Source of the DNA: Acidobacteria bacterium RIFCSPLOWO2_02_FULL_65_29
GTDB lineage: Bacteria > Acidobacteriota > Vicinamibacteria > Vicinamibacterales > CAVVIG01
Length of the DNA stretch: 57,846 bases
Reading direction: 5' to 3'
Assembly (NCBI GenBank): GCA_001767435.1
Contig: MEKT01000033.1
Location: forward strand, 1 to 57,846
Position numbers and translations under genes: made by a program. Each line of letters opens with the position of its first letter. The first letter of the stretch is position 1. The notes below the pieces were generated by a model, which saw only the letters and a program-made list of their open reading frames with translations, was not told the DNA's origin and made no database searches. This document shows positions 1-57,846 of the stretch, in pieces.

Positions 1-1
1 C

Positions 2-283
2 CTCAAGGCCACCGCCGTTCCCAACGCGGGGCGCGAGGTGTTCTACAGCCTGGCGGAGATGAAGAACGCCCAGCAAGAGACCGACCAGGCCAGGCAGTGG
101 TACGAGAAAGCGAGCGCGGCCGACCCCTGGTGGGGCAAGCCGCTCTACAAGCTTGCCCTGCTGGCGCTCGACAAGGGCGACAGGCAGAGCGCCGCGAAGC
201 TGTTCGACCGGGCCATCGCCGTAGATCCTGTTTCGGCGGAGGCGGCGCTGGCGAAAACGGCCCTCGATCATTTGAACAGATAG
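2..283 (+). CDS. TPR-repeat protein, C-terminal fragment
   Basis: Frame 2 is open from the window edge to a TAG at 281-283, so only the last 93 residues of a larger protein are present. The visible part reads as tandem helical repeats of tetratricopeptide type: AxxWYEKAxAxDPxxxxPLYKLALLALxxGD, then AAKLFDRAIAVDP. TPR segments mediate protein-protein contacts. The N-terminal domain that would define the function lies outside the window. The vWA-like gene follows within about 25-40 nt, so the two may be co-transcribed. The TPR assignment is firm; no specific function is claimed. Confidence 0.75.
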   Translation, partial: LKATAVPNAGREVFYSLAEMKNAQQETDQARQWYEKASAADPWWGKPLYKLALLALDKGDRQSAAKLFDRAIAVDPVSAEAALAKTALDHLNR

Positions 284-323
284 TCTGGCCGTTAAGGGAG
301 AATCGGCCCTGCGTGCGGCAGCC

Positions 324-1166
324 TTGGCCATCGCCGTGCTCCTCTGGCAGCAACCGCCCGCCGGCGGCGTGCTGCTCGTGACGGTGTCGGCCGGAGGCCG
401 GGCGATCGTCGACGTCGACCTCGACGACCTCGTGATCGAGCAAGGAGGCGCCGCCGGCGAAGCGCTCGACGTCCACGTCGCCGACTACCCCCTGGCGATC
501 CTGCTCGATGGCAGCCCACCCGCGCCTGGTGAGTACGACACGATTCGTGACGCGGCCGCACGGTTCGTCGCGCGTATTGGTGACCGCGCCGTGGCGGCCG
601 GCACACTCGCCGGATCCTCGGCACTGTTTGCGACCTTCGACGACGAGCGCGGGAACGTCCTGGCGCAAATCCGGGCGGCGCCCGCCACTCCCTCGGGCGC
701 CGATCCGCTCGACGCCATCGCAGGCGCCGTGCGTGCGATCCAGGCCACCGAATCGCCGTTTTCGGCCATCGTGGTCATCTCGGCAAGGGCCATCGACGCG
801 GAATCGATCGGATCGGCCGGCTCGCTGGCGCCGATTGTCGAGAGTCGAATCCCCGTGCATGTGATCGCCCGCCGTGAATCGGCCTCGGCCGGCCCTGGAA
901 ACAACGTCAACAACGTCAACAACGTCAACGACGTCAAGGACGTGCTGCGGGAAGTGGCCACCCTGACGCGCGGACAGTACACGACCATCTATTCGCCGGC
1001 TTCCTACGCCATCGCACTCGACCGGCTGGCCGATCGGCTCGCGACCGAGCTCATGATTCAGTACTTGGCGCCGCCCGACGCGCCCCCTGGCGGCGAGGTG
1101 CGCGCGGGTGTGAAGATTCCGGGGGCCAGGGTGACGGCTCTAGGGGTGTCGGCAGTGTCTCGGTAG
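324..1166 (+). CDS. VWFA-related exported protein with degenerate MIDAS
   Basis: The 280-residue product begins with a hydrophobic signal-like stretch (AIAVLLWQQPPAGG). It then shows the layout of VWFA-related proteins: a short beta segment ending DLVIEQGG, then a Rossmann-like domain (YPLAILLDGSP, IVVISARAID, IPVHVIAR) and a C-terminal sandwich-like segment. The metal-binding DxSxS motif is not intact (LLDGSP), so metal-dependent ligand binding is doubtful. The start is uncertain: TTG 324 is used here, but CTG 309 sits 8 nt after AAGGGAG and would give a better signal peptide. Residues near position 195 (NNVNNVNNVNDVKDV) are encoded by a 9-nt tandem repeat. It relates in kind to the two vWA genes at 14306-16155. 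Confidence 0.6.
   Translation: MAIAVLLWQQPPAGGVLLVTVSAGGRAIVDVDLDDLVIEQGGAAGEALDVHVADYPLAILLDGSPPAPGEYDTIRDAAARFVARIGDRAVAAGTLAGSSALFATFDDERGNVLAQIRAAPATPSGADPLDAIAGAVRAIQATESPFSAIVVISARAIDAESIGSAGSLAPIVESRIPVHVIARRESASAGPGNNVNNVNNVNDVKDVLREVATLTRGQYTTIYSPASYAIALDRLADRLATELMIQYLAPPDAPPGGEVRAGVKIPGARVTALGVSAVSR
899..939 (+). repeat. 9-nt tandem repeat inside coding sequence
   Basis: About four and a half copies of a CAACAACGT-type unit are read in frame as an Asn/Val/Asp-rich stretch of the vWA-like protein. Nine is a multiple of three, so copy-number change would not shift the frame. It belongs with the period 7-9 arrays seen throughout the window. Confidence 0.8.
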
Positions 1167-1175
1167 GTCAGGTGT

Positions 1176-1361
1176 GTGAAGGATCGGCGGCTGCGCGCCC
1201 TGGCGGATGCCGTGGCGGCCTACGAGAAGGAATTCGGCCCGATCACCGCCGAAGAGCTTGCCGTCCAGGAGCGCGCCGATCGCGCCGCTGCGCACGTCGT
1301 TCGAGGCGCCGGACCACGGGCAGCGCGGGCACGCCGGGTGCGCCGGCGCGGCGCGGCATGA
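1176..1361 (+). CDS. Antitoxin of a PIN-domain toxin-antitoxin pair
   Basis: This 61-residue protein starts at GTG 1176 (MKDRRLRALADAVAAYEKE). Its middle, GPITAEELAVQERADR, resembles small VapB-type antitoxins that pair with PIN toxins. The C-terminal part is Arg/Ala-rich, as expected of a flexible toxin-wrapping tail. Its TGA (1359-1361) overlaps the ATG of the downstream toxin in an ATGA junction, a typical translational coupling. It begins only 9 nt after the preceding vWA-like gene and no separate promoter is obvious. Assignment rests mainly on size, the central motif and the partner gene. Confidence 0.65.
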   Translation: MKDRRLRALADAVAAYEKEFGPITAEELAVQERADRAAAHVVRGAGPRAARARRVRRRGAA

Positions 1362-1738
1362 CGCTCGTCCTCGATAGTGGCGCGCTGATCGCGCTCGAAC
1401 GAAACGACCGCGCCATGTGGCGCCGCCTGAAGGCCGCGCATCTGGGCGGCCAGATCCCCGTGAGCCACGGAGGTGTGATCGGTCAAGCGTGGCGCGGCCA
1501 GGGTCCGCGACAGGCGCGCCTCGTGACGGCACTCGCCGCGATCGACGTTCGTCCACTGGACGAGACCCTCGGACGATCGGCGGGTCAGTTGCTCGCGGTC
1601 GCCAGACGGCGCGATGTGATCGACGCCGCCCTTGTGTTGCTCGCACAGGACGGCGATCACATTCTCACGTCCGATCCGGACGACATCGAACCGCTCGCCC
1701 GGGCGTCGGGAGTTCACAGCGAAATCATCCGCACCTGA
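1358..1738 (+). CDS. PIN-domain ribonuclease toxin (VapC-like)
   Basis: The 126-residue protein has a PIN-domain pattern: LVLDSGALIALERND with the first acidic residue at the N-terminus, a central WRG segment, DVIDAALVLLA, and ILTSDPDDIEPLA near the end. PIN toxins are Mg-dependent RNases that cut RNA when the antitoxin is degraded. The central acidic position before WRG is Gln (VIGQAWRG), a variant I recall in one VapC subfamily; whether activity is kept cannot be judged here. It is coupled to the antitoxin by a 4-nt ATGA overlap. The ATP synthase operon ends tail-to-tail with it 93 nt downstream. Confidence 0.75.
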   Translation: MTLVLDSGALIALERNDRAMWRRLKAAHLGGQIPVSHGGVIGQAWRGQGPRQARLVTALAAIDVRPLDETLGRSAGQLLAVARRRDVIDAALVLLAQDGDHILTSDPDDIEPLARASGVHSEIIRT

Positions 1739-1772
1739 TCTCTCGCACCGGAGGGTCGGCGCGTGGAGGCGG

Positions 1773-1826
1773 CCCTACCTGCCCTACCCGCCCTGCCTGC
1801 CGTACCTGGCCTACCAGGCCACCCGG
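1773..1826. repeat. Six tandem 9-nt units between convergent genes
   Basis: The sequence divides exactly into six 9-mers: CCCTACCTG, CCCTACCCG, CCCTGCCTG, CCGTACCTG, GCCTACCAG and GCCACCCGG. They fill most of the gap between the convergent toxin gene and atpF. No hairpin or T-tract is evident, so a terminator role is not supported. Confidence 0.85.
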
Positions 1827-1830
1827 CCGT

Positions 1831-2334
1831 CTAGTGTTTCCTCGTTTCCACCTGTCTGAGCGCTTCGTCGATCAGCTTCTCGTTGTCTTCCTTCGAGAGA
1901 TTGCGCTGGATGATCTTCGACGCGATCGCGACCGACAGATCGATCGCCTCGTGGCGAATCTGCTCGAGCGCCCTCGTCGTCTCCAGCTGAATCTGGCGCT
2001 CGGCGTTCTTGACGATGCCGTCGGATTCGGCCTTCGCCTTCTGACGCATTTCATCCCGAAGCCGGGCGGCATCCGTGCGGCTTTGCGAGATGATGGCTTC
2101 CGCTTCGACGCGCGCCTGCCGGACGATCTGCGCGGATTCCTGCTGCAGGCGCGCCAGCTCCTCGGTGGCGAGCTTGGCGTCGTCGAGCGACTTTCTGATC
2201 GTCGCCTGACGGCTTTCGAGCGCCTTGAGCAGCGGACCCCAGGCGAACTTCGCAAGCGCGGTCAGCAGGACCAGAAACGTCAGGATGGTCCAGATGTACA
2301 GTCCGGGATCGGGCTGGACCAGCGGGTTATCCAT
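1831..2334 (-). CDS. atpF: ATP synthase F0 subunit b
   Basis: The 167-residue protein has one N-terminal membrane helix (LYIWTILTFLVLLTALAKFAW) followed by a long charged coiled coil, the peripheral-stalk b subunit that links F0 subunit a to F1. The start at ATG 2334 is preceded by AAAGGA at a suitable distance; upstream in-frame codons are rejected because they run into a repeat element. It is the last gene of the F0 operon. No delta, alpha, gamma, beta or epsilon gene follows. A 98-nt structured repeat lies 32 nt upstream of the start. Confidence 0.93.
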   Translation of the reverse strand: MDNPLVQPDPGLYIWTILTFLVLLTALAKFAWGPLLKALESRQATIRKSLDDAKLATEELARLQQESAQIVRQARVEAEAIISQSRTDAARLRDEMRQKAKAESDGIVKNAERQIQLETTRALEQIRHEAIDLSVAIASKIIQRNLSKEDNEKLIDEALRQVETRKH

Positions 2335-2366
2335 TGCCGAGCGTCCTTTCACGCGCCCGAGGGCGG

Positions 2367-2464
2367 TAACGAAGCTCCGTCTCAAACCGACGAGAAAAAC
2401 GAAGCCTCTGGGTCGGTGAAGCTTCGTGACCAGTTGCGCGGCCGGCGGAGCGGCCGCGCCTAAG
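2367..2464 (-). repeat. Structured leader repeat, copy 1 (upstream of atpF)
   Basis: This 98-nt element shares with the copy at 2894-2992 an ordered set of blocks. In plus-strand order they are TAACGAAGC, TCAAACCGACGAG, GCTTCGT, AGTTGCGCGGCCG and CGGCCGCGCCTAAG. ACGAAGC pairs with GCTTCGT, and GCGCGGCCG pairs with CGGCCGCGC, giving two hairpins. It ends 32 nt before the atpF start on the transcribed strand. Confidence 0.85.
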
Positions 2465-2468
2465 ACAG

Positions 2469-2525
2469 CTTCTAAGGCTCACCGATAGAGACTTGCTTCA
2501 TGTGTCACGATCATGGCCTTAGAAG
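2469..2525 (-). terminator. 10-bp hairpin in the atpE-atpF gap
   Basis: CTTCTAAGGC (2469-2478) and GCCTTAGAAG (2516-2525) are exact reverse complements around a 37-nt loop, starting just after the atpE stop. No T-run follows. It could be a processing or stability hairpin that sets the atpE:atpF mRNA ratio as readily as a terminator. Confidence 0.45.
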
Positions 2526-2529
2526 ATGT

Positions 2530-2868
2530 CTAGAGAATCAGTACGAGGAACGCAAACACTTCGGCCAGAATCGCGACGCCTTCGAGCAGGAAGAGCGGCA
2601 GGTTGACGGCCCCCGTGATCTGAGCGGCCGCGCTCGGCTGGCGGGCGATGCCCTCGGCAGCCGCGGCGGCCAGCTTGCCGATGCCGAGACCGGCGCCAAT
2701 CACGATCATGCCAAGGCCGAGCGCCACGCTGATCAGGTGCGTGCGACTCGCCGGGGCCGCTCCGGCGGCCGCTTCTTGAGCGAAGGCGGCCGTACCAACA
2801 ACCGACGCAAAGACGACGGCGAGAAACGCGACCACCATCGCTCTGCGGAGAAAGCCTGCTGTCCTCAT
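2530..2868 (-). CDS. atpE: ATP synthase F0 subunit c with N-terminal signal-like extension
   Basis: The 112-residue protein carries the c-ring hairpin. Helix 1 is Gly-rich (GAGLGIGKLAAAAAEGIARQP), the polar loop follows, and helix 2 contains the ion-carrying Glu96 in PLFLLEGVAILAE. About 40 residues precede this, including a hydrophobic stretch ending GTAAFAQE that looks like a cleavable signal peptide, so it is longer than the usual ~75-residue subunit. The Q...ES(T) pattern of Na-binding rings is absent, which favours protons. It is preceded 25 nt upstream by a copy of the structured leader repeat. Translation of this subunit normally exceeds that of a and b. Confidence 0.93.
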   Translation of the reverse strand: MRTAGFLRRAMVVAFLAVVFASVVGTAAFAQEAAAGAAPASRTHLISVALGLGMIVIGAGLGIGKLAAAAAEGIARQPSAAAQITGAVNLPLFLLEGVAILAEVFAFLVLIL

Positions 2869-2893
2869 TCCCGTGTCCTTTCGTATAGTGAGT

Positions 2894-2992
2894 TAACGAA
2901 GCGTCGCGTCAAACCGACGAGTGGAAAACGGAGCGTCGGCCGTGGCGCCGCTTCGTTCATAGTTGCGCGGCCGCGTCGCGGCCGCGCCTAAG
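2894..2992 (-). repeat. Structured leader repeat, copy 2 (upstream of atpE)
   Basis: This 99-nt copy has the same ordered blocks as 2367-2464, including the exact 13-mer TCAAACCGACGAG and both hairpins. It ends 25 nt before the atpE start on the transcribed strand. A short ATG-initiated reading frame (about 31 codons from MNEAAPRP) crosses this copy, but the matching region of copy 1 is shifted by 2 nt. Conservation is therefore of the nucleic acid rather than a peptide. Confidence 0.85.
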
Positions 2993-3051
2993 CCGGGCTT
3001 GCGTCGCCAGAATTCGACACATTTGTACACATTCTGGGCAGGCAAGCACGG

Positions 3052-3987
3052 CTAGTGATGAACGTGAATGGCCATGCCGATGAACACGGCCGTCAGGAGC
3101 GAGAACACGTACGCCTGCACCAGCACCACGATGATCTCGAGGAGCGAGATGCCAAAGGCCATCGGCACCGACAGGACGAACCCGACGCCAATCCCCGCAA
3201 TTGCGGTACCGAACCTTTCGGTGAAGAGAAAGACGAACGAGAGAATCGCCAGGATGGCGATGTGGCCGCCCGTCATGTTGGCCGCAAGCCGCATGGTCAG
3301 GGCGAACGGGCGCACGAACATCCCCATGAGCTCGATCGGAATCAGGATGACGTAAATCGGCGCCGCCAGGCCGTGCGGGACCAGGTTTTCCCAGTGCTTG
3401 ACGAACCCGTGTGCCTTTGTGCCGGCGACGATGATGGCCAGAAAGGTAATCGTGGCAAGCGCCGCCGTCACGTTGAAATTGGCCGTGGCGGTCGAGCCGC
3501 CGTGCATGACCCGCACGATGAACGACTCTTCACCGGCGTGCAGCACCCAGTGGTTCAACACACCGAGGACGTCGAAGATGGGAATCAAGCCGATCGCATT
3601 TGCCGAAACGATGAAGATGAACAGCGTGAGCACGAGCGGCGTCCAGGTGTTCACCCACTTCTTGCCGACGTTGGGCAGCACAATGCTGTCGCGGACGAAT
3701 TCGACGATGGCCTCGAGGGCGTTCATGAAGCCCGAAGGCACGAGGCGATCCTGACGCAGATAGCGACGGATGGCCCACGTCACGAGCACGAACACCGTGC
3801 CGGCGACCAGCCACAGCATGAGCACGTGCTTGGTCACCGAGAAGTCGATGCCGGCGAGGGTCGGAAGGTGAATCAGCGGGTGCTCGCGCGAGCTGTTCGA
3901 CACGTGCTCGAGGATGGTCCGACCCGCATTGAACGTCTCGGCCGCTGCTCCGGCCAGATGCTCCGCGGCGGGTTCCTGAAAGGCCAT
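3052..3987 (-). CDS. atpB: ATP synthase F0 subunit a
   Basis: The 311-residue polytopic membrane protein forms the proton half-channels next to the c-ring. The essential Arg is Arg233 in ALTMRLAANMTGGH, and the C-terminal helix carries the conserved Gln in VLVQAYVFSLL. A long loop with His/Glu-rich segments (near residues 150-170) separates the middle helices, as in other 'long' bacterial a subunits. It starts 9 nt after the AtpI-like gene and belongs to the same transcript. Length and motifs are complete. Confidence 0.95.
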   Translation of the reverse strand: MAFQEPAAEHLAGAAAETFNAGRTILEHVSNSSREHPLIHLPTLAGIDFSVTKHVLMLWLVAGTVFVLVTWAIRRYLRQDRLVPSGFMNALEAIVEFVRDSIVLPNVGKKWVNTWTPLVLTLFIFIVSANAIGLIPIFDVLGVLNHWVLHAGEESFIVRVMHGGSTATANFNVTAALATITFLAIIVAGTKAHGFVKHWENLVPHGLAAPIYVILIPIELMGMFVRPFALTMRLAANMTGGHIAILAILSFVFLFTERFGTAIAGIGVGFVLSVPMAFGISLLEIIVVLVQAYVFSLLTAVFIGMAIHVHH

Positions 3988-3996
3988 CGCTCGTGT

Positions 3997-4374
3997 TTAC
4001 TCAGGGCGAGTACGCGACCCGCCCGCGAAGAGACGCCGCAGATACAGCGCCTCGATCACGTACATCATCACCAAGTACCCGGCGAAGCTCGCGACGAACG
4101 GCACGGGTGTGATCGAGAGCCCCCAGATCATCACCGCGAGGTACACGCCAACGAACACGAGCTTCGCGGCAAAAGCCGCCATCATCACCGAGGTCACTGC
4201 TTCAGGATTCCGCCGGTGCGTCCTGGCCGTCAGGAGCCAGGAGCCAACGGCCACCATGAGCGGCCCGACCATCCCAAACCACATGGCGCGCGCCATGTCC
4301 GCCTCGGCGAACGCCGCCAGCGCCAACCACGACGCCACGCTCGTTCCGGCCATCCACCAGATGGGCGTCAGCAT
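3997..4374 (-). CDS. AtpI-like four-helix membrane protein of the ATP synthase operon
   Basis: The 125-residue protein has four predicted membrane segments: WWMAGTSVASWLALAAF, MWFGMVGPLMVAVGSWLL, SVMMAAFAAKLVFVGVYLAV and FVASFAGYLVMMYVIEALYL. By position (between the AtpZ-like gene and atpB) it fits the AtpI class of accessory factors reported to help c-ring assembly or Mg handling. Sequence resemblance to classical AtpI is weak, so the call rests largely on topology and context. It begins 3 nt after the upstream stop. Confidence 0.6.
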   Translation of the reverse strand: MLTPIWWMAGTSVASWLALAAFAEADMARAMWFGMVGPLMVAVGSWLLTARTHRRNPEAVTSVMMAAFAAKLVFVGVYLAVMIWGLSITPVPFVASFAGYLVMMYVIEALYLRRLFAGGSRTRPE

Positions 4375-4377
4375 CGG

Positions 4378-4644
4378 TCACTCGCGCGGCGGCCCCCCGG
4401 ACCGCCAGACGGTCCTCGCGAGCTCGTAGAAACCCACGACCAGGCCGGCGAGCAGACCCGCGAGCAGAAACCAGTGGGACGTGCCACGCCACCGGTCGAT
4501 CGCATAGCCGATGCCCCCGAGCAGGAGGATGGCGCCGATCAGCGTGTACCCGGCGAGCGCGGCGGGCCCCGCCCGGCGAATGTTCTCCTGAAAGGCGTTC
4601 AGGGAACGCTGCAGGTCGCCCCCGCGGTCCTCGTCCTTGGTCAA
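4378..4644 (-). CDS. AtpZ/AtpI-type small membrane protein (first gene of F0 operon)
   Basis: The 88-residue protein has a charged N-terminus (MTKDEDRGGDLQ after TTG initiation) and two Gly-rich helices: YTLIGAILLLGGIGYAID, then HWFLLAGLLAGLVVGFYEL. The G-rich helix, D, short loop, G-rich helix layout is the signature of putative F0F1-ATPase accessory subunits (AtpZ/AtpQ class). The start is TTG 4644; a TATACT hexamer on the same strand at 4668-4663 predicts a leader of only about 12 nt. The stop lies 3 nt before the AtpI-like start. Confidence 0.7.
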   Translation of the reverse strand: MTKDEDRGGDLQRSLNAFQENIRRAGPAALAGYTLIGAILLLGGIGYAIDRWRGTSHWFLLAGLLAGLVVGFYELARTVWRSGGPPRE

Positions 4645-4662
4645 GCGCGCTCTTGGCCGGGC

Positions 4663-4668
4663 AGTATA
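4663..4668 (-). promoter_or_regulatory. Candidate -10 (TATACT) of the F0 operon
   Basis: TATACT on the minus strand lies 18 nt before the TTG start, between nuoN and the AtpZ-like gene. No good -35 is found at 16-18 nt. The surrounding GGCAGTATA is shared with the pyrK promoter. Confidence 0.45.
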
Positions 4669-4721
4669 GCGTACCTTGTGAAAAACTTCACCAACTGACG
4701 TAATTGGCCCAACGACAGAGC

Positions 4722-6185
4722 TTATGGTGCGGCCGCGCCGCCCAGTCCCAGCGTCTGCGCAGACTTCTCCGCCACCTCGAAGAGCACCCGTGGATAGACG
4801 CCCAGGACGAGCGTCGCCGCCACGGCAACGGCCAGCGTGAGCGCGAGCGCGGGGCTCGCCGTCGGCTCCGAACCGGTTGTCTCCTTCTTCAGATACATGA
4901 AGACCACCAGCCGCAGGTAGTAATACAACGAGACCGCGCTGTTCAGCACGCCCACGACCGCCAGCCCGACGTAGCCGGATTCGATCGCGGCCCGGAACAA
5001 CCAGAACTTGCCCATGAAGCCTGCGGTCGGGGGAATGCCGCCGAGCGACAGCATGAACAACAGCATCGCGAACGCCGCAACGGGATGCCGGACATGCAGC
5101 CCGCTGAAATCCTTGAGCTCGTCGCCGACGACGTCGGCGCGGCGCATCATCACGATCACGGTAAACGCGCCGAGCTGCATGAACGTGTAGATCAACAGAT
5201 AGATGAGCATCGCCGACACGCCCAGGGGCGTCCCCGCCACCACCCCGATGAGCAGATACCCCGCATGCGCGATCGACGAGTACGCGAGCATGCGCTTCAA
5301 GTTCGACTGCGTCAACGCGGCCACGTTGCCGACCGTCATGGTGACGATCGCCAACGCTTCGAACAGTAGTTGCCAGTCGCTCGTCATCGATGGCAGGCCT
5401 TCGACGAAAATCCGCAGGATCATCGCAAACGCCGCCGCCTTCGATCCGACCGAGAGAAATGCCGTAATCGGCGTCGGCGCGCCCTCGTACACGTCGGGCG
5501 CCCACATGTGGAACGGCACCGCAGCGATCTTGAATGCCATACCGGACACGACGAGGATCACGGCCAGCACGAGCAACGGATCGCGGGCCTGCCCCGCAAA
5601 GACCGACGCCATCACGTGGAGATTGGTCGAACCCGATAGGCCGTACAGGAGGGACATGCCGTAGAGCAGGATGCCGAGCGAGAAGGCGCCCAGCAGGAAG
5701 TACTTGACGGCCGCCTCGTTGGACCGCTGGTTCGGCTTGATGAAGCCCGTCAAGATGTAGAACGACACCGCCATCGTCTCGAGACCGATGAAGCTGGTGA
5801 TGAGGTCGATGCCCCCGGCCATGATCATCATGCCGAGCGTGGCGCAGAGCACGAGGAAGAAGTACTCGCCCGGGCTCACCTCTTCGATCTCGAGGTATCG
5901 CACCGACATCAGGACCGTCATGATGGCGGACACGAGAAACACGACCTTGAAGAACAGCGCGAAGCGATCGACCGCAATGAGACCGTTGGCAACCTCGACG
6001 TCGGTGTCGGCGAACGGCAGGAGCGACGCCAGCGTCGCACCCAGAACCGCGACGGTGATCCACGCCAGGGCGCGGCTCCCGCGTGGCAGGAGCACGTCGG
6101 CGACGAGCACCGCGAGCGCACCCGCCGTGAGCACGATCTCCGGCAGGAGGTAGTAGAAATCGATCGCGTTGATGCCGGCTGGCAT
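4722..6185 (-). CDS. nuoN: NADH-quinone oxidoreductase subunit N
   Basis: The 487-residue antiporter-like membrane subunit of complex I belongs to the proton-pumping arm. Family marks include LITSFIGLETMAVSFYIL with the helix-5 Glu, FKIAAVPFHMWAPDVYEGAPTPITAFLS with the conserved Lys and the broken helix, and NLKRMLAYSSIAHAGYLLIG. The start MPAGINAIDFYYLLPEIVL at ATG 6185 overlaps the nuoM TGA by one base (TGATG). In-frame codons further upstream would read through the nuoM repeat tail and are rejected. It is the last nuo gene; the F0 operon follows after about 77 nt. Confidence 0.95.
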   Translation of the reverse strand: MPAGINAIDFYYLLPEIVLTAGALAVLVADVLLPRGSRALAWITVAVLGATLASLLPFADTDVEVANGLIAVDRFALFFKVVFLVSAIMTVLMSVRYLEIEEVSPGEYFFLVLCATLGMMIMAGGIDLITSFIGLETMAVSFYILTGFIKPNQRSNEAAVKYFLLGAFSLGILLYGMSLLYGLSGSTNLHVMASVFAGQARDPLLVLAVILVVSGMAFKIAAVPFHMWAPDVYEGAPTPITAFLSVGSKAAAFAMILRIFVEGLPSMTSDWQLLFEALAIVTMTVGNVAALTQSNLKRMLAYSSIAHAGYLLIGVVAGTPLGVSAMLIYLLIYTFMQLGAFTVIVMMRRADVVGDELKDFSGLHVRHPVAAFAMLLFMLSLGGIPPTAGFMGKFWLFRAAIESGYVGLAVVGVLNSAVSLYYYLRLVVFMYLKKETTGSEPTASPALALTLAVAVAATLVLGVYPRVLFEVAEKSAQTLGLGGAAAP

Positions 6186-7912
6186 CAACGGGGCTCCCTT
6201 GTCAGAGGCGTCGGAGACGTCGGAGACGTCGGAGGCGCCCCTAGCGTCCCTGCCTGCGGTTCGAGCGGCTGGCCGTCCGGACCGCACGGAAGCACCGACA
6301 GGAACGGGGCCGCGCTGTTAGCGCTGTCAGCGTTGTTGCGAGCCATCAACCGCGGGTCTGCCGCGGCTGGCGTTCCCGCGGCCGATGCGACGGGGAGCGG
6401 CGTCACGCAGTCGGCGGCCAGCGCGGTCGCGTACTGCGGGCTCACGCGCGCAACCACACGGTTGACCGAGGTGCTGATCCGGTCGAGGAACGGCTTGGGA
6501 TAAATGCCGATCCAGACGGCCAGGATGATCAGCGGCGCGAAGGTCGCGAACTCGCGGCCGCTCAGGTCGGCCAGCGTCTCGTTCTTCGGATTCTCGACTT
6601 TGCCGAACATCGTGCGCTGGTAGAGGTAGAGCATGTACGCGGCGCCAAGCACGATGCCGCTCGCGGCAATCACCGCCCAGGCCTTGTTGGCCACGAAGAC
6701 GCCCTGCAGGATCAGAATTTCACCGATGAAGCCGTTGAGCGTCGGCAGCCCGATCGAGGACATCGTCATCACCAGGAAGACGGCCGCGTACACCGGCATG
6801 ACCTTCGACAAGCCGCCGTACTCGGAAATCTCACGGGTGTGACGGCGCTCGTACACGATGCCCACGATGAGGAAGAGCGCGCCAGTCGAGATGCCGTGGT
6901 TCAGCTGCTGGATGATGCTGCCGGTGATGCCCACGGGGTTCAGGGCGAACATGCCGAGCATGACCAAGGCCATGTGGCTCACCGACGAGTAGGCGACGAG
7001 CCGCTTCCAGTCCTTTTGCGCCAGCGCCACGAGCGCGCCGTAGACGATGCCAATCGCCGACAGAGTCACGATCATCGGCACGAAGTGCCTGGACGCCTCG
7101 GGCAGGATGGGCAGACTGAACCGCAGGAACCCGTACGTGCCCATCTTCAGGAGGACGGCGGCCAGAATCACGGAGCCGGCCGTCGGCGCATCGGTGTGCG
7201 CATCGGGCAGCCACGTGTGGAAGGGAAACATCGGGACCTTGATCGCGAAGCCGAGAAAGAACGAGAGGAAGATCCACCACTGCAGGTCGAACGGGAGATT
7301 CATCCCCTGGTACTGAGTCACGTCGAAGGAGTACACGCCCGTGACGGTGTGGCCGTGGAAGTAGAGCGCCAGGATGCCAAGCAGCATGACGACGCTGCCG
7401 ACCAGGGTGTACAGGAAGAACTTGATCGCCGAGTACAGGCGGTTCGAGCTGCCCCAGATGCCGATGAGGAAGTACATCGGCACCAGCATGACCTCCCAGA
7501 ACAGGAAGAACAGGAGGAAGTCGAGCGCCATGAACGCGCCGAGCATGCCGGTCTGCAGCACGAGCAGGAAGATGTAGTACTCCTTCACGCGCTCGGTGAT
7601 GGCGGACCACGACGACAACACGGCGATGGACCCCATCATCGTCGTCAGCAAAATGAGCAGCGCCGCGAAACCGTCGATCCCGAGGAAATACTCAGCGCCG
7701 ATCGAGGGAATCCAGGGTGCGCGCTCGACGAACTGGAAGTCGGGGCTCTGCGGATTGAGCCAGAACCAGAGCGGAACCGAAATCGCGAAGCCGACGAACG
7801 CCACGATGTTGGCAATCCACTTGATGGCGTTCTCGTTCTGCTTGTTCACGAACAGCAGTACGAGCGCGCCGGCCAGCGGCGTGAACAGAATGAGCGAAAG
7901 ATAGTGAGTCAT
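6185..7912 (-). CDS. nuoM: NADH-quinone oxidoreductase subunit M
   Basis: The 575-residue antiporter-like subunit shows LFFLFWEVMLVPMYFLIGIWG with the pump Glu, FAIKVPMFPFHTWLPDAHTDAPTAGSV with the conserved Lys, and DWKRLVAYSSVSHMALVMLG. The last 80 or so residues are low-complexity Pro/Ala/Ser (ending APPTSPTSPTPLTREPR) and go beyond the usual C-terminus. Their end is written by a 9-nt tandem repeat at 6205-6237. ATG 7912 overlaps the nuoL stop in ATGA, so translation is probably coupled. Confidence 0.95.
   Translation of the reverse strand: MTHYLSLILFTPLAGALVLLFVNKQNENAIKWIANIVAFVGFAISVPLWFWLNPQSPDFQFVERAPWIPSIGAEYFLGIDGFAALLILLTTMMGSIAVLSSWSAITERVKEYYIFLLVLQTGMLGAFMALDFLLFFLFWEVMLVPMYFLIGIWGSSNRLYSAIKFFLYTLVGSVVMLLGILALYFHGHTVTGVYSFDVTQYQGMNLPFDLQWWIFLSFFLGFAIKVPMFPFHTWLPDAHTDAPTAGSVILAAVLLKMGTYGFLRFSLPILPEASRHFVPMIVTLSAIGIVYGALVALAQKDWKRLVAYSSVSHMALVMLGMFALNPVGITGSIIQQLNHGISTGALFLIVGIVYERRHTREISEYGGLSKVMPVYAAVFLVMTMSSIGLPTLNGFIGEILILQGVFVANKAWAVIAASGIVLGAAYMLYLYQRTMFGKVENPKNETLADLSGREFATFAPLIILAVWIGIYPKPFLDRISTSVNRVVARVSPQYATALAADCVTPLPVASAAGTPAAADPRLMARNNADSANSAAPFLSVLPCGPDGQPLEPQAGTLGAPPTSPTSPTPLTREPR
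6205..6237 (-). repeat. 9-nt tandem repeat at the 3' end of nuoM
   Basis: Three and a half units of GAGACGTCG type (plus-strand spelling) are read in the nuoM frame as the TSP TSP TP tail. The array stays in frame and lies just before the stop codon. Confidence 0.8.
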
Positions 7913-10113
7913 AGGGACCGCAGAATCAGATACACGCCCACGAACGCGAAGATGCCGAAGACCATCAGCAGCGCGTAGTTCTGCACGAGCCCGGTCTGCA
8001 GCCGGCGGAACCAATAGCTCGACTCTTCCGTCGTCCACCCCACGAGGTTCACGGCGCCGTCCACGACGTATCGATCGGTCAGCCCCGACAGCCACGAGCT
8101 GACGAGCGTGAGCCAGCCGGTGCCGTTGACGCCGCCGTCGACGACGTGGCGATCGAAGCCCCAGAGTCCGCGCCCGCCGGCCATCGTGCCCGCCACGACC
8201 GTCGCGTTGTACAGCTCGTCCACGTAGTACTTGTGGGACAGCGTGCGGTGCGCGCCCGCCCACTGCTCGGCCAGACGCTCCGAGACCTCGGGGCTGGTGA
8301 TGTAGAACTTGCGAGCGAGGAGAATCCCGATGACGGCGATGACGACCGAGAACAGCATCAGCGCGCGTTCGATGTTGACGGAGGCGTGCTCGGCGTTGTC
8401 TTCTGGCGCGGCCTCCGCCTGGGCAGCTGCCGGCTCGGCGGCCTCGGCCGCGGCCTGGTGGGCCGTCGACGCCGTGAAGCTCGGCTCGAGAAAATGCTCG
8501 ATCGCGTTTCCGCCGCCGACGGCCGCGGGAATGCCGACCAGGCCGGCGACCATCGCGCCGACGGCCAGTGCCATCAGCGGGAACGTCATGGGCGTCGGCG
8601 ACTCGTGCGGCCCGTGCCACGGACCGTGGCCGCCATGTCCCGTCGCGGCGTGCCCGGCATGGTCATCGTGCGAGCCTGGGTGCGCCGCCGCCGCTCCGGA
8701 ATCGCCGCCGTGACCGTGCCCCGCGGCCTCCCAGGCGGGCCCGCGATAGCCGCCAAGAAAGGTCATCGACATCAACCGGAACATGTAGAACGCCGTCATC
8801 ATCGCGGTGACGACCGCCAGCGCCCAGATCAGCGTGTTGTGCTCGAACGCCCGGTACAGGATTTCGTCCTTGCTGAAGAAGCCCGACAGCGGCGGAATGC
8901 CGGCGATAGCCAGCGTGCCGATCATCATCGTCATGAACGTGACCGGGAGGTACTTCTTGAGTCCACCCATCCGCCGCATGTCCTGCTCGCCCGCCATGGC
9001 GTGGATCACCGATCCGCTGCCGAGGAACAGGAGGGCTTTGAAGAACGCGTGCGTCATCAGATGGAAGGCGCCGGCCGAGAACGCGCCGACGCCCATCGCG
9101 GTGAACATGTAGCCGAGCTGCGACACGGTTGAATACGCGAGCACCCGCTTGATGTCGTACTGCACCAGGCCAATCGAGGCGGCCATGAGCGCCGTCAGCA
9201 CACCGACGATCGCGACCACTTCCATGACCATCGGGGCGTGCGAGAAGAGCACGGCGTTCCGACCCACCATGTACACGCCTGCCGTCACCATCGTCGCCGC
9301 ATGAATCAGCGCGGAGACGGGCGTCGGTCCCTCCATGGCGTCGGGCAGCCAGACGAACAGCGGAATCTGCGCGCTCTTGCCGGTCGCGCCAATGAACAGC
9401 AGCAGGGCAATGGCCGACAGGACGCCGAACTGCATCGTCTCGACGGGCATCAAGGCAGCCGCGTCCTGCACCGCCCGGAAATCGAGCGTGCCGAACGTGT
9501 AGTAGATCAGGAACACACCGAGGATGAATCCCCAGTCACCGATCCGGTTGGTGATGAACGCCTTCTTGCCCGCATCGGCCGCGCTCTTCTTCTCGTACCA
9601 GTAGCCGATCAGCAGGTACGAGCAGAGGCCAACGCCTTCCCAGCCCACGAACATCACCAGGAAGTTGTTGCCCAGGACGAGCATGAGCATGAAGAAGCAG
9701 AACAGGTTGAGGTAGCAGAAGAAGCGCGCCACGCCGCCGCGCGGCTCCTCGGCCATGTACGCCGTCGAGTAGACGTGAATGAGCGTGCCAACGCCGGTGA
9801 CGACGAGCAGCATCATTCCCGAGAGCGGATCGAGCCGGAAGCCCCAGGGCACGTGGAACCGGCCGATGAGGCCGTCGTGCATCCCGAGCGGGATCGCGGG
9901 TATCCACTCGGCGACGTTCACGTCGTAGAAGCGAGCCTCGGCGGGCAGCCCGAGGAGCTGCCAGAACGCGACGACCGACAGACCGAGTGCGAGCGTCATC
10001 GTCGCGCAGGCGACGAGGCCGGCCGCCTGCTTCGAAAACGCACGGATGCCGACGAGGCCGTTGAGGGCGGCGCCGATGCCGGGCAGAAGAGGGATGAGCC
10101 AGATGTACCGCAT
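7909..10113 (-). CDS. nuoL: NADH-quinone oxidoreductase subunit L
   Basis: The 734-residue protein is the distal antiporter-like pump with the long amphipathic C-terminal helix. Marks include FVGWEGVGLCSYLLIGYW with the pump Glu, GKSAQIPLFVWLPDAMEGPTPVSALIHAATMV, and DIKRVLAYSTVSQLGYM. Between the core helices and the C-terminal arm sits a His-rich loop (GHGHGGDSG ... HDDHAGHAATGHGGHG) with about 15 His in 45 residues, a possible metal-binding or merely flexible insertion. A tandem pair DRHVVDGGVNGTGW / DRYVVDGAVNLVGW lies near the C-terminus, usual for the family. The start lies 46 nt after nuoK. Confidence 0.95.
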   Translation of the reverse strand: MRYIWLIPLLPGIGAALNGLVGIRAFSKQAAGLVACATMTLALGLSVVAFWQLLGLPAEARFYDVNVAEWIPAIPLGMHDGLIGRFHVPWGFRLDPLSGMMLLVVTGVGTLIHVYSTAYMAEEPRGGVARFFCYLNLFCFFMLMLVLGNNFLVMFVGWEGVGLCSYLLIGYWYEKKSAADAGKKAFITNRIGDWGFILGVFLIYYTFGTLDFRAVQDAAALMPVETMQFGVLSAIALLLFIGATGKSAQIPLFVWLPDAMEGPTPVSALIHAATMVTAGVYMVGRNAVLFSHAPMVMEVVAIVGVLTALMAASIGLVQYDIKRVLAYSTVSQLGYMFTAMGVGAFSAGAFHLMTHAFFKALLFLGSGSVIHAMAGEQDMRRMGGLKKYLPVTFMTMMIGTLAIAGIPPLSGFFSKDEILYRAFEHNTLIWALAVVTAMMTAFYMFRLMSMTFLGGYRGPAWEAAGHGHGGDSGAAAAHPGSHDDHAGHAATGHGGHGPWHGPHESPTPMTFPLMALAVGAMVAGLVGIPAAVGGGNAIEHFLEPSFTASTAHQAAAEAAEPAAAQAEAAPEDNAEHASVNIERALMLFSVVIAVIGILLARKFYITSPEVSERLAEQWAGAHRTLSHKYYVDELYNATVVAGTMAGGRGLWGFDRHVVDGGVNGTGWLTLVSSWLSGLTDRYVVDGAVNLVGWTTEESSYWFRRLQTGLVQNYALLMVFGIFAFVGVYLILRSL

Positions 10114-10159
10114 GTCTATGTCAGGCCCGGTGGGTCTGGTGGGTCAAGACCGACCCGGC

Positions 10160-10462
10160 CTACCACCGCATCAAATTCATCTCGTCGATGTTCACGGTTT
10201 CCTTGTTCCGGAAGAACGCCAGAATGATCCCCAGGCCGACGGCGGCTTCGGCGGCCGCAACCGCGATGATGAAGATCGCGAACACCTGCCCGACCGCGTT
10301 CTGAAGCTGGTTCGAGAACGCCACCAGATTGATGTTGACCGCGTTCAGGATCAGCTCAATCGACATGAAGATGATGATGATGTTTCGTCGCACCATCACG
10401 CCGACAACGCCGATCGTGAAGAGCGCCGCGGACAGCAGCATGTAATGGGTTGGAGTGATCAC
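10160..10462 (-). CDS. nuoK: NADH-quinone oxidoreductase subunit K
   Basis: The 100-residue, three-helix subunit contains the two membrane Glu residues of the family in [19 protein letters not shown] and [20 protein letters not shown]. The start is GTG 10462, overlapping the nuoJ TGA in GTGA and preceded by GAGGGA. A longer open frame upstream is rejected because it overlaps nuoJ. Nothing is missing relative to family length. The 46 nt between nuoK and nuoL holds a short 9-nt repeat (CCGGTGGGT CTGGTGGGT at about 10127-10144). Confidence 0.95.
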
Positions 10463-10968
10463 AGTTCCCTCTTGGCGAGTACTATGGCCCCAATCATGGC
10501 CACCAGGAGCAGCATCGACGCGATTTCGAACGGAATCAGGTAGCTGGTGTACAGCAGCCAGCCGACTTCCTCCGTATTGCCCGTCACCGGCGCGGCGACC
10601 GCGGCCAGCGCGGGCGCGGGCTTCACGTATCCGTAACTGGCAATGACGCCGATCTCGAGCAGCATGGCGGCCGACAACGCGAACCCGAGCGTGGTCCGGC
10701 GGTGCGGATCCGCGTACGCCTCTGGCGGCCGCTTCAGATTGACCAGCATCACGACGAACAGGTACAGCACGACGATGCCGCCTGCGTAGACCAGGATTTG
10801 AATAATCGCCAGGAACTCGGCGCCAAGGGACGCGTACAGCGCCGCCACGAACAGAAAATCGATGACGAGAAATACGACGCTGTGCACGGCCTCTTTCGCC
10901 GTGACGACGAGCACGGCAAAAATCAGGATGAACCCGGCAATGATGTAGAACGCGATGGCTTCGCCCAT
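10459..10968 (-). CDS. nuoJ: NADH-quinone oxidoreductase subunit J
   Basis: The 169-residue five-helix subunit has family blocks [34 protein letters not shown] and [25 protein letters not shown]. Its third helix carries the pi-bulge region proposed to couple redox chemistry to pumping. ATG 10968 shares its A with the TAA of nuoH. In most bacteria nuoI (two 4Fe-4S clusters) sits between nuoH and nuoJ; here the two genes touch, so nuoI has been lost from this locus. Confidence 0.95.
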
Positions 10969-11990
10969 TAGAGCAACAAGACCCGGACAATGCCGGTCAC
11001 CACAAGGTTGGCAATCGCGATCGGGATGAGGACTTTCCACCCGAGGTTCATCAGCTGGTCATAGCGGTAACGGGGCAGCGTCGCGCGGATCCAGATGAAC
11101 AAGTAGAGGAACACGAACGACTTGAGCAGGAACCACGCCCAGCTCGGCACGTAGTACAAGAAGCCGAACGCCGCCACGTTGGGAAATGGCGGCAGCCATC
11201 CGCCGAGAAACAGTGTCGTCACCACCGACGAGACGACGATCATGTTCGCGTACTCGGCGAGGAAGAACAGGGCGAAGCGCATGCCGCTGTACTCGGTGTG
11301 AAACCCGCCCGTCAGCTCCTGCTCGGCCTCGGGCAGATCGAACGGCGCGCGGTTGGTCTCGGCCAGCCCGCCAATCAACACGAGCACGAACGCCACAGGC
11401 TGCGCGAAGACGAACCAGACATGCGAGTTGTACTGCGCGTTGACGATCTGGACCATGCTCAGCGAGCCGGCCATGACGACGACGCTCACGAGGGTGAGCG
11501 TCACCGCGACTTCATAGCTGATGAGCTGCGCCGACGCCCGAAGGCTTGCCAGCAGCGGATACTTGCTGTTCGACGCATAACCCGCGAGGATGATGCCGTA
11601 CACGCCAACCGACGCCACCGAGACGACGTAGAGCAGCCCGACGTTGATGTCGGTGATGTAGAGCGTGACCTGCCGGCCAAACAGGCTCACCTCGGACCCG
11701 AAGGGAATCACGGCATAGACGATGAGCGCCGGCACCATCGAGATGATGGGCGCCGCGGTGAACAGCCATTTGTCGGCCCGGACCGGCGTGATGTCTTCCT
11801 TGATCATCAGCTTCACGGCGTCGGCCACCGGCTGCAGAATGCCGTACGGTCCGACGCGCATGGGCCCGAGCCGCGACTGGGCCCAGGCGATGACCTTCCG
11901 CTCGAGCAGCACCATGTAGGTCACGCCGACGAGCGTGGCGTTCAGCACGATGACGATCTTCAACAGCGGGATGACGAAGGTGTCAACCAT
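10968..11990 (-). CDS. nuoH: NADH-quinone oxidoreductase subunit H
   Basis: The 340-residue membrane subunit joins the peripheral arm to the pumps and forms part of the quinone site. Signatures are [68 protein letters not shown] with the acidic loop, and [22 protein letters not shown] 11990 is chosen because [17 protein letters not shown] is the normal N-terminus. It starts 7 nt after nuoD. Confidence 0.95.
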
Positions 11991-11997
11991 CGTCGGC

Positions 11998-13128
11998 TTA
12001 CCTGTCGACTTCCCCGAGGACGATGTCGATCGAACCGATGAGCGCGACCACGTCCGCGACCAGGTGCCCGCGGACCAGCCGCGGCAGCGCCTGCAGATTG
12101 CAGAACGAGGGCGGCCGCACCCGGAAGCGGTACGGATTGGTCGACTTGCCGTCGCTGACGATGAAGTAGCCGAGCTCGCCTTTCGGCGACTCGATGGCAT
12201 GATACGTCTCGCCGGCCGGCGGCTTGATGAGGCGCGGCACCTTGCCGACGATCGGTCCTTCGGGAATACCCTGGGTCGCCTGCCGGATGATCCGCAGCGA
12301 TTGGCGGAACTCCTCGATGCGCACCAGATACCGATCGTAGGTGTCGCCGGCGGTGCCAATCGGCACATCGAACTCCATCTCGTCGTACGCCGCGTACGGC
12401 TCGTCCTTCCGCACGTCGCGCGGGACGCCGGAGCCGCGCAGCGCGGGGCCGCACATCCCGAGCGCCACGGCTTCTGGTCCTCCAATGACGCCCACGCCCT
12501 TGGTCCGCTCCAGCCAGATGCGGTTGTGCGTGAGCAGCGTCTCGTACTCGTCGATCTTCGAGTCCATGATCTTGCAGAACTCGAGGACCTTCTTGTCCCA
12601 GCCCGGCGGAATTTCCAGCGGCAGGCCGCCGATGCGCATCGAGTTGTACGTCAGGCGCGCGCCGCAGTACTCCTCGAACAAGTCCAGGATCAGCTCGCGC
12701 TCGCGGAACGCGTAGAGAAACACCGTCATCGCGCCGATGTCCATCGCGTGCGTGCCGATCCAGAGGCAGTGGCTCGCGATGCGCTGCAGCTCGCACAGAA
12801 TCGTGCGCACGTAACGCGCCCGCCTGGGCACTTCGAGCGAGAGCAGCTTCTCGACGGTCTCGCAGTAGCCGACGTTGCTCGTCGCCGCCGCCACGTAGTC
12901 CATCCGATCCGTCAACAAGATAATCTGCGTCCAGTTGCGGTTCTCGCTCAGCTTCTCGATGCCGCGATGCAGATACCCAATCACGACATCGGCGTTGACC
13001 ACCTTCTCGCCGTCGAGCCGCAGCACGACCCGGAGCACACCGTGCGTGCTCGGGTGCTGCGGGCCCATGTTGATCACCAGCTCGTCGGTGTCGAACATGG
13101 CACCGTGGTGGACTGCCGGGGGTTGCAT
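11998..13128 (-). CDS. nuoD: NADH-quinone oxidoreductase subunit D (49-kDa)
   Basis: The 376-residue peripheral-arm subunit descends from the large subunit of NiFe hydrogenases and builds the quinone pocket. Visible marks are [16 protein letters not shown], the [10 protein letters not shown] helix with the conserved His and Glu, and the C-terminal [12 protein letters not shown]. An internal ATG at 13098 ([16 protein letters not shown]) is an alternative start. It is encoded without its redox partner NuoB, whose gene is missing here. The 42-nt gap from nuoC carries an 8-nt repeat. Confidence 0.95.
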
Positions 13129-13140
13129 GATCTCTTCTAC

Positions 13141-13173
13141 TTCTAACTTTTGACTTTTAACTTTTAGCTTTTA
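13141..13173 (-). repeat. 8-nt repeat at the nuoC-nuoD junction
   Basis: Plus-strand text runs TTCTAACTT TTGACTTT TAACTTTT AGCTTTTA, an AT-rich array with a period of 8 that contains the nuoC stop. It is strikingly AT-rich for this genome. Confidence 0.75.
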
Positions 13174-13776
13174 CTCGATGTCCGCCTGGTCTCGCGCCTG
13201 CTTCAGCCTCAGCCAGTCGAGAGGATTTTCCATGAGCAGCTCGCCGGGCCCCTCGAGCGGATAATCCTTTCGCTGCGGAAAACCCTGCCAGTCGTCGGGC
13301 ATCAGAATCCGCCGGCGATCGGGGTGGCCCGTGAAGTTCACGCCGAACATGTCGTAAATCTCCCGCTCGAACCAGTTGGCCGCCGGCCAGATCCCGCTGA
13401 CCGACGCATGCGGCTGGTGCTCGCCCACCTTGACCTTCACGCGGATCCGATGCCGGTGGCGGGTGGAATACAGCATGTAGACGACGTCGAAGCGCTCGGC
13501 GCGGGGCGGCCAATCGGTGGCCGTGACGTCCGAGCACATGTCGAACGCCGCGTCGGACCCGTCGCGCAGGTGTGTCGCGACGTCGAGAATGCGGGAGGCC
13601 TCCGCGATAATCGTCCAGTCGCCGACCCAGTAACTCGTCGCCACGACCGCGCCCGGAAGGGCGGCCTGAAGGGTCGCGACGAACGCCGGCGGCGCCTTGT
13701 CGGCCGGCGGCGGTGGATCGGGCGGACCGCTCGGCGGCGCCACCTTCTTTTCTGGAACCTTGGGGGCCTCAGCCAT
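13171..13776 (-). CDS. nuoC: NADH-quinone oxidoreductase subunit C (30-kDa)
   Basis: The 201-residue peripheral-arm subunit has [60 protein letters not shown], which spans the family signature ERE-DMFG-F-GHP-L-RIL. An unusual Pro-rich N-terminus (residues 10-30, [17 protein letters not shown]) precedes the fold. ATG 13776 follows the nuoA TAG with no spacer. The normal order A-B-C is broken because nuoB is absent. Confidence 0.95.
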
Positions 13777-14133
13777 CTAGACCCATTCCAGTGCGCCCTT
13801 CTGCCAGGCGTAGTAGTAGCCGACAACGAGAATGAAGATGAAGACCAGCATCTCGATCAAGCCAAACAGCAGCAGCTCGTCGAAAATGACCGCCCACGGA
13901 AACATGAAGACGGTCTCGACGTCGAAAATGACAAACAGCATCGCCACCAGGTAGTAGCGGACGCTATAGCGGTCGCGCGCGTCGCTGGTCGCTTCGATGC
14001 CGCATTCGTACGGCTCCAGCTTCACCTTGTTGTACTTGCTCGGGTGAATCAGGCTGGTGAAGAGCAGCGTGAAGACCGCAAAACCGGTCGCCACTGCGAT
14101 AAACATGGCGATGGGGATGTAGGCTGATGGCAT
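13777..14133 (-). CDS. nuoA: NADH-quinone oxidoreductase subunit A
   Basis: The 118-residue, three-helix subunit has the family core PYECGIEATSDARDRYSVRYYLVAMLFVIFDVETVFMFPW, including the loop Cys of PYECG and the FDVE motif. It is the first gene of the nuo operon and is preceded by a strong promoter (14173-14201). No clear Shine-Dalgarno sequence is seen before ATG 14133; the upstream bases are CACCCTC. The predicted leader is about 33 nt. Confidence 0.95.
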   Translation of the reverse strand: MPSAYIPIAMFIAVATGFAVFTLLFTSLIHPSKYNKVKLEPYECGIEATSDARDRYSVRYYLVAMLFVIFDVETVFMFPWAVIFDELLLFGLIEMLVFIFILVVGYYYAWQKGALEWV

Positions 14134-14172
14134 GAGGGTGATCGCGCGGCGGCGCTGCCTGAAGGCGGTTGG

Positions 14173-14201
14173 TTTATAACATGCGACCTGAGGGGTGTCA
14201 A
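14173..14201 (-). promoter_or_regulatory. Consensus-like sigma-70 promoter of the nuo operon
   Basis: On the minus strand a perfect -35 TTGACA (14201-14196) is followed by a 17-nt spacer and -10 TATAAA (14178-14173). Transcription should start near 14166. It is the best promoter match in the window and lies back-to-back with the promoter of the divergent vWA gene. Confidence 0.75.
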
Positions 14202-14270
14202 GAAACGGCCTGGACCGGACAGGATTTTCCGCAACTCATAGAATTCAAAGCAGTTTCGGCAATGGGCCAC

Positions 14271-14298
14271 TTGATCCTCGACAAAAGCGACCTATACT
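14271..14298 (+). promoter_or_regulatory. Promoter giving a leaderless vWA mRNA
   Basis: TTGATC (14271-14276), a 16-nt spacer and TATACT (14293-14298) precede ATG 14306 by exactly 7 nt. The predicted transcription start coincides with the start codon, implying a leaderless transcript. Confidence 0.6.
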
Positions 14299-14305
14299 GG
14301 GTCTC

Positions 14306-15202
14306 ATGCGAACTAGCGCTCGCTGGAGCGGGGTGATTCTGGCGGCGACACTCGCGGTCGCGGCCTCCGCCGGCCTTGCGGCGCAGGCGATTCAGCGGGC
14401 GCTGTACGTGAGCGTGCTCGACCGGGCGGGCGTGCCCGTGGCCGGTCTCGGCCCGGCCGACTTCATCGTCCGCGAGGACCGCGTGGCACGCGAAGTGCTG
14501 CGCGTCGGACCCGCCGACGAGCCCATGCAGATTGCGCTGCTCGTCGACAACAGCCAGGCCGCCGAGGGCTACATCCGCGACTACCGCGAGGCGCTGCCGG
14601 CTTTTGTCGCCGCGATGACCGAGCCGGGCGGGCCGAGACACGAAGTGTCGCTCGTGGCGCTGGCCGAGCGTCCGACGATTCTCTCGCGTTACACCTCGGA
14701 TCGCGCCGAGCTGCTGAAGGCCGTCGAGCGCGTGTTCTCGTTGAGCGGGAGCGCGACGTATCTGCTCGATGGCATCATCGAAACGAGTCAGGGCCTCATC
14801 AAGCGTGCGGCACCGCGTCCGGTGATCGTGGCCATCACCAGCGAAGGGCCGGAGTTGAGCGACCGCCATTTCGAGCAGGTGCTGACGCCCCTCGAGACGT
14901 CGGGGGCCGCCCTGCACGTGGTGTCGATCGGCCGGCCGGCCAACCTCGATCACGATCGTGGGGTCGTGCTCGATCGGGGCACGAAAGGGAGCGGCGGCCG
15001 CTACGACACGATCCTGCTGGGCACCGCGCTCACCGCGAGGATGAAAGAGATCGCGCGCGAATTGAACAGCCAGTACCTGGTCACCTACGCGCGGCCCAAG
15101 ACGCTCATTCCTCCCGAGCGCATCACCGTGGCCGCGGCGACGCCAGGGCTGACGGCGCGCGGTACCGCCGTGCGCGGGGATCGCGAAGAGCGGCGGCCGT
15201 GA
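14306..15202 (+). CDS. VWFA-related exported protein
   Basis: The 298-residue protein begins with a signal peptide (MRTSARWSGVILAATLAVAASAGLAAQA). A beta segment with VLDRAGVPVAGLGPADFIVREDRVAREV follows, as in VWFA-related proteins. The vWA fold begins at QIALLVDNSQAAEGY, where the first MIDAS motif is DNSQA rather than DxSxS, and continues with ATYLLDGIIETSQGL. A C-terminal strand SQYLVTYARPKTLIPPERITVAA is typical of this family. The protein is presumably periplasmic or surface-bound; ligands are unknown. It overlaps the next vWA gene by GTGA, so the two are probably made together. Start choice follows the promoter geometry. Confidence 0.75.
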   Translation: MRTSARWSGVILAATLAVAASAGLAAQAIQRALYVSVLDRAGVPVAGLGPADFIVREDRVAREVLRVGPADEPMQIALLVDNSQAAEGYIRDYREALPAFVAAMTEPGGPRHEVSLVALAERPTILSRYTSDRAELLKAVERVFSLSGSATYLLDGIIETSQGLIKRAAPRPVIVAITSEGPELSDRHFEQVLTPLETSGAALHVVSIGRPANLDHDRGVVLDRGTKGSGGRYDTILLGTALTARMKEIARELNSQYLVTYARPKTLIPPERITVAAATPGLTARGTAVRGDREERRP

Positions 15203-16155
15203 GTCCACGCCTCCGCATGCAGGCCGCGCCGCTGGGGCTGCTCGTGTTCTTGGTGTCGCTCGGACTCGTGGCCTCGGCCCAGCAGCCGCCGCTCTCGACG
15301 CCATCGTTTCGATCGGGCGTCGAGCTGGTGTCTCTGAACGTCACCGTGGCCGACGCTCAGCAGCGCTACGCGACGGACCTGCAGCAGGACGAGTTCCAGG
15401 TCTTCGAGGACGGCGTCAAACAGGATGTGACGTTTTTCAACCACAGCAACCTGCCGATTGCGCTCGCCCTCCTCATCGACACGAGCGCCAGCATGGAATC
15501 GCGCCTGCAGACGGCGCAGGAGGCCGCTGCCGGCTTCGCGAGACGGCTGAGGCCGCAGGACCTGGCCGAGATCGTCGATTTCGACAGCCGCGTCAACATC
15601 CTGCAGCCCTTCACGAACAACGCCGATTTGCTCGGACAGGCCATCCGGCGCACGTCGGCTGGCGGATCGACGTCGATCTACAACGCGGTGTACATCGCGC
15701 TGAAGGATCTGAAGAAGGTCGTCGCCACGCGGGCCGACGAGATCCGGCGCCAGGCGATCGTCGTGCTCTCCGACGGCGAGGACACATCGAGCCTGCTGCC
15801 GTTCGAAGAAGTGCTCGATCTGGCGAAGCGGTCCGAGACGGCCGTGTACGCGATCGGACTGCGCGACCCCGACTCGGGGGCGGCGAACCGGGGGTTCAAG
15901 GAAGCCGAGTTCGTGCTCCGGCAGCTCTCGCAAGAGACGGGCGGGCGCGCGTTCTTTCCGTCGCAGATGGCAGAGCTTCCGGCCATCTACGGCCAGATCT
16001 CCGAAGAGCTGTCGAGCCAGTACACGGTCGGCTACACCTCGAAGAACGCGAGGCGCGACGGCGCGTGGCGCCGCCTGGTCGTTCGCGTCGCCCGTCCCAG
16101 TCTCACGGCGCGCACCAAACAGGGCTATTTCGCCCCCACCCCCACGGGCCGGTAA
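15199..16155 (+). CDS. VWFA-related exported protein with intact MIDAS
   Basis: The 318-residue protein has a signal peptide (LGLLVFLVSLGLVASAQQ), the N-terminal segment YATDLQQDEFQVFEDGVKQDVTFFNHSN, and a complete vWA domain. The latter has DTSAS (MIDAS), a Thr in GGSTSIYNAV and the third motif VVLSDGEDTSS. This is the canonical 'VWFA-related' type common in Acidobacteriota. GTG 15199 overlaps the previous stop. Its intact metal site contrasts with its two degenerate relatives and suggests it is the ligand-binding member of the pair. The next gene follows through TAATG. Confidence 0.85.
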   Translation: MSPRLRMQAAPLGLLVFLVSLGLVASAQQPPLSTPSFRSGVELVSLNVTVADAQQRYATDLQQDEFQVFEDGVKQDVTFFNHSNLPIALALLIDTSASMESRLQTAQEAAAGFARRLRPQDLAEIVDFDSRVNILQPFTNNADLLGQAIRRTSAGGSTSIYNAVYIALKDLKKVVATRADEIRRQAIVVLSDGEDTSSLLPFEEVLDLAKRSETAVYAIGLRDPDSGAANRGFKEAEFVLRQLSQETGGRAFFPSQMAELPAIYGQISEELSSQYTVGYTSKNARRDGAWRRLVVRVARPSLTARTKQGYFAPTPTGR

Positions 16156-16973
16156 TGATGCGTTTCGTGCCGCTCGCGCTCTACGCTGCCGCGCTCGCCG
16201 CCTACGTCTGGCATTTTGCCGTCCGGCATGCGGCCGTGGGCCGTGCGGCGACGACGCTGCTGGTGGCTGGCGCGTTCGCGCACACCTTCCTCATCGGCAT
16301 GCAGACGATGGAGTTTGGGCACGTGCCGTTTGCGAGCCCAACCTCGGCCATCTCGACCTTTGTGTGGCTGCTCGCCCTCGCCTACTTGTACACCGAGATG
16401 ACCACCGATGAGCGCGCGATGGGTGCGTTGATCCTTCTGCTCATCGTGGCGTTGCAGTCGATTCCGACACTCCAGCCAGGGGTGGAGGAGCGCGCCGCGG
16501 TGCTCGAGAGCCCCCTGTTCGGGGTCCACGTCTCGTCGCTACTCTTCGCGTACGCGAGCTTCGCGCTGGCGTGCGTGATCGGCATTACCTACGTGCTGCT
16601 GTTCAAGGAGATCAAAGCGAAGCATCTGGGCTTCTTCTACGCACGGCTGCCGTCGCTGCAGGTGCTCGACTCGATGAATCAGCGCGCGATCGTGGTCGGC
16701 TGGGTCTTCCTGACGATCGGCCTCGTGGTGGGCGCGGTGTGGGCGAGCCAAGCGCCAACGACCGATCCGCGGGTCCAGGCGATGCAAGTGCAGGATCCCA
16801 AGATCTTTGTCGCCCTCGTGTGCTGGGCCGTGTACTCCTTCGAGGTGTTTGCGGCACGGCGCATCGGGTGGGGCGGACGGCGGACGGCGTATCTTTCGGC
16901 CGTCGGTTTTGCGATCGTCCTGTTGAACTTCGTGCCCATCAGCTACTTCCTCACCAGGAGCCACAACTTCTGA
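16155..16973 (+). CDS. HemX/CcsA-like membrane protein (cytochrome c assembly family)
   Basis: The 272-residue protein has about eight membrane segments and the family layout: short N-terminal helices, GMQTMEFGHVPFASPTSAISTFVWLLALAYL, VHVSSLLFAYASFALACVIGITYVLL, and the C-terminal GWGGRRTAYLSAVGFAIVLLNF. Heme-handling CcsA proteins carry a Trp-rich WWD loop; here the equivalent loop (VWASQAPTTDP ... QDPKIFVALVCW) has lost most Trp and the WDPKE core. That makes it closer to HemX, which modulates glutamyl-tRNA reductase. Its place just before hemA supports this. ATG 16155 or 16158. Confidence 0.7.
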   Translation: MMRFVPLALYAAALAAYVWHFAVRHAAVGRAATTLLVAGAFAHTFLIGMQTMEFGHVPFASPTSAISTFVWLLALAYLYTEMTTDERAMGALILLLIVALQSIPTLQPGVEERAAVLESPLFGVHVSSLLFAYASFALACVIGITYVLLFKEIKAKHLGFFYARLPSLQVLDSMNQRAIVVGWVFLTIGLVVGAVWASQAPTTDPRVQAMQVQDPKIFVALVCWAVYSFEVFAARRIGWGGRRTAYLSAVGFAIVLLNFVPISYFLTRSHNF

Positions 16974-16980
16974 TAGTGGA

Positions 16981-17187
16981 ATTTGAGGATTTGAGGATTT
17001 GAGGATTTGAGGATTTGAGAATCTGAGGATTTGAGAATCTGAGGATTTGTCGGGAGATTTGAGGACTTGAGGATTTGAGAATCTGAGGATGCAGGTCAAA
17101 TCCTCGAATCTCGCGAAATCCCTCAAATCCTCAATTCCTCAAATCCTCAATTCCTCAAATCCTCAATTCCTCAAATCCTCAAATCCA
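16981..17187. repeat. Inverted pair of ATTTGAGG octamer arrays upstream of hemA
   Basis: Between the HemX-like gene and hemA, 12 mostly intact 8-nt units of ATTTGAGG type (16981-17091, with one 12-nt irregular unit) are followed by an array of the reverse complement, TCCTCAAAT (about 17096-17187). The arms could pair into a long imperfect hairpin. The array fills the whole 224-nt gap; no promoter or Shine-Dalgarno sequence is evident in it. Confidence 0.9.
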
Positions 17188-17197
17188 GTATTCACCG

Positions 17198-18547
17198 ATG
17201 CACCTATTGCTGATTGGCGTCAGCCATCGGACCGCGCCCATAGAGTTGCGCGAGCGCTTCGATTTTCAGACGCGCGGCGTTGAGGGCGCGCTCCGCGCGC
17301 TTGCCGCGCGAGATGCCGCCCGCGAAGCGGTCGTCCTGTCCACGTGCAACCGGGCCGAGCTGTACGCGGCGTGCGACGAACGCGACGCGGGGCGCCAGGA
17401 CCTCGTGCGGTTCCTGGCCGAGTACCACGGCGTGGGCGTCGACCTCGTGGCGCCTCACCTGTACGAGCTGGCCGACCTCGACGCGGCGCGGCATCTGTTT
17501 CGCGTGGCGGCAGGCCTCGACTCGCTCGTGGTCGGCGAGCCGCAGATTCTCGGACAGGTCAAGGCCGCGCACAGCGCCGCGGCGGCCGCCGAGACATCAG
17601 GTCCCCTGTTGAACCGTCTGTTTCACGCGTCGTTTGGCGCCGGTAAGCGCGTTCGATCGGAGACGGGACTCGGGTCGGGCGCCGTGTCGATTAGTTTCGC
17701 GGCGGTCTCTCTGGCACGCAAGATCTTCGGCGACCTGACCGATCGCTCGGTGGTGGTCGTCGGCGCGGGCGAAATGGGCAAGCTGACGGCCCGGCACATG
17801 AAAGCGCAAGGCGCGCATCACGTGACCATCGTCAGCCGCTCGATGGCACACGCGGCACGGACGGCCGAGGCGATCGGCGGCGCGTCGGCGGCGCCATGGG
17901 ACGACCTGGACGCCGCGCTCGGCGGGGGCGACATCGTGATCACGGCCACCGGCGCCGCGGCGCCGATTCTCACCAAGGCCCGCATCGAGGCGACGATGCG
18001 TTCGCGGCGCAACCGCCCGCTGTTCATCATCGACATCGCCGTTCCGCGTGACGTCGAGGCCGCCGCCGGTGAGATCGAGCAAGTGTTCCTCTACAACATC
18101 GATGACCTGCAAGCCACGGTGCGCGAAAATCTGGCACGACGCGCAGGCGAAGTCGCGCACGCCGAATCGATCGTCGGCGAAGAAGTCGAAAAATTCGCTC
18201 TGTGGGTGCGCTCGCGCGGCGCCGTGCCGACGATTGTCGCCCTCCGCCAGCATTTCGAGTCCGTCAGGCACGCGGAGCTCGAGCGGCTGCTCAAGCTCTC
18301 GTCGCTTCCCGCGGAGGCCCGTGAGCGCGTCGACGACATCACGCGCCTCATCGTGGAGAAACTGCTGCTGACGCCCACCGAGCAGCTCAAGTCGGTCGGC
18401 GACCAGGAAATCGTCGGCGCCTATCACGAGGCCCTCACCCACCTGTTCGGCCTCGGCGCCCACCCGCGGCCGGCCGGCCCCGCGGACGTAGAGCCCGAGC
18501 GTCCCAAAGTTGTCGACGGATCGTTCAACCGGACGACCCGGCGCTGA
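17198..18547 (+). CDS. hemA: Glutamyl-tRNA reductase
   Basis: The 449-residue enzyme reduces Glu-tRNA(Glu) to glutamate-1-semialdehyde, the first committed step of C5 heme synthesis. The N-terminal catalytic domain has GVSHRTAPIELRERF and the nucleophile Cys50 in VVLSTCNRAELYA. The NADPH domain has VVVVGAGEMGKLTARHM, and a C-terminal dimerisation helix follows. DSLVVGEPQILGQVK is also conserved. It heads the block hemA-hemC-cobA/hemD-hemB-hemL. No ribosome-binding site is evident because the gap is filled with repeats. Confidence 0.95.
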   Translation: MHLLLIGVSHRTAPIELRERFDFQTRGVEGALRALAARDAAREAVVLSTCNRAELYAACDERDAGRQDLVRFLAEYHGVGVDLVAPHLYELADLDAARHLFRVAAGLDSLVVGEPQILGQVKAAHSAAAAAETSGPLLNRLFHASFGAGKRVRSETGLGSGAVSISFAAVSLARKIFGDLTDRSVVVVGAGEMGKLTARHMKAQGAHHVTIVSRSMAHAARTAEAIGGASAAPWDDLDAALGGGDIVITATGAAAPILTKARIEATMRSRRNRPLFIIDIAVPRDVEAAAGEIEQVFLYNIDDLQATVRENLARRAGEVAHAESIVGEEVEKFALWVRSRGAVPTIVALRQHFESVRHAELERLLKLSSLPAEARERVDDITRLIVEKLLLTPTEQLKSVGDQEIVGAYHEALTHLFGLGAHPRPAGPADVEPERPKVVDGSFNRTTRR

Positions 18548-18551
18548 TCCC

Positions 18552-19592
18552 GTGCATCGCGACCGCGAGCTTCGCCTGGGCACCCGCGGCAGCCAACTGG
18601 CGCTCTGGCAAGCCAACGAGGTGGCCGCCCGCCTTGCCGCGGGGGGCGCGCTGCCCTGCCGCATCGTTGTCATCAAGACATCCGGCGACCGCCTCCAGGA
18701 CGCCCCGCTTTCGGAAGTGGGGGGCAAACGCCTCTTCGTGAAGGAAATCGAGGACGCGCTGCAACGGGGCGAGATCGATCTCGCCGTCCACAGCAGCAAG
18801 GACATGCCGGCGGCGCTGGCCGAAGGGCTTCTGGTCGGCGGGGTCCTGCTGCGGGATGACCCCCGGGATGCGGTGGTGTTGCCAATAGGGGCAGAGGGCG
18901 AAGCGCAGAGGGCAAAGGGCCAAGGGCAGAGGGCAGGGGGCGAAGGGCACAGGGCAGAGGGCGAAGGGCAGAAGGCTCAGTTCGAGCGCATCGAAGACGT
19001 GTTGGCGGCGCTCGGAGCGGCGCCTTCAATCGGCACTGGCAGCGTGCGGCGGGTCGCTCAGCTGGCGCAGGTCTTTGCCGGCGCGACGTTCGCGCCCGTG
19101 CGCGGCAATGTGGAGACGCGGCTACGCAAGCTCGACGAGGGACAGTACCACGCGCTCGTGCTCGCGGCGGCCGGCTTACGCCGGCTGGGCTTTGAACGGC
19201 GTGTCTCCTTGGCGATTCCTCCGTCGATCTGTGTACCCGCGCCCGGACAGGGTATCGTAGCGATCGAGATCCGGGCCGACGACGAGCCGGTGCGGAAGGC
19301 GGTGGGCGGGATCACCGATACGATGGCCGGGGCCGCCCTGACCGCGGAGCGCGCCCTCGTGAGTGCGCTCGGCGGCGGCTGCCAGACGCCGATCGGTGCG
19401 TTCGCATCGCCGCTGGATCGTGAGACGATCGAGCTCATGGCGGTCGTGGCGGCACCCGACGGCAGCGCGTCGATCCGTGCGTCGGGCCGCGCCGCGGTGC
19501 GAGAGGCCGAAGCGCTCGGCGGCCGCGTCGCGCGCGAGCTCATCGCGCAGGGCGCGGATAGGATTCTGGCGGAGTGCGCGATGGGCGACTAA
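18552..19592 (+). CDS. hemC: Porphobilinogen deaminase with heptad-repeat insertion
   Basis: This enzyme joins four porphobilinogens into hydroxymethylbilane. Motifs: LRLGTRGSQLALWQAN, VGGKRLFVKEIEDAL, DLAVHSSKDMPAAL and the cofactor-binding Cys277 in SALGGGCQTPIGAFA. GTG 18552 lies 5 nt after the hemA stop; an upstream TTG at 18510 overlapping hemA is the alternative. The 346 residues exceed the usual ~310 because residues 113-140 (Glu/Gly/Gln/Arg/Ala) are encoded by twelve 7-nt repeats. The insertion follows DDPRDAVVLP, in domain 1 after the active-site Asp region, probably a surface loop. The stop codon lies in another 7-nt array. Confidence 0.92.
   Translation: MHRDRELRLGTRGSQLALWQANEVAARLAAGGALPCRIVVIKTSGDRLQDAPLSEVGGKRLFVKEIEDALQRGEIDLAVHSSKDMPAALAEGLLVGGVLLRDDPRDAVVLPIGAEGEAQRAKGQGQRAGGEGHRAEGEGQKAQFERIEDVLAALGAAPSIGTGSVRRVAQLAQVFAGATFAPVRGNVETRLRKLDEGQYHALVLAAAGLRRLGFERRVSLAIPPSICVPAPGQGIVAIEIRADDEPVRKAVGGITDTMAGAALTAERALVSALGGGCQTPIGAFASPLDRETIELMAVVAAPDGSASIRASGRAAVREAEALGGRVARELIAQGADRILAECAMGD
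18889..18972 (+). repeat. Twelve in-frame 7-nt units inside hemC
   Basis: The segment divides without remainder into twelve heptamers of consensus GGGCAGA/GGGCGAA (for example GGGCAGA, GGGCGAA, GCGCAGA, GGGCAAA, GGGCCAA). The 84 nt equal 28 codons, so hemC stays in frame although one heptamer alone would shift it. Confidence 0.92.
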
Positions 19593-19606
19593 CGACTAAC
19601 GACTAT
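19586..19606 (+). repeat. Three 7-nt units across the hemC stop
   Basis: CGACTAA, CGACTAA and CGACTAT run in tandem. The hemC stop TAA (19590-19592) is part of the first unit. The next start codon (19610) follows directly. Confidence 0.8.
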
Positions 19607-19609
19607 CAG

Positions 19610-21133
19610 ATGCGTAGCATCGTCTATCTGATCGGCGCCGGCCCGGGCGACCCGGGCCTCATCACCGTGCGGGGCTTGAAGTGTCTGGCCGCCGCCGACG
19701 TCGTGCTGTACGACCATCTCGTCAACCCTCGCCTGCTCCGCCACGCGCGGCCGGACGCCGAGCAGATCGATGTGGGCGTCGCCGCGCCGCAGGCGCTCGA
19801 ACAGGAAGCGATTTGTTACCTGCTGGCGGAGAAGGCGCGCGAGGGCAAGATCGTGGCGCGCCTCAAGTGGGGCGATCCGTTCGTGTTCGACCGCGGCGGG
19901 TCCGAGGCGTTGTTCCTGCACGAGCAGGGCGTGCGGTTCGAAGTCATCCCTGGCATTCCGGCCGGTCTCGGCGCCGCCAGCTACGCCGGGGTGCCCCTGA
20001 CGTACCCGGGAGGCGGCGACACGCTGACCTTCATTCGGGGGCATGAAGACGAGAGACGGACGCGCGCGGCAATTGACTGGACGAGCCTGGCACGGCTGGA
20101 CGGCACGATCGTCTGCTATGCGGGCCCTGAGCAGCTGCCGCACATGCTGGACGCGCTCCTGTCGCACGGCCGGCCGGAAGAAGATTCGGCCGCGCTCATC
20201 TACAACGGAACGCTGGCCACGCAAGAGACGACGATGGGATCGCTCGGCGACATCGCGGGTCGCGTTCGGCTATCGAGCGACCGGCGCGCCGCCATTCTCG
20301 TTGTCGGCCGCGTCGCGGCGCTGCGCGAACATCTGCGATGGTTCGACGTGCGCCCGCTGTTCGGCAAGCGCATTCTCGTCACGCGGCCACGCGAGTACGC
20401 GGCCGAGTTCGTGGACCTGCTCGAATCGCTGGGCGCCCAGGCCATCGAAGCACCGCTCGTCCGGATCGAGCCGCCCGACGACTACGGGCCGCTCGACCAG
20501 GCATGCGCGACCATCGAGCGGTTCAATTGGATCGTGTTTACGAGCGGCAACGCGGTGGATGCCTTGATGGGGCGGTTGCTCGCCTCGTCGCGCGATGTTC
20601 GGGCGCTCGGCTCGGTCAAGCTGTGCGCCGTGGGCCCGGCCACTGGAGAGCATCTCGCGCGGCATGGCCTGAAGGTCGACCTCGTGCCCCATGAGTACCG
20701 CGCCGACGCGCTGGCGCACGCGCTCGCCCAGTCGGGCGACGTCCGCGGCCTGAAGATATTCTTGCCGCACGCCGACATCGGTCGCGACGTGGTCGCCAAC
20801 GAGCTCCGGAAACTCGGTGCGGAGGTGATCGAGGCGGTCGCCTACCGTACGATAGAGGCCGACGGCGACCGCGAGGGCGAGCCGGACATCTATCGCATGC
20901 TGCTCGAGCGTCGAATCGACGTGGTCACGTTCACCAGCGCGTCGGCCGTGCGCAGCTTCGTCAAGCTGCTCGGCGCCGAGCCCGCAGCCGACCTCCTGGG
21001 GACCGTTGTCGTCGCGTCGATAGGGCCGGTCACAGCCGAAGCCGCCGCGCAGTACAACATCACGAGCGCGATCGTCCCGTCGAAGTTCACGATTCCGGCG
21101 CTCGTTGATGCCATCGTGGAGTACTACTCATGA
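19610..21133 (+). CDS. hemD: Fused uroporphyrinogen-III methyltransferase / uroporphyrinogen-III synthase
   Basis: The 507-residue two-domain enzyme has an N-terminal SAM-dependent methyltransferase of CobA/SUMT type (residues 1-240: [55 protein letters not shown]). The C-terminal domain (about 255-507: [57 protein letters not shown]) is HemD, which cyclises and inverts hydroxymethylbilane. The fusion places one product at the branch between heme and siroheme/cobalamin. ATG 19610 is used; its TGA overlaps hemB by ATGA. Confidence 0.92.
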
Positions 21134-22125
21134 CACCGACCCGCGCGGCAACCACGCTGAAGCTGACGCGCCGCCTTCGGCGGCTCCGTACGTCCGCCAC
21201 CATGCGGGCGCTCGTGCGCGAGACGAGGCTGTCGCCGGACATGCTGGTGCTGCCGCTGTTCGTCTGTGAAGGCGAGGGCGTCCGCCGCGAGGTGCCGTCG
21301 ATGCCGGGTGTGTTCAACTTGTCAGTGGACGAGGCGGTGAACGAAGTTGCGGGCGCCCGGGCCGACGGCGTGAACAGCGTGCTGCTCTTCGGCCTGCCGG
21401 ATCGCAAGGACGCGTCGGGGTCGGCGGCGCACGACGCCGACGCCCCGGTGCAGTCGGCGGTCCGTGCCATCAAACGAGCATCGCCGAGCACGCTGGTCGT
21501 CACCGATGTGTGTCTGTGCGAGTACACCGACCACGGCCATTGCGGGATCGTGGCCGGCGAGGAGATCCTCAACGACGCGACGGTCGACGAGCTCGTGCGG
21601 GCCGCCGTGTCGCACGCCGCGGCGGGCGCCGACATCGTGGCGCCGTCCGACATGATGGACGGCCGAGTGGGGGCCATTCGGCACGCGCTCGACGAGCGCG
21701 GCTTCGAAAACGCGGCCATCATGTCGTATGCGGCGAAGTACTGCTCCGCGTTCTACGGGCCGTTTCGCGACGCGGCGGCGTCGGCGCCGAAGTTCGGGGA
21801 TCGGCGGTCGCATCAGATGGACCCGGCCAACGCACGCGAGGCGCTCCGCGAGGTCGAACAGGACATCGAGGAAGGCGCCGATATCGTGATGATCAAGCCG
21901 GCGGTGCCCTACCTGGATGTGATTGCGCGGGTGAAGGACACGTTCGGCTATCCGACGGCCGCCTATCACGTGAGCGGCGAGTACGCGATGCTGAAGGCGG
22001 CGGCGCGGAACGGCTGGATCGACGAGCGGCGGGCGATGCTCGAAACGCTGACGGGCATTCGACGCGCCGGCGCCGACATCATCATCACCTACTACGCGCG
22101 CGAGGCCGCGCGAGCTCTGGCATAA
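21130..22125 (+). CDS. hemB: Delta-aminolevulinic acid dehydratase
   Basis: The 331-residue enzyme condenses two 5-aminolevulinates to porphobilinogen. The Schiff-base lysines are Lys203 ([19 protein letters not shown]) and Lys256 ([11 protein letters not shown]). The Cys-rich catalytic zinc site is present ([14 protein letters not shown]), so this is the Zn-dependent type. ATG 21130 overlaps the hemD stop (ATGA). A repeat-filled gap of 190 nt separates it from hemL. Confidence 0.95.
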
Positions 22126-22148
22126 AGCCGCGCCTGTTCAAATTACAA

Positions 22149-22272
22149 GGCCACGAAGGCACGAAGACACGAAGAAGACTCGAAGTTATCCCACAAACGC
22201 CTGGCGCCACGAAAGCACAAAAGCACGAAAAGAATGCTTGGGGGGGGTGGTGTTTTCGTGTTTTCGTGGCCA
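22149..22272. repeat. CACGAAG-type 9-nt array with inverted arm between hemB and hemL
   Basis: GGCCACGAAGGCACGAAGACACGAAG repeats with a period of 9 near 22149-22185. After a short insert and more CACGAAA/CACAAAA units, the reverse complement TTTTCGTGTTTTCGTGGCC appears at 22253-22271. The outer arms can pair around about 80 nt. A G-run of 9 lies at 22239-22247. Nothing else is seen in the gap. Confidence 0.8.
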
Positions 22273-22315
22273 ATCGCATGTATGAGATGACTTCTCCTCC
22301 AGGGTTTGTGCCGCG

Positions 22316-23602
22316 ATGACGACATCCCGTTCCCGGCGTTGGTTCGCCCGGGCTCAACAGATCCTGCCCGGCGGCGTCGACAGCCCTGTTCGGGCCTTCA
22401 AGGCGGTCGGCGCCACGCCGCTCTTCATCCGCCGCGCCGAGGGCGCTCGACTCGAAGACGTCGACGGCAACCGCTACATCGACTACGTGATGTCGTGGGG
22501 ACCGCTCATCCACGGGCATGCCCCGCGCGGCCTGGTGAAGGCGCTCGCGGCTGCAGCGCGCCTCGGCACCAGCTACGGAGCGCCGAGTCCGCTCGAAGTC
22601 GAGCTCGGCGAGCGCGTCCGGCGGCGCGTGCCCTCCATCGAGCGCGTGCGGTTCGTCAGTTCGGGCACGGAAGCGACGATGAGCGCCGTGCGCGTGGCGC
22701 GGGCCGCGACCACGCGCGAGAAGATCATCAAGTTCGCCGGCTGTTATCACGGACACGCGGACGCGTTTCTCGTCCAAGCGGGCTCCGGCGCGCTCACGCT
22801 CGGAGTGCCCACCAGCCCGGGCGTCACGAGCGGCGCGGCGCAGGACACGCTGCTCGCCAGCTACAACGACATCGCCTCGGTTCACCGGGCGTTTGACGCG
22901 AACCGCCGCGAGGTTGCCGCCCTCATCGTCGAGCCGATTGCGGGGAACATGGGCGTCGTGCCGCCGGCCGACGGTTTTCTGCGCGCGCTACGCCAGGTGT
23001 GCGACGCGAACGGCGCCCTGTTGATCTTCGACGAAGTGATCTCGGGCTTCCGTGCGTCGCCTGGAGGCGCTCAGGCGCTGGCCGGCGTGAAGCCCGATAT
23101 GACGTGTCTCGGCAAGATCATCGGGGGCGGCCTGCCAGTCGGGGCGTATGGCGGCCGTGCCGACTTGATGGATCTCGTGTCTCCGGCGGGTCCGGTGTAC
23201 CAGGCAGGCACGTTGTCGGGGAATCCGCTCGCGATGACGGCCGGCATCTGGTGTCTCGACCACCTGACGCCGAAGCTCTACGGCACGTTGGCGGCGCTCG
23301 GCTCCCGGTTGGCCGCTGGTCTAGCGGGCGCCGCGCGCGAGGCCCGCGTGGCGCTGCAGGTCAACGCGCTTGGATCGATCCTGACGCCCTTCTTCACTGA
23401 TCGGCCGGTGCGCGACTACCTGTCGGCCACCAGCGCGAACACGGAGCAGTACGCGCGGTTCTTTCGGGCAATGCTGGCGCGCGGCGTCTACCCGCCCCCT
23501 TCGCAATTCGAGGCGTGGTTCCTGTCGGCGGCGCACACGGTGAAGGATGTGGACAGCACAATCGCCGCCGCGAGGGAGGCAATGCGGGAAATCAGAAGTT
23601 AG
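22316..23602 (+). CDS. hemL: Glutamate-1-semialdehyde 2,1-aminomutase
   Basis: The 428-residue PLP enzyme makes 5-aminolevulinate from glutamate-1-semialdehyde, the partner step to HemA. Motifs: PGGVDSPVRAFKAVGATPLFI, VMSWGPLIHGHAP, SSGTEATMSAVRVARA, IFDEVISGFRASPGGAQ, and the PLP lysine Lys267 in CLGKIIGGGLPVGAYGG. Together with hemA, C, D and B it takes Glu-tRNA to uroporphyrinogen III. The stop TAG lies inside a 7-nt array (23594-23614). Confidence 0.95.
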   Translation: MTTSRSRRWFARAQQILPGGVDSPVRAFKAVGATPLFIRRAEGARLEDVDGNRYIDYVMSWGPLIHGHAPRGLVKALAAAARLGTSYGAPSPLEVELGERVRRRVPSIERVRFVSSGTEATMSAVRVARAATTREKIIKFAGCYHGHADAFLVQAGSGALTLGVPTSPGVTSGAAQDTLLASYNDIASVHRAFDANRREVAALIVEPIAGNMGVVPPADGFLRALRQVCDANGALLIFDEVISGFRASPGGAQALAGVKPDMTCLGKIIGGGLPVGAYGGRADLMDLVSPAGPVYQAGTLSGNPLAMTAGIWCLDHLTPKLYGTLAALGSRLAAGLAGAAREARVALQVNALGSILTPFFTDRPVRDYLSATSANTEQYARFFRAMLARGVYPPPSQFEAWFLSAAHTVKDVDSTIAAAREAMREIRS

Positions 23603-23614
23603 AAGTCAGAAGTT
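23594..23614. repeat. Three 7-nt units across the hemL stop
   Basis: AGAAGTT, AGAAGTC and AGAAGTT run in tandem; the hemL TAG (23600-23602) spans units 1 and 2. The array fills the 16-nt gap to the convergent rseP stop. Confidence 0.8.
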
Positions 23615-23618
23615 AGAG

Positions 23619-24995
23619 CTATCGCCACGGCATCAATCGTTCTATCCAGGCGATGCGGGTGAGATCGTTGTAGATCACCGTGACCATCAGCATCATCAGC
23701 ACGACGAAGCCGGCGAGCAGCATCTTCTCCTTCACGCGGATGCTGAAGTCGCGGCGCGCCACGCCCTCGAGCGCCATGATGAAGATGTGGCCCCCGTCGA
23801 GCACGGGAATCGGCAGCAGGTTGACGAGGCCGAGGTTGAGGCTCAGGTTGGCCATCAACCCGAGCAGCGCGATCAAGCCGATCGAGGCGTATTCTCCCGA
23901 GAGCTGCGCGATCCCGACGGGACCCAGCAGCTGCTTGGGCGAGGTCTCGCGCGTCATCAGGCCCCAAAGCGTCTGAAAGATCAGGCCAGCGGTTTCGACG
24001 TTCTGCTGCACGCTCATGCCGATCGCCTCGAAGGCCCCCGGCTTCACGCTCCTGGTGGCTTCGGCGATCTGAATCCCGAGCCACACCCCTGATGGCGGGC
24101 ATCCCGGCTTGCCGGCGCATCGCTCCGGCATCGGATGAAGATCGACCGTCTGTCCGTCGCGCAGGACGGTCATCGTAAACGCGGTCTCGGGATACTTGGC
24201 GATCGCCTCCATCAGCTGCCAACGAAACGTGATCGGATCGCCGTTGGCGGCGAGGACCACGTCCCCCGGCCTGATGCCGGCGCGGCCCCCTGGCGCGTCC
24301 GGGTTGACGCTGGGCACGCGCGGGTGCACGTCGGGATAGACGCCGATTTCCCCGATCTCGAAACGGCTGTCCGGCGCGGCCAACGGCGTGATCTGGCGGA
24401 CCGTCTGCGCACCCTCGTGGACGAACTCGATCGCGATCTCGCGATTTGGGCGCGTGCCGACGGCAATCAGAAAATCCTTCCAGGTATCGACGGGGCGGCC
24501 CGCCACCGACACGAGGCGGTCGCCGGGCGCGATGCCCGCGTTTGCCGCGGGGGATCCGGCCGCGACGGCGCCGACAACGGGCGGCTGGTCTTCGTAAGCC
24601 GGAATCTCGGCGCCACGGTACAAAACCACCGCCAGGACGACGACGGCCAGGAGAAGGTTCATGGCAGGCCCCGCGATGAGCACCTGGAAGCGCTGCCACT
24701 TCGTCTTCGACATGAACTCGCCCGGATCCCACGACGGCGGCTTGACGTCTGGTGTGGCGCGATCCGCCGCGGCCTCCTCGGCGTTCTCGCCGGCCATCTT
24801 CACGTAGCCGCCGAGCGGCAGCGCCCCGATGCTGTACTCGGTTTCGCCCCACTTGTACCTGGCGATCGTCGGATTGAACCCCAGCTGGAATTTCAACACG
24901 CGAATGCCGACGCGTTTGGCGGCGAGAAAGTGCCCGAGCTCGTGCACGAACACCAGCACACCGAGCACGAAGATGAACGACAGGATCGTGATCAC
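23619..24995 (-). CDS. rseP: Site-2 intramembrane metalloprotease RseP
   Basis: The 458-residue protease cuts anti-sigma factors and remnant signal peptides inside the membrane. The zinc motif HELGH (residues 18-22) is in the first helix (LVFVHELGHFLAAKR). Two PDZ-like domains occupy the middle (AGIAPGDRLVSVAGRPVDTW and AGIRPGDVVLAANGDPITF). The third zinc ligand is in NLGLVNLLPIPVLDGGHIF. The start is GTG 24995, 10 nt after dxr. The position after dxr and cdsA matches the conserved envelope/isoprenoid cluster of many bacteria. Confidence 0.94.
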   Translation of the reverse strand: MITILSFIFVLGVLVFVHELGHFLAAKRVGIRVLKFQLGFNPTIARYKWGETEYSIGALPLGGYVKMAGENAEEAAADRATPDVKPPSWDPGEFMSKTKWQRFQVLIAGPAMNLLLAVVVLAVVLYRGAEIPAYEDQPPVVGAVAAGSPAANAGIAPGDRLVSVAGRPVDTWKDFLIAVGTRPNREIAIEFVHEGAQTVRQITPLAAPDSRFEIGEIGVYPDVHPRVPSVNPDAPGGRAGIRPGDVVLAANGDPITFRWQLMEAIAKYPETAFTMTVLRDGQTVDLHPMPERCAGKPGCPPSGVWLGIQIAEATRSVKPGAFEAIGMSVQQNVETAGLIFQTLWGLMTRETSPKQLLGPVGIAQLSGEYASIGLIALLGLMANLSLNLGLVNLLPIPVLDGGHIFIMALEGVARRDFSIRVKEKMLLAGFVVLMMLMVTVIYNDLTRIAWIERLMPWR

Positions 24996-25005
24996 CGAAG
25001 CAACC

Positions 25006-26175
25006 TCAGACCTTCAATTCTACCCCGCGGGCCATTTCCAGCGCATGCTCGCGGGCCCAGCGGTCCACGGCCCGGACCGAGGACAACGTGGAGACGTCCA
25101 CCACCTGGTGCGCGTCCAGGGTCTGCTCGATCACCTGCGCGATCGCCGGGAACCCGAGACGACCCTCGAGGAAACGGGCGACCGCCACTTCGTTGGCGGC
25201 GTTCAGGACCACCGGCAGGCTGCGCTCGACTTCGAGGGCGCGGTACGCGAGCCGGAGACACGGAAACGCCTCGGTGTCGGGCACGTCGAATTCGAGCCGG
25301 CCCGCGTGCGCAAGATCCAGCGACGGCAGCGTCGCCTGCCAGCGCTCGGGATACGAGAACGCGTACTGGATCGGCAGCCGCATGTCGGTCACGCCCAGTT
25401 GGGCGATGATCGAGCCATCGATCAGCTCGACCATCGAGTGCACGACCGACTGGGGATGAATCACCACGTCGATCTGGGCGGCGCCGACGCCAAACAGCCA
25501 GTGGGCTTCGATCACCTCGAGACCCTTGTTCATGAGGGTCGCCGAGTCGATCGTGATCTTGCGGCCCATCCGCCAAGTCGGATGTTGGAGCGCGTCGGCC
25601 GCGGACACGTCTGATAATGCGGACGCCGGCCGTCCGCGAAACGGTCCGCCCGAGGCCGTCAGCACGATGCGCTTGAGCTCCGACGGGTCGCGCCCGTGCA
25701 GGCACTGGTGAATCGCGTTGTGCTCGCTGTCCACGGGCAGGATGGCCACGCCGCGGCGCCGCGCGGCCTCGGTGACAATCCCGCCCGCCATGACCAGCAC
25801 TTCCTTGTTGGCAAGGGCCACGGTCTTGCCGCAATCGATTGCCGCCAGCACCGCTTCGAGGCCGTCGGTACCGGACGAAGCGCACAGCACGAGGTCGACG
25901 TCGGGATGCGACGCCACCCTGACGAGCCCTTCGGTGCCGGCCCCCGCGACCTCGACGCCCGCGATCGGAGCGAGACCCTTCAATCGATCGATCGCCGCGC
26001 CGGTGGCCATGGCCGCAAGGCGGGGACGATACCGCGCAATCTGTTCGGCGAGCCGCTCGGCGTTTTCGCCGGCCGCGAGGCCCACGATCTCGAGCCGATT
26101 CGGGTGCGCGTCGACGACGGCAAGCGCGCTCTGCCCGATCGAGCCGGTGGAGCCGAGGATCGCGATTCGTTTCAT
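25006..26175 (-). CDS. dxr: 1-deoxy-D-xylulose 5-phosphate reductoisomerase
   Basis: The 389-residue enzyme makes 2-C-methylerythritol 4-phosphate in the MEP isoprenoid pathway. Motifs: the NADPH fold IAILGSTGSIGQSALAVVD, NKEVLVMAGG, the metal-binding DSEHNAI, LTASGGPFRG and MGRKITIDSATLMNKGLEVIEAHWLF. Its product feeds the undecaprenyl phosphate made by the neighbouring uppS. ATG 26175 is preceded by a repeat-filled 138-nt gap. Confidence 0.95.
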   Translation of the reverse strand: MKRIAILGSTGSIGQSALAVVDAHPNRLEIVGLAAGENAERLAEQIARYRPRLAAMATGAAIDRLKGLAPIAGVEVAGAGTEGLVRVASHPDVDLVLCASSGTDGLEAVLAAIDCGKTVALANKEVLVMAGGIVTEAARRRGVAILPVDSEHNAIHQCLHGRDPSELKRIVLTASGGPFRGRPASALSDVSAADALQHPTWRMGRKITIDSATLMNKGLEVIEAHWLFGVGAAQIDVVIHPQSVVHSMVELIDGSIIAQLGVTDMRLPIQYAFSYPERWQATLPSLDLAHAGRLEFDVPDTEAFPCLRLAYRALEVERSLPVVLNAANEVAVARFLEGRLGFPAIAQVIEQTLDAHQVVDVSTLSSVRAVDRWAREHALEMARGVELKV

Positions 26176-26183
26176 TCGATCAG

Positions 26184-26318
26184 CTATCCGCCGTCAGCTC
26201 TCAGCCATCAGCTATCAGCCTTCCGCATTCGCAGTCGGTTCTCAGCCGCGCGTTCGGGCCGACCGTGAGCTGAAAGCCGAAAGCTGAGAGCGTGTGGCTC
26301 TGAGAGCTGAGAGCTACC
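26184..26318. repeat. CAGCTATCAG / CTGAGAGC inverted 8-nt array between cdsA and dxr
   Basis: Near 26184-26222 the text TCAGCTCTCAGCCATCAGCTATCAGCC repeats with a period near 8. At 26268-26316 the complementary GTGAGCTGAAAGC, GAAAGCTGAGAGC and CTGAGAGCTGAGAGC appear. Inverted arms enclose about 45 nt. The gap shows no promoter. Confidence 0.75.
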
Positions 26319-27126
26319 AGTATTGCAGCACGACGTAATACACCGGGCCGGCGAACAGCAGCGCATCCATGCGATCGAGCATCCCGCCGTGTCCGGGAAT
26401 GATCGTCGAGCTGTCTTTCACGCCAGCGCTGCGCTTCAACATCGATTCGAACAGATCGCCGACAATGCCCGCCAGCACAATCGTCAGCCCGACGAGCACG
26501 CGAAATGCCACGGGCAGGCGCGGGAGCCACCAGGCGCCGACCAGCGCGAAGGCGAGCGTTCCGAAGACGACACCGCCGGCGGCGCCTTCCATGGTCTTCT
26601 TCGGGCTGATCGCCGGCGCGAGCGGCCGGCGGCCCGCCAGCCGCCCTGTGTAGTACTGCGCGGTGTCGCTGATCATGACGGTGAGCAGCAGTAAGAGCAG
26701 CGCGGCGGGGCCCTCCATAGTCCGAATCGACACCAGCGCGCCCAACGGAAGCGCGAGGTACCACGACGGAAGGAGCGAGGCCGCGGCTGTGGCGAGCGCG
26801 TCGCGGCCGCCAGGCGCCCACGCAGCCATGCTCGCGCCGAGCGTCGCCACCATCTGCGCCATCAGGACGGTGCCCAGAGGTGCGGCCTGAGCCAGGCCGC
26901 CGAGGGGTAAGGGGGACCACGCGAAGGCGGCGAGCGTCGTCAGCGCGCCGGTCAACGGCAGCCACAGCGGCACGTTGAGACCGCTGGCGCGCGCGAGGTT
27001 CACGATCTCCCAGGCGCCGATCGACAGCGCGACGACGGCGAGCGCCAGCACCACCACGGCTGGGGCGAACCAGACGCTGCCGACGACCAGCGCGATCAGA
27101 ACGGCGCCGCTCAGTACGCGGGTCAC
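26314..27126 (-). CDS. cdsA: Phosphatidate cytidylyltransferase
   Basis: The 270-residue membrane enzyme makes CDP-diacylglycerol from phosphatidate and CTP, the precursor of bacterial phospholipids. The C-terminal signature is complete: SMLKRSAGVKDSSTIIPGHGGMLDRMDALLFAGPVYY. Before it come about seven hydrophobic helices, and SPKKTMEGAAGG with the conserved Lys pair. GTG 27126 overlaps the uppS TGA (GTGA). Confidence 0.94.
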   Translation of the reverse strand: MTRVLSGAVLIALVVGSVWFAPAVVVLALAVVALSIGAWEIVNLARASGLNVPLWLPLTGALTTLAAFAWSPLPLGGLAQAAPLGTVLMAQMVATLGASMAAWAPGGRDALATAAASLLPSWYLALPLGALVSIRTMEGPAALLLLLLTVMISDTAQYYTGRLAGRRPLAPAISPKKTMEGAAGGVVFGTLAFALVGAWWLPRLPVAFRVLVGLTIVLAGIVGDLFESMLKRSAGVKDSSTIIPGHGGMLDRMDALLFAGPVYYVVLQYW

Positions 27127-27914
27127 TTCGCGCCGGCCACGACGCGCGACGGCTTGATCCCGCCGTACCGCCGGTCACGCTTCTGATAGGCCAGGACGGC
27201 TTCGAGCAGGTCCCGCCGTCGAAAATCGGGCCACAGCCGTTCGGTGACCCAGATTTCCGAATACGCAATCTGCCACAACAGGAAGTTGCTGACCCGCATC
27301 TCCCCGCTCGTGCGGATGAGCAAGTCGGGATCGGGCTGTCCGGCCGTGTAGAGCAGGTCGCTGAACCGGCGCTCGTCGAGGGCCTCGGGCGCGATGCCCG
27401 ACGCGATGGCGCGCCGCGCGGCGTCCACGATTTCGGCCCGCCCGCCGTAGTTGAGCGCGATGTTGAAGAGCATGCCGGTGTTCTCGGCCGTGTGGCGGAT
27501 CCCGACCTCGAGCTCGTCCTGCACGTCGGGCGCGAGCTCCTCGGAACGCCCGATGACCCTGAACTTGATGTTGTTTCCGTGGATCGCGTCGAGCTCGAGC
27601 CTGATGTACCGCTTGAGGAGCAACATCAGCGTGTTGACCTCGGCCGGCGGGCGTTTCCAGTTCTCGATCGAGAACGCGTACAAGGTGAGGACGTCGATGC
27701 CCAGCCGGGCTGATGTCTCGACGACGTCGCGCACGGAATCGATGCCGGCGCGGTGGCCTTCGACGCGCGGCAGGTGCCGCTGCGCCGCCCATCGCCCGTT
27801 GCCGTCCATGATGATGGCGACGTGCGCGGGCAGCTGCTCGAAGTTCACCTGGCGGGCCAGCGCTTCGTCGGGCGACCCCTGCGGAATCGACGTCAGCAGC
27901 TGCTCAAGCGACAT
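27123..27914 (-). CDS. uppS: Isoprenyl transferase (undecaprenyl diphosphate synthase)
   Basis: The 263-residue cis-prenyltransferase elongates farnesyl diphosphate for the lipid carrier of cell-wall synthesis. Motifs: AIIMDGNGRWA with catalytic Asp37, HRAGIDSVRDVV, LTLYAFSIENWKRP and DLLIRTSGEMRVSNFLLWQ. ATG 27914 (MSLEQLLTSIPQ) is chosen; an upstream in-frame ATG would run into the truA coding end. Confidence 0.95.
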   Translation of the reverse strand: MSLEQLLTSIPQGSPDEALARQVNFEQLPAHVAIIMDGNGRWAAQRHLPRVEGHRAGIDSVRDVVETSARLGIDVLTLYAFSIENWKRPPAEVNTLMLLLKRYIRLELDAIHGNNIKFRVIGRSEELAPDVQDELEVGIRHTAENTGMLFNIALNYGGRAEIVDAARRAIASGIAPEALDERRFSDLLYTAGQPDPDLLIRTSGEMRVSNFLLWQIAYSEIWVTERLWPDFRRRDLLEAVLAYQKRDRRYGGIKPSRVVAGAK

Positions 27915-27936
27915 GCGGGTTTCTGCGCGCCAAACG

Positions 27937-28683
27937 TCAATTGTAATCGTAATCGACGCGGACCAGGAACAACCCTTCGGGCGGCGCGGTCCGACCCGCG
28001 AGCGCACGGTCCCTCGACGCGAGCACGTCCGCCATCACGGAAGGCGCCACGCGGCCCCGCCCGACGTCGACGAGCGTGCCGACGATGGTCCGCACCATGT
28101 GTCGCAGAAAACCATCGCCTCCGATCTCGTAGGTGATCAGGCTGGCGATCCGTGTGATGCGCGAGCTGCGTATGGTGCGCTCGGTTCCAGTGGTGTCGGC
28201 GCCGGCGGCTTGAAATGCCGCAAAGTCGTGGCGCCCCTCCAGCACACGCGCGGCTTCGTCCATGGCGCGCTCGTCCAGCGTCGGCGCCGGCACGTGCCAC
28301 GCGTACGCGCGCTCGAACGGGCTCATCACTTCGGCGTTCCAGATGCGATAGCGGTACGTTTTCGACGTCGGGTCGAAACGTGCGTGAAACGCCGCTGGCA
28401 CCGCCTCGGCGTCAGTAACGCGAATAGTCGGAGGGAGACGCGCGTTGACGGCGCGCACGACCGTCGGCGCGTCGATGTCTCGTTCGAGCGTGACACTGGC
28501 CACTTGTCCGATGGCGTGCACGCCGGCGTCGGTGCGGCCGGCGCCGACGACCGCGACCTCGCGGCCGTCGAGCAGCGCCAGGGCATCTTCGAGCAGTCCC
28601 TGAATGGAATCACCGCTCGCCTGGCGCTGCCAGCCGACGAAGCCGGCGCCGTCGTACGCGATGGTCAGCTTGAAAGCTGGCAT
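27937..28683 (-). CDS. truA: tRNA pseudouridine(38-40) synthase
   Basis: The 248-residue enzyme isomerises U38-U40 in the anticodon stem. Motifs: KLTIAYDGAGFVGWQRQ, the catalytic Asp in VVGAGRTDAGVHAIGQVA, KTYRYRIWN, HDFAAFQAAG and DGFLRHMVRTIVGTLVDVGRG. Start ATG 28683 directly abuts an 8-nt array upstream. It lies in an otherwise lipid/envelope run of genes. Confidence 0.95.
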   Translation of the reverse strand: MPAFKLTIAYDGAGFVGWQRQASGDSIQGLLEDALALLDGREVAVVGAGRTDAGVHAIGQVASVTLERDIDAPTVVRAVNARLPPTIRVTDAEAVPAAFHARFDPTSKTYRYRIWNAEVMSPFERAYAWHVPAPTLDERAMDEAARVLEGRHDFAAFQAAGADTTGTERTIRSSRITRIASLITYEIGGDGFLRHMVRTIVGTLVDVGRGRVAPSVMADVLASRDRALAGRTAPPEGLFLVRVDYDYN

Positions 28684-28688
28684 TGACG

Positions 28689-28720
28689 GAATTGCAGAAT
28701 TGCGGAATTGCAGAAGTGCA
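28689..28720. repeat. Four 8-nt units upstream of truA
   Basis: GAATTGCA, GAATTGCG, GAATTGCA and GAAGTGCA form a perfect-period tandem array in the 61-nt gap between pyrE and truA. Any ribosome-binding site for truA would have to lie at its edge. Confidence 0.88.
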
Positions 28721-28744
28721 GAAAGGAAGGAAGCCAGTTAGATC

Positions 28745-29323
28745 TCATTCCGTGGCCGCCCGGGAGCCCGGCTTCACCGCCGGAAGTCCCTTCGCGCAGA
28801 GCGGGCACTCGTCGGGCTGATAGGTGGGCAGATCCACGGCGACGAGCGATTCGAACGGGACGTCGAAGCGCACGACGCCGCCGCCCCGATCGACGATTGA
28901 CGCGACACCAACCACACGCGCGCCGGATGCCCGCGCCACCTGCATGGTCTCGCGCGTGGAGCCGCCGGTCGTGAGCACGTCCTCGACCACGAGCACGCGA
29001 TCGCCAGGCGCCAGCGTGAACCCGCGGCGGAGCGTCAGCGCGCCGTCCTGCCGCTCGGCGAACAGGGCGCGGACGCCGAGCGCACGGCCCACTTCGTGGC
29101 CAATGACGACGCCGCCGAGCGCGGGAGACAGCACCACGGTGGCGCCGAGCGCGCGGACGCGTGAGCCGAGGGCCCGGCCAATCACTTCGGCATCCTCCGG
29201 GCGCGACAGCACGAGCGCGCATTGCAAGTAGCCGGTGCTGTGCAGGCCGGACGAGAGCCGGAAGTGCCCGTCGAGCAGCGCGCCCGAGCGCCGGAACAGA
29301 TCGAGGAGTTGGTCGCGGGTCAT
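28745..29323 (-). CDS. pyrE: Orotate phosphoribosyltransferase
   Basis: The 192-residue enzyme makes OMP from orotate and PRPP. The PRPP loop is VLVVEDVLTTGGSTRE. SSGLHSTGYLQCALVL and LSPALGGVVIGHEVGRALG are OPRTase marks. The C-terminus has a CxxC (DECPLCAKGLP) seen in one OPRTase branch. A second, divergent copy is at 38997-39617 next to the pyr operon. This one stands apart from other pyr genes, head of a gene run with truA. Confidence 0.9.
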   Translation of the reverse strand: MTRDQLLDLFRRSGALLDGHFRLSSGLHSTGYLQCALVLSRPEDAEVIGRALGSRVRALGATVVLSPALGGVVIGHEVGRALGVRALFAERQDGALTLRRGFTLAPGDRVLVVEDVLTTGGSTRETMQVARASGARVVGVASIVDRGGGVVRFDVPFESLVAVDLPTYQPDECPLCAKGLPAVKPGSRAATE

Positions 29324-29456
29324 AGCCTAGACCGTGGTGAAAGTCCCGGCGAATGCGGGTTGGTCACCGTAGTATACAATTTGAGGAAGATCGAACCGAA
29401 GCCCGCCGCGTCCCGTCTAAAGCCCTGAGCCTCTTCATCCTACGGAGTAGTCTGCG

Positions 29457-31052
29457 ATGCGTCACGCCTTACACCGAGCGTTCCTGATTCTGACCGCCGC
29501 GCTCGTCGCCTGGCCGTCAGGGTCCGTTCTTGCGCAATCAGGGGCACCGCTCGCCCGAGCCGCAGCCTCGGCCGCGGCGGCACAGCCGGCGGCCGTTGTG
29601 CGCCGGATCTCGATGGACGAGGCCGTGAAGCTGGCACTCGAACAGAACCTCGGGATCCAGATCGAGCGGATGAACCCGCGCATCCAGGACCTGGCCGTCG
29701 CCCAGGCGCGCAGCCTCTGGGCGCCGACGGTGTCTTCGACCCTCAGCAACAACTCGACGACCAACCAGCCGAACAACGCGTTTTCCGGCGGCCTGACGCG
29801 GGTCACCGACTCGCGCTTCTCGACGCAGTTCGGCGTCAGCCAGGTGCTCCCCACCGGAGCGAACTACACGTTGGGCTGGAACAGCTTCCGCGCCTCGTCG
29901 ACCAACCTGTTCAACAACTACGATCCGCAGCTCGCCTCGACGCTCTCGCTGAACATCACGCAGCCGCTCCTGCGCAACTTCAAGATCGACAACGCGCGCC
30001 AGCAGTTCGCGACCAGCCGAAAAGATCGCGACACGGCGGATCTGCAGCTGCAGTCGGCGATCGCGGCCACGACGCGCAACGTGAAGAACGCGTACTGGGA
30101 GCTGGCATATCAGATTGCGAGCCTGAACGCTGCGCAGCAATCGCTCGATTTGTCCAGGCGCGTGCTGGGCGACAACGAGAAGCGCGTGCAGATCGGCACG
30201 ATGGCGCCCATCGATATCATCGAAGCGCAGTCGGAGGTGGCGAGAAACGAGGAAGCGGTGATCGTCGCCCAGGCGTCAATCGAGCGCGCGGAAGACAGCC
30301 TGCGTGCCCTCATCATGGCGCCCGACTCCCCCGATTACTGGAGCATCCGGCTGGAGCCGAGCGAGGAGCCCGCGTTCCAGGCGCAGGCGGTCGATGTGCA
30401 AGCCGCCGTGAGACGCGCCGTCGACAACCGCCTGGACGTCAGGACGGCGCGGAGCAATCTCGAGCGCGAAGACATCAGCATCGAGTACTTCAGGAACCAG
30501 ACGATGCCCGACGTGAACGCGAGCTTCACGTACAGCTCGTCTGCCGTCGGTGGGCTCCAGTTGAGCCCGGTGACCTCGCTCAACGTTGGGAGCATTCAGC
30601 GCTCGGTCATCGCGAACCGAAGCTACGGGTCGGTGCTCGGCGACGTCTTGACCAGCACGTTTCCGGTGTGGACGCTCGGCGTCACGGTGTCGTATCCGAT
30701 TGGCGCCAGCACGGCCGAAACCAGCCTCGCGCGCGCACGACTCCAGTACGAGCAGGCCCAGACGCAGCTGAGAAACCTCGAGCTCCAGATCGCGACCCAG
30801 GTGCGCGACGTCGCGAGGCAGGTGCAGACCAACCAGAAGCGCGTCGACACCACGCGCGTGGCGCGCGAGCTGGCCGTCCGCCGCCTGGAGGCCGCGGAGA
30901 AGAAGTTCGCCGCCGGCATCGAGTCCAGTTTCTTCGTGTTCCAGGCGCAGCGCGACCTCTCGCAGGCGCTGTCGAACTACGTCCGCGCCGTCGCCGACTT
31001 CAACAAGTCGCTCGTCGACCTCGAGGCGGTACAGGAAGCTCCGCTCCGCTGA
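29457..31052 (+). CDS. TolC-family outer-membrane efflux protein
   Basis: The 531-residue protein has a signal peptide (LILTAALVAWPSGSVLAQ), followed by the two internally repeated outer-membrane-efflux domains with long coiled-coil helices (about 50-300 and 320-520). ISMDEAVKLALEQNLGIQIER opens the first. Such trimers form the outer-membrane duct of RND, ABC or type I export systems. The inner-membrane partner genes are not adjacent, unlike most efflux operons. GGAG lies 9 nt before ATG 29457. A TATACAAT stretch at 29373-29380 may be part of its promoter. Confidence 0.88.
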   Translation: MRHALHRAFLILTAALVAWPSGSVLAQSGAPLARAAASAAAAQPAAVVRRISMDEAVKLALEQNLGIQIERMNPRIQDLAVAQARSLWAPTVSSTLSNNSTTNQPNNAFSGGLTRVTDSRFSTQFGVSQVLPTGANYTLGWNSFRASSTNLFNNYDPQLASTLSLNITQPLLRNFKIDNARQQFATSRKDRDTADLQLQSAIAATTRNVKNAYWELAYQIASLNAAQQSLDLSRRVLGDNEKRVQIGTMAPIDIIEAQSEVARNEEAVIVAQASIERAEDSLRALIMAPDSPDYWSIRLEPSEEPAFQAQAVDVQAAVRRAVDNRLDVRTARSNLEREDISIEYFRNQTMPDVNASFTYSSSAVGGLQLSPVTSLNVGSIQRSVIANRSYGSVLGDVLTSTFPVWTLGVTVSYPIGASTAETSLARARLQYEQAQTQLRNLELQIATQVRDVARQVQTNQKRVDTTRVARELAVRRLEAAEKKFAAGIESSFFVFQAQRDLSQALSNYVRAVADFNKSLVDLEAVQEAPLR

Positions 31053-31060
31053 ATCGATGA

Positions 31061-31145
31061 GGCGCGTACAGCGCGCCTGCGAGGGAGCGGCGCGGGGCGC
31101 AGGGGCCCCCGCAAGCGACCGAGCCGGGGTGTGGGGCGGAGCCCC
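31061..31145 (+). repeat. Dispersed GC-rich repeat, copy 1
   Basis: It begins with the hairpin GGCGCGTACAGCGCGCC, then TGCG, a G/C-rich middle, GCAAGCGACCGAGCCGGGG and a terminal hairpin (GGGGCGGAGCCCC). Copies are at 46465-46548 and 53884-53982. It starts 8 nt after the TolC-family stop. Confidence 0.88.
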
Positions 31146-31182
31146 TCGTGAGTTGGATCATCGCGTCATCGGGTCGTCGCCA

Positions 31183-31300
31183 TTCCCGATTGCCCGATCG
31201 ACCCAGCCAATTCCCCATTCGATTGCCCGATTTCCCCACTTGCTCGTTCCCCACTACTCAATGACCCGTTCCCAATTACCCGATTACCCGATTCAAGTAC
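31183..31300. repeat. CCCGATT-type degenerate array upstream of the glycosyltransferase
   Basis: The text repeats CCCGATTG, CCCGATCG, TTCCCCATTCGATTGCCCGATTTCC and later CCCAATTA, CCCGATTA, CCCGATTC with an average period of 8. It fills the gap between copy 1 of the dispersed repeat and the glycosyltransferase start. Confidence 0.75.
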
Positions 31301-31309
31301 ACTCCCCGT

Positions 31310-32113
31310 GTGCCGCGCCTGACGGTCACCGTCATCACCAAGAACGAAGCCTCGAACCTCGAGGCCGCGCTTCAATCGGTCCGGTGGGCCGACGAGATCG
31401 TCGTTGTCGATTCGGAGAGTACGGACGAGACGGTCGCGATCGCTCGGCGGTTCACCGAGCGCGTCTACACGCAGACTTGGCCGGGGTACGTCGCGCAGAA
31501 AAACCGTGCGGCCACGCTGGCGAGTCACGATTGGATTCTGTCGCTCGATGCCGACGAGCGCGTCACACCGGAACTGGCCGACGAGATCCAATCGACGCTG
31601 GCGGGCCCACCCGCCCTCCCGGCGTTCCGGATGCCGCGCGCGACCTTCTACCTCGGCCGGTGGATTCGGACGACCGACTGGTATCCCGACCGTCACACGC
31701 GGCTCTACGATCGACGATCGGCACAGTGGGCGGGCCAGTACGTCCACGAATCGGTCGCCGTACACGGCGCGATCGGCGACCTGGCCGGCGAACTGCGGCA
31801 CTTTCCGTACCGCGACGTCTCGGATCATCTCGAGACGATCGATCGGTACACGACGTACGCGGCGCGCCAGATGCACGAGCAGGGACGGCGCGCCGGACTT
31901 CTGCAGCTGGCCGGCCATCCGCCCCTGGCGTTCGTGCGCAACTACATCGTGCACGGCGGCTTCAAGGACGGCGTGCCCGGATTCATCGTGTCCAGTCTCA
32001 ACGCGTATTACGTGTTCCTGAAGTTCGCCAAACTCTGGGAGCTGCGGCAGATGCCGGAGCAGAGCACCCGGAACGTCGCACGACGCACGTCGCACATCGA
32101 ACGACGCACGTAG
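31310..32113 (+). CDS. Family 2 glycosyltransferase (LPS-core beta-glucosyltransferase-like)
   Basis: The 267-residue protein has the GT-A fold with LTVTVITKNEASNLEAAL, EIVVVDSESTDET and the DxD motif in WILSLDADERV. The downstream part (WIRTTDWYPDRHTRLYDRR, ELRHFPYRDVSDHLETIDRYTTYAARQM) matches the WaaE/KdtX-like branch that adds sugars to lipopolysaccharide core. GTG 31310 is preceded by TACACT 6 nt upstream, so a leaderless message is possible. The last 13 or so residues (NVARRTSHIERRT) are written by an ACGACGCACGT repeat that also supplies the stop. Confidence 0.85.
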   Translation: MPRLTVTVITKNEASNLEAALQSVRWADEIVVVDSESTDETVAIARRFTERVYTQTWPGYVAQKNRAATLASHDWILSLDADERVTPELADEIQSTLAGPPALPAFRMPRATFYLGRWIRTTDWYPDRHTRLYDRRSAQWAGQYVHESVAVHGAIGDLAGELRHFPYRDVSDHLETIDRYTTYAARQMHEQGRRAGLLQLAGHPPLAFVRNYIVHGGFKDGVPGFIVSSLNAYYVFLKFAKLWELRQMPEQSTRNVARRTSHIERRT

Positions 32114-32119
32114 AACGTA
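32077..32119. repeat. ACGTCGCACG repeat across a stop codon
   Basis: Degenerate 9-nt-like units (ACGTCGCAC, GACGCACGT, CGCACATCG, AACGACGCACGT, AGAACGTAG) cover the last codons of the family 2 glycosyltransferase and the 7-nt gap to the next gene. The same words recur at 44430-44566. Confidence 0.65.
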
Positions 32120-32120
32120 G

Positions 32121-33263
32121 ATGTTTTCGCTGCACATCGACACCGCCCAAACGTGGCGCGGCGGGCAGAACCAGGTGCTGCTCACCGTGTTGGGCCTGCG
32201 CGAGATCGGGCAGCGCGCGGCGCTCGTCGCGCACCCCGACGGCGAGCTGCGCAGGCGCGCGGAAGAAGGGCTGGATCTCATCCCTCTTGCCCCGCGCAAC
32301 GAGATGGACCTGTCGGCTGCCTGGCGTCTCTCGCGCGTCTTGAAGCGCCTCGATCTCGACGTCGTGCACGCGCACGATCCGCACGGCCTGGCGATGGCCT
32401 CGCTGGCCCTCTCGCTCGGCGCCTCGTCGATCGGGCGCGGACGCGCTCCGGCGCTCGTGGCGTCGCGGCGTGTGGACTTCCACCTGAAAGGCAATTCGCT
32501 GTCGCGCTGGAAACACCGGCAGGTCGACTGCTTCATCGCCGCGTCCGAGGCCATCCGGCGCATCCTCCTCGTCGACGGCGTGCCCGGCGAGCGCGCGATC
32601 ACGGTTCACGAAGGCATCGACGTCGAACGCGTCGCCTCCGTGGCGCCGGTCAGCGTGCACGAGGCGTTCTGGCTGCCGCACCACGCGCCCGTTGTCGGCA
32701 ACGTGGCCGCGCTCGTGCCGCACAAAGGGCAGCGCCACCTAATTGAAGCCGCGCACCTGGTCGTGCGGGAGATCCCCGACGCGCGCTTCGTGATCCTGGG
32801 CGAAGGCGAGCTCAGGGAGCAGCTCGAACGCCAGGTTCGCGATTACCACCTCGAGAAGCACGTGCTGCTGCCCGGCTTTCGCACCGACGTGATGGGCTGC
32901 CTGAAGGGGTTCGACGTCTTCGCGATGAGCTCCGTCACCGAGGGACTCGGCACGTCGCTCCTCGACGCCATGGCCTGCTCGCGGCCGATCGTGGCCACGA
33001 CCGCCGGCGGCATTCCCGAGGTGGTCGCCGACGGCGAAACCGGCCTGCTCGTGCCGCCTCGCGACCACGCGGCGATGGCGGGGGCCATCGTGCGGCTGTT
33101 GAACGACGCGGCGCTTCGCGCGCGGATGGGCGCGGCCGGGCTGGCGCGCGTTCGCGAACGCTTCACCGTCGAGCGGATGGTCGCCGAGACCGCCGCCGTG
33201 TACGCGCGCGTGGCCGGCAGACCCCACGCAGCGGACACTGCGAGTCTTTCTGCGCGCGATTGA
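32121..33263 (+). CDS. Family 4 glycosyltransferase
   Basis: The 380-residue protein has a GT-B fold. The N-terminal domain starts SLHIDTAQTWRGGQNQVLLTV with the Gly-rich acceptor loop; DVVHAHDPHGL is conserved. The C-terminal domain has VGNVAALVPHKGQRHLIEAA and the donor motif SSVTEGLGTSLLDAMACSRPIVATTAGGIPEVV, the EG(L/F)G..LLEAMA signature of GT4. It is likely involved in cell-envelope glycan synthesis with the preceding glycosyltransferase, which ends 7 nt upstream. The final 33 codons overlap the convergent TIGR02757 gene by 101 nt. Confidence 0.88.
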   Translation: MFSLHIDTAQTWRGGQNQVLLTVLGLREIGQRAALVAHPDGELRRRAEEGLDLIPLAPRNEMDLSAAWRLSRVLKRLDLDVVHAHDPHGLAMASLALSLGASSIGRGRAPALVASRRVDFHLKGNSLSRWKHRQVDCFIAASEAIRRILLVDGVPGERAITVHEGIDVERVASVAPVSVHEAFWLPHHAPVVGNVAALVPHKGQRHLIEAAHLVVREIPDARFVILGEGELREQLERQVRDYHLEKHVLLPGFRTDVMGCLKGFDVFAMSSVTEGLGTSLLDAMACSRPIVATTAGGIPEVVADGETGLLVPPRDHAAMAGAIVRLLNDAALRARMGAAGLARVRERFTVERMVAETAAVYARVAGRPHAADTASLSARD

Positions 33264-34065
33264 AGCCGCACGCGCTCATCATGCCCAGGTGGCAGAGCGC
33301 GAAGTCGTACTTCACGGGGTCCACCGGGTCGAGTCGGCGAAGCGACTCGGTGATGTCGCGGGCCATTGCCCAGCCAGGGCTCGCGTAGCGCGTGAGCCGC
33401 AGGCACCGTCCAACACGAATCACGTGCGTGTCGAGCGGCACGACCAGCGAAGCGGTGGACACGCGTGACCAGACACCGAGATCCAGCGCGTCGCGGCGAA
33501 CCATCCACCGCAGAAACAGGTTGAGCCGCTTGCACGCGCTCCCGGACGACGACCGCGGAAAGAAGAAGCCGACGCCGCGTGTTCGCCCCCTGGCGAGCCC
33601 GGCCCGCCCGTAGACCGCGCGAAGATCCAGCGCGAGCGCGCGCGAGGAGAAACTGTCGATCGCGGGCCCGACGTCCGCGGCCGCGGCGCGGTAGCCGTCC
33701 GCGAAGAACCCTTCGATCGACCCGGAACGGTCCAGCATCTGCTTCATGAGCCAGATGAGCGCCACGACATCCCGGCCGCGGGTCCAACGGTGCACGAAAT
33801 CGCCGAACGCCGCTCCGTCCCTGCGAGGATCGAACGACCGTACGTACGCCGCCGGTCGGCCGCCCATCATGCCGACGACGCGCTCGACCGACTGCAACAC
33901 GCTGGCGACGCGGCCGAACGCCAGCGCCGACGCGCAGAAGCCGACGACCTCGCGGTCGTCGCCGCGCTCGAATCGCCTGACGATCTGAATCGGATCGATG
34001 GCAGAATCTGGGTAATTGAACTCCCCGTACAGCCGATCGAGGGTGGGCTTGAGAAGACTCGTCAC
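33163..34065 (-). CDS. TIGR02757 / DUF2400 family protein
   Basis: The 300-residue protein matches TIGR02757: LKPTLDRLYGEFNY, DPIQIVRRFERGDDREVVGFCASALAFGRVASVLQSVERV, PLDTHVIRVGRCL and a C-terminal Cys cluster (LCHLGMMSACGFNRAQKDSQCPLRGVC) of the type that holds an iron-sulfur centre in HhH-GPD DNA glycosylases. The function is unknown; DNA-repair-like activity is only inferred from fold. GTG 34065 is used because MTSLLKPTLDRLYG is the expected N-terminus. Its start overlaps the divergent acylase start head-to-head by about 23 nt, and its 3' end overlaps the convergent glycosyltransferase. Confidence 0.8.
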   Translation of the reverse strand: MTSLLKPTLDRLYGEFNYPDSAIDPIQIVRRFERGDDREVVGFCASALAFGRVASVLQSVERVVGMMGGRPAAYVRSFDPRRDGAAFGDFVHRWTRGRDVVALIWLMKQMLDRSGSIEGFFADGYRAAAADVGPAIDSFSSRALALDLRAVYGRAGLARGRTRGVGFFFPRSSSGSACKRLNLFLRWMVRRDALDLGVWSRVSTASLVVPLDTHVIRVGRCLRLTRYASPGWAMARDITESLRRLDPVDPVKYDFALCHLGMMSACGFNRAQKDSQCPLRGVCRPRARTRRRSRRPSARR

Positions 34066-36805
34066 AGTGGTCGCCGTTCTCGTCGTCATCGTATCAGCGC
34101 TGGCCTTCGGCGTGTATCGCTACGCGCGCCGATCCCTCCCGGTGACGAACGGGACGATCGGCGTCGCCGGTATCGGCGCGCCGGTCGAGATCATCCGCGA
34201 CGCCGACGCCGTTCCCCATATTTTCGCCGCCTCTCGGCTCGACGCCTTCTACGGCCTTGGCTACGTTCACGCCCAGGACCGTCTGTGGCAGATGGAGTTT
34301 CAGCGCCGGATTGGCTTCGGCCGGTTGTCCGAGATTTTCGGCGCGGCCACGATCCCGCAAGACCGGTTTCTGCGGACCGTCGGCTTCGGCCGCGCGGCGC
34401 GCTCGGCGTGGGAGCGCCTGCCGGCCGATGCGCGCGAGGCCATCGACGCCTATGTCGCCGGTGTGAACGTGTTCCTGACGTCGCACCGCGGCAGCGCGCT
34501 GCCTCCGGAATTCTCGCTGCTACGGTTCGAGCCCGGACCGTGGACCGGGCCCGACGTGCTGGTCTGGTCGAAGATGATGGCGTGGGACCTCAGCGCGAAC
34601 TACGCGATGGAGCTCGTGCGCCACGATCTGGTCGCGCTCGTCGGACCGGCACGGATGGAAGAGCTGCTTCCGCCGTATCCGCCGAATGGTTTGAGCATTC
34701 TCGGCGGTATGGCGCCGACCGATGTAGGGCGGGACTTTAGTCCCGCCAACACAGAGTCTGTAGTGCGGGATTTTAGTCCCGCCAACACAGAGTCTGTAGT
34801 GCGGGACTTTAGTCCCGCCAACAAAGGCGGGTCCAAAGACCCGCCCTACAAATGGGCCGCGGGCGGGGCCGAGGCCCCGCGCGACAGCTCTTGGGCCGCC
34901 AGTTTCGCCGCCGGCCTTGCAGCCCGTGGTGAACGTCTGGCTGCATTCGACGGGCGATGCATCCTCGCTGGTTGCGTTGCTCCTCCCTCGAATATTCCCG
35001 ATATTCTCGGTCGTCGCGCCGTGCCAACGAGGCGCCTCGCCCGTCTCGGTGCGACGCCAGACATTCACCACGGGCTGCCAGGGGCCGGGAACCCGCTGGT
35101 CCACGATCTGCTTCGCGGTGGCGCGGCCGCCGAAGGTCTCGGCTCCAACAACTGGGTCGTCGACGGCACCCTGACAGCCAGCGGCAAACCCCTGCTCGCC
35201 AACGATCCACACCTCGGCACCCAAGTGCCATCGCTCTGGTATCTCGCGCACCTGTCGGCCGGCGATTTCGACATCATCGGCGGCACGCTGCCGGGCACGC
35301 CGGCCGTGGCCATCGGCCGGAATCGCTACATCGCCTGGGGCGAGACCAACCTGTTTGCCGACGTCCAGGATCTGTACCGCGAGCGCCTCGATCCGTCGGG
35401 GACCAGCGCCGAATTCAGAGGCGCATTCGAGCCGATGCGCTTCGTCACCGAGACGATCGGCGTCAGTGGCCGGCCGCCCGTCGAGGTGACCGTCCGGATC
35501 ACGAGGCACGGCCCGCTCGTGTCCGACGCCATCAACGCGAACAACGCCGAAGCCGGCGGCGGCCCCAGGGCGGCGCCGCTCGAGCCGCTGGCGTTCCGCT
35601 GGACGGCGCTCGACGAGGAGGACCAGACGGTGACGGCGTTTCTGCGGCTCAACGCGGCGAAGAACTGGACCGAGTTCACGGCGGCGATCGAAGACTTTGT
35701 CGTTCCCTCGCAGAACTTCGTGTATGCGGATACCGAAGGGCACATCGGCTACTACGCGCCGGGCCGCGTGCCGATTCGCGCACGCGGCGACGGATCGGTG
35801 CCCGCCGAAGGCTGGACCGGCGAGATGGAGTGGACAGGATGGATCCCGTTCGAAGAACTGCCTCACGCCTACGATCCGCCGTCGCACGCCATTGTCACCG
35901 CCAACCACCGGCCAATGCCGGCCGACTACCCGCGCTTTCTCTCGCTCGAATTTCACCAGCCGTTTCGAGCGCAGCGCATCACGGATCTGCTGGCGCAGAA
36001 TCGACCGTTGACGCCTGATGCATTTCGCGACATCCAGGCCGACACCTTGTCGCTGCATGCGCAGTCGCTCCTGCCGCTCCTCCTGCGCCGGGTGCGCCCG
36101 ACCGGTACCGCCGATCGGCAGGCTGTTGACCTGCTGACGCATTGGAACTTCGACGCGCGCGGCGACCGTGCAGAGCCGGCGATTTTCGGCGCCTGGTTCT
36201 CTCGGCTCGGTCGGTCACTCGTCGAAGACGAGCTCGGGACGGCGGCGACCAGAAGCTGGGAACGCCGGTTCACGTTCGTGCATCGCTTTGTCGTGAATGC
36301 GATCGGCGGCGGCGAGAGCTCGTGGTGCGACAACGTGGGAACGCCCGAGCCGGAGACGTGCGACGAAGCGGTGACGGCGGCACTCGGCGACGCCGTCGGC
36401 GACTTGAGGCGGCGGTTGGGCGACGATGTGCGGCAGTGGCGATGGCAGGACGTCCATCGCGCCGTGTTTCCGCATCAGGGGCTCGACGCGGTGGGCCTGC
36501 TGCGGCCGCTGCTCAGTCTGTCCGTGCCAAGCGGTGGCGACTGGAGCACGGTGAACGTGGGCGCGACGGCCGTCGATCGACCGTTCGATCAGACCGAGGT
36601 GCCCGGTTATCGCCAGATCGTCGACCTGTCGCCGGCCAACGACAGCCGGTTTCTCGACGCCGTCGGCGAGTCGGGACACTTCCTGTCGCCCCACTATGAT
36701 GATTTTCTCGACGACTGGCGGGCCGTCCGGCACCGGCCGATGCGCATGGATCGCCTGGCGATCGAAGCGGACGCCGTCGGTCATCTCACGCTCGTGCCGC
36801 ACTGA
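34043..36805 (+). CDS. Penicillin acylase family N-terminal-nucleophile hydrolase
   Basis: The precursor of about 920 residues is anchored by an N-terminal helix (LVTVVAVLVVIVSALAFGVY). The alpha-chain region has ADAVPHIFAASRLDAFYGLGYVHAQDRLWQME. Autoproteolysis should expose Ser368 (GLGSNNWVVDG) as beta-chain N-terminus; SGKPLLANDPHL and the Asn of VTANHRP fit the family. Such enzymes cleave amides such as beta-lactams or acyl-homoserine lactones. The linker before Ser368 (about residues 228-345) is unusually long and encoded by two palindromic repeat elements; it includes three copies of RDFSPANTESVV. The start may be GTG 34043 or TTG 34016. Confidence 0.85.
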   Translation: MGLRRLVTVVAVLVVIVSALAFGVYRYARRSLPVTNGTIGVAGIGAPVEIIRDADAVPHIFAASRLDAFYGLGYVHAQDRLWQMEFQRRIGFGRLSEIFGAATIPQDRFLRTVGFGRAARSAWERLPADAREAIDAYVAGVNVFLTSHRGSALPPEFSLLRFEPGPWTGPDVLVWSKMMAWDLSANYAMELVRHDLVALVGPARMEELLPPYPPNGLSILGGMAPTDVGRDFSPANTESVVRDFSPANTESVVRDFSPANKGGSKDPPYKWAAGGAEAPRDSSWAASFAAGLAARGERLAAFDGRCILAGCVAPPSNIPDILGRRAVPTRRLARLGATPDIHHGLPGAGNPLVHDLLRGGAAAEGLGSNNWVVDGTLTASGKPLLANDPHLGTQVPSLWYLAHLSAGDFDIIGGTLPGTPAVAIGRNRYIAWGETNLFADVQDLYRERLDPSGTSAEFRGAFEPMRFVTETIGVSGRPPVEVTVRITRHGPLVSDAINANNAEAGGGPRAAPLEPLAFRWTALDEEDQTVTAFLRLNAAKNWTEFTAAIEDFVVPSQNFVYADTEGHIGYYAPGRVPIRARGDGSVPAEGWTGEMEWTGWIPFEELPHAYDPPSHAIVTANHRPMPADYPRFLSLEFHQPFRAQRITDLLAQNRPLTPDAFRDIQADTLSLHAQSLLPLLLRRVRPTGTADRQAVDLLTHWNFDARGDRAEPAIFGAWFSRLGRSLVEDELGTAATRSWERRFTFVHRFVVNAIGGGESSWCDNVGTPEPETCDEAVTAALGDAVGDLRRRLGDDVRQWRWQDVHRAVFPHQGLDAVGLLRPLLSLSVPSGGDWSTVNVGATAVDRPFDQTEVPGYRQIVDLSPANDSRFLDAVGESGHFLSPHYDDFLDDWRAVRHRPMRMDRLAIEADAVGHLTLVPH
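34724..34880 (+). repeat. Palindromic 36-nt repeat array in the acylase linker
   Basis: Three units of period 36 each contain the palindrome GCGGGACTTTAGTCCCGC (34729-34746, 34765-34782 with one change, 34801-34818). They are followed by GGCGGGTCCAAAGACCCGCC (34826-34845) and GCGGGGCCGAGGCCCCGC (34863-34880). Thirty-six nt equal 12 codons, so RDFSPANTESVV is repeated in frame. The palindromes resemble REP-type intergenic elements. Confidence 0.93.
34919..35079 (+). repeat. Second inverted-repeat element in the acylase linker
   Basis: A 23-nt arm GCAGCCCGTGGTGAACG (beginning 34919) is matched in reverse complement at 35057-35079 with one mismatch. Inside, GACGGGCGA (34949-34957) pairs with TCGCCCGTC (35038-35046). 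The ~160-nt element is a long imperfect hairpin read in frame, consistent with a MITE-like or REP-like insertion. Confidence 0.8.
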
Positions 36806-36845
36806 TTGGGGTTTCGAGCGCAATGGAAGCGCCTTCGATCACATG

Positions 36846-36860
36846 TGCTACAATGTAGCA
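36846..36860 (+). promoter_or_regulatory. Palindromic operator overlapping the -10 of toxin-antitoxin pair 2
   Basis: TGCTACA-A-TGTAGCA is a perfect 7-bp inverted repeat with 1-nt centre. It contains a TACAAT -10 (36849-36854) that ends 7 nt before ATG 36862. This position suits autorepression by the antitoxin-toxin complex and predicts a leaderless mRNA. No good -35 is seen. Confidence 0.65.
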
Positions 36861-36861
36861 T

Positions 36862-37137
36862 ATGAAGTCGATCGGCGTGCGCGAGCTGCGCCAACGGGCC
36901 AGCGAATGTCTCAGACAGGTCGAAGCCGGCCGGACACTGGAGGTGACCACGCGCGGCCGCCTGGTGGCGCTGCTGGTTCCCGTGCGCCACACCGGGCACC
37001 GGCAACGGCTCCTGGCCCGTGGGCGCATGGTGGCGGGCGCCGGCGACCTGCTCGATCTCGGGCCGCCGCTGCCCCCCGCGCGCGATGTCCCCCTTCCAAG
37101 CGACCTGCTCGTCCGGGCCCGGACGGGCGAGCGATAG
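36862..37137 (+). CDS. Phd/YefM-type antitoxin
   Basis: The 91-residue protein begins MKSIGVRELRQRASECLRQVEAGRTLEVTTRGRLVALLVPV, the N-terminal DNA-binding fold of the prevent-host-death/YefM antitoxin family. The C-terminal part, rich in Pro and Arg, would bind and inhibit the PIN toxin encoded 4 nt downstream. The promoter lies in a palindrome that is a natural operator for it. Confidence 0.85.
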   Translation: MKSIGVRELRQRASECLRQVEAGRTLEVTTRGRLVALLVPVRHTGHRQRLLARGRMVAGAGDLLDLGPPLPPARDVPLPSDLLVRARTGER

Positions 37138-37141
37138 TGCC

Positions 37142-37528
37142 GTGGTGTACCTCGACTCCTCCGCGCTCGTGAAGCTCGTCGTGGCCGAACGCGAGTCGGC
37201 GGGTTTGCGTCGCTACCTGCGTGCGGAACCTCGTCGGGCCTCGTGCGCCCTGGCGAGGGTCGAAGTCGTCCGCGCCGTCCGGCCTCATGGCGTGGCCGCC
37301 ATCACGAGGGCCCGGCGACTCCTTCGTCGTTTGGATCTGGTCCAACTGGACGACGAGCTTCTCGACGGCGCCGCCGCGCTCGATGGCGGCGTTCTGCGCA
37401 GTCTCGATGCGATCCACCTCGCCGCGGCCCTGACGCTGGCCGACGAGCTCACCGCCGTCGTGACCTACGACGAGCGAATGACCGCGGCGGCCGGCCTCGT
37501 CGGGTTGGCGGTCGACGCGCCTCGCTGA
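37142..37528 (+). CDS. PIN-domain ribonuclease toxin (VapC-like)
   Basis: The 128-residue PIN protein has VVYLDSSALVKLVVAERES with the first Asp and the LVKL helix, SCALARVEVVRAVRP with the central Glu, SLDAIHLAAALTLADELTAVVTYDERMTAAA with the remaining acidic residues. All four catalytic acids appear present. Two adjacent GTG codons (37142, 37145) can start it. It follows the antitoxin stop by 4 nt. This is the second PIN pair in the window and unrelated in antitoxin type to the first. Confidence 0.85.
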   Translation: MVYLDSSALVKLVVAERESAGLRRYLRAEPRRASCALARVEVVRAVRPHGVAAITRARRLLRRLDLVQLDDELLDGAAALDGGVLRSLDAIHLAAALTLADELTAVVTYDERMTAAAGLVGLAVDAPR

Positions 37529-37623
37529 GCTTCACCTCTCGCGGTCGGGTGGTATCCTGAAGCGAAGGTTTATCGGAGCACGCCGTGGCTCATCCTCTTT
37601 GGACACACATCAGGAGCAGCCCG

Positions 37624-38958
37624 ATGCGAATTCAGCGCTCGATTCAGTCCGTCTTGCTGGCGTTGGTCATCGTTGGCGGTGGCGCGTACGCGGCAACGGC
37701 GCCCATCGGACAACAGGCCGTCGCGACGGCCGACCGGATTGTCCTCACCCAACCGGAACGCGTTGGCTTCTCCACCGACGGGCTCAAAGAGCTGGATGCC
37801 GCCCTGCACGGCATCGTCGATCAGAAGCATTTGGCGGGCGTCGTGACCCTGATCGCGCGACACGGAAAGGTCGTGCGACACCAGGCGTACGGACTGCAGG
37901 ACGTCGACAGCCGGACGCCGATGCAGCTCGACACCATCATGCGCATCTACTCGATGACCAAGCCGATGACCGGCGTCGCGATGATGATGCTTCACGAACA
38001 AGGCAAATGGCAGCCGAGCGATCCCATTGCGAAGCACATTCCGGAGTTCTCGAACCTGAAAGTGTTCACGGGGACGGACGCTGGGGGCCAGCCGACCCTT
38101 GACGCGCCGGCGCACGCTCCCACGATGGGCGAGCTGATGTCGCACAACGCCGGCTTCACCTACGGCGTGTTCGGCAACACGCCCGTCGACAAGATGTACC
38201 AGGCCGACAATCCGCTGGGCGCTCCGTCGCTCAAGGCGTTCATCGGCAAAATGGCGACACTGCCGCTGCTGTATCAGCCGGGCGAGAAGTGGGTGTACAG
38301 CGTGTCGGTGGACATTCAAGGGTACCTGGTCGAAAGGCTCTCCGGAAAGACGTTCCCGGATTTCCTACGCGAGCGCATCTTCGAGCCGCTCGGCATGAAG
38401 GACACGGCGTTTCTCGTGCCAGAGCCCAAGCTGCCGCGTGTGGCGACGATTTACGCGTGGGACGCGGCCAAGGGTGCGCTCGCGGCCCAACCCCGCGATC
38501 CGCAGATCAGCCGGATGCCGGGCCTGCCGTCCGGCGGCGGCGGACTGTACTCCACCGCGGCGGACTACCTGCGCTTCTCGCAGATGATGCTCAATGGCGG
38601 CGAGCTCGACGGCGTGCGAATCCTCGAGCCCGGATCGGTCGCGGCGATGCGCACCAACGTGCTCAACGATCAGACACTCAATTCCAAGTCGGGGATCGGT
38701 CCGGTGCGCCTGCAGCCGGGGTTGGGGTTCGGCTACGACTTCGCCGTGATGCGCGATCCGGCGGGGCTCAAGAGCCCGCTCGGCAAGGGCTCGTACTGGT
38801 GGTGGGGCATCGCCGGAACGTGGTTCTGGATCGATCCGACGAACGACGTGGTGTTCATCGGCATGATTCAGCGTCGCGGCGGTGTGCCCGGCGCTGCCAA
38901 TCACGAGGACGTGTCACGGGCGCTGACCTACAAGGCCCTCGTCGATCCCGGTAAGTAA
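37624..38958 (+). CDS. Serine hydrolase of the beta-lactamase / penicillin-binding family
   Basis: The 444-residue exported protein has a signal peptide (SVLLALVIVGGGAYAATAP), SxxK motif with Ser110-Met-Thr-Lys113 (IMRIYSMTKPMTGVAMMML), a Tyr motif in KWVYSVSVDIQGYLVERLSGK and a C-terminal GIAGTWFWIDP replacing HxG/KTG. This is the class C-like 'EstB/DD-peptidase' group; members are esterases, D-aminopeptidases or beta-lactamases, so substrate cannot be given. ATG 37624 is chosen because AGGAG lies 9 nt before it; an upstream GTG at 37585 lacks this. Confidence 0.88.
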   Translation: MRIQRSIQSVLLALVIVGGGAYAATAPIGQQAVATADRIVLTQPERVGFSTDGLKELDAALHGIVDQKHLAGVVTLIARHGKVVRHQAYGLQDVDSRTPMQLDTIMRIYSMTKPMTGVAMMMLHEQGKWQPSDPIAKHIPEFSNLKVFTGTDAGGQPTLDAPAHAPTMGELMSHNAGFTYGVFGNTPVDKMYQADNPLGAPSLKAFIGKMATLPLLYQPGEKWVYSVSVDIQGYLVERLSGKTFPDFLRERIFEPLGMKDTAFLVPEPKLPRVATIYAWDAAKGALAAQPRDPQISRMPGLPSGGGGLYSTAADYLRFSQMMLNGGELDGVRILEPGSVAAMRTNVLNDQTLNSKSGIGPVRLQPGLGFGYDFAVMRDPAGLKSPLGKGSYWWWGIAGTWFWIDPTNDVVFIGMIQRRGGVPGAANHEDVSRALTYKALVDPGK

Positions 38959-38979
38959 GCAGCACCTTATGGCTACGAG

Positions 38980-38994
38980 GTGAGCACGGCTCAC
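38980..38994. terminator. Small hairpin between convergent genes
   Basis: GTGAGC-ACG-GCTCAC forms a 6-bp stem between the serine hydrolase stop and the convergent orotate phosphoribosyltransferase stop. No T-run follows, so bidirectional terminator function is only a guess. Confidence 0.3.
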
Positions 38995-38996
38995 GT

Positions 38997-39617
38997 TCAG
39001 AATCGCGTAATTGGTACACCAGCCCTGCAGAGCAGACAGTCGGACGCCTTGAAGTTGTCGGGCGCCTTGTATTCGGCCAGCGCGAAATTGGGCACGCCGA
39101 GCTCGGTCACCGCTTCCATGCGGTCGTAGATCTCGATGGTCGCCACCACCGTTGCGCCCGCGGCCATCGCCAGCGCCGCGCAGCGCGCGAACGTCTCCCC
39201 CGTGTTCCGTACGTCGTCGGCCAGAAGCACGCGTTTGCCTGCGAGCTCGCGCTTGTAGAAGTTGCGCAGCGTGAACCCCCTGTTGGGCTCATAGTTGAAC
39301 GGCGCGAAGAGCGACGGCGGATGCGCGAGGCTGCGCCGGCTGTCGAGCAGGCCCGCCATCGTGTGGGCGAGCAGCGCGCCGCCCGTGACCGGTCCCGCCA
39401 CCACCTCGACTCGTTGAGCGAGCTCGGCCGATAGGAGGTCGAGCAGGTCCTGCGCGAAGCGCCAGATCGTCGATGGATGACGGAACAGCTGGTGCGGGTT
39501 CAGATACACCTTGCCGTGATACCCGTTGCCGTAGTCGAAATGGCCGTCGAGCATCAGAACGCCCGACTGCTGCAGGTCCTTCAGCGCCTGTTCGCGAATT
39601 TCAGTCTTTCGGTTCAA
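38997..39617 (-). CDS. Second orotate phosphoribosyltransferase-like protein
   Basis: The 206-residue protein has a type I PRTase fold. The PRPP loop is VLLADDVRNTGETFARCAAL (Asp-Asp-x-x-x-Thr-Gly), GHFDYGNGYHGKVYLNPHQLF is an OPRTase-like N-terminal segment, and the C-terminus has CxxC (ASDCLLCRAGVP), as in the PyrE at 28745. TTG 39617 is the likely start. It lies directly downstream of pyrC on the same strand, which suggests the pyr operon pyrR-pyrB-pyrC-pyrE2. It could be a true OPRTase or a paralog with another base specificity. Confidence 0.75.
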   Translation of the reverse strand: MNRKTEIREQALKDLQQSGVLMLDGHFDYGNGYHGKVYLNPHQLFRHPSTIWRFAQDLLDLLSAELAQRVEVVAGPVTGGALLAHTMAGLLDSRRSLAHPPSLFAPFNYEPNRGFTLRNFYKRELAGKRVLLADDVRNTGETFARCAALAMAAGATVVATIEIYDRMEAVTELGVPNFALAEYKAPDNFKASDCLLCRAGVPITRF

Positions 39618-39647
39618 TAGCTCTCAGCTCTCAGCCCGTATCGCCAA

Positions 39648-39679
39648 ATTCTCAAATCCTCAATTCCTCAGATCCTCAA
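39648..39679. repeat. 8-nt array at the pyrC 3' end
   Basis: ATTCTCAA, ATCCTCAA, TTCCTCAG and ATCCTCAA run in tandem and include the last codons and stop of pyrC. It is the same word family as the arrays at 16981-17187 and 42449-42510. Confidence 0.8.
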
Positions 39680-40981
39680 ATTCGCCATCTCGGGGTTCAC
39701 GTACACCGTCCGTCCTCCGACAATCGTCGCGGCAACGGCGCCTCGAAGCTTCCACCCATCGAACGGGGTGTTCCTGGCCTTCGATCGCATCGTTCTGGCC
39801 GACACGGTGACGGCACGATCGGGCGCGAGGATCGTGATGTCGGCTGGCGTATGGTCGGCCAGCGATCCGCCGGGCACGCGCAGGATGCGCGCGGGGTTCA
39901 CCGACAGGAGCTCGACGAGCCGCGCCAACGTGATGACGCCCGGGTGGACGAGGCGGTCGAACGACAGCGAGACGGCTGTTTCGAGCCCCGTAATGCCGAA
40001 GGGCGCGTGGTCGAACTCCACATGCTTCTCGTCGTAGTGATGCGGCGCGTGGTCGGTCGCGATCGCGTCGATCGAGCCGTCGGCCAGACCCTGCCGCATC
40101 GCGTCGCGGTCCGCGGCTTCGCGGAGCGGCGGATTCATCTTCACGTTGGTGTCATACGGCACGGGCGCGCCGAGCATCTCGTCGGTGAGCACGAAATGAT
40201 GAGGCGTCACCTCGCAGGTGACGCGGGCCCCGCGGGCCTTGCCGTCGCGCACCGCTTCGAGCGTCTGCCGCGCACTCATGTGGGCGATGTGCACCGCGCC
40301 GCCGGTCAGTCGGGCGAGCGAGATGTCGCGCAGCGCCATGATGGATTCGGCCTCGCCGGGAATGCCGCGCAGGCCGAGCGTCGACGCGTGAAATCCTTCG
40401 TGCGCCACGCCGTCTCCCTTGAGCGTCTGCTCCTCGCAGTGCTCGATCACGGGCATGCCAAACATGCCCGCGTACTCGAGCACGCGCCGCATCAGCAGGG
40501 CTGTCGCGACGGGCCGCCCATCGTCGGTCACCGCCACGCAGCCGGCCTGCTTGAGCTCGGCGATGTCGGCGAGTTGTTCGCCCATCTGCCCCCGAGACAC
40601 GGCGCCGATGGGATACACCCGCGCCAGATGTGCCTCGGCGGCCTTTTGCAGGATGTAGCCGGTCACACCCGCGTTATCGTTCACCGGCGACGTATTGGGC
40701 ATGCAGGCGACGGCGGTGAATCCGCCTGCCACGGCCGCCGCCGTGCCCGTGGCCACGGTTTCCTTGTGCTCCTGTCCCGGCTCGCGCAGGTGCACGTGCA
40801 TGTCGATCAGCCCGGGGCAGACGACACATCCGGCGGGAATCTCGACGACGAGCGCGCCGTCGGCCGCCAGGTCCCTCCCCACACGCGCGATGCGGCCGTC
40901 TTCGATCAACACGTCGAACACGCCATCGCGGCCGTTCACCGGATCGACGACGCGCCCGCCCTTAAGCAGCCGCTTCGGCAT
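39668..40981 (-). CDS. pyrC: Dihydroorotase (class I)
   Basis: The 437-residue amidohydrolase closes carbamoyl aspartate to dihydroorotate. Metal ligands are visible: [10 protein letters not shown], the Asp of [25 protein letters not shown] and [18 protein letters not shown] is also typical. It is long enough to be an active enzyme rather than the inactive partner seen in some species. ATG 40981 lies 20 nt inside the 3' end of pyrB. Its C-terminal codons are written by an 8-nt repeat. Confidence 0.95.
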
Positions 40982-41903
40982 GACTCCCCTCTTCGACGCC
41001 GCCCGCCAGGAGGTACAGCACCGCCATGCGCACGGCGACGCCGTTGGCGACCTGCTCGAGAATGACCGAGTAGGGTCCGTCGGCCACGTCGGACGCAATC
41101 TCGACGCCGCGGTTCATCGGCCCTGGATGCATGATGATCACGTCCGGCTTGGCGCGCTTCACGCGCTCGGCCGTCATCCCGAATACGTGAAAGTACTCGC
41201 GCAGCGACGGAACGAAGGCGCCCCGCATGCGCTCCTGCTGAATGCGGAGCATCATGATGACGTCGGCGCCGGCCACCGCCTCGTCGACCGCGATCGAGAC
41301 GCGCACGCCGAGCCGCTCGATGCCCGGAGGCACGAGCGTCGGCGGCCCACACACGCACACCTCGGCGCCGAGCTTGGTCAGCAGCAGCACGTTCGATCGG
41401 AGCACGCGGCTGTGCAGCAGGTCGCCGACGATGGCGATCTTGAGGCCGGCGAGGCGCTGCTTGTGCTGCCGGATCGTGAACGCGTCGAGAAGCGCCTGCG
41501 TCGGGTGCTCGTGCATGCCGTCGCCGGCGTTGATGATGCGCGAGCGGCAGATGCGCGCCAGTAGGTGGCACGCGCCCGAGCACGCGTGCCTGAGCACGAT
41601 CATGTCGGGCGCCATCGCCTCGAGGTTCATGGCCGTGTCGGCCAACGTCTCGCCCTTCTGCACGCTCGAGCTGGCCACGGCAATGTTCAGCGTGTCCGCG
41701 CTCAGCCGTTTCTCGGCGATCTCGAATGACGTGCGCGTACGCGTGCTCGGCTCGTAGAACAGGTTGACGATGGTCTTGCCGCGCAGCGTCGGAACCTTCT
41801 TGATGGGCCGCTCGCCGATCTCACGCATGGCGTCGGCCGTATCGAGGATGCGGTAGATCTCCTCGCCGGACAGGTCGGCGATCCCGAGCAGGTCTTTCTT
41901 CAT
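40962..41903 (-). CDS. pyrB: Aspartate carbamoyltransferase catalytic subunit
   Basis: The 313-residue enzyme makes carbamoyl aspartate. The carbamoyl-phosphate motif is [13 protein letters not shown], followed by [38 protein letters not shown] and MLRIQQERM. No pyrI regulatory subunit is encoded nearby, so allosteric control would be of another type. It lies between pyrR (ATGA overlap) and pyrC. Confidence 0.95.
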
Positions 41904-42430
41904 CCCTCGATCTCCACTTCGTCGCGGCCGTCGAGCTCGGTCAGATGCACCTGCACGCTCTCGCTCGGCGACGTCGGCAGGTTCTTGCCGATGTAGTCGG
42001 CTTTGATCGGCAGCTCGCGGTGTCCCCTGTCGACAAGCACGACGAGCTGAATCGACTTCGGCCGGCCGAACTCGATGAGCGCGTCGAGCGCAGCGCGAAT
42101 CGTCCGCCCGGTGTAGAGCACGTCGTCCACGAGGAGGATGCGCTTGTCGTCGATCGAAAAGGGAATGTCCGTGCTGCGCACGAGCGGCTGCGCGCCGATG
42201 GCGTGGCGCATCAGGTCGTCGCGGTAGAGCGTGATGTCCAGCGCACCGGCCGGGACCTCGTGCCCGCTGATCTCCTTGACGATCGCCGCCAGGCGCCGGG
42301 CGAGCGGCACTCCCCGCGAGCGAATGCCGACGAGCGCGATCTCCTCGAGGCCGCGGTTGCGCTCGAGAATCTCGTGCGCGATGCGCGCCAGGGAACGCGC
42401 CACGCGGACAGCATCCATCACCACAGGCAT
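41900..42430 (-). CDS. pyrR: Bifunctional pyr operon RNA-binding regulator / uracil phosphoribosyltransferase
   Basis: The 176-residue protein has [25 protein letters not shown] at the N-terminus, [14 protein letters not shown], and the PRPP loop [21 protein letters not shown]. PyrR senses UMP/UTP and binds a hairpin in pyr mRNA leaders; such a hairpin is present at 42538-42570. The start could be ATG 42430 (MPVVMDAV) or ATG 42418 (MDAV). The latter overlaps the stop of a putative leader peptide as TGATG. A longer in-frame GTG at 42538 is less likely. Confidence 0.92.
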
Positions 42431-42531
42431 GGCGAGACCTGCGCTGGAATGTGAGGATTTGAGGATCTGAAGATTTGAGGATCTGACGATCTGAGGATGT
42501 GAGGATGTGGCGGGCGGACGCGAACCTTCAC
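42418..42531 (-). CDS. Putative pyr leader peptide
   Basis: A 37-codon reading frame starts with GTG 42531, 7 nt after AGAGG at the base of the PyrR-binding hairpin, and ends at TGA 42420-42418, overlapping the pyrR ATG 42418 (TGATG). Much of it ([19 protein letters not shown]) is read from the 8-nt repeat. If PyrR hides the ribosome site, pyrR translation would fall through coupling. This is inference from spacing alone. Confidence 0.35.
42449..42510. repeat. 8-nt array inside the pyrR leader
   Basis: Seven and three-quarter units: ATGTGAGG, ATTTGAGG, ATCTGAAG, ATTTGAGG, ATCTGACG, ATCTGAGG, ATGTGAGG, ATGTGG (plus-strand spelling). It is present in one orientation only, so it does not form a terminator hairpin by itself. 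Confidence 0.9.
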
Positions 42532-42537
42532 GGGACA

Positions 42538-42570
42538 CCTCTTTGCGCTCTCGCTGGAGCGCGTTAAAGA
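42538..42570 (-). promoter_or_regulatory. PyrR-binding RNA hairpin
   Basis: Read on the minus strand the leader shows UUUAACGCGCUCCAGCGAG then AGCGCAAAGAGG. GCGCUC pairs with GAGCGC, the loop/bulge reads UCCAGCGAG, and flanks are UUUAA and AAAGAGG. This agrees with the PyrR site consensus (UCCxGxGAG in a stem with purine-rich 3' flank). The 3' flank doubles as a Shine-Dalgarno sequence, favouring translational control. Confidence 0.75.
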
Positions 42571-42592
42571 GTGGAAACGGGACAGTAGAAAC

Positions 42593-42598
42593 AGTATA
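42593..42598 (-). promoter_or_regulatory. -10 element of the pyrR operon
   Basis: TATACT on the minus strand would start transcription near 42586, about 16 nt before the PyrR hairpin and 155 nt before pyrR. No convincing -35 is seen; an inverted repeat occupies that position. Confidence 0.5.
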
Positions 42599-42609
42599 CC
42601 CGAAACCGG

Positions 42610-42677
42610 AATTTCAGAGTTCAGAGATCAGTTTGCATTGCAGAAGTTCTCAAATCTGAACTCTGAACTCTGAAATT
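42610..42677 (-). terminator. 17-bp perfect inverted repeat after the phosphodiesterase-like gene
   Basis: AATTTCAGAGTTCAGAG (42610-42626) and CTCTGAACTCTGAAATT (42661-42677) are exact reverse complements with a 34-nt loop. The structure begins at the stop codon of the upstream minus-strand gene and ends near the pyrR promoter, so it may isolate the two units. Its words (CTCTGAA) are also repetitive. Confidence 0.5.
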
Positions 42678-44420
42678 TCATCGGTCATATGTCGGAATGA
42701 ACGTGATCGGACGCTTGGCGAAAAATGACGGCTGGAAGAGCTCCGTTCGCACGTAGCCGTCCATGTCGCGCCCGATCGGCAGACCCAGGAAGTAGAGGAT
42801 CGTCGGCGCCACGTCGATGACCGACGCTCGCGTGAGCGACCGCGCCTTCGACACCGACGTGCCGTAGGCCATCAGGAACCCGTCCGGCGCGGCTTCGTGG
42901 GTGCCGCTCAGATCGGGGTCGCCGATGACTTGTTCGAGCAGCCGCTTGCCGAAGCCGAGCGGCTCCATGCCGTAGGCCGACACCACGAGCACCAGATCCT
43001 CGGGCCCGAGTGCCGCAAGGGCTCGTCCAATGGCGTCATCCATCAGACGGTAGTGGCTCTCGAGCACCGAACCGAAGCGGACCCGCTCTTCCTCCGTGAC
43101 GTTGCCGAATCTGGACGGCACGGCGTACCGCAGAAAGTAATGACCGATCGGATCGAGGCTCTGGTACCGAGTGATGGCCACCTGCGTGGGCCGACCGATG
43201 GCGTGCGCCTGCGCGATCGCGTCATACACGCGATCGACCCGCCCCGCTTCCCGGTGACGTTCGGGGAGCTCGGGCTGGACGCCGACGGCCGGCGTCGATT
43301 CAGCCCTCGCGGCCTGAACCAACGGGAGAAGCTCCGACACCAGCTCGGGAGGATACGCGAGCTGCGAATCGTCCAGACCCGAGAGCGTGAGCGCCAGTTG
43401 AGCGTACCGATCGCTGATCACATGGCCGCGTACCGGCGAGGCCGGGTACGTCAGCGGCCAGTTGACGACCCCGACCGTGACGCCCGCGCCGCTCAGAATG
43501 CCCCAGAGCGTGCGGGTCCGCAGCGTCGCGGAGGAATGCGCCTGTTCGGTCAGGAGTCCGAAACGCAAGACGCCGTTGGCAAAACAGAAGTCCGGCAACA
43601 GACGGATCGGACTGCCCCCGCCCTCGGGCAGATAGACGCGAGCCGATCGCACGCCATTCTTCTGCGGCAGCTTGCCCGTGGCGACGGCCGCCCACACGGT
43701 TTCAGCCGACGTCGGGTGGAGCGTGGCGAGATGCATCACGGCCCCCGCGTCCAGCATGCGCCCGAAGTGCGGCAGACGGCCCTCGGCGGCGGCCATGGTC
43801 ACGAGCTCCAGCGACCCGGCGTCGATGGCGATCATCGTGACGCGCGGTACAACGATCGCGGCCGTGGTCTCGAGCGCGGCATCGAACGGCCGGGCGTCGA
43901 GCGGGGGGAGGAGGCCTCGCCCGCGGAACGCGACGGGCGCCGTCACCGAGCCGGCCGCGACGGTCACCAGACACGCCGCCCACGCCGCGCGCGAGCCCAC
44001 GCGCCGGCCCATCAGGCCGATCAGCGCAAACAGTCCGGCGGCAGCGGCCAGCGCCGCCGTGCCCGCGACAATTGCGCGACGCGCCTCCGGCTCGAGCACG
44101 AGCGCAAAGGCACGAAGGTTGGCCCACATGAGGAGGGCGCCCGCTGCCGCGGCGGCGGCGCCGAGCCACGACAGCACGGCCACACTCGCCCACGCGGGCG
44201 AGAAGAGCTCGCGCGCGAGCAGTTGGCGCAGCACCAGCACGACGTAGAAAATCGCCGTCAGGTGCACGGCGTAATAGAGGCCGATGGTGCCTGCCAGCGG
44301 CAAGAGGTCCTCGAAAGCCAGCGGCACGCGCGGGTTCAGTTGCAGCACCAGCGCGAGCAGGTAACACGTCGCCAGCACGGCGGCGATGACCGAGTTGCTC
44401 AACATCCGAAGATAGCTCAC
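42678..44420 (-). CDS. Membrane-anchored alkaline-phosphatase-superfamily protein with altered metal site
   Basis: The 580-residue protein has four to five N-terminal membrane helices (residues 10-165), then a phosphodiesterase/nucleotide-pyrophosphatase-like domain. TMIAIDAGSLELV has the first metal Asp, LHPTSAETVWAAVATG the nucleophile region, YQSLDPIGHYFLRY a DxxxH pair and SGTHEAAPDGFLMAYG a late His. The usual SDHG motif is replaced by SAYG (VLVVSAYGMEPLGF), removing two metal ligands. It may be inactive or specialised, for example in envelope lipid modification. GTG 44420 or ATG 44405 starts it. Confidence 0.72.
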   Translation of the reverse strand: MSYLRMLSNSVIAAVLATCYLLALVLQLNPRVPLAFEDLLPLAGTIGLYYAVHLTAIFYVVLVLRQLLARELFSPAWASVAVLSWLGAAAAAAGALLMWANLRAFALVLEPEARRAIVAGTAALAAAAGLFALIGLMGRRVGSRAAWAACLVTVAAGSVTAPVAFRGRGLLPPLDARPFDAALETTAAIVVPRVTMIAIDAGSLELVTMAAAEGRLPHFGRMLDAGAVMHLATLHPTSAETVWAAVATGKLPQKNGVRSARVYLPEGGGSPIRLLPDFCFANGVLRFGLLTEQAHSSATLRTRTLWGILSGAGVTVGVVNWPLTYPASPVRGHVISDRYAQLALTLSGLDDSQLAYPPELVSELLPLVQAARAESTPAVGVQPELPERHREAGRVDRVYDAIAQAHAIGRPTQVAITRYQSLDPIGHYFLRYAVPSRFGNVTEEERVRFGSVLESHYRLMDDAIGRALAALGPEDLVLVVSAYGMEPLGFGKRLLEQVIGDPDLSGTHEAAPDGFLMAYGTSVSKARSLTRASVIDVAPTILYFLGLPIGRDMDGYVRTELFQPSFFAKRPITFIPTYDR

Positions 44421-44429
44421 GGCAGGACG

Positions 44430-44566
44430 CTCTACGTTCTAGGTTCGACGTGCGACGCGTGATTCGTGCGGCGCGTGATTCCTTCTGAGCGCGACGCGCG
44501 GCAACCGAACGAAGCACGTCGCACGTCCCACGAGAGAACGTCGCACGACGCACGTCGAACGTCGAA
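44430..44566. repeat. ACGTCGCACG-type array in the divergent intergenic region
   Basis: Words such as TTCGACGTGCGACGCGTGATTC on the left and CACGTCGCACG, GAACGTCGCACG, ACGTCGAACGTCGAACGG on the right are mutually inverted. They fill the gap between the phosphodiesterase-like gene and pyrK up to the pyrK promoter. The right arm shares words with 32077-32119. Confidence 0.7.
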
Positions 44567-44582
44567 CGGCAGTATACTGCCG
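44567..44582 (+). promoter_or_regulatory. Palindromic promoter of pyrK-pyrD
   Basis: CGGCAGTATACTGCCG is a perfect 16-bp palindrome containing TATACT (44573-44578), which ends 7 nt before ATG 44586. A leaderless mRNA is predicted. The palindrome may also be an operator. No -35 match is present at 16-18 nt. Confidence 0.6.
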
Positions 44583-44585
44583 TGG

Positions 44586-45398
44586 ATGCCGGTCGACGTC
44601 TCGGCCGAGGTGATCGCGAACACGCCGTTGTCGGGTCACTACAACGTGTTGGCGCTTGCGGCGCCGGCGATTGCCGCAGCCGCCGCCCCGGGACAGTTCG
44701 TGATGGTGAAAGCCAGCCGCGGACACGACCCGCTTCTCCGTCGCCCGTTCTCGGTCTTCGAAGTGCTGCGCGATCGGCGCGGCCTTCCCCTCGGTATCTC
44801 GCTGTTGAACAAACGCGTCGGACCGTCGACCAGCCGCGTCTACAGCGCGAAGGCCGGTGAGACGATCGCTTGTCTCGGTCCGCTCGGACGCCCCTTCACA
44901 GTGGTCGAACCGCCCGCCGACGCATGGATGGTGGCGGGCGGCGTCGGGCTCGCGCCGTTTGCGGCCCTCGCCGAGGCGCTGCGCGCCCGCGAGGTGCGGA
45001 CGACGCTCTTCTACGGCGCACGCCGATCCGAGGAGTTGTTCTATCTCGATTTCTTCCGCAACCTCGGCGTCGCGCTCGAGATCACGACCGAGGACGGCAG
45101 CGCTGGCGAGCAGGGGCGCATCGTTCGGCCGCTCGAACGCCGCCTCGCCGCCCGCGATCCCGACGACGAGGTCATGGTCTACGCATGCGGGCCCGAAGGC
45201 ATGCTCGCCGCCACCGCGCGAGCGGCGAGGACTTACGACCGGCCGTGCGAAGTGTCCGTGGAACGCATCATGGGCTGCGGCATGGGCGGCTGCTACAGCT
45301 GCGTCGTGCCGATGCGCACCCGCTCAGGCGGTGTTCACCACGTGCGATCGTGCCTCGCCGGCCCAGTGCTCCGCGGGGATGACATTTCGTGGGAGTAG
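44586..45398 (+). CDS. pyrK: Dihydroorotate dehydrogenase electron-transfer subunit
   Basis: The 270-residue protein binds FAD (HDPLLRRPFSVFEVL) and NAD (AWMVAGGVGLAPFAALAEAL, MVYACGPEGML). It carries a C-terminal [2Fe-2S] centre with four Cys: CGMGGCYSC and a later HVRSCLAGPV. It passes electrons from PyrD to NAD. Next to pyrD it defines a class 1B dihydroorotate dehydrogenase. The start is fixed by the promoter geometry; upstream in-frame codons lie in a repeat. Confidence 0.93.
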   Translation: MPVDVSAEVIANTPLSGHYNVLALAAPAIAAAAAPGQFVMVKASRGHDPLLRRPFSVFEVLRDRRGLPLGISLLNKRVGPSTSRVYSAKAGETIACLGPLGRPFTVVEPPADAWMVAGGVGLAPFAALAEALRAREVRTTLFYGARRSEELFYLDFFRNLGVALEITTEDGSAGEQGRIVRPLERRLAARDPDDEVMVYACGPEGMLAATARAARTYDRPCEVSVERIMGCGMGGCYSCVVPMRTRSGGVHHVRSCLAGPVLRGDDISWE

Positions 45399-45477
45399 AA
45401 AATCGCCCCCACAGAAGACACGGGAGTCCTCTGGGTCCTCCGTGGCGGAGAGATCACCGACGGTGGCCAGATCAGTG

Positions 45478-46413
45478 ATGGACTTCTCGGTTCACATCGG
45501 ATCCCTGACACTCAAGAACCCCCTCATCGCCGCGAGCGGGTGCTTCGGCTACGGCGTCGAGTACGCAGACACGATCGACCTGTCGACGCTCGGCGGCGTG
45601 GCCGTCAAAGGCCTGTTTCTCTCCGAGCGCGAAGGCCACGCCGCGCCCCGTATCGTCGAGACGCCAGCCGGCATGCTGAACGCCATCGGCCTGCAGGGCA
45701 TCGGCGTGCGCCGGTTCGTCGACGAACACATGCCCGAGCTGCGCGCGCGGCGAGCGACCGTGATCGTCAATGTCTGCGGAACAACGATCGACGAGTACGT
45801 GGAAGTGTCACGGATCCTGTCTGACACGGAAGGCGTGGGTGCGATCGAGCTCAACATCTCGTGCCCGAACATCAAGGAGGGCGGCATCCAGTTCGGATGC
45901 AGCCTGACGGGCACCTTCGACGTCGTCAACGCCGTCCGCCACGTGACCACGCTACCGCTCTTTCCCAAGCTCACGCCCAATGTGACCGACGTCGCGTCGT
46001 TCGCCCGCGCCGCGGAAGACGCCGGCGCCGACGCGGTGTCGCTCGTCAACACGTTTCTCGCCATGGTCATCGACGTCGAAACCCGGCGCCCGAGCATCTC
46101 GAACGTCGTCGGAGGCCTGAGCGGCCCCGCCATCCGGCCGATCGCCGTGCGGATGGTGCACGAATGCCGGCAGGCGGTGAAGATTCCCATCATCGGGATG
46201 GGTGGCATCGCCGAGGCCAGAGACGCGCTCGAGTTCATCATTGCCGGCGCGTCGGCCGTACAGGTGGGCACGGCCAATTTCGTCGATCCCTTCATCTGGG
46301 CGAAGCTCCTCGACGGCATGACGGACTACATGCGGCGCCACGGTCTCTCGTCTATCGGCGATCTGGTCGGCACGCTCGACGCGGCGGCGCGCGAGGCCGG
46401 AAGCCATGCGTAG
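45478..46413 (+). CDS. pyrD: Dihydroorotate dehydrogenase, class 1B catalytic subunit
   Basis: The 311-residue FMN enzyme oxidises dihydroorotate to orotate. Marks: LKNPLIAASGCFGYGVEY, GLQGIGVRRFVDE, ELNISCPNIKEGGIQFG with the catalytic Cys129, and IPIIGMGGIAEARDALEFIIAGASAVQVGTANF. ATG 45478 gives the normal N-terminus MDFSVHIGSLTLKNP; GTG 45463 is an alternative. It follows pyrK after 79 nt containing a short TCCTCTGGGTCCTCC repeat. Confidence 0.94.
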   Translation: MDFSVHIGSLTLKNPLIAASGCFGYGVEYADTIDLSTLGGVAVKGLFLSEREGHAAPRIVETPAGMLNAIGLQGIGVRRFVDEHMPELRARRATVIVNVCGTTIDEYVEVSRILSDTEGVGAIELNISCPNIKEGGIQFGCSLTGTFDVVNAVRHVTTLPLFPKLTPNVTDVASFARAAEDAGADAVSLVNTFLAMVIDVETRRPSISNVVGGLSGPAIRPIAVRMVHECRQAVKIPIIGMGGIAEARDALEFIIAGASAVQVGTANFVDPFIWAKLLDGMTDYMRRHGLSSIGDLVGTLDAAAREAGSHA

Positions 46414-46419
46414 ACCGTT

Positions 46420-46458
46420 ATGCGGCGCGCTACGAGAATTCTGTTCTCGTTGCCGCAT
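46420..46458 (+). terminator. Two-part hairpin after pyrD
   Basis: ATGCGGC (46420-46426) pairs with GCCGCAT (46452-46458), and inside it CGAGAA (46433-46438) pairs with TTCTCG (46444-46449). It begins 7 nt after the pyrD stop. No T-run follows. A terminator or 3'-end stabiliser is plausible. Confidence 0.5.
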
Positions 46459-46464
46459 GACGGC

Positions 46465-46548
46465 GGCGCGCATCGCGCGCCCGCGAAGGAGCGGAGCGGG
46501 GCGTAGGGCCCCCGCGAGCGACCGAGCCGGGGTCCGGGGCAGAGCCCC
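46465..46548 (+). repeat. Dispersed GC-rich repeat, copy 2
   Basis: It starts with GGCGCGCATCGCGCGCC and ends GCGAGCGACCGAGCCGGGG, CCGGGGCAGAGCCCC. The arrangement equals copy 1, with substitutions that keep both hairpins. It lies between the pyrD hairpin and the glutaredoxin-like gene. Confidence 0.88.
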
Positions 46549-46557
46549 GGTCTAGGG

Positions 46558-46848
46558 ATGACGCTCACGATGTACTCGCGGCCGGGCTGCCACCTTTGTC
46601 ACGACATGAAGGCGGTCATCGAGCGCATCGCCGAGACCCTGCCCCTCGTTCTCGAGGAGATCGACATCTCGACCGATCCGGCCCTCGAAACGCGCTACGG
46701 ACTCGAGATTCCGGTGCTGATGATTGGTGAAAGAAAAGCCGCGAAGTACCGAGTGACCGAGAACGAGCTGCGGCGCCTGCTGCTCGCGAGAAATGAAGAG
46801 GCGGACAGGCCTGACCGGCCGCCCTTCAACCCTGGCCCCGGTCGCTGA
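46558..46848 (+). CDS. Glutaredoxin-like thiol-disulfide protein
   Basis: The 96-residue protein has the thioredoxin fold start LTMYSRPGCHLCHDMKAVI with a CHLC redox motif (residues 11-14) and the cis-Pro region EIPVLMIGERKA. This matches the DUF836/glutaredoxin-like group. The last 20 residues (EEADRPDRPPFNPGPGR) are Pro-rich and probably disordered. No signal peptide, so cytoplasmic. No partner gene is evident. Confidence 0.85.
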   Translation: MTLTMYSRPGCHLCHDMKAVIERIAETLPLVLEEIDISTDPALETRYGLEIPVLMIGERKAAKYRVTENELRRLLLARNEEADRPDRPPFNPGPGR

Positions 46849-46889
46849 CTCGCTGTCCTCCAGCGGGCGGCGGGCGCTCCAGGCGCGCC

Positions 46890-47474
46890 CTATTTCGCCG
46901 TCACCAAGAAGTGGCCCCGACGGTTCTGCTGCCAGCAGGTCTCGTTCTCCTCGGTGCAGAAGGGCTGCTCCTTGCCCTTGCTGATAATCGTGATGCGACC
47001 AGCCGGCACGCCCAGATCCACCAGGTACTGCTTCACGGCTTCGGCGCGCCGGGTGCCGAGCGCGAGGTTGTATTCCGAACTGCCACGGGCGTCGCAATGG
47101 CCCTCGACGGCAATCTGGGTGCTCGTCCACCGCTTCAACCAGTCGGCGTCGGTCTGGAGGGGTGCCCGGGCGTCGGCCCGAATCGTCGATTGGTCGTAGT
47201 CGAAGAACGCGTCGCCCAGGGGCCGCTCGGCGTTGACTTGATCGAGCGACTTGCGGGCGAAGATCTGTTCTTCGGTGAGCGGCGCCGGCGGGGGTGGCGG
47301 CGGGGGCGGCGGGGGCGGCGGCGGGGGGGGCGGCGGCGGCGTGACTGCCGCGGCGACGGGCGGTGGCGGTGGGGGCGCCTGCGGAGGTACCTGCTTGGCA
47401 CACGCAGTCACGGCCACGGCGAAGATCGTGAGGGTGGCGCACAGGGCGGCCACCTGAAGGGCCTGACGAATCAT
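46890..47474 (-). CDS. pal: Peptidoglycan-associated lipoprotein
   Basis: The 194-residue precursor has a lipoprotein signal (LTIFAVAVTAC, acylated Cys25), then a Pro-rich spacer with 18 consecutive Pro (residues 46-63) and an OmpA-like peptidoglycan-binding domain (FFDYDQSTIRADA, VEGHCDARGSSEYNLALGTRRAEAVKQYL). Pal ties the outer membrane to the wall and works with Tol proteins, which are not nearby. The poly-Pro run acts as a stiff spacer and would need EF-P for efficient translation. An OmpA-domain extra Cys pair (QPFCTEENETCWQQ) is typical of Pal. Confidence 0.93.
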   Translation of the reverse strand: MIRQALQVAALCATLTIFAVAVTACAKQVPPQAPPPPPPVAAAVTPPPPPPPPPPPPPPPPPPAPLTEEQIFARKSLDQVNAERPLGDAFFDYDQSTIRADARAPLQTDADWLKRWTSTQIAVEGHCDARGSSEYNLALGTRRAEAVKQYLVDLGVPAGRITIISKGKEQPFCTEENETCWQQNRRGHFLVTAK

Positions 47475-47566
47475 TGGTCACTCTCCTGGGGAGCTAGCGC
47501 AGCTTACAGACTCGCGAACGATGGTGTCAATCGTGTCGAAGGCCGAATGTGTCGAAGGCCAAACGA

Positions 47567-47572
47567 TACAAT
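47567..47572 (+). promoter_or_regulatory. -10 element giving a leaderless methyltransferase mRNA
   Basis: TACAAT ends exactly 7 nt before GTG 47580. No consensus -35 is seen; two direct copies of TGTCGAAGGCC (47533-47543, 47550-47560) occupy that region and could be an activator site. Confidence 0.5.
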
Positions 47573-47579
47573 CGAGCGC

Positions 47580-48347
47580 GTGGAACATCTGTTGCGCGCG
47601 ACGGCCTTGGCTGAAACGCGCCATTTCTGGTTCAGGGGCTTTCGCCGGTTCGTCACGCCGCTGCTCGCGCTCGCGACGGCGGGGCGATCGCCAGCTCGGC
47701 TGCTGGACTGCGGGTGCGGCACGGGGGCCAACCTCGAGCTCCTCTCCCGCTACGGGCCCGCCTACGGCTTCGACCTCACGGCCTTGGGGCTGCGACTCGG
47801 TCGCGAAGCGGGCCGGACGCGGCTGGCGCGCGCGAGTGTCTCCGCGATCCCGTTTCCGAGCGATGCCTTCGATGTGGTGACCTCCTTCGACGTGCTGTAC
47901 GCACTCGAACCGCCGGTCGAGCGCGCGGCGGCCGCCGAGATGTACCGAGTCGCCAGACCCGGTGGGTTCCTCATCGTGAACGTCGCGGCGATGGATATCC
48001 TCAAGGGCGACCATTCCGTGCTGGGCCACGAAGTGCGGCGCTACAGCCGCCAAGCCCTCCGGCGTCTGCTCGAAGACGCGGGTTTCGAGATCGTGCGGAT
48101 CACCCACACCAACGCGTCGCTCTTTCTGCCGATGCTCGTGGTGCGCACGCTGCAGCGCTGGCGCGGGCTGCGTCCAGAGGCGCAGGCCAGCCAGGATCTT
48201 TCGGTGCCGTCGCGGCCGGTGAACGCGCTTCTGACGGCTGTGCTCGCCCTCGAAAGCCTGGGGACGCGGATGTTCGACAGCCCGGTTGGCAGTTCCCTGC
48301 TGTGTCTCGCTAAGAAGCCGGCGCGAGCACGCACGAAAACACCTTGA
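47580..48347 (+). CDS. SAM-dependent class I methyltransferase
   Basis: The 255-residue protein opens with ATALAETRHFWFRGFRRFV and has the SAM motif ARLLDCGCGTGANLELLSRYG, followed by VSAIPFPSDAFDVVTSFDVLYAL (motifs II/III), RVARPGGFLIVN and the post-core HEVRRYSRQALRRLLEDAGF. This is the Methyltransf_11/UbiE-like group; the substrate is unknown. Many such genes methylate sugars or lipids beside glycosyltransferases, and a GT-C protein lies convergently next to it. GTG 47580 is chosen from the promoter. Confidence 0.8.
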   Translation: MEHLLRATALAETRHFWFRGFRRFVTPLLALATAGRSPARLLDCGCGTGANLELLSRYGPAYGFDLTALGLRLGREAGRTRLARASVSAIPFPSDAFDVVTSFDVLYALEPPVERAAAAEMYRVARPGGFLIVNVAAMDILKGDHSVLGHEVRRYSRQALRRLLEDAGFEIVRITHTNASLFLPMLVVRTLQRWRGLRPEAQASQDLSVPSRPVNALLTAVLALESLGTRMFDSPVGSSLLCLAKKPARARTKTP

Positions 48348-50556
48348 GCCCGAGATGGCGCTGGTCGGTCGAGCGCCGCAACCACCGCTCGGCCGGAATG
48401 TACCACTCGCTCGTCTCGATGGTGATCGACGCCTCGTCGCCGGCCAGCAGCTCGGCGGGCACGGTCGCCTCGATCGAGAACGTCTCGCCGATGTCGTGCT
48501 CCGACACGACGCGCCCCCCGGCCCGGATCGTCACGTGCGAGGTCGACGCTTCTTCGATTTCGCCTTCGAGCCGCAGCTTGACCGCGCGCCCGGCCGCGTG
48601 CACGCGCAACGTGGCACGCTCCGATGTCCATCGCCAGAGCCGGCCCCTCTCCGGGTCGTATTCGTGTTCATGCCAGCCTTCCCCGTACCCGAACAGGAGG
48701 CGACTCGACGGCTGGGCGTCGAACTGTGTGATGGCCACGTCGGCGCCGGGCGGCTCCACTGTGATCATCAGCTCCGCGTAATCGCCGGCGCCTGAGAGGT
48801 CCCCCGTTGGCAGCATGCGCAGCCTCAGAAGACGACCCGGACCCGGCCCGATCGTCAGCTCGTCGATAATCCGTCCGTCCACAGCAACGCGCGCCCGCGC
48901 GGGAGGACCGGCCAGGTTTCTGAAACCAACGACCATCGTCGTCCTGACGGGCCAGCGTCGAAGCCAGCCGCCGCTGCCGCCCTGCGAGGGCCCACGGCCG
49001 TCCTCGCGGGCCACGCCTGCGGTCTCGGGCGTGAGCGCCCAGCCTTCCCCGAGATACCAGTCGGGCGGGTCGATGGCGTGCCAATCCATCTCGCTCGGTC
49101 GAATGCCGCCCATCGCGTACGGCAGGCTGAACGGCCACCGATAGCGCGCGGGCGGGCGCTGGCGTCGAACGAGCGCGAGGTCGCTTCGCGGCGGATCCGC
49201 CACGAACCAGACGCGCGCGCGCCCGCCGCCGTTCCAGTACTTCACGAGCTCGAGCCACTCGTGCTTGGGCGGCGATGGCAGCCGGGCGCCAAACATCGGC
49301 ATGCGATCGCCGGCCCAGGCAATCGGGCGCCGCAGGTCGAGATCGTGGCGGCGATGCATGGCCAGCACAGGCAGAGACGTTGGCGCGCGCGACGAGGCCG
49401 AGAACGCCATGTCCTCGAGCAGACGAAATGCCGGCGCCTTCATCGACGAGTAGCCGGAGAGCTCGACCGTGTTGTTGAAGACGTTGAACGCCGACAGCGC
49501 GACCAACGCGGCGACCAAGACCGTTGAGCGAAAGGCCGACGCGCCCTGCGCCGCCGCGTACGCGACGGGGACGACGAGGGGCAGCGCGTAGCGCGTCGTG
49601 GCGCTTTCCTGGAAGACCAAGTCGAACATCAAGTACGGGCCAAAGGCCGCGGCGAGCGTCACAAGGGCGGGACGCGCGCCACGCACCAGACGTCCGAAGC
49701 CGATAGCCGCCAACGCGAGGACGAAGACCGCGATTGGCGCGGACGCCCACGGCGAAATGAACGCCGCTTGCAGAACGCGGGCGAGCTGGCGGAGCGTCGG
49801 CATCGTCCAGAGCATGACCACGCCGGTGAAGTCATCGGCGCCCTGTTGGACCAGGGCTTGCCCGTACGCGGCAGGCCCGCCGCTCAACATCACGAGCGGT
49901 ACCAGCCACGCCAGGGCGCCGGCCAGATATCCGACGCCCACGCCGGCCGCAAGCCGAATCGACCCGGGCACGAGCGCCAGCCGACTCGTCAGCACCCGAC
50001 GTCCGAGCGCGAGCGCGAGCAGGGGCACGGTGAGCCAGACCGCCTGCGAGCGAACGCCCGCGGCGAGTGCCGCGCAGGCGCTCGCCGCCACAAGCGATCG
50101 AGTGTCGCGCGCGCTGAGGATCATGACCTGCGCCGCGAGCGCTGCCGCCAGGCCGAACAGGTCGCTGAGGGGCCTGGCAGCTGTGATCCAGAACAGCGGT
50201 GAGGCGACCGCAACCAGAGCCGCCACGAGCGGCTGCATGGGCGCCGGCGGGTCTGGGCCGTCGAGCACCCGGAACAGCGCGACGAGCGCGAGCGCCGCGG
50301 CCGCGCCGGCCAGGATCGCGAGAAGAGCGAGCACGTGCGTCTCCGACGGCACCACCGCGTGCAGGAGCGTCGCCGCCAGCATGAAGACCGGGTAGCCAGG
50401 CGGGTGGGGTTGATGACGCGCGACGTCGAAGTCGCGCATGCCCATCGCGAAGTTGATGGAGTCGAGGTCTTCGAGGGACGCAGGGAGGAACGGAACGTGC
50501 AACGCCGCGAACGCAACCGCGAGCAAGCCGGCGCCCAGGCGAAGCGTGGGTGTCAA
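48310..50556 (-). CDS. Large GT-C type membrane glycosyltransferase-like protein
   Basis: The 748-residue protein has about ten membrane helices in its first 420 residues. The first periplasmic loop contains the acidic motif SLEDLDSINFAMGMRDFDVARHQPHPPGYPVFML, as in GT39/PMT-like and related GT-C enzymes using polyprenyl-phosphate sugars. A soluble C-terminal half (about 430-748) with beta-rich segments (LRVHAAGRAVKLRLEGEIEE) may bind glycans. TTG 50556 overlaps the LarE stop (TTGA). Acceptor and donor are unknown. Its 3' end overlaps the convergent methyltransferase by 38 nt. Confidence 0.7.
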   Translation of the reverse strand: MTPTLRLGAGLLAVAFAALHVPFLPASLEDLDSINFAMGMRDFDVARHQPHPPGYPVFMLAATLLHAVVPSETHVLALLAILAGAAAALALVALFRVLDGPDPPAPMQPLVAALVAVASPLFWITAARPLSDLFGLAAALAAQVMILSARDTRSLVAASACAALAAGVRSQAVWLTVPLLALALGRRVLTSRLALVPGSIRLAAGVGVGYLAGALAWLVPLVMLSGGPAAYGQALVQQGADDFTGVVMLWTMPTLRQLARVLQAAFISPWASAPIAVFVLALAAIGFGRLVRGARPALVTLAAAFGPYLMFDLVFQESATTRYALPLVVPVAYAAAQGASAFRSTVLVAALVALSAFNVFNNTVELSGYSSMKAPAFRLLEDMAFSASSRAPTSLPVLAMHRRHDLDLRRPIAWAGDRMPMFGARLPSPPKHEWLELVKYWNGGGRARVWFVADPPRSDLALVRRQRPPARYRWPFSLPYAMGGIRPSEMDWHAIDPPDWYLGEGWALTPETAGVAREDGRGPSQGGSGGWLRRWPVRTTMVVGFRNLAGPPARARVAVDGRIIDELTIGPGPGRLLRLRMLPTGDLSGAGDYAELMITVEPPGADVAITQFDAQPSSRLLFGYGEGWHEHEYDPERGRLWRWTSERATLRVHAAGRAVKLRLEGEIEEASTSHVTIRAGGRVVSEHDIGETFSIEATVPAELLAGDEASITIETSEWYIPAERWLRRSTDQRHLGLKVFSCVLAPAS

Positions 50557-51362
50557 GCGGGCCGGAGGATGAGCCCTTCGTTCAGACTGCCCGTGCGGTA
50601 CCCGCGCGGATCGATCGCCACCTCGCGATACCCGATCGCCTGGAGCTCGCGAACGATCGCCTCGCTCGTCAGGGGGTCCATGGCGCGCGGCAGCTCGTCG
50701 CGGCCCACTTCGATGCGCGCCAGCTCGTTGTGGTGCCGCACGCGGCACACGCGGAAGCCGAGCCCGCGCAGGACCTGTTCCGCCCGCTCGATCATCCTGA
50801 GTTTGTCGGCGGTCACCTCAGCAAAGTACGGAATTCGCGAGGACAGGCAGGCCGACGCCGGTTCGTTCCACGTCGGCAGCCCACAGCACCGAGCGAGCTC
50901 GCGGATTTCATCTTTGGCGAGATCGACTTCGTCGAGCGGGCTTCTCACACCGAATTCGCGCGCCGCCTGACGGCCCGGCCTGTCGTCGCCCCGGTCGCCG
51001 GCGTGGTTGCCGTCGATGACCACGGCGCCCGACTCGGCGGCGATGCGTGACAGATGGGTATAGAGCTCGTGCTTGCAGAAATAGCAGCGGTTCGTCGGGT
51101 TCGCCCGATAGTCGGCGCGTTCGAGCTCGCCCGTGTGGATGATCTGGTGACGGAAGCCGAATCGTTGTGCGATGTCGATCGCCATACGCCGGTGGCGTTC
51201 AGGGTAGCTCGGGCTGTCGGCGGTGATGGCGCATGCGCGGTCGCCGAGCGTACCGTGGGCGATGCAGGCCAGATAGGCGCTGTCCACGCCGCCGCTATAG
51301 GCGACGATCACGGAGCCCAACGACGACAGCGCCTCGCGCAGGGCGGATTCCTTTCCGCTCAT
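50553..51362 (-). CDS. larE: LarE-type ATP-dependent sulfur transferase
   Basis: The 269-residue PP-loop enzyme has VIVAYSGGVDSAYLACIA (SGGVDS at 23-28), NPTNRCYFCKHELYTHL and the sacrificial Cys172 in EPASACLSSRIPYF. LarE proteins adenylate a nicotinic-acid-derived cofactor precursor and donate sulfur for the nickel-pincer nucleotide of lactate racemase-type enzymes. LarA, LarB and LarC genes are absent from this window, so another thiolation substrate is possible. ATG 51362 overlaps the upstream stop (ATGA). Confidence 0.88.
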   Translation of the reverse strand: MSGKESALREALSSLGSVIVAYSGGVDSAYLACIAHGTLGDRACAITADSPSYPERHRRMAIDIAQRFGFRHQIIHTGELERADYRANPTNRCYFCKHELYTHLSRIAAESGAVVIDGNHAGDRGDDRPGRQAAREFGVRSPLDEVDLAKDEIRELARCCGLPTWNEPASACLSSRIPYFAEVTADKLRMIERAEQVLRGLGFRVCRVRHHNELARIEVGRDELPRAMDPLTSEAIVRELQAIGYREVAIDPRGYRTGSLNEGLILRPA

Positions 51363-51622
51363 TCGTCCACGTCCCCGTCTTCCTGTTCCTCCTCGTCCTC
51401 GTCCAGGTCGCCGTCTTCGTCCTCGTCGACCTCGTCGCCCGCGTCGTCGTCTTCGTCTTCGTCCTCGTCGTCCTCGTCAGCGAAGTCGAGCTCGATCGGA
51501 TCGGTCCCGTTGACGACCAGATTCTCGCCGCAGTCGGGGCAGCTCAACTCGTCGCCGACATCAGTGGAGAGCTCATCGACTTCAACCTCCGCGTCACAGG
51601 CGGGGCAGATCGCCATGGCCAT
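51359..51622 (-). CDS. LysW-like zinc-ribbon protein with hyper-acidic tail
   Basis: The 87-residue protein has a four-Cys zinc ribbon: AICPACDAEVEVDE and LSCPDCGENLVV, followed by TDPIELDF, closely like LysW, the amino-group carrier of lysine biosynthesis. Instead of the LysW C-terminal EDWGE, it ends in about 40 residues almost wholly Asp/Glu (residues 48-87, ending DGDVDE). GAGGAG lies 6 nt before ATG 51622. It is translationally coupled to LarE. The function is not established; a carrier or metal-chelating role is inference. Confidence 0.7.
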   Translation of the reverse strand: MAMAICPACDAEVEVDELSTDVGDELSCPDCGENLVVNGTDPIELDFADEDDEDEDEDDDAGDEVDEDEDGDLDEDEEEQEDGDVDE

Positions 51623-51726
51623 ACGGGTCTCCTCGGCGCGTCGCGGAAGGCCGTTCGGTTTGGCAATTAGGTCGTTGACGTGCCAGAATCCCGCCCGGCA
51701 GGCGCGATCACGATAAGTGTTCGGAT

Positions 51727-51732
51727 TATAGT
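51727..51732 (+). promoter_or_regulatory. -10 element upstream of the REC-PilZ gene
   Basis: TATAGT lies 15 nt before ATG 51748. The region is the shared divergent spacer (126 nt) with the LysW-like gene. No strong -35 is present. Confidence 0.35.
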
Positions 51733-51747
51733 CTGACAAGTCCAGGG

Positions 51748-52467
51748 ATGACCAGCACCTCGATTGCCGCAAAGACCGTCGTCGTCGCCGACGACACGGA
51801 CTTTGTTCGCGACCGTTTCCGTACGGCGCTCGAAGCCGCGGGACATCGGGCGGTTTCGGTGAAGAGCGCGGCCGAGCTGCTCGCGCGCGTGCGCGCCGAT
51901 CTCGCCGAGATCGATCTCATCGTCCTCGATCTCAGGTTGCCGCATGCGCCCGGCGTCGATCTGGTGCGATCGATCCGAAAACTGGACGCCGGCACGCTGC
52001 CGATCCTCGTCTTCAGCGGGACGATCGCGAACGCCGACGAGGTGCGGGAGCTGGCGGCGCTCGGCGTGGCTGGGTACGTCAACGAGTACAGCGCCGTGCA
52101 ACACATTCTGCCCTCGCTGGCGCCACATCTGTTCCCCGACAACTTCAACCGTCGCAGCAGTCCGCGCGTCGTGCTCGGCATTCCTATCCAGTACCGCTTC
52201 GGCAATACCATTGCGGCGGCCCTGACGCTCAATCTGAGCCACGGCGGCATCGCGATCCGCACGACCAGCCCGCTCGACGGCGGCGCCAAGATTCGGGTCC
52301 GGTTTCGGATGCCGGGCGGCAGGCGCGACATCGACGCCGAGGGCAAGGTGGCGTGGAGCGACCGGCGCGTCGGGATGGGCGTCCAGTTCGAGAAGGTCGA
52401 TCCGGACAGCCAGACGATCATCGACGGTTTTGTCGACGCGCACTTCTTCTCGAACAGAAAAGCCTAG
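51748..52467 (+). CDS. Response regulator with REC and PilZ domains
   Basis: The 239-residue protein has an N-terminal receiver domain (residues 10-130; ADDTDFVRDRF acidic pair, phospho-acceptor Asp in LIVLDLRLPH, Ser in ILVFSGTI). A C-terminal PilZ domain follows (about 140-235) with RRSSPR and NLSHGGIAI, the two c-di-GMP-binding motifs. It could link a histidine kinase to c-di-GMP-controlled surface behaviour. No kinase is adjacent. It ends 20 nt before the CNNM gene. Confidence 0.9.
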   Translation: MTSTSIAAKTVVVADDTDFVRDRFRTALEAAGHRAVSVKSAAELLARVRADLAEIDLIVLDLRLPHAPGVDLVRSIRKLDAGTLPILVFSGTIANADEVRELAALGVAGYVNEYSAVQHILPSLAPHLFPDNFNRRSSPRVVLGIPIQYRFGNTIAAALTLNLSHGGIAIRTTSPLDGGAKIRVRFRMPGGRRDIDAEGKVAWSDRRVGMGVQFEKVDPDSQTIIDGFVDAHFFSNRKA

Positions 52468-52487
52468 GGGCAGTATTGGAGTCCCTG

Positions 52488-53843
52488 ATGGAGCTATCGC
52501 TCGCGGGCATTCTCTGGCGCCTCGCCGGCGTCCTGGCTCTCGTATTCGCGAATGGGTTTTTCGTCGCAGCCGAGTTCTCGATCGTCACGGTCCGCAAGAC
52601 CCGAATCGATCAGCTGGTGGCCGAGGGTCACCGCGGCGCACGCGCGGTGCGCCGCGCGGTGTCCGATCCCGACGGCTACATCGCCGCCACGCAGCTCGGC
52701 ATCACGATGGCGAGCATCGGCCTCGGCTGGATCGGCGAGCCGGCGCTCGCCTCGCTGGTCGAACCCGCGTTGACGTTCCTGCCCGAGGTCATGGCCCAGG
52801 CGACCGCCCACAGCCTGGCGGTGGCCTTCGCGTTCGCGGTCATCACGGCGCTGCACATCGTGCTCGGGGAGCTCGCGCCGAAAACCATCGCGCTCGAGCG
52901 TTCGGAAGCCACGGCCCTCTGGGTCGTCAAACCGACCGAGCTCTTCATGAACGCGTTCTGGCCCTTCATCCGCCTCTTGAACGGCATGGGGCGCGCCGTC
53001 GTCAACGTGCTGGGGCTTCGCAGCCGCGGCGGGCACGCGATGGTGCATTCGGAGGAAGAGCTGAAGATGCTCGTCACGGCGAGCCAGGAAGCCGGGGTGA
53101 TCGAAGAGCAGGAAGAGCAGATGCTCCACCGGGTGTTCGGCTTCTCCGACCTGACGGCGGGCCAGGTGATGGTGCCGCGCACCGAGCTCGTGGCGGTGGC
53201 TGCCGATGCGTCGGGTGAGACGCTGCTCCGCGAGATCGCGCGAGCCGGGTACCCCACGCTCCCCGTCTACCGCAACGATCTCGACAACATGGTCGGCATC
53301 CTGCACCTGACCGATCTTGTCAAGGCGCTCGCATCCGGGGACACGGACAAGAATGCCGGCGCGCTGGCGCGCGAGGCGCTCACCGTTCCGGAGACACTCG
53401 CCGCCGACGATCTGCTCGACGCGCTGAGACGCGCGCGGGCGCGAGAAGCCATCGTCATCGATGAGTACGGCGGCACGGCCGGCCTCGTGACCTACGAGTG
53501 GCTGATGGACCGCATCGTCGGCGACACGATCGGATCGGGCGGGAAAGTCGGCGGCGTCGTGGCCCATGCCGACGGAACGGCCGACATCGACGGCCTCGCG
53601 CTCGTCACCGATGTCAACGAGCAGTTCGACTTGCGAATCGACGAGGAAACGTACACCACGGTGGGCGGCTACGTGCTCGGGAAGATCGGCAGACGGGTGA
53701 AGGTCGGGGACACGATCGAGGTGACAGGCCGGCAGATGAAAGTGCTGGCGCTCGACGGCCTGCGTGTCGCGAAGGTGTGGTTGTCCACTCCAAGAAAGAC
53801 GTCGACCGCCGAGAACGCGAAGCACGCAGAGGACCATACCTAG
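52488..53843 (+). CDS. CNNM/CorC-family transporter (hemolysin-like)
   Basis: The 451-residue protein has an N-terminal CNNM membrane domain with three or four helices (ALVFANGFFVAAEFSIVTVRK, HIVLGELAPKTIALERSE), a CBS pair (VMVPRTELVAV ... LPVYRNDLDNMVGILHLTDLV; AIVIDEYGGTAGLVT) and a C-terminal CorC_HlyC domain (YTTVGGYVLGKIGR). Such proteins export Mg2+ or Co2+. GGAG lies before ATG 52488. The last 18 or so residues (TPRKTSTAENAKHAEDHT) are encoded in an inverted repeat that surrounds the stop. Confidence 0.9.
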   Translation: MELSLAGILWRLAGVLALVFANGFFVAAEFSIVTVRKTRIDQLVAEGHRGARAVRRAVSDPDGYIAATQLGITMASIGLGWIGEPALASLVEPALTFLPEVMAQATAHSLAVAFAFAVITALHIVLGELAPKTIALERSEATALWVVKPTELFMNAFWPFIRLLNGMGRAVVNVLGLRSRGGHAMVHSEEELKMLVTASQEAGVIEEQEEQMLHRVFGFSDLTAGQVMVPRTELVAVAADASGETLLREIARAGYPTLPVYRNDLDNMVGILHLTDLVKALASGDTDKNAGALAREALTVPETLAADDLLDALRRARAREAIVIDEYGGTAGLVTYEWLMDRIVGDTIGSGGKVGGVVAHADGTADIDGLALVTDVNEQFDLRIDEETYTTVGGYVLGKIGRRVKVGDTIEVTGRQMKVLALDGLRVAKVWLSTPRKTSTAENAKHAEDHT

Positions 53844-53876
53844 AAACTCTGCGTCCTCGGCGTCCTCCGCGGTTGA
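53810..53876. repeat. Inverted repeat around the CNNM stop codon
   Basis: CCGCCGAGAACGCGAAGCACGCAGAG (coding) is mirrored by CTCTGCGTCCTCGGCGTCCTCCGCGG after the stop, with six or so mismatches in 26. The right arm has a 9-nt period (TCTGCGTCC, TCGGCGTCC, TCCGCGGTT). Confidence 0.75.
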
Positions 53877-53883
53877 CGGGCTA

Positions 53884-53982
53884 GGCGCGCACGGCGCGCC
53901 TGCGTCCCTCGACGATGCTCGGGACGCCCTGAGCATTGTCGAACGGCGCAAGCGACCGAGCCGGGGTGTGGGGCGGAGCCCC
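53884..53982 (+). repeat. Dispersed GC-rich repeat, copy 3, with nested palindrome
   Basis: It begins GGCGCGCACGGCGCGCC, TGCG and ends GCAAGCGACCGAGCCGGGG, GGGGCGGAGCCCC, as in copy 1. The middle is replaced by an imperfect palindrome (TCGACGATGCTCGGG ... CCCTGAGCATTGTCGA, 53910-53942). It fills the gap between convergent CNNM and P-type ATPase genes. Confidence 0.85.
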
Positions 53983-53990
53983 ACGTGAAG

Positions 53991-56132
53991 TTAGTCGGCG
54001 CGCAAGAGCCGCAGCGCGTTGGCGATGACAATGACCGATGCGCCGGTGTCGGCGACAATCGCCATCCACAAGGTGGCGAACCCGGCAACGGCGGCCACGA
54101 CGAACGCCGCCTTCATCACGAGCGAGATGGCCAGGTTGGCCTGAATGTTCCTGAGCGTGGCGCGCGAGAGCCGAAGCGCGTACGGGATCTTCAAGAGATC
54201 GTCGCTCATGAGCGCCACGTCGGCCGTTTCGATGGCGACGTCGCATCCGGCGGCGCCCATCACGATGCCGACGTCGGCCGACGCCAGGGCCGGGGCGTCG
54301 TTCACGCCGTCTCCGACCATGGCCACCAGACCGAATCGGCGCTTCAACTCGTGAACGGCCGCCACTTTGTCTTCAGGCAACAGCTCCGCCTGCACTTCGT
54401 CGACGCCCAGCTCGTGTCCAATCGCCATCGCGGGACCGCGGCTGTCGCCGGTCAGCATCACGAGCGAGGCGATGCCCTGCCGCCTGAGCAGATCGAGCAT
54501 GTCCCGCCCCACTTCACGAGGCCGATCGGCGACCGCGATGATGCCGATGGCTTGGCCGGAACGCGCCACGAGCACGGCCGTCTTCCCTCGGGCGGCGAAA
54601 CCCTCGAGCCGCTCGTGGATGAGGGCCGAACACAGCTGCCGCTCCTCGAACAAGCGATGGTTGCCGAGCACGACAGGCTCGCCGTCCACGCGGCCCTCGG
54701 CGCCACGACCGGCGATCTCGGCCACGTCGGCGCCCACGGGCACCGCGACCTGCGATGTCTCCGCGTAGCGCATGATTGCCTGCGCGATCGGATGCGAGGA
54801 CCGCTGCTCGACTGCCGCAGCGAGCCCGACCACGCCGGCCTCCGTCACGCCGTCGAGGGCCACGACCTCGACCACTTCCGGCGTCCCGCGCGTGAGCGTG
54901 CCCGTCTTGTCGAACGCCACGCAGCGCACCCGAGCCGCGCGCTCGAGGTGCGCGCCGCCCTTGATGAGCACGCCCTTCCGGGCGGCACCGGCGAGCGCCG
55001 CCACGATCGACACAGGCGTCGAGATGACGAGGGCGCAAGGACAGGAGACGACGAGCAGCACCAGGGAGCGGTATACCCACGTCTGCCAGGACCCGCCCGC
55101 GAGAAGGGGCGGGACGAGCGCGAGAGCGAGGGCCAGGGCGATGACGGCCGGGGTGTAGATGCGCGCGAAGCGCTCGACGAACGCTTGTGCCGGTGCACGC
55201 GTCGACTGTGCCTGTTCGACGAGATGGATGATACGGGCGAGCGCGGCGTCGCGGCGGAAACGCGTGACCCGGACATCGAGCGCCCCGCTCCCGTTGATCG
55301 TGCCGGCGAAGACTTCGTCGCCCGGGCCCTTGTCGACCGGCAGCGACTCACCCGTGACGGGAGACTGGTTGACCGCGCTGACGCCCGCGAGCACCTCGCC
55401 GTCGAGCGGCACTTTTTCGCCCGGCTTGACGAGGATCAGGCTGCCCGGCGCCACGAGGTCCACCGCCACGAGACGATCACCGGACTGGTCGCGCACGATC
55501 GCCTGGGCCGGCGCGAGATCCATCAGCGCACGCACAGCCGTCCGCGCGCGATCGAGCGTGCGCGCCTCGAGTGCCTGCGCGACGGCGAAGAGAAACACGA
55601 CGGCGGCCGCTTCGGACCACTCCCCAAGGGCGATAGCTCCGGCCGCCGCGATGAGCATCAGCACGTTGATGTCGAGCGAGCGCCCCCGCACGGCGTTCAG
55701 GGCCCGGCGAAGCGTCAGCGGTACACCGGCCGCGGCCGAGAGCACGAACGTGGCCGGACCCACCCACGCCGCGAGCGGAGACCACGTGGCTAGGAATCCG
55801 GCCGCCAGCAGGCCTCCCGACGCGACGAGCAGCAGGCGCCGGCGCCTCGTGTCGTCGTCGCTCACGCTCACCGGTTCGTCGTGCTCGAGCCACGCGCGCA
55901 TGCCGGCATCCGCCACGGCCGCCGCGATCGCCGATGCCGACACCTTGGCCGCGTCGTACTTCACGTGCAGCCGCCGGCCCATCAGGTCGGCTGAAAAATC
56001 CTCCAGGCCGGGCAGGTGCTTGAATCGGCGTTCGATGAGCGCCACTTCCTCGCGGCAGTCCATGCCTTCGACGCGGAACGTCGATTCGGCATGAAGCTCG
56101 CATACGCGGCAAACGGGCGCGGAGGAGGCCAT
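53991..56132 (-). CDS. Zn/Cd/Pb-exporting P1B-2-type ATPase
   Basis: The 713-residue pump has an N-terminal CRVCELHA cluster and an HMA domain with a single-Cys motif (VEGMDCREEVALIE). Core P-type motifs: TGES, SCPCALVIS in the transport helix, DKTGTLT, SSHPIAQAI and GDGVNDAPALASADVG. The last helices carry VMKAAF and VADTGASV, the Lys and Asp that mark Zn2+/Cd2+/Pb2+ pumps (ZntA/CadA class). It lies 3 nt after the ArsR-family regulator, making a metal-responsive detoxification operon. Confidence 0.94.
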   Translation of the reverse strand: MASSAPVCRVCELHAESTFRVEGMDCREEVALIERRFKHLPGLEDFSADLMGRRLHVKYDAAKVSASAIAAAVADAGMRAWLEHDEPVSVSDDDTRRRRLLLVASGGLLAAGFLATWSPLAAWVGPATFVLSAAAGVPLTLRRALNAVRGRSLDINVLMLIAAAGAIALGEWSEAAAVVFLFAVAQALEARTLDRARTAVRALMDLAPAQAIVRDQSGDRLVAVDLVAPGSLILVKPGEKVPLDGEVLAGVSAVNQSPVTGESLPVDKGPGDEVFAGTINGSGALDVRVTRFRRDAALARIIHLVEQAQSTRAPAQAFVERFARIYTPAVIALALALALVPPLLAGGSWQTWVYRSLVLLVVSCPCALVISTPVSIVAALAGAARKGVLIKGGAHLERAARVRCVAFDKTGTLTRGTPEVVEVVALDGVTEAGVVGLAAAVEQRSSHPIAQAIMRYAETSQVAVPVGADVAEIAGRGAEGRVDGEPVVLGNHRLFEERQLCSALIHERLEGFAARGKTAVLVARSGQAIGIIAVADRPREVGRDMLDLLRRQGIASLVMLTGDSRGPAMAIGHELGVDEVQAELLPEDKVAAVHELKRRFGLVAMVGDGVNDAPALASADVGIVMGAAGCDVAIETADVALMSDDLLKIPYALRLSRATLRNIQANLAISLVMKAAFVVAAVAGFATLWMAIVADTGASVIVIANALRLLRAD

Positions 56133-56135
56133 GAC

Positions 56136-56504
56136 TTACTTCGCGCGGGCTCCCGCCGCCTTGCGCTGGTCCGGGCTGCGGCCAGTCTGTGCCGCACGCG
56201 TGTTGCGCTCCTCGACGTGCTGGAGCCCCTGTTCGAAGAGCCGGACGATGTGGTGGTCGTCGAGGGCGTAATAGACGAGGCGGCCTTCGCGGCGGGGACG
56301 GACGAGGCGGCCGCCGCGCAGCACGCGGAGTTGGTGGGAGACGGCCGACTCGCTGAGACCCACCAGGGCGGCAATGTCGGAGACGCAGAGCTCGGCGCGC
56401 GACAGCGCGTCGAGGATGCGGACGCGCGTGACGTCTCCGAGCACGCGGAACGTGTCGGCGAGGGCGGTGGCGGAGGGCGGGGCGAGCGTGCGCTTGGCGG
56501 TCAT
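56136..56504 (-). CDS. ArsR/SmtB-family metal-sensing repressor
   Basis: The 122-residue winged-helix protein has DVTRVRILDALSRAELCVSDIAALVGLSESAVSHQLRVLRGGRLVRPRREGRLVYYAL. In alpha-3 only one Cys of ELCVCD remains (ELCVSD). The alpha-5 zinc site (DDHHIVRLFEQGLQHVEE) has the Asp, His, His and Glu arrangement of SmtB/CzrA, so Zn sensing is likely. It should repress its own operon with the downstream ATPase through the operator at 56522-56541. Confidence 0.9.
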   Translation of the reverse strand: MTAKRTLAPPSATALADTFRVLGDVTRVRILDALSRAELCVSDIAALVGLSESAVSHQLRVLRGGRLVRPRREGRLVYYALDDHHIVRLFEQGLQHVEERNTRAAQTGRSPDQRKAAGARAK

Positions 56505-56521
56505 CGTTTGCCTATATGAAC

Positions 56522-56541
56522 ATATGAGCAGATGTTCATGT
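56522..56541 (-). promoter_or_regulatory. SmtB/ArsR-type operator
   Basis: ATATGAGCA-GA-TGTTCATGT is a 9-2-9 imperfect inverted repeat (7 of 9 pairs) of the kind bound by SmtB/ZiaR regulators. A TATACT -10 on the minus strand (56551-56546) lies just upstream, so a bound repressor would cover the transcription start. Confidence 0.65.
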
Positions 56542-56557
56542 ATTGAGTATACAGGGA

Positions 56558-56613
56558 CCGGGGGCTGGGGGCTAGAGGCTCGGGACTCGGGCTTCGGGAT
56601 TGGGGACTCGGGG
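56558..56613. repeat. Eight 7-nt units between arsR and the peroxiredoxin gene
   Basis: CCGGGGG, CTGGGGG, CTAGAGG, CTCGGGA, CTCGGGC, TTCGGGA, TTGGGGA and CTCGGGG: exactly 56 nt. The array lies upstream of the arsR promoter and downstream of the peroxiredoxin gene, both on the minus strand. Confidence 0.9.
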
Positions 56614-56638
56614 CCAAACGCAGACTTTGTAAAGCCCG

Positions 56639-57106
56639 CTACAGCAAAGCCAGCGCTGAAAAAACCCGCTCGTAGTCCGGCTCGTCCCTCGCGTCGTCCA
56701 GCACCTGCCGGTAACGTACCACGCCGTTCCCGTCGATCACGAAGACGGCCCGCTTCGCGATCCCCTTGAGTCCGATCATGTCCTCATTGAACACCCCGTA
56801 GTCCCGGATCACCTGCTTGTTGAAATCGCTCAGCAATGGAAACGTCAGTTTCTGCTCCGTCTGAAACGCCTTGAGCGTGAAGAACGTATCCACGCTGATG
56901 CCCAACACCTGCGCCCGAGCCTGGTTCAGCCGGGCGAGGCTGTCGCGAAACGTGCAGAGCTCCTTGGTGCAGACCGAGCTGAACGCCGCTGGAAAGAATG
57001 CCAGAACGACCGGGCGGCCTTGCAGCCCACCGAGTGTCACGGCTTCCCGGTCCTGGTTCGGCAAGGTAAAGTCCGGCGCCTTCGCGCCCGCGTCTATTAC
57101 AGACAT
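56639..57106 (-). CDS. Peroxiredoxin (BCP/AhpE-like)
   Basis: The 155-residue peroxidase has APDFTLPNQDREAVTLGGLQGRPVVLAFFPAAFSSVCTKELCTFRD with the peroxidatic Cys46 (TxxC-like context) and a second Cys51 five residues later, the resolving position of BCP-type enzymes. It reduces H2O2 or organic peroxides using a thioredoxin-like donor. GGGAGGAAC precedes ATG 57106 by a good distance. It is divergent from the ABC transporter. Confidence 0.9.
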   Translation of the reverse strand: MSVIDAGAKAPDFTLPNQDREAVTLGGLQGRPVVLAFFPAAFSSVCTKELCTFRDSLARLNQARAQVLGISVDTFFTLKAFQTEQKLTFPLLSDFNKQVIRDYGVFNEDMIGLKGIAKRAVFVIDGNGVVRYRQVLDDARDEPDYERVFSALALL

Positions 57107-57204
57107 GTAATGTTCCTCCCTACACATTTGGCGGTGGTTCGGGTAGCATTTTTGGTTGGTCCGGCCGAACGCGGCCCAGACAAGCCTTTCGCGAGGAGCC
57201 ACGC

Positions 57205-57846
57205 GTGATTGAAGTGCAACATCTGACGAAACGCTACGGCCCCGTGACGGCTGTAGAAGACGTGAGTTTCCGCGTCGAGCGAGGCGAGATCTTCGGCTTT
57301 CTGGGCCCCAACGGTGCCGGCAAGACGACGACGATGCGCATCTTGACGGGCTATATGCCGCCCAGCGACGGCAAAGCCGTCGTCGCGGGGTTCGACGTCC
57401 AGGAACAGCCGATCGAGGCGAAGCGCCGCATCGGCTACCTGCCCGAAACCCCGCCACTCTACCCCGACATGACCATCGGTGAATACCTCGGCTTCGTGGC
57501 GAAGATCAAGGGCGTGCCGCCGGCGGAGCGCAAATCGCGCATCAAGGCGGTGATGGAGCGCACGCGCGTCGTCGACATGGTGAACCGCCAGTGCGGCAAG
57601 CTGTCGAAAGGGTACAAGCAGCGCGTCGGCCTCGCGCAGGCGCTGATTCACAACCCTGACGTGCTCATCCTCGACGAGCCCACCGCCGGTCTCGATCCCA
57701 AGCAGATCATCGAAACGCGGGAGCTCATCAAGGCGCTCGCCGGCGACCACACAATCATCCTGAGCACGCATATCCTGCCGGAAGTGTCGCAGACCTGCCA
57801 GCGCGTCGGCATTATCAACAAAGGCAAGATCGTGGCCGTCGACACG
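57205..57846 (+). CDS. ABC transporter ATP-binding protein, N-terminal part
   Basis: The open frame runs from GTG 57205 (AGGAG 8 nt upstream) to the window end, 214 residues. Motifs: Walker A GPNGAGKTTT, Q-loop-like region RRIGYLPETPPLY, signature LSKGYKQRVGLAQAL, Walker B VLILDEPTAGLDP and the switch His in ILSTHILPEV. This is the ABC-2/GldA-like class, which usually pairs with membrane subunits encoded next. The C-terminus and partners lie beyond the window. Confidence 0.9.
   Translation, partial: MIEVQHLTKRYGPVTAVEDVSFRVERGEIFGFLGPNGAGKTTTMRILTGYMPPSDGKAVVAGFDVQEQPIEAKRRIGYLPETPPLYPDMTIGEYLGFVAKIKGVPPAERKSRIKAVMERTRVVDMVNRQCGKLSKGYKQRVGLAQALIHNPDVLILDEPTAGLDPKQIIETRELIKALAGDHTIILSTHILPEVSQTCQRVGIINKGKIVAVDT

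Follow-up and report, generated by a model that had tools for sequence, protein, structure and literature searches.

The 57,846-nt stretch analysed here (the window; positions 1 to 57,846 of contig MEKT01000033.1, Acidobacteria bacterium RIFCSPLOWO2_02_FULL_65_29, assembly GCA_001767435.1) contains many short degenerate tandem arrays between its genes and at their ends, which raises the question of whether these are unrelated local stutters or have a common origin. Arrays in the window were detected with TRF and a lag-match scan (array threshold, lag score 12), genes were called with a custom dicodon score, and genome-wide counts were taken from 1.487 Mb of the 5.51-Mb genome. The arrays named in the first-pass annotation are real: 10 of the 11 coordinates tested show the period stated for them, with scores higher than those of at least 98% of 400 randomly chosen places in the window (at 22149, where period 9 had been claimed, the measured period is 8). 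The window holds 10 period-7 and 8 period-8 arrays, compared with means of 0.2 and 0.0 in five dinucleotide shuffles, and the 1.487-Mb sample holds 238 and 129, compared with 1 and 5 in one dinucleotide shuffle; periods 4, 5 and 10 account for 1, 2 and 0 arrays in the same sample. Chance origin is ruled out by the shuffled sequence, which is nearly free of period-7/8 arrays at both scales, and by E. coli (no period-7/8 array in 100 kb), and arrays are also present in related genomes. The window gave no match in Rfam, nor did BLAST of the arrays against plasmids, for which the low-complexity filter is possibly responsible.

The annotation had described the arrays as intergenic, which does not hold for all of them: one lies inside hemC, and most period-9 arrays fall in coding sequence (20 of 33 in 835 kb). 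Among 367 period-7/8 arrays, 20 lie wholly within a called gene, 79 overlap a stop codon and 9 a start codon. Arrays occupy 45 of 108 convergent, 151 of 544 tandem and 26 of 150 divergent gaps, and hairpins were found in 87 of 802 gaps of at least 40 bp. Five arrays of the window overlap called stop codons, as proposed (Table 1). The further proposal that C-terminal tails are read from them is borne out in four cases, namely hemC, hemL, the glycosyltransferase and the amidohydrolase; in the fifth, nuoC, the array contains the stop codon alone (3 nt) and encodes no tail.

Table 1. Tandem arrays and repeat-stem hairpins in the window (positions of the forward strand)
Feature	Position	Strand	Remarks
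Heptad ACTTTTA (AAAAGTT) array	13139..13173	-	up to nuoC stop codon
Octad hairpin, word GGATTTGA	16978..17188	.	arm 16978-17091, loop 17092-17094, inverted arm 17095-17188
Heptad GGGCRRA array	18889..18976	+	inside hemC (by Pfam), in frame; 21-bp superperiod; single arm
Heptad CGACTAA array	19586..19605	-	across hemC stop codon
Octad CACGAARR hairpin	22150..22270	.	hemB-hemL gap; direct blocks 22150-22177, 22207-22231; inverted arm 22247-22270
Heptad AGAAGTY array	23588..23617	+	across hemL stop
Heptad AGCTNTC hairpin	26177..26317	.	arm 26177-26223, inverted arm 26267-26317; between gene 25006-26175 and cytidylyltransferase gene 26314-27126
Octad GAATTGCA array	28689..28723	+	ATTGCAGA family
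Octad CCCGATTA array	31271..31293	-	AATTGGGT family
Heptad ACGTCGC array	32073..32121	.	across stop of family-2 glycosyltransferase
Octad CAAATCCT array	39645..39681	-	GGATTTGA family; across stop of amidohydrolase/DHOase gene (pyrC-like)
Octad GGATCTGA array	42449..42509	+	
Heptad TTCAGAG/TCTGAAC hairpin	42610..42678	.	arms 42610-42632, 42648-42678
Heptad arrays, ACGTCGA type	44427..44568	.	divergent gap; 44427-44468 and 44538-44568
Heptad GGGACTC array	56554..56612	+	between ArsR-type regulator gene and AhpC/TSA gene

The words of the arrays had been taken to be specific to each site, which is rejected by their genome-wide clustering. In the 1.487-Mb sample, ten word clusters take 217 of the 238 heptads and ten take 124 of the 129 octads (88-98 heptads and 38-48 octads in three sets of letter-shuffled words). 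The intergenic short repeats are thus a small common set of 7- or 8-letter words and not unrelated local stutters. Each word has its own period, about a dozen main families coexist in the genome, and some relatives have 9-nt words as stem unit.

At least a third of the arrays belong to inverted pairs, in which a stem, a loop and the complementary stem follow one another and the stem word runs from the outside in to the loop; this form is absent from the first-pass annotation. The GGATTTGA hairpin, e.g., occupies most of the ccsA-hemA gap (fold of 16960-17200, -123.5 kcal/mol). All 97 inverted pairs no more than 100 bp apart keep a single arm order for each word; a reversed order appears in 1 of 99 pairs when the limit is 120 bp, in 3 of 103 when it is 200 bp, and in 1 of 102 at 100 bp if no length filter is applied (32 blocks overlapping a same-family block, and pairs without any 2.5-unit arm, were dropped from the order count). 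The strand signs of 12 word families were set on the first 835 kb, which contains 59 of these pairs; the remaining 38 are independent of that choice, and every one of them shows the fixed order. Counted by array, 125 of 305 have an inverted partner downstream of the word strand and none has one upstream, and no partner was detected for 180 of 305 arrays in one count and 248 of 367 in another. Outer ends are fixed (e.g., GC precedes CACGAA in 94-100% of 17 arms, and fixed ends can also be made out in hairpins of other phyla) and vary by family (GCCACGAA, GAATTTGA, AGTCRAC and others), as judged from displays of the ends, an end-phase test having been set aside because variable positions within the word bias the apparent array end. 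For AGCTNTC, 24 of 284 matches in the relatives and the own genome together are in opposite order (the matches overlap one another and do not represent independent sites). Controls read backward spell other words of the vocabulary and hence are not empty (AGTCGAN, 5 usual and 1 reversed; GGGANTC, 6 and 0). That short repeats so often build hairpins of one fixed direction suggests a little-recognised dispersed, self-lengthening DNA element. Templating of one arm on the other was rejected, as arms within a hairpin are not significantly more similar than arms of different hairpins of the same family (p=0.08, 48 pairs) and their lengths show no significant correlation (p=0.24, 97 pairs).

In the relatives, the ccsA-hemA junction has aligned gene ends at most 17 bp apart in 15 of 25 genomes, and octad hairpins with differing words stand there in the own genome, G013, G023 and G026 (words compared by eye, arrays scored). 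Within one genus the junction is empty in G022 and filled in G023, with neighbouring stretches 85-88% identical; elements at the same junction are present in one genus and absent from the next, with different words. At the hemC stop, heptads scored in 12 of 25 relatives, and one loop of HemC has been invaded repeatedly, different genera having different words at the same codons (6 of the 20 sampled relative stretches were positioned so as to cover the hem region). Several phyla have CACGAA hairpins, again with this polarity; the 16 genomes of one comparison were chosen because they contain the forward hairpin. A viral origin was considered and rejected, the CACGAA hairpin being found in 2 viral-contig stretches and the reversed order in none.

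Copying of whole elements in the own genome is partly supported, since a minority of loops is shared (97 pairs). A score of at least 12 is reached by 13 of 291 same-family loop pairs, by 26 of 2949 pairs from different families and by none of 291 shuffled pairs, and the two loops of the top pair (L244/L048) are almost identical; on a smaller set of 48 pairs the loops had looked unrelated. Most same-family loops are nevertheless unlike (278 of 291 pairs below score 12), and in a Flavobacterium with 32 matches the listed loops mostly differ, as judged by eye, which weakens whole-element copying because simple copying does not predict it. Loops are also common to copies in G015 and G212. In G015, 6 of 20 fetched sites have a common loop core and a similar outer flank (flank patterns typed after the copies had been seen), with left arms of 19, 26, 26, 26, 54 and 72 nt, and the copies with the common core have about 3 to 11 units; the own site L320 has part of this flank in a short match. 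Being alike in loop and flank and unequal in unit number, these copies indicate that stems lengthen after dispersal, and they show the change between homologous copies that marks slippage microsatellites. The alternative posed earlier, slippage or a dedicated process, is not an either/or: slippage after dispersal is supported, and slippage alone does not account for the features shared across sites. Like MITEs, the elements have terminal inverted repeats with fixed-phase outer ends; no target-site duplication was seen by eye at the displayed element ends, and some G015 copies of AGCTNTC are bounded by TA on both sides.

We therefore lean, with slightly better than even confidence, toward the arrays being stems, or single surviving arms, of palindromic elements that are dispersed through the genome and lengthen their stems by slippage. 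A hairpin would arrive at a new site as a unit in the manner of MITEs or REPs, and its stem would then gain or lose whole units in place (as seen in one family), most simply by replication slippage; the two arms may subsequently vary independently. The preference for 7-8 nt may mirror the DNA segment gripped by the polymerase, an earlier idea that PMC4692102 takes up in its discussion. From the distribution of the copies, selection would clear promoters and genes, so that surviving copies gather just past stop codons, and the GGGCAAA family, whose word lacks stop codons, could persist inside genes. Because loops common to several sites of the own genome speak for copying, our estimate for such elements was raised from even to marginally above, and that for templated synthesis, already low, was reduced slightly. 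Two mobilisers were rejected: RAYT, because Y1_Tnp has no match in the own genome (97% complete; matches in 18 of 27 family genomes), and a reverse transcriptase, because RVT_1, with one match in the own genome, was matched in only 8 of 27 family genomes.

The best of the other explanations, still an unlikely one, is that the hairpins are selected in RNA, as terminators or 3'-end stabilisers with repeat-built stems. The gap bias and the excess of stop over start overlaps given above are in line with it, as is the placement of CACGAA hairpins in other phyla (37 tandem, 19 convergent, 1 divergent, 10 in an ORF and 18 at a locus edge). Function alone, however, leaves the shared words and the fixed order unexplained, insertion anywhere followed by purifying selection yields an equal bias to gene ends, and in 66 tandem-gap hairpins there is no sense-strand excess of G.U over A.C (90 vs 94), a lack of wobble bias on which RNA-level selection was set aside.

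Considerably less probable is a telomerase-like end addition, in which a genome-specific word is copied onto both 3' ends at a break and the ends are then joined. Such word-templated addition would yield word, loop and complement in a fixed succession, the loops being random and the flanks without homology, and would explain why arm order and outer phase are fixed, why both arms carry one word, why loops and flanks are mostly unlike and arm lengths independent, and why single arms occur. It is at odds with the loops or flanks shared in G015, G212 and some own pairs, with the minority order in AGCTNTC, and with 19 of 27 family genomes without an RVT_1 match, including the period-7-rich G023 and G006 (some of the 19 are incomplete, and RVT_1 was the sole polymerase type searched). 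There is a similarly slim chance that many phyla have a word-writing process, with a small set of 7-9-nt templates per genome that are written from the two sides of a break or insertion site toward its middle; always writing the same strand, it would produce repeat-stem hairpins with mostly arbitrary loops and would be a chromosomal, telomerase-like activity with no need of an RVT_1-type reverse transcriptase. Templated synthesis would imply a new enzyme activity; mobility would mean that an abundant type of element has largely escaped notice in environmental genomes.

A role of the arrays as binding sites for sequence-specific DNA- or RNA-binding proteins, which PMC4679880 proposes for one heptad, TAACTGA of Beggiatoaceae, is more doubtful again: recurrent words fit it, but one genome would have to encode a separate protein for each of about a dozen main words, the same site carries different words between genera, and two-unit hits show no strong orientation to genes (171 sense, 129 antisense, in a set with a high shuffled background, 688 hits vs 435 in the control, so that two-unit hits alone are unreliable). 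The least probable explanation is local slippage alone, with arrays born in place from chance near-repeats and the 7-8-nt period set by polymerase contacts: higher-order repeats on top of strict 7/8 periods, adjacent units more similar than shuffled ones (a comparison biased by the choice of arrays by lag match), unit differences that are mostly transitions (527 of 852) and the unit-number change in G015 all agree with it, but slippage gives no shared words, fixed arm order or repeated invasion of the HemC codons by different words, nor CACGAA hairpins across several phyla, so that as sole cause it is largely refuted unless slippage itself selects words.

Shared vocabulary, fixed arm order and empty sites between genera make of the dispersed palindromes a defined element class with testable ends, polarity and gain or loss. 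Heptad arrays are already known; a literature search, with most subscription journals outside its coverage, turned up the precedents compared below and no account of hairpins with polar repeat stems. According to PMC4692102 and PMC4679880, bacterial heptamer excess has been recorded since at least 2007 without an agreed mechanism. The likeness to STRRs noted in the first-pass annotation is good for the 7-mers, and the octads fall outside the 7-nt definition. PMC4692102 describes 7-nt units, mainly intergenic, near gene ends, variable in number and under-represented between divergent genes, with heptamers such as GGGGAYT and GGGAATC in cyanobacteria and Xanthomonas; the own vocabulary has similar words (GGGACTC and one ACTGGGG array), and its period-7 arrays are likewise degenerate, dispersed and mainly intergenic. 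In contrast, the period-8 arrays have distinct words, and about a dozen families and inverted arms of fixed order are found here, whereas the sections of PMC4692102 covered touch on inverted repeats only in passing. TAACTGA likewise forms intergenic heptad arrays, patchy across phyla, but in PMC4679880 it is one word with 169 direct sets, a single inverted set and a position mostly just upstream of start codons, whereas here inverted pairs are common and stops favoured. In the P6b stem of the Nostoc trnL intron (TDNGATT / NNTGAGT; PMC4476775), degenerate 7-nt repeats have the word swapped wholesale between lineages, at one locus of a structured intron and not, as here, genome-wide and mostly between genes. 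REP/BIME sequences are also dispersed palindromes, mostly downstream of genes with some inside, and of several families in some genomes (PMC3733652); their 5-13 bp stems are tagged GTAG or CGTC, the GTAG type often with a RAYT (PMC3733652). The stems here are instead 7-8-nt repeats without a general tag or a Y1_Tnp match in the own genome; visual inspection showed GTAG only at some ends of AGGGACT, GGGCAAA and AGCTCTC. MITEs and Rickettsia palindromic elements are non-autonomous palindromes, with in-frame insertion into tolerant protein loops. The HemC insertion resembles them in being in frame, and the present elements differ in their stems of short tandem repeats, with no target-site duplication seen by eye; the arrays give protein ends, and loops as in HemC, a way to gain new in-frame sequence.

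The window (contig 33 of a genome of 5.5 Mb in 239 contigs) was scanned with Tandem Repeats Finder and a lag-match scan, and arrays were present at the places where the first-pass annotation had put them; the 7-, 8- or 9-nt period assigned there was recovered for 10 of the 11 arrays tested and contradicted for the other one. Pfam supports the nuoC, hemA, hemC, aminotransferase (hemL), family-2 glycosyltransferase and amidohydrolase/DHOase genes of the window. In a sample of 1,486,527 bases, periods 4 to 9 gave 1, 2, 19, 238, 129 and 49 arrays and periods 10 to 15 gave 0, 8, 22, 10, 167 and 26, compared with at most five at any period from 4 to 15 in one dinucleotide shuffle, so that the arrays of periods 7 and 8 exceed chance. 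Period 14 is period 7 doubled, and most period-9 arrays lie in coding sequence: of the 33 in 835 kb of the genome, 20 do. E. coli K-12, scanned over 100 kb, had neither period-7 nor period-8 arrays. In 396 kb (twenty stretches) sampled from seven same-family relatives, arrays of periods 7, 8 and 9 numbered 30, 7 and 18, respectively, and the leading words vary from genome to genome. At period 11, the word ACCCCACTCTG is common to 6 of the 7 arrays in 835 kb of the Acidobacteria genome, and may represent a longer word family.

The words had been described as site-specific; they form instead a shared vocabulary. When one mismatch was allowed and rotation and strand were ignored, ten clusters took in 217 of the 238 heptad (7-nt word) arrays (88-98 for letter-shuffled words) and 124 of the 129 octad (8-nt word) arrays (38-48 for letter-shuffled words). 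The main heptads are GGGCAAA, AGTYNAC, AGTCGNT, AGAAGTY, GGGACTC, AGGGACT, AGTTCAG and AGCTNTC, the main octads GGATTTGA, CACGAARR, AATTGGGT and ATTGCAGA, and the period is constant for any given word.

Arrays of the same word are frequently paired as inverted arms around a loop; a hairpin of this kind, 211 bp long, lies between ccsA and hemA in the window. Beside 37 direct pairs, the 1.487-Mb sample contained 97 inverted pairs no more than 100 bp apart, and the same word strand came first in 97 of 97. Because a hairpin is identical on both strands, arm order belongs to the element itself. The first 835 kb, with 59 pairs, served to fix the strand signs, and all 38 inverted pairs outside it agree. 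Reversed order was seen in 1 of 99 pairs within 120 bp, in 3 of 103 within 200 bp and, with the arm-length filter dropped, in 1 of 102 within 100 bp. Counted array by array (two units compared with up to 2 mismatches, at a distance of up to 110 nt), an inverted partner lay downstream of the word strand in 125 of 305 arrays and upstream in none (8 and 0 in a control with another family's word); the pair-wise count takes in 119 of 367 arrays. The outer ends of the arms are in constant phase, and some families carry a special terminal unit (GC ahead of CACGAA; GAATTTGA in place of GGATTTGA). Hairpin flanks in this genome seem unrelated.

Arm order was also counted in other genomes. GTDB genomes scanned for CACGAANNCACGAA-loop-TTCGTGNNTTCGTG gave at least 118 stretches; the 80 loci listed belong, by record title, to Bacteroidota (many Flavobacterium), Methylobacter and other Proteobacteria, Chloroflexi, Planctomycetes, Spirochaetes, Omnitrophota and Acidobacteria. 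Most of these loci show, by eye, the ends CCACGAA...TTCGTGG. By long ORFs, 37 CACGAA hairpins were in tandem, 19 in convergent and 1 in divergent context, with 10 within an ORF and 18 at the locus edge. In 297 acidobacterial genomes the forward CACGAA order gave 53 matches in 10 genomes and the reversed order 3 in 2; in 16 genomes picked for the forward form the count was 173 versus 6, and the 6 read as places where one hairpin stops and the next begins. Viral contigs gave 2 forward and 0 reversed CACGAA hairpins; the two may derive from host DNA or from regions flanking a provirus. For AGGGCT, 27 family genomes held 19 hairpins in the usual order and none reversed. AGCTNTC, which is partly self-complementary, gave 260 usual versus 24 reversed (8 versus 0 in the Acidobacteria genome itself), and the reversed copies in the relatives G015 and G016, with a AGCTATAGCT centre in common, look like a separate lineage. 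The backward controls of these two family-genome searches coincide with two further hairpins of the vocabulary: AGTCGAN, with 5 in the usual order and 1 reversed, and GGGANTC, with 6 and 0.

Published heptamers include the GGGAATC and GGGGAYT repeats of Xanthomonas and Nostoc (PMC4692102), TAACTGA forms 169 direct sets and one inverted in Beggiatoaceae (PMC4679880), and the Nostoc trnL intron has a heptad stem with word replacement (PMC4476775); the heptamer excess and some words are thus already known. Among dispersed palindromes, REP families come closest (PMC3733652), and the constant-size tandem repeats of Bacillus (20-21 or 52 nt) are of another size class (PMC8161180). No description of the octad families, the shared vocabulary or the fixed arm order was found in the literature searched.

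How the hairpins arise may be judged from loops and arms. The loops of this genome are mostly dissimilar: pairs scoring at least 12 numbered 13 of 291 within families, 26 of 2949 between families and 0 of 291 after shuffling. One loop sequence is common to loci L244 and L048 (AATTGGGT) and another to L223, L035 and L052 (GGATTTGA). In the Flavobacterium genome of locus L086 the loops are, by eye, mostly dissimilar and the arms nearly constant, most of the arm being fixed by the search pattern. The two arms of a hairpin are not more alike than arms across the hairpins of its family (p=0.08), nor are their lengths correlated (p=0.24). Such unlike loops, absence of extra arm likeness and untied arm lengths are at odds with dispersal and suit templated end-addition, in which word copies are written onto free 3' ends at a break and then joined, each arm independently, a reading to which we assign a low probability. 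The favoured reading, dispersal as against birth in place, draws on copies in two genomes. Six of the 20 G015 sites retrieved carry the same loop core (CCAATGC-TGCTG) and resemble one another in the outer flank (ACTTGACTTGGCGTAGCT-like), with left arms of 19, 26, 26, 26, 54 and 72 nt; they are one dispersed element, its stem altered by whole units. Part of this flank recurs at site L320 of the Acidobacteria genome. In G212, seven near-identical CACGAA hairpins lie within a larger repeated stretch; at loci L273-L277 and L292 of that genome the hairpins are part of a larger dispersed repeat, with outer flanks common on both sides. The G015 and G212 copies indicate that hairpins disperse and that their stems lengthen or shorten afterwards. 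No target duplication was seen by eye, matches to RVT_1 were confined to 8 of the 27 family genomes, and Y1_Tnp has no match in the Acidobacteria genome, which holds a REP-like unit in its penicillin amidase gene (PF01804, E 1e-230). Locus L332 (G008, contig C111) is a long higher-order array, a four-heptad block being itself repeated. Separately, a dispersed element of ~170 bp, with a GCGCGGCCGC-type palindrome, was seen adjoining ATP synthase genes.

Coordinates of additional repeat features in the window and in IMG/VR viral contigs
Sequence	Positions	Feature	Other matches
Window	2356-2547	~170-bp dispersed element	some 40 whole or partial, elsewhere in the same genome
Window	2894-3067	Second stretch of the ~170-bp element	4 more
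Window	34715-34823	36-bp REP-like unit (TGTAGTGCGGGACTTTAGTCCCGC...), 2.8 copies, in frame in penicillin amidase gene	
L271	2188-2247	CACGAA hairpin	
L272	444-504	CACGAA hairpin	

With respect to genes, 20 of the 367 arrays lie entirely within called genes, 79 over a stop and 9 over a start. Gaps of at least 40 bp held an array in 45 of 108 convergent, 151 of 544 tandem and 26 of 150 divergent cases, and the median distance of non-genic arrays to the nearest gene end was 6 nt for heptads and 13 nt for octads (63 for random segments; 835 kb). The commonest in-gene word, GGGCAAA (6 of the 20), is stop-free in every frame, and its in-gene copies all have the GGGCAAA strand as coding strand. These positions would agree with insertion anywhere, followed by selection. 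Selection at the RNA level was unseen in the sense-strand mismatches of 66 tandem-gap hairpins (90 G.U versus 94 A.C).

Comparison with relatives points to gain, loss and exchange of arrays. Among the relatives, the aligned ends of ccsA and hemA are at most 17 bp apart in 15 of 25 and 45-231 bp apart in the other ten (95 bp in G020, unaligned coding ends included). Octads were scored there in G013 (GATGTGAG), G023 and G026, heptads in G001 and G020, and a 9-mer in G017; no array was scored in the wider-gap relatives G005, G015, G016 and G018. The gap is empty in G022 and filled in G023, of one genus and 85-88% identical in neighbouring stretches. At the hemC-cobA junction, 12 of the 25 relatives had scored heptads, and AGTC-type words made up roughly half of these. 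Across 26 aligned proteins, one variable HemC loop carries heptad arrays in the Acidobacteria genome, G004, G016, G017, G019, G020 and G022, the words differing among genomes (a GC-rich match in G012 is doubtful). The same loop has REP-like inserts in several other genomes (VRLKPDA or VASGFSR), and is thus a single tolerant site common to two kinds of element, heptads and REP-like inserts. REP-like in-frame inserts (VRLKPDA, VASGFSR and others) were observed at hemC loci of other genera (L204, L205, L211, L221 and L062).
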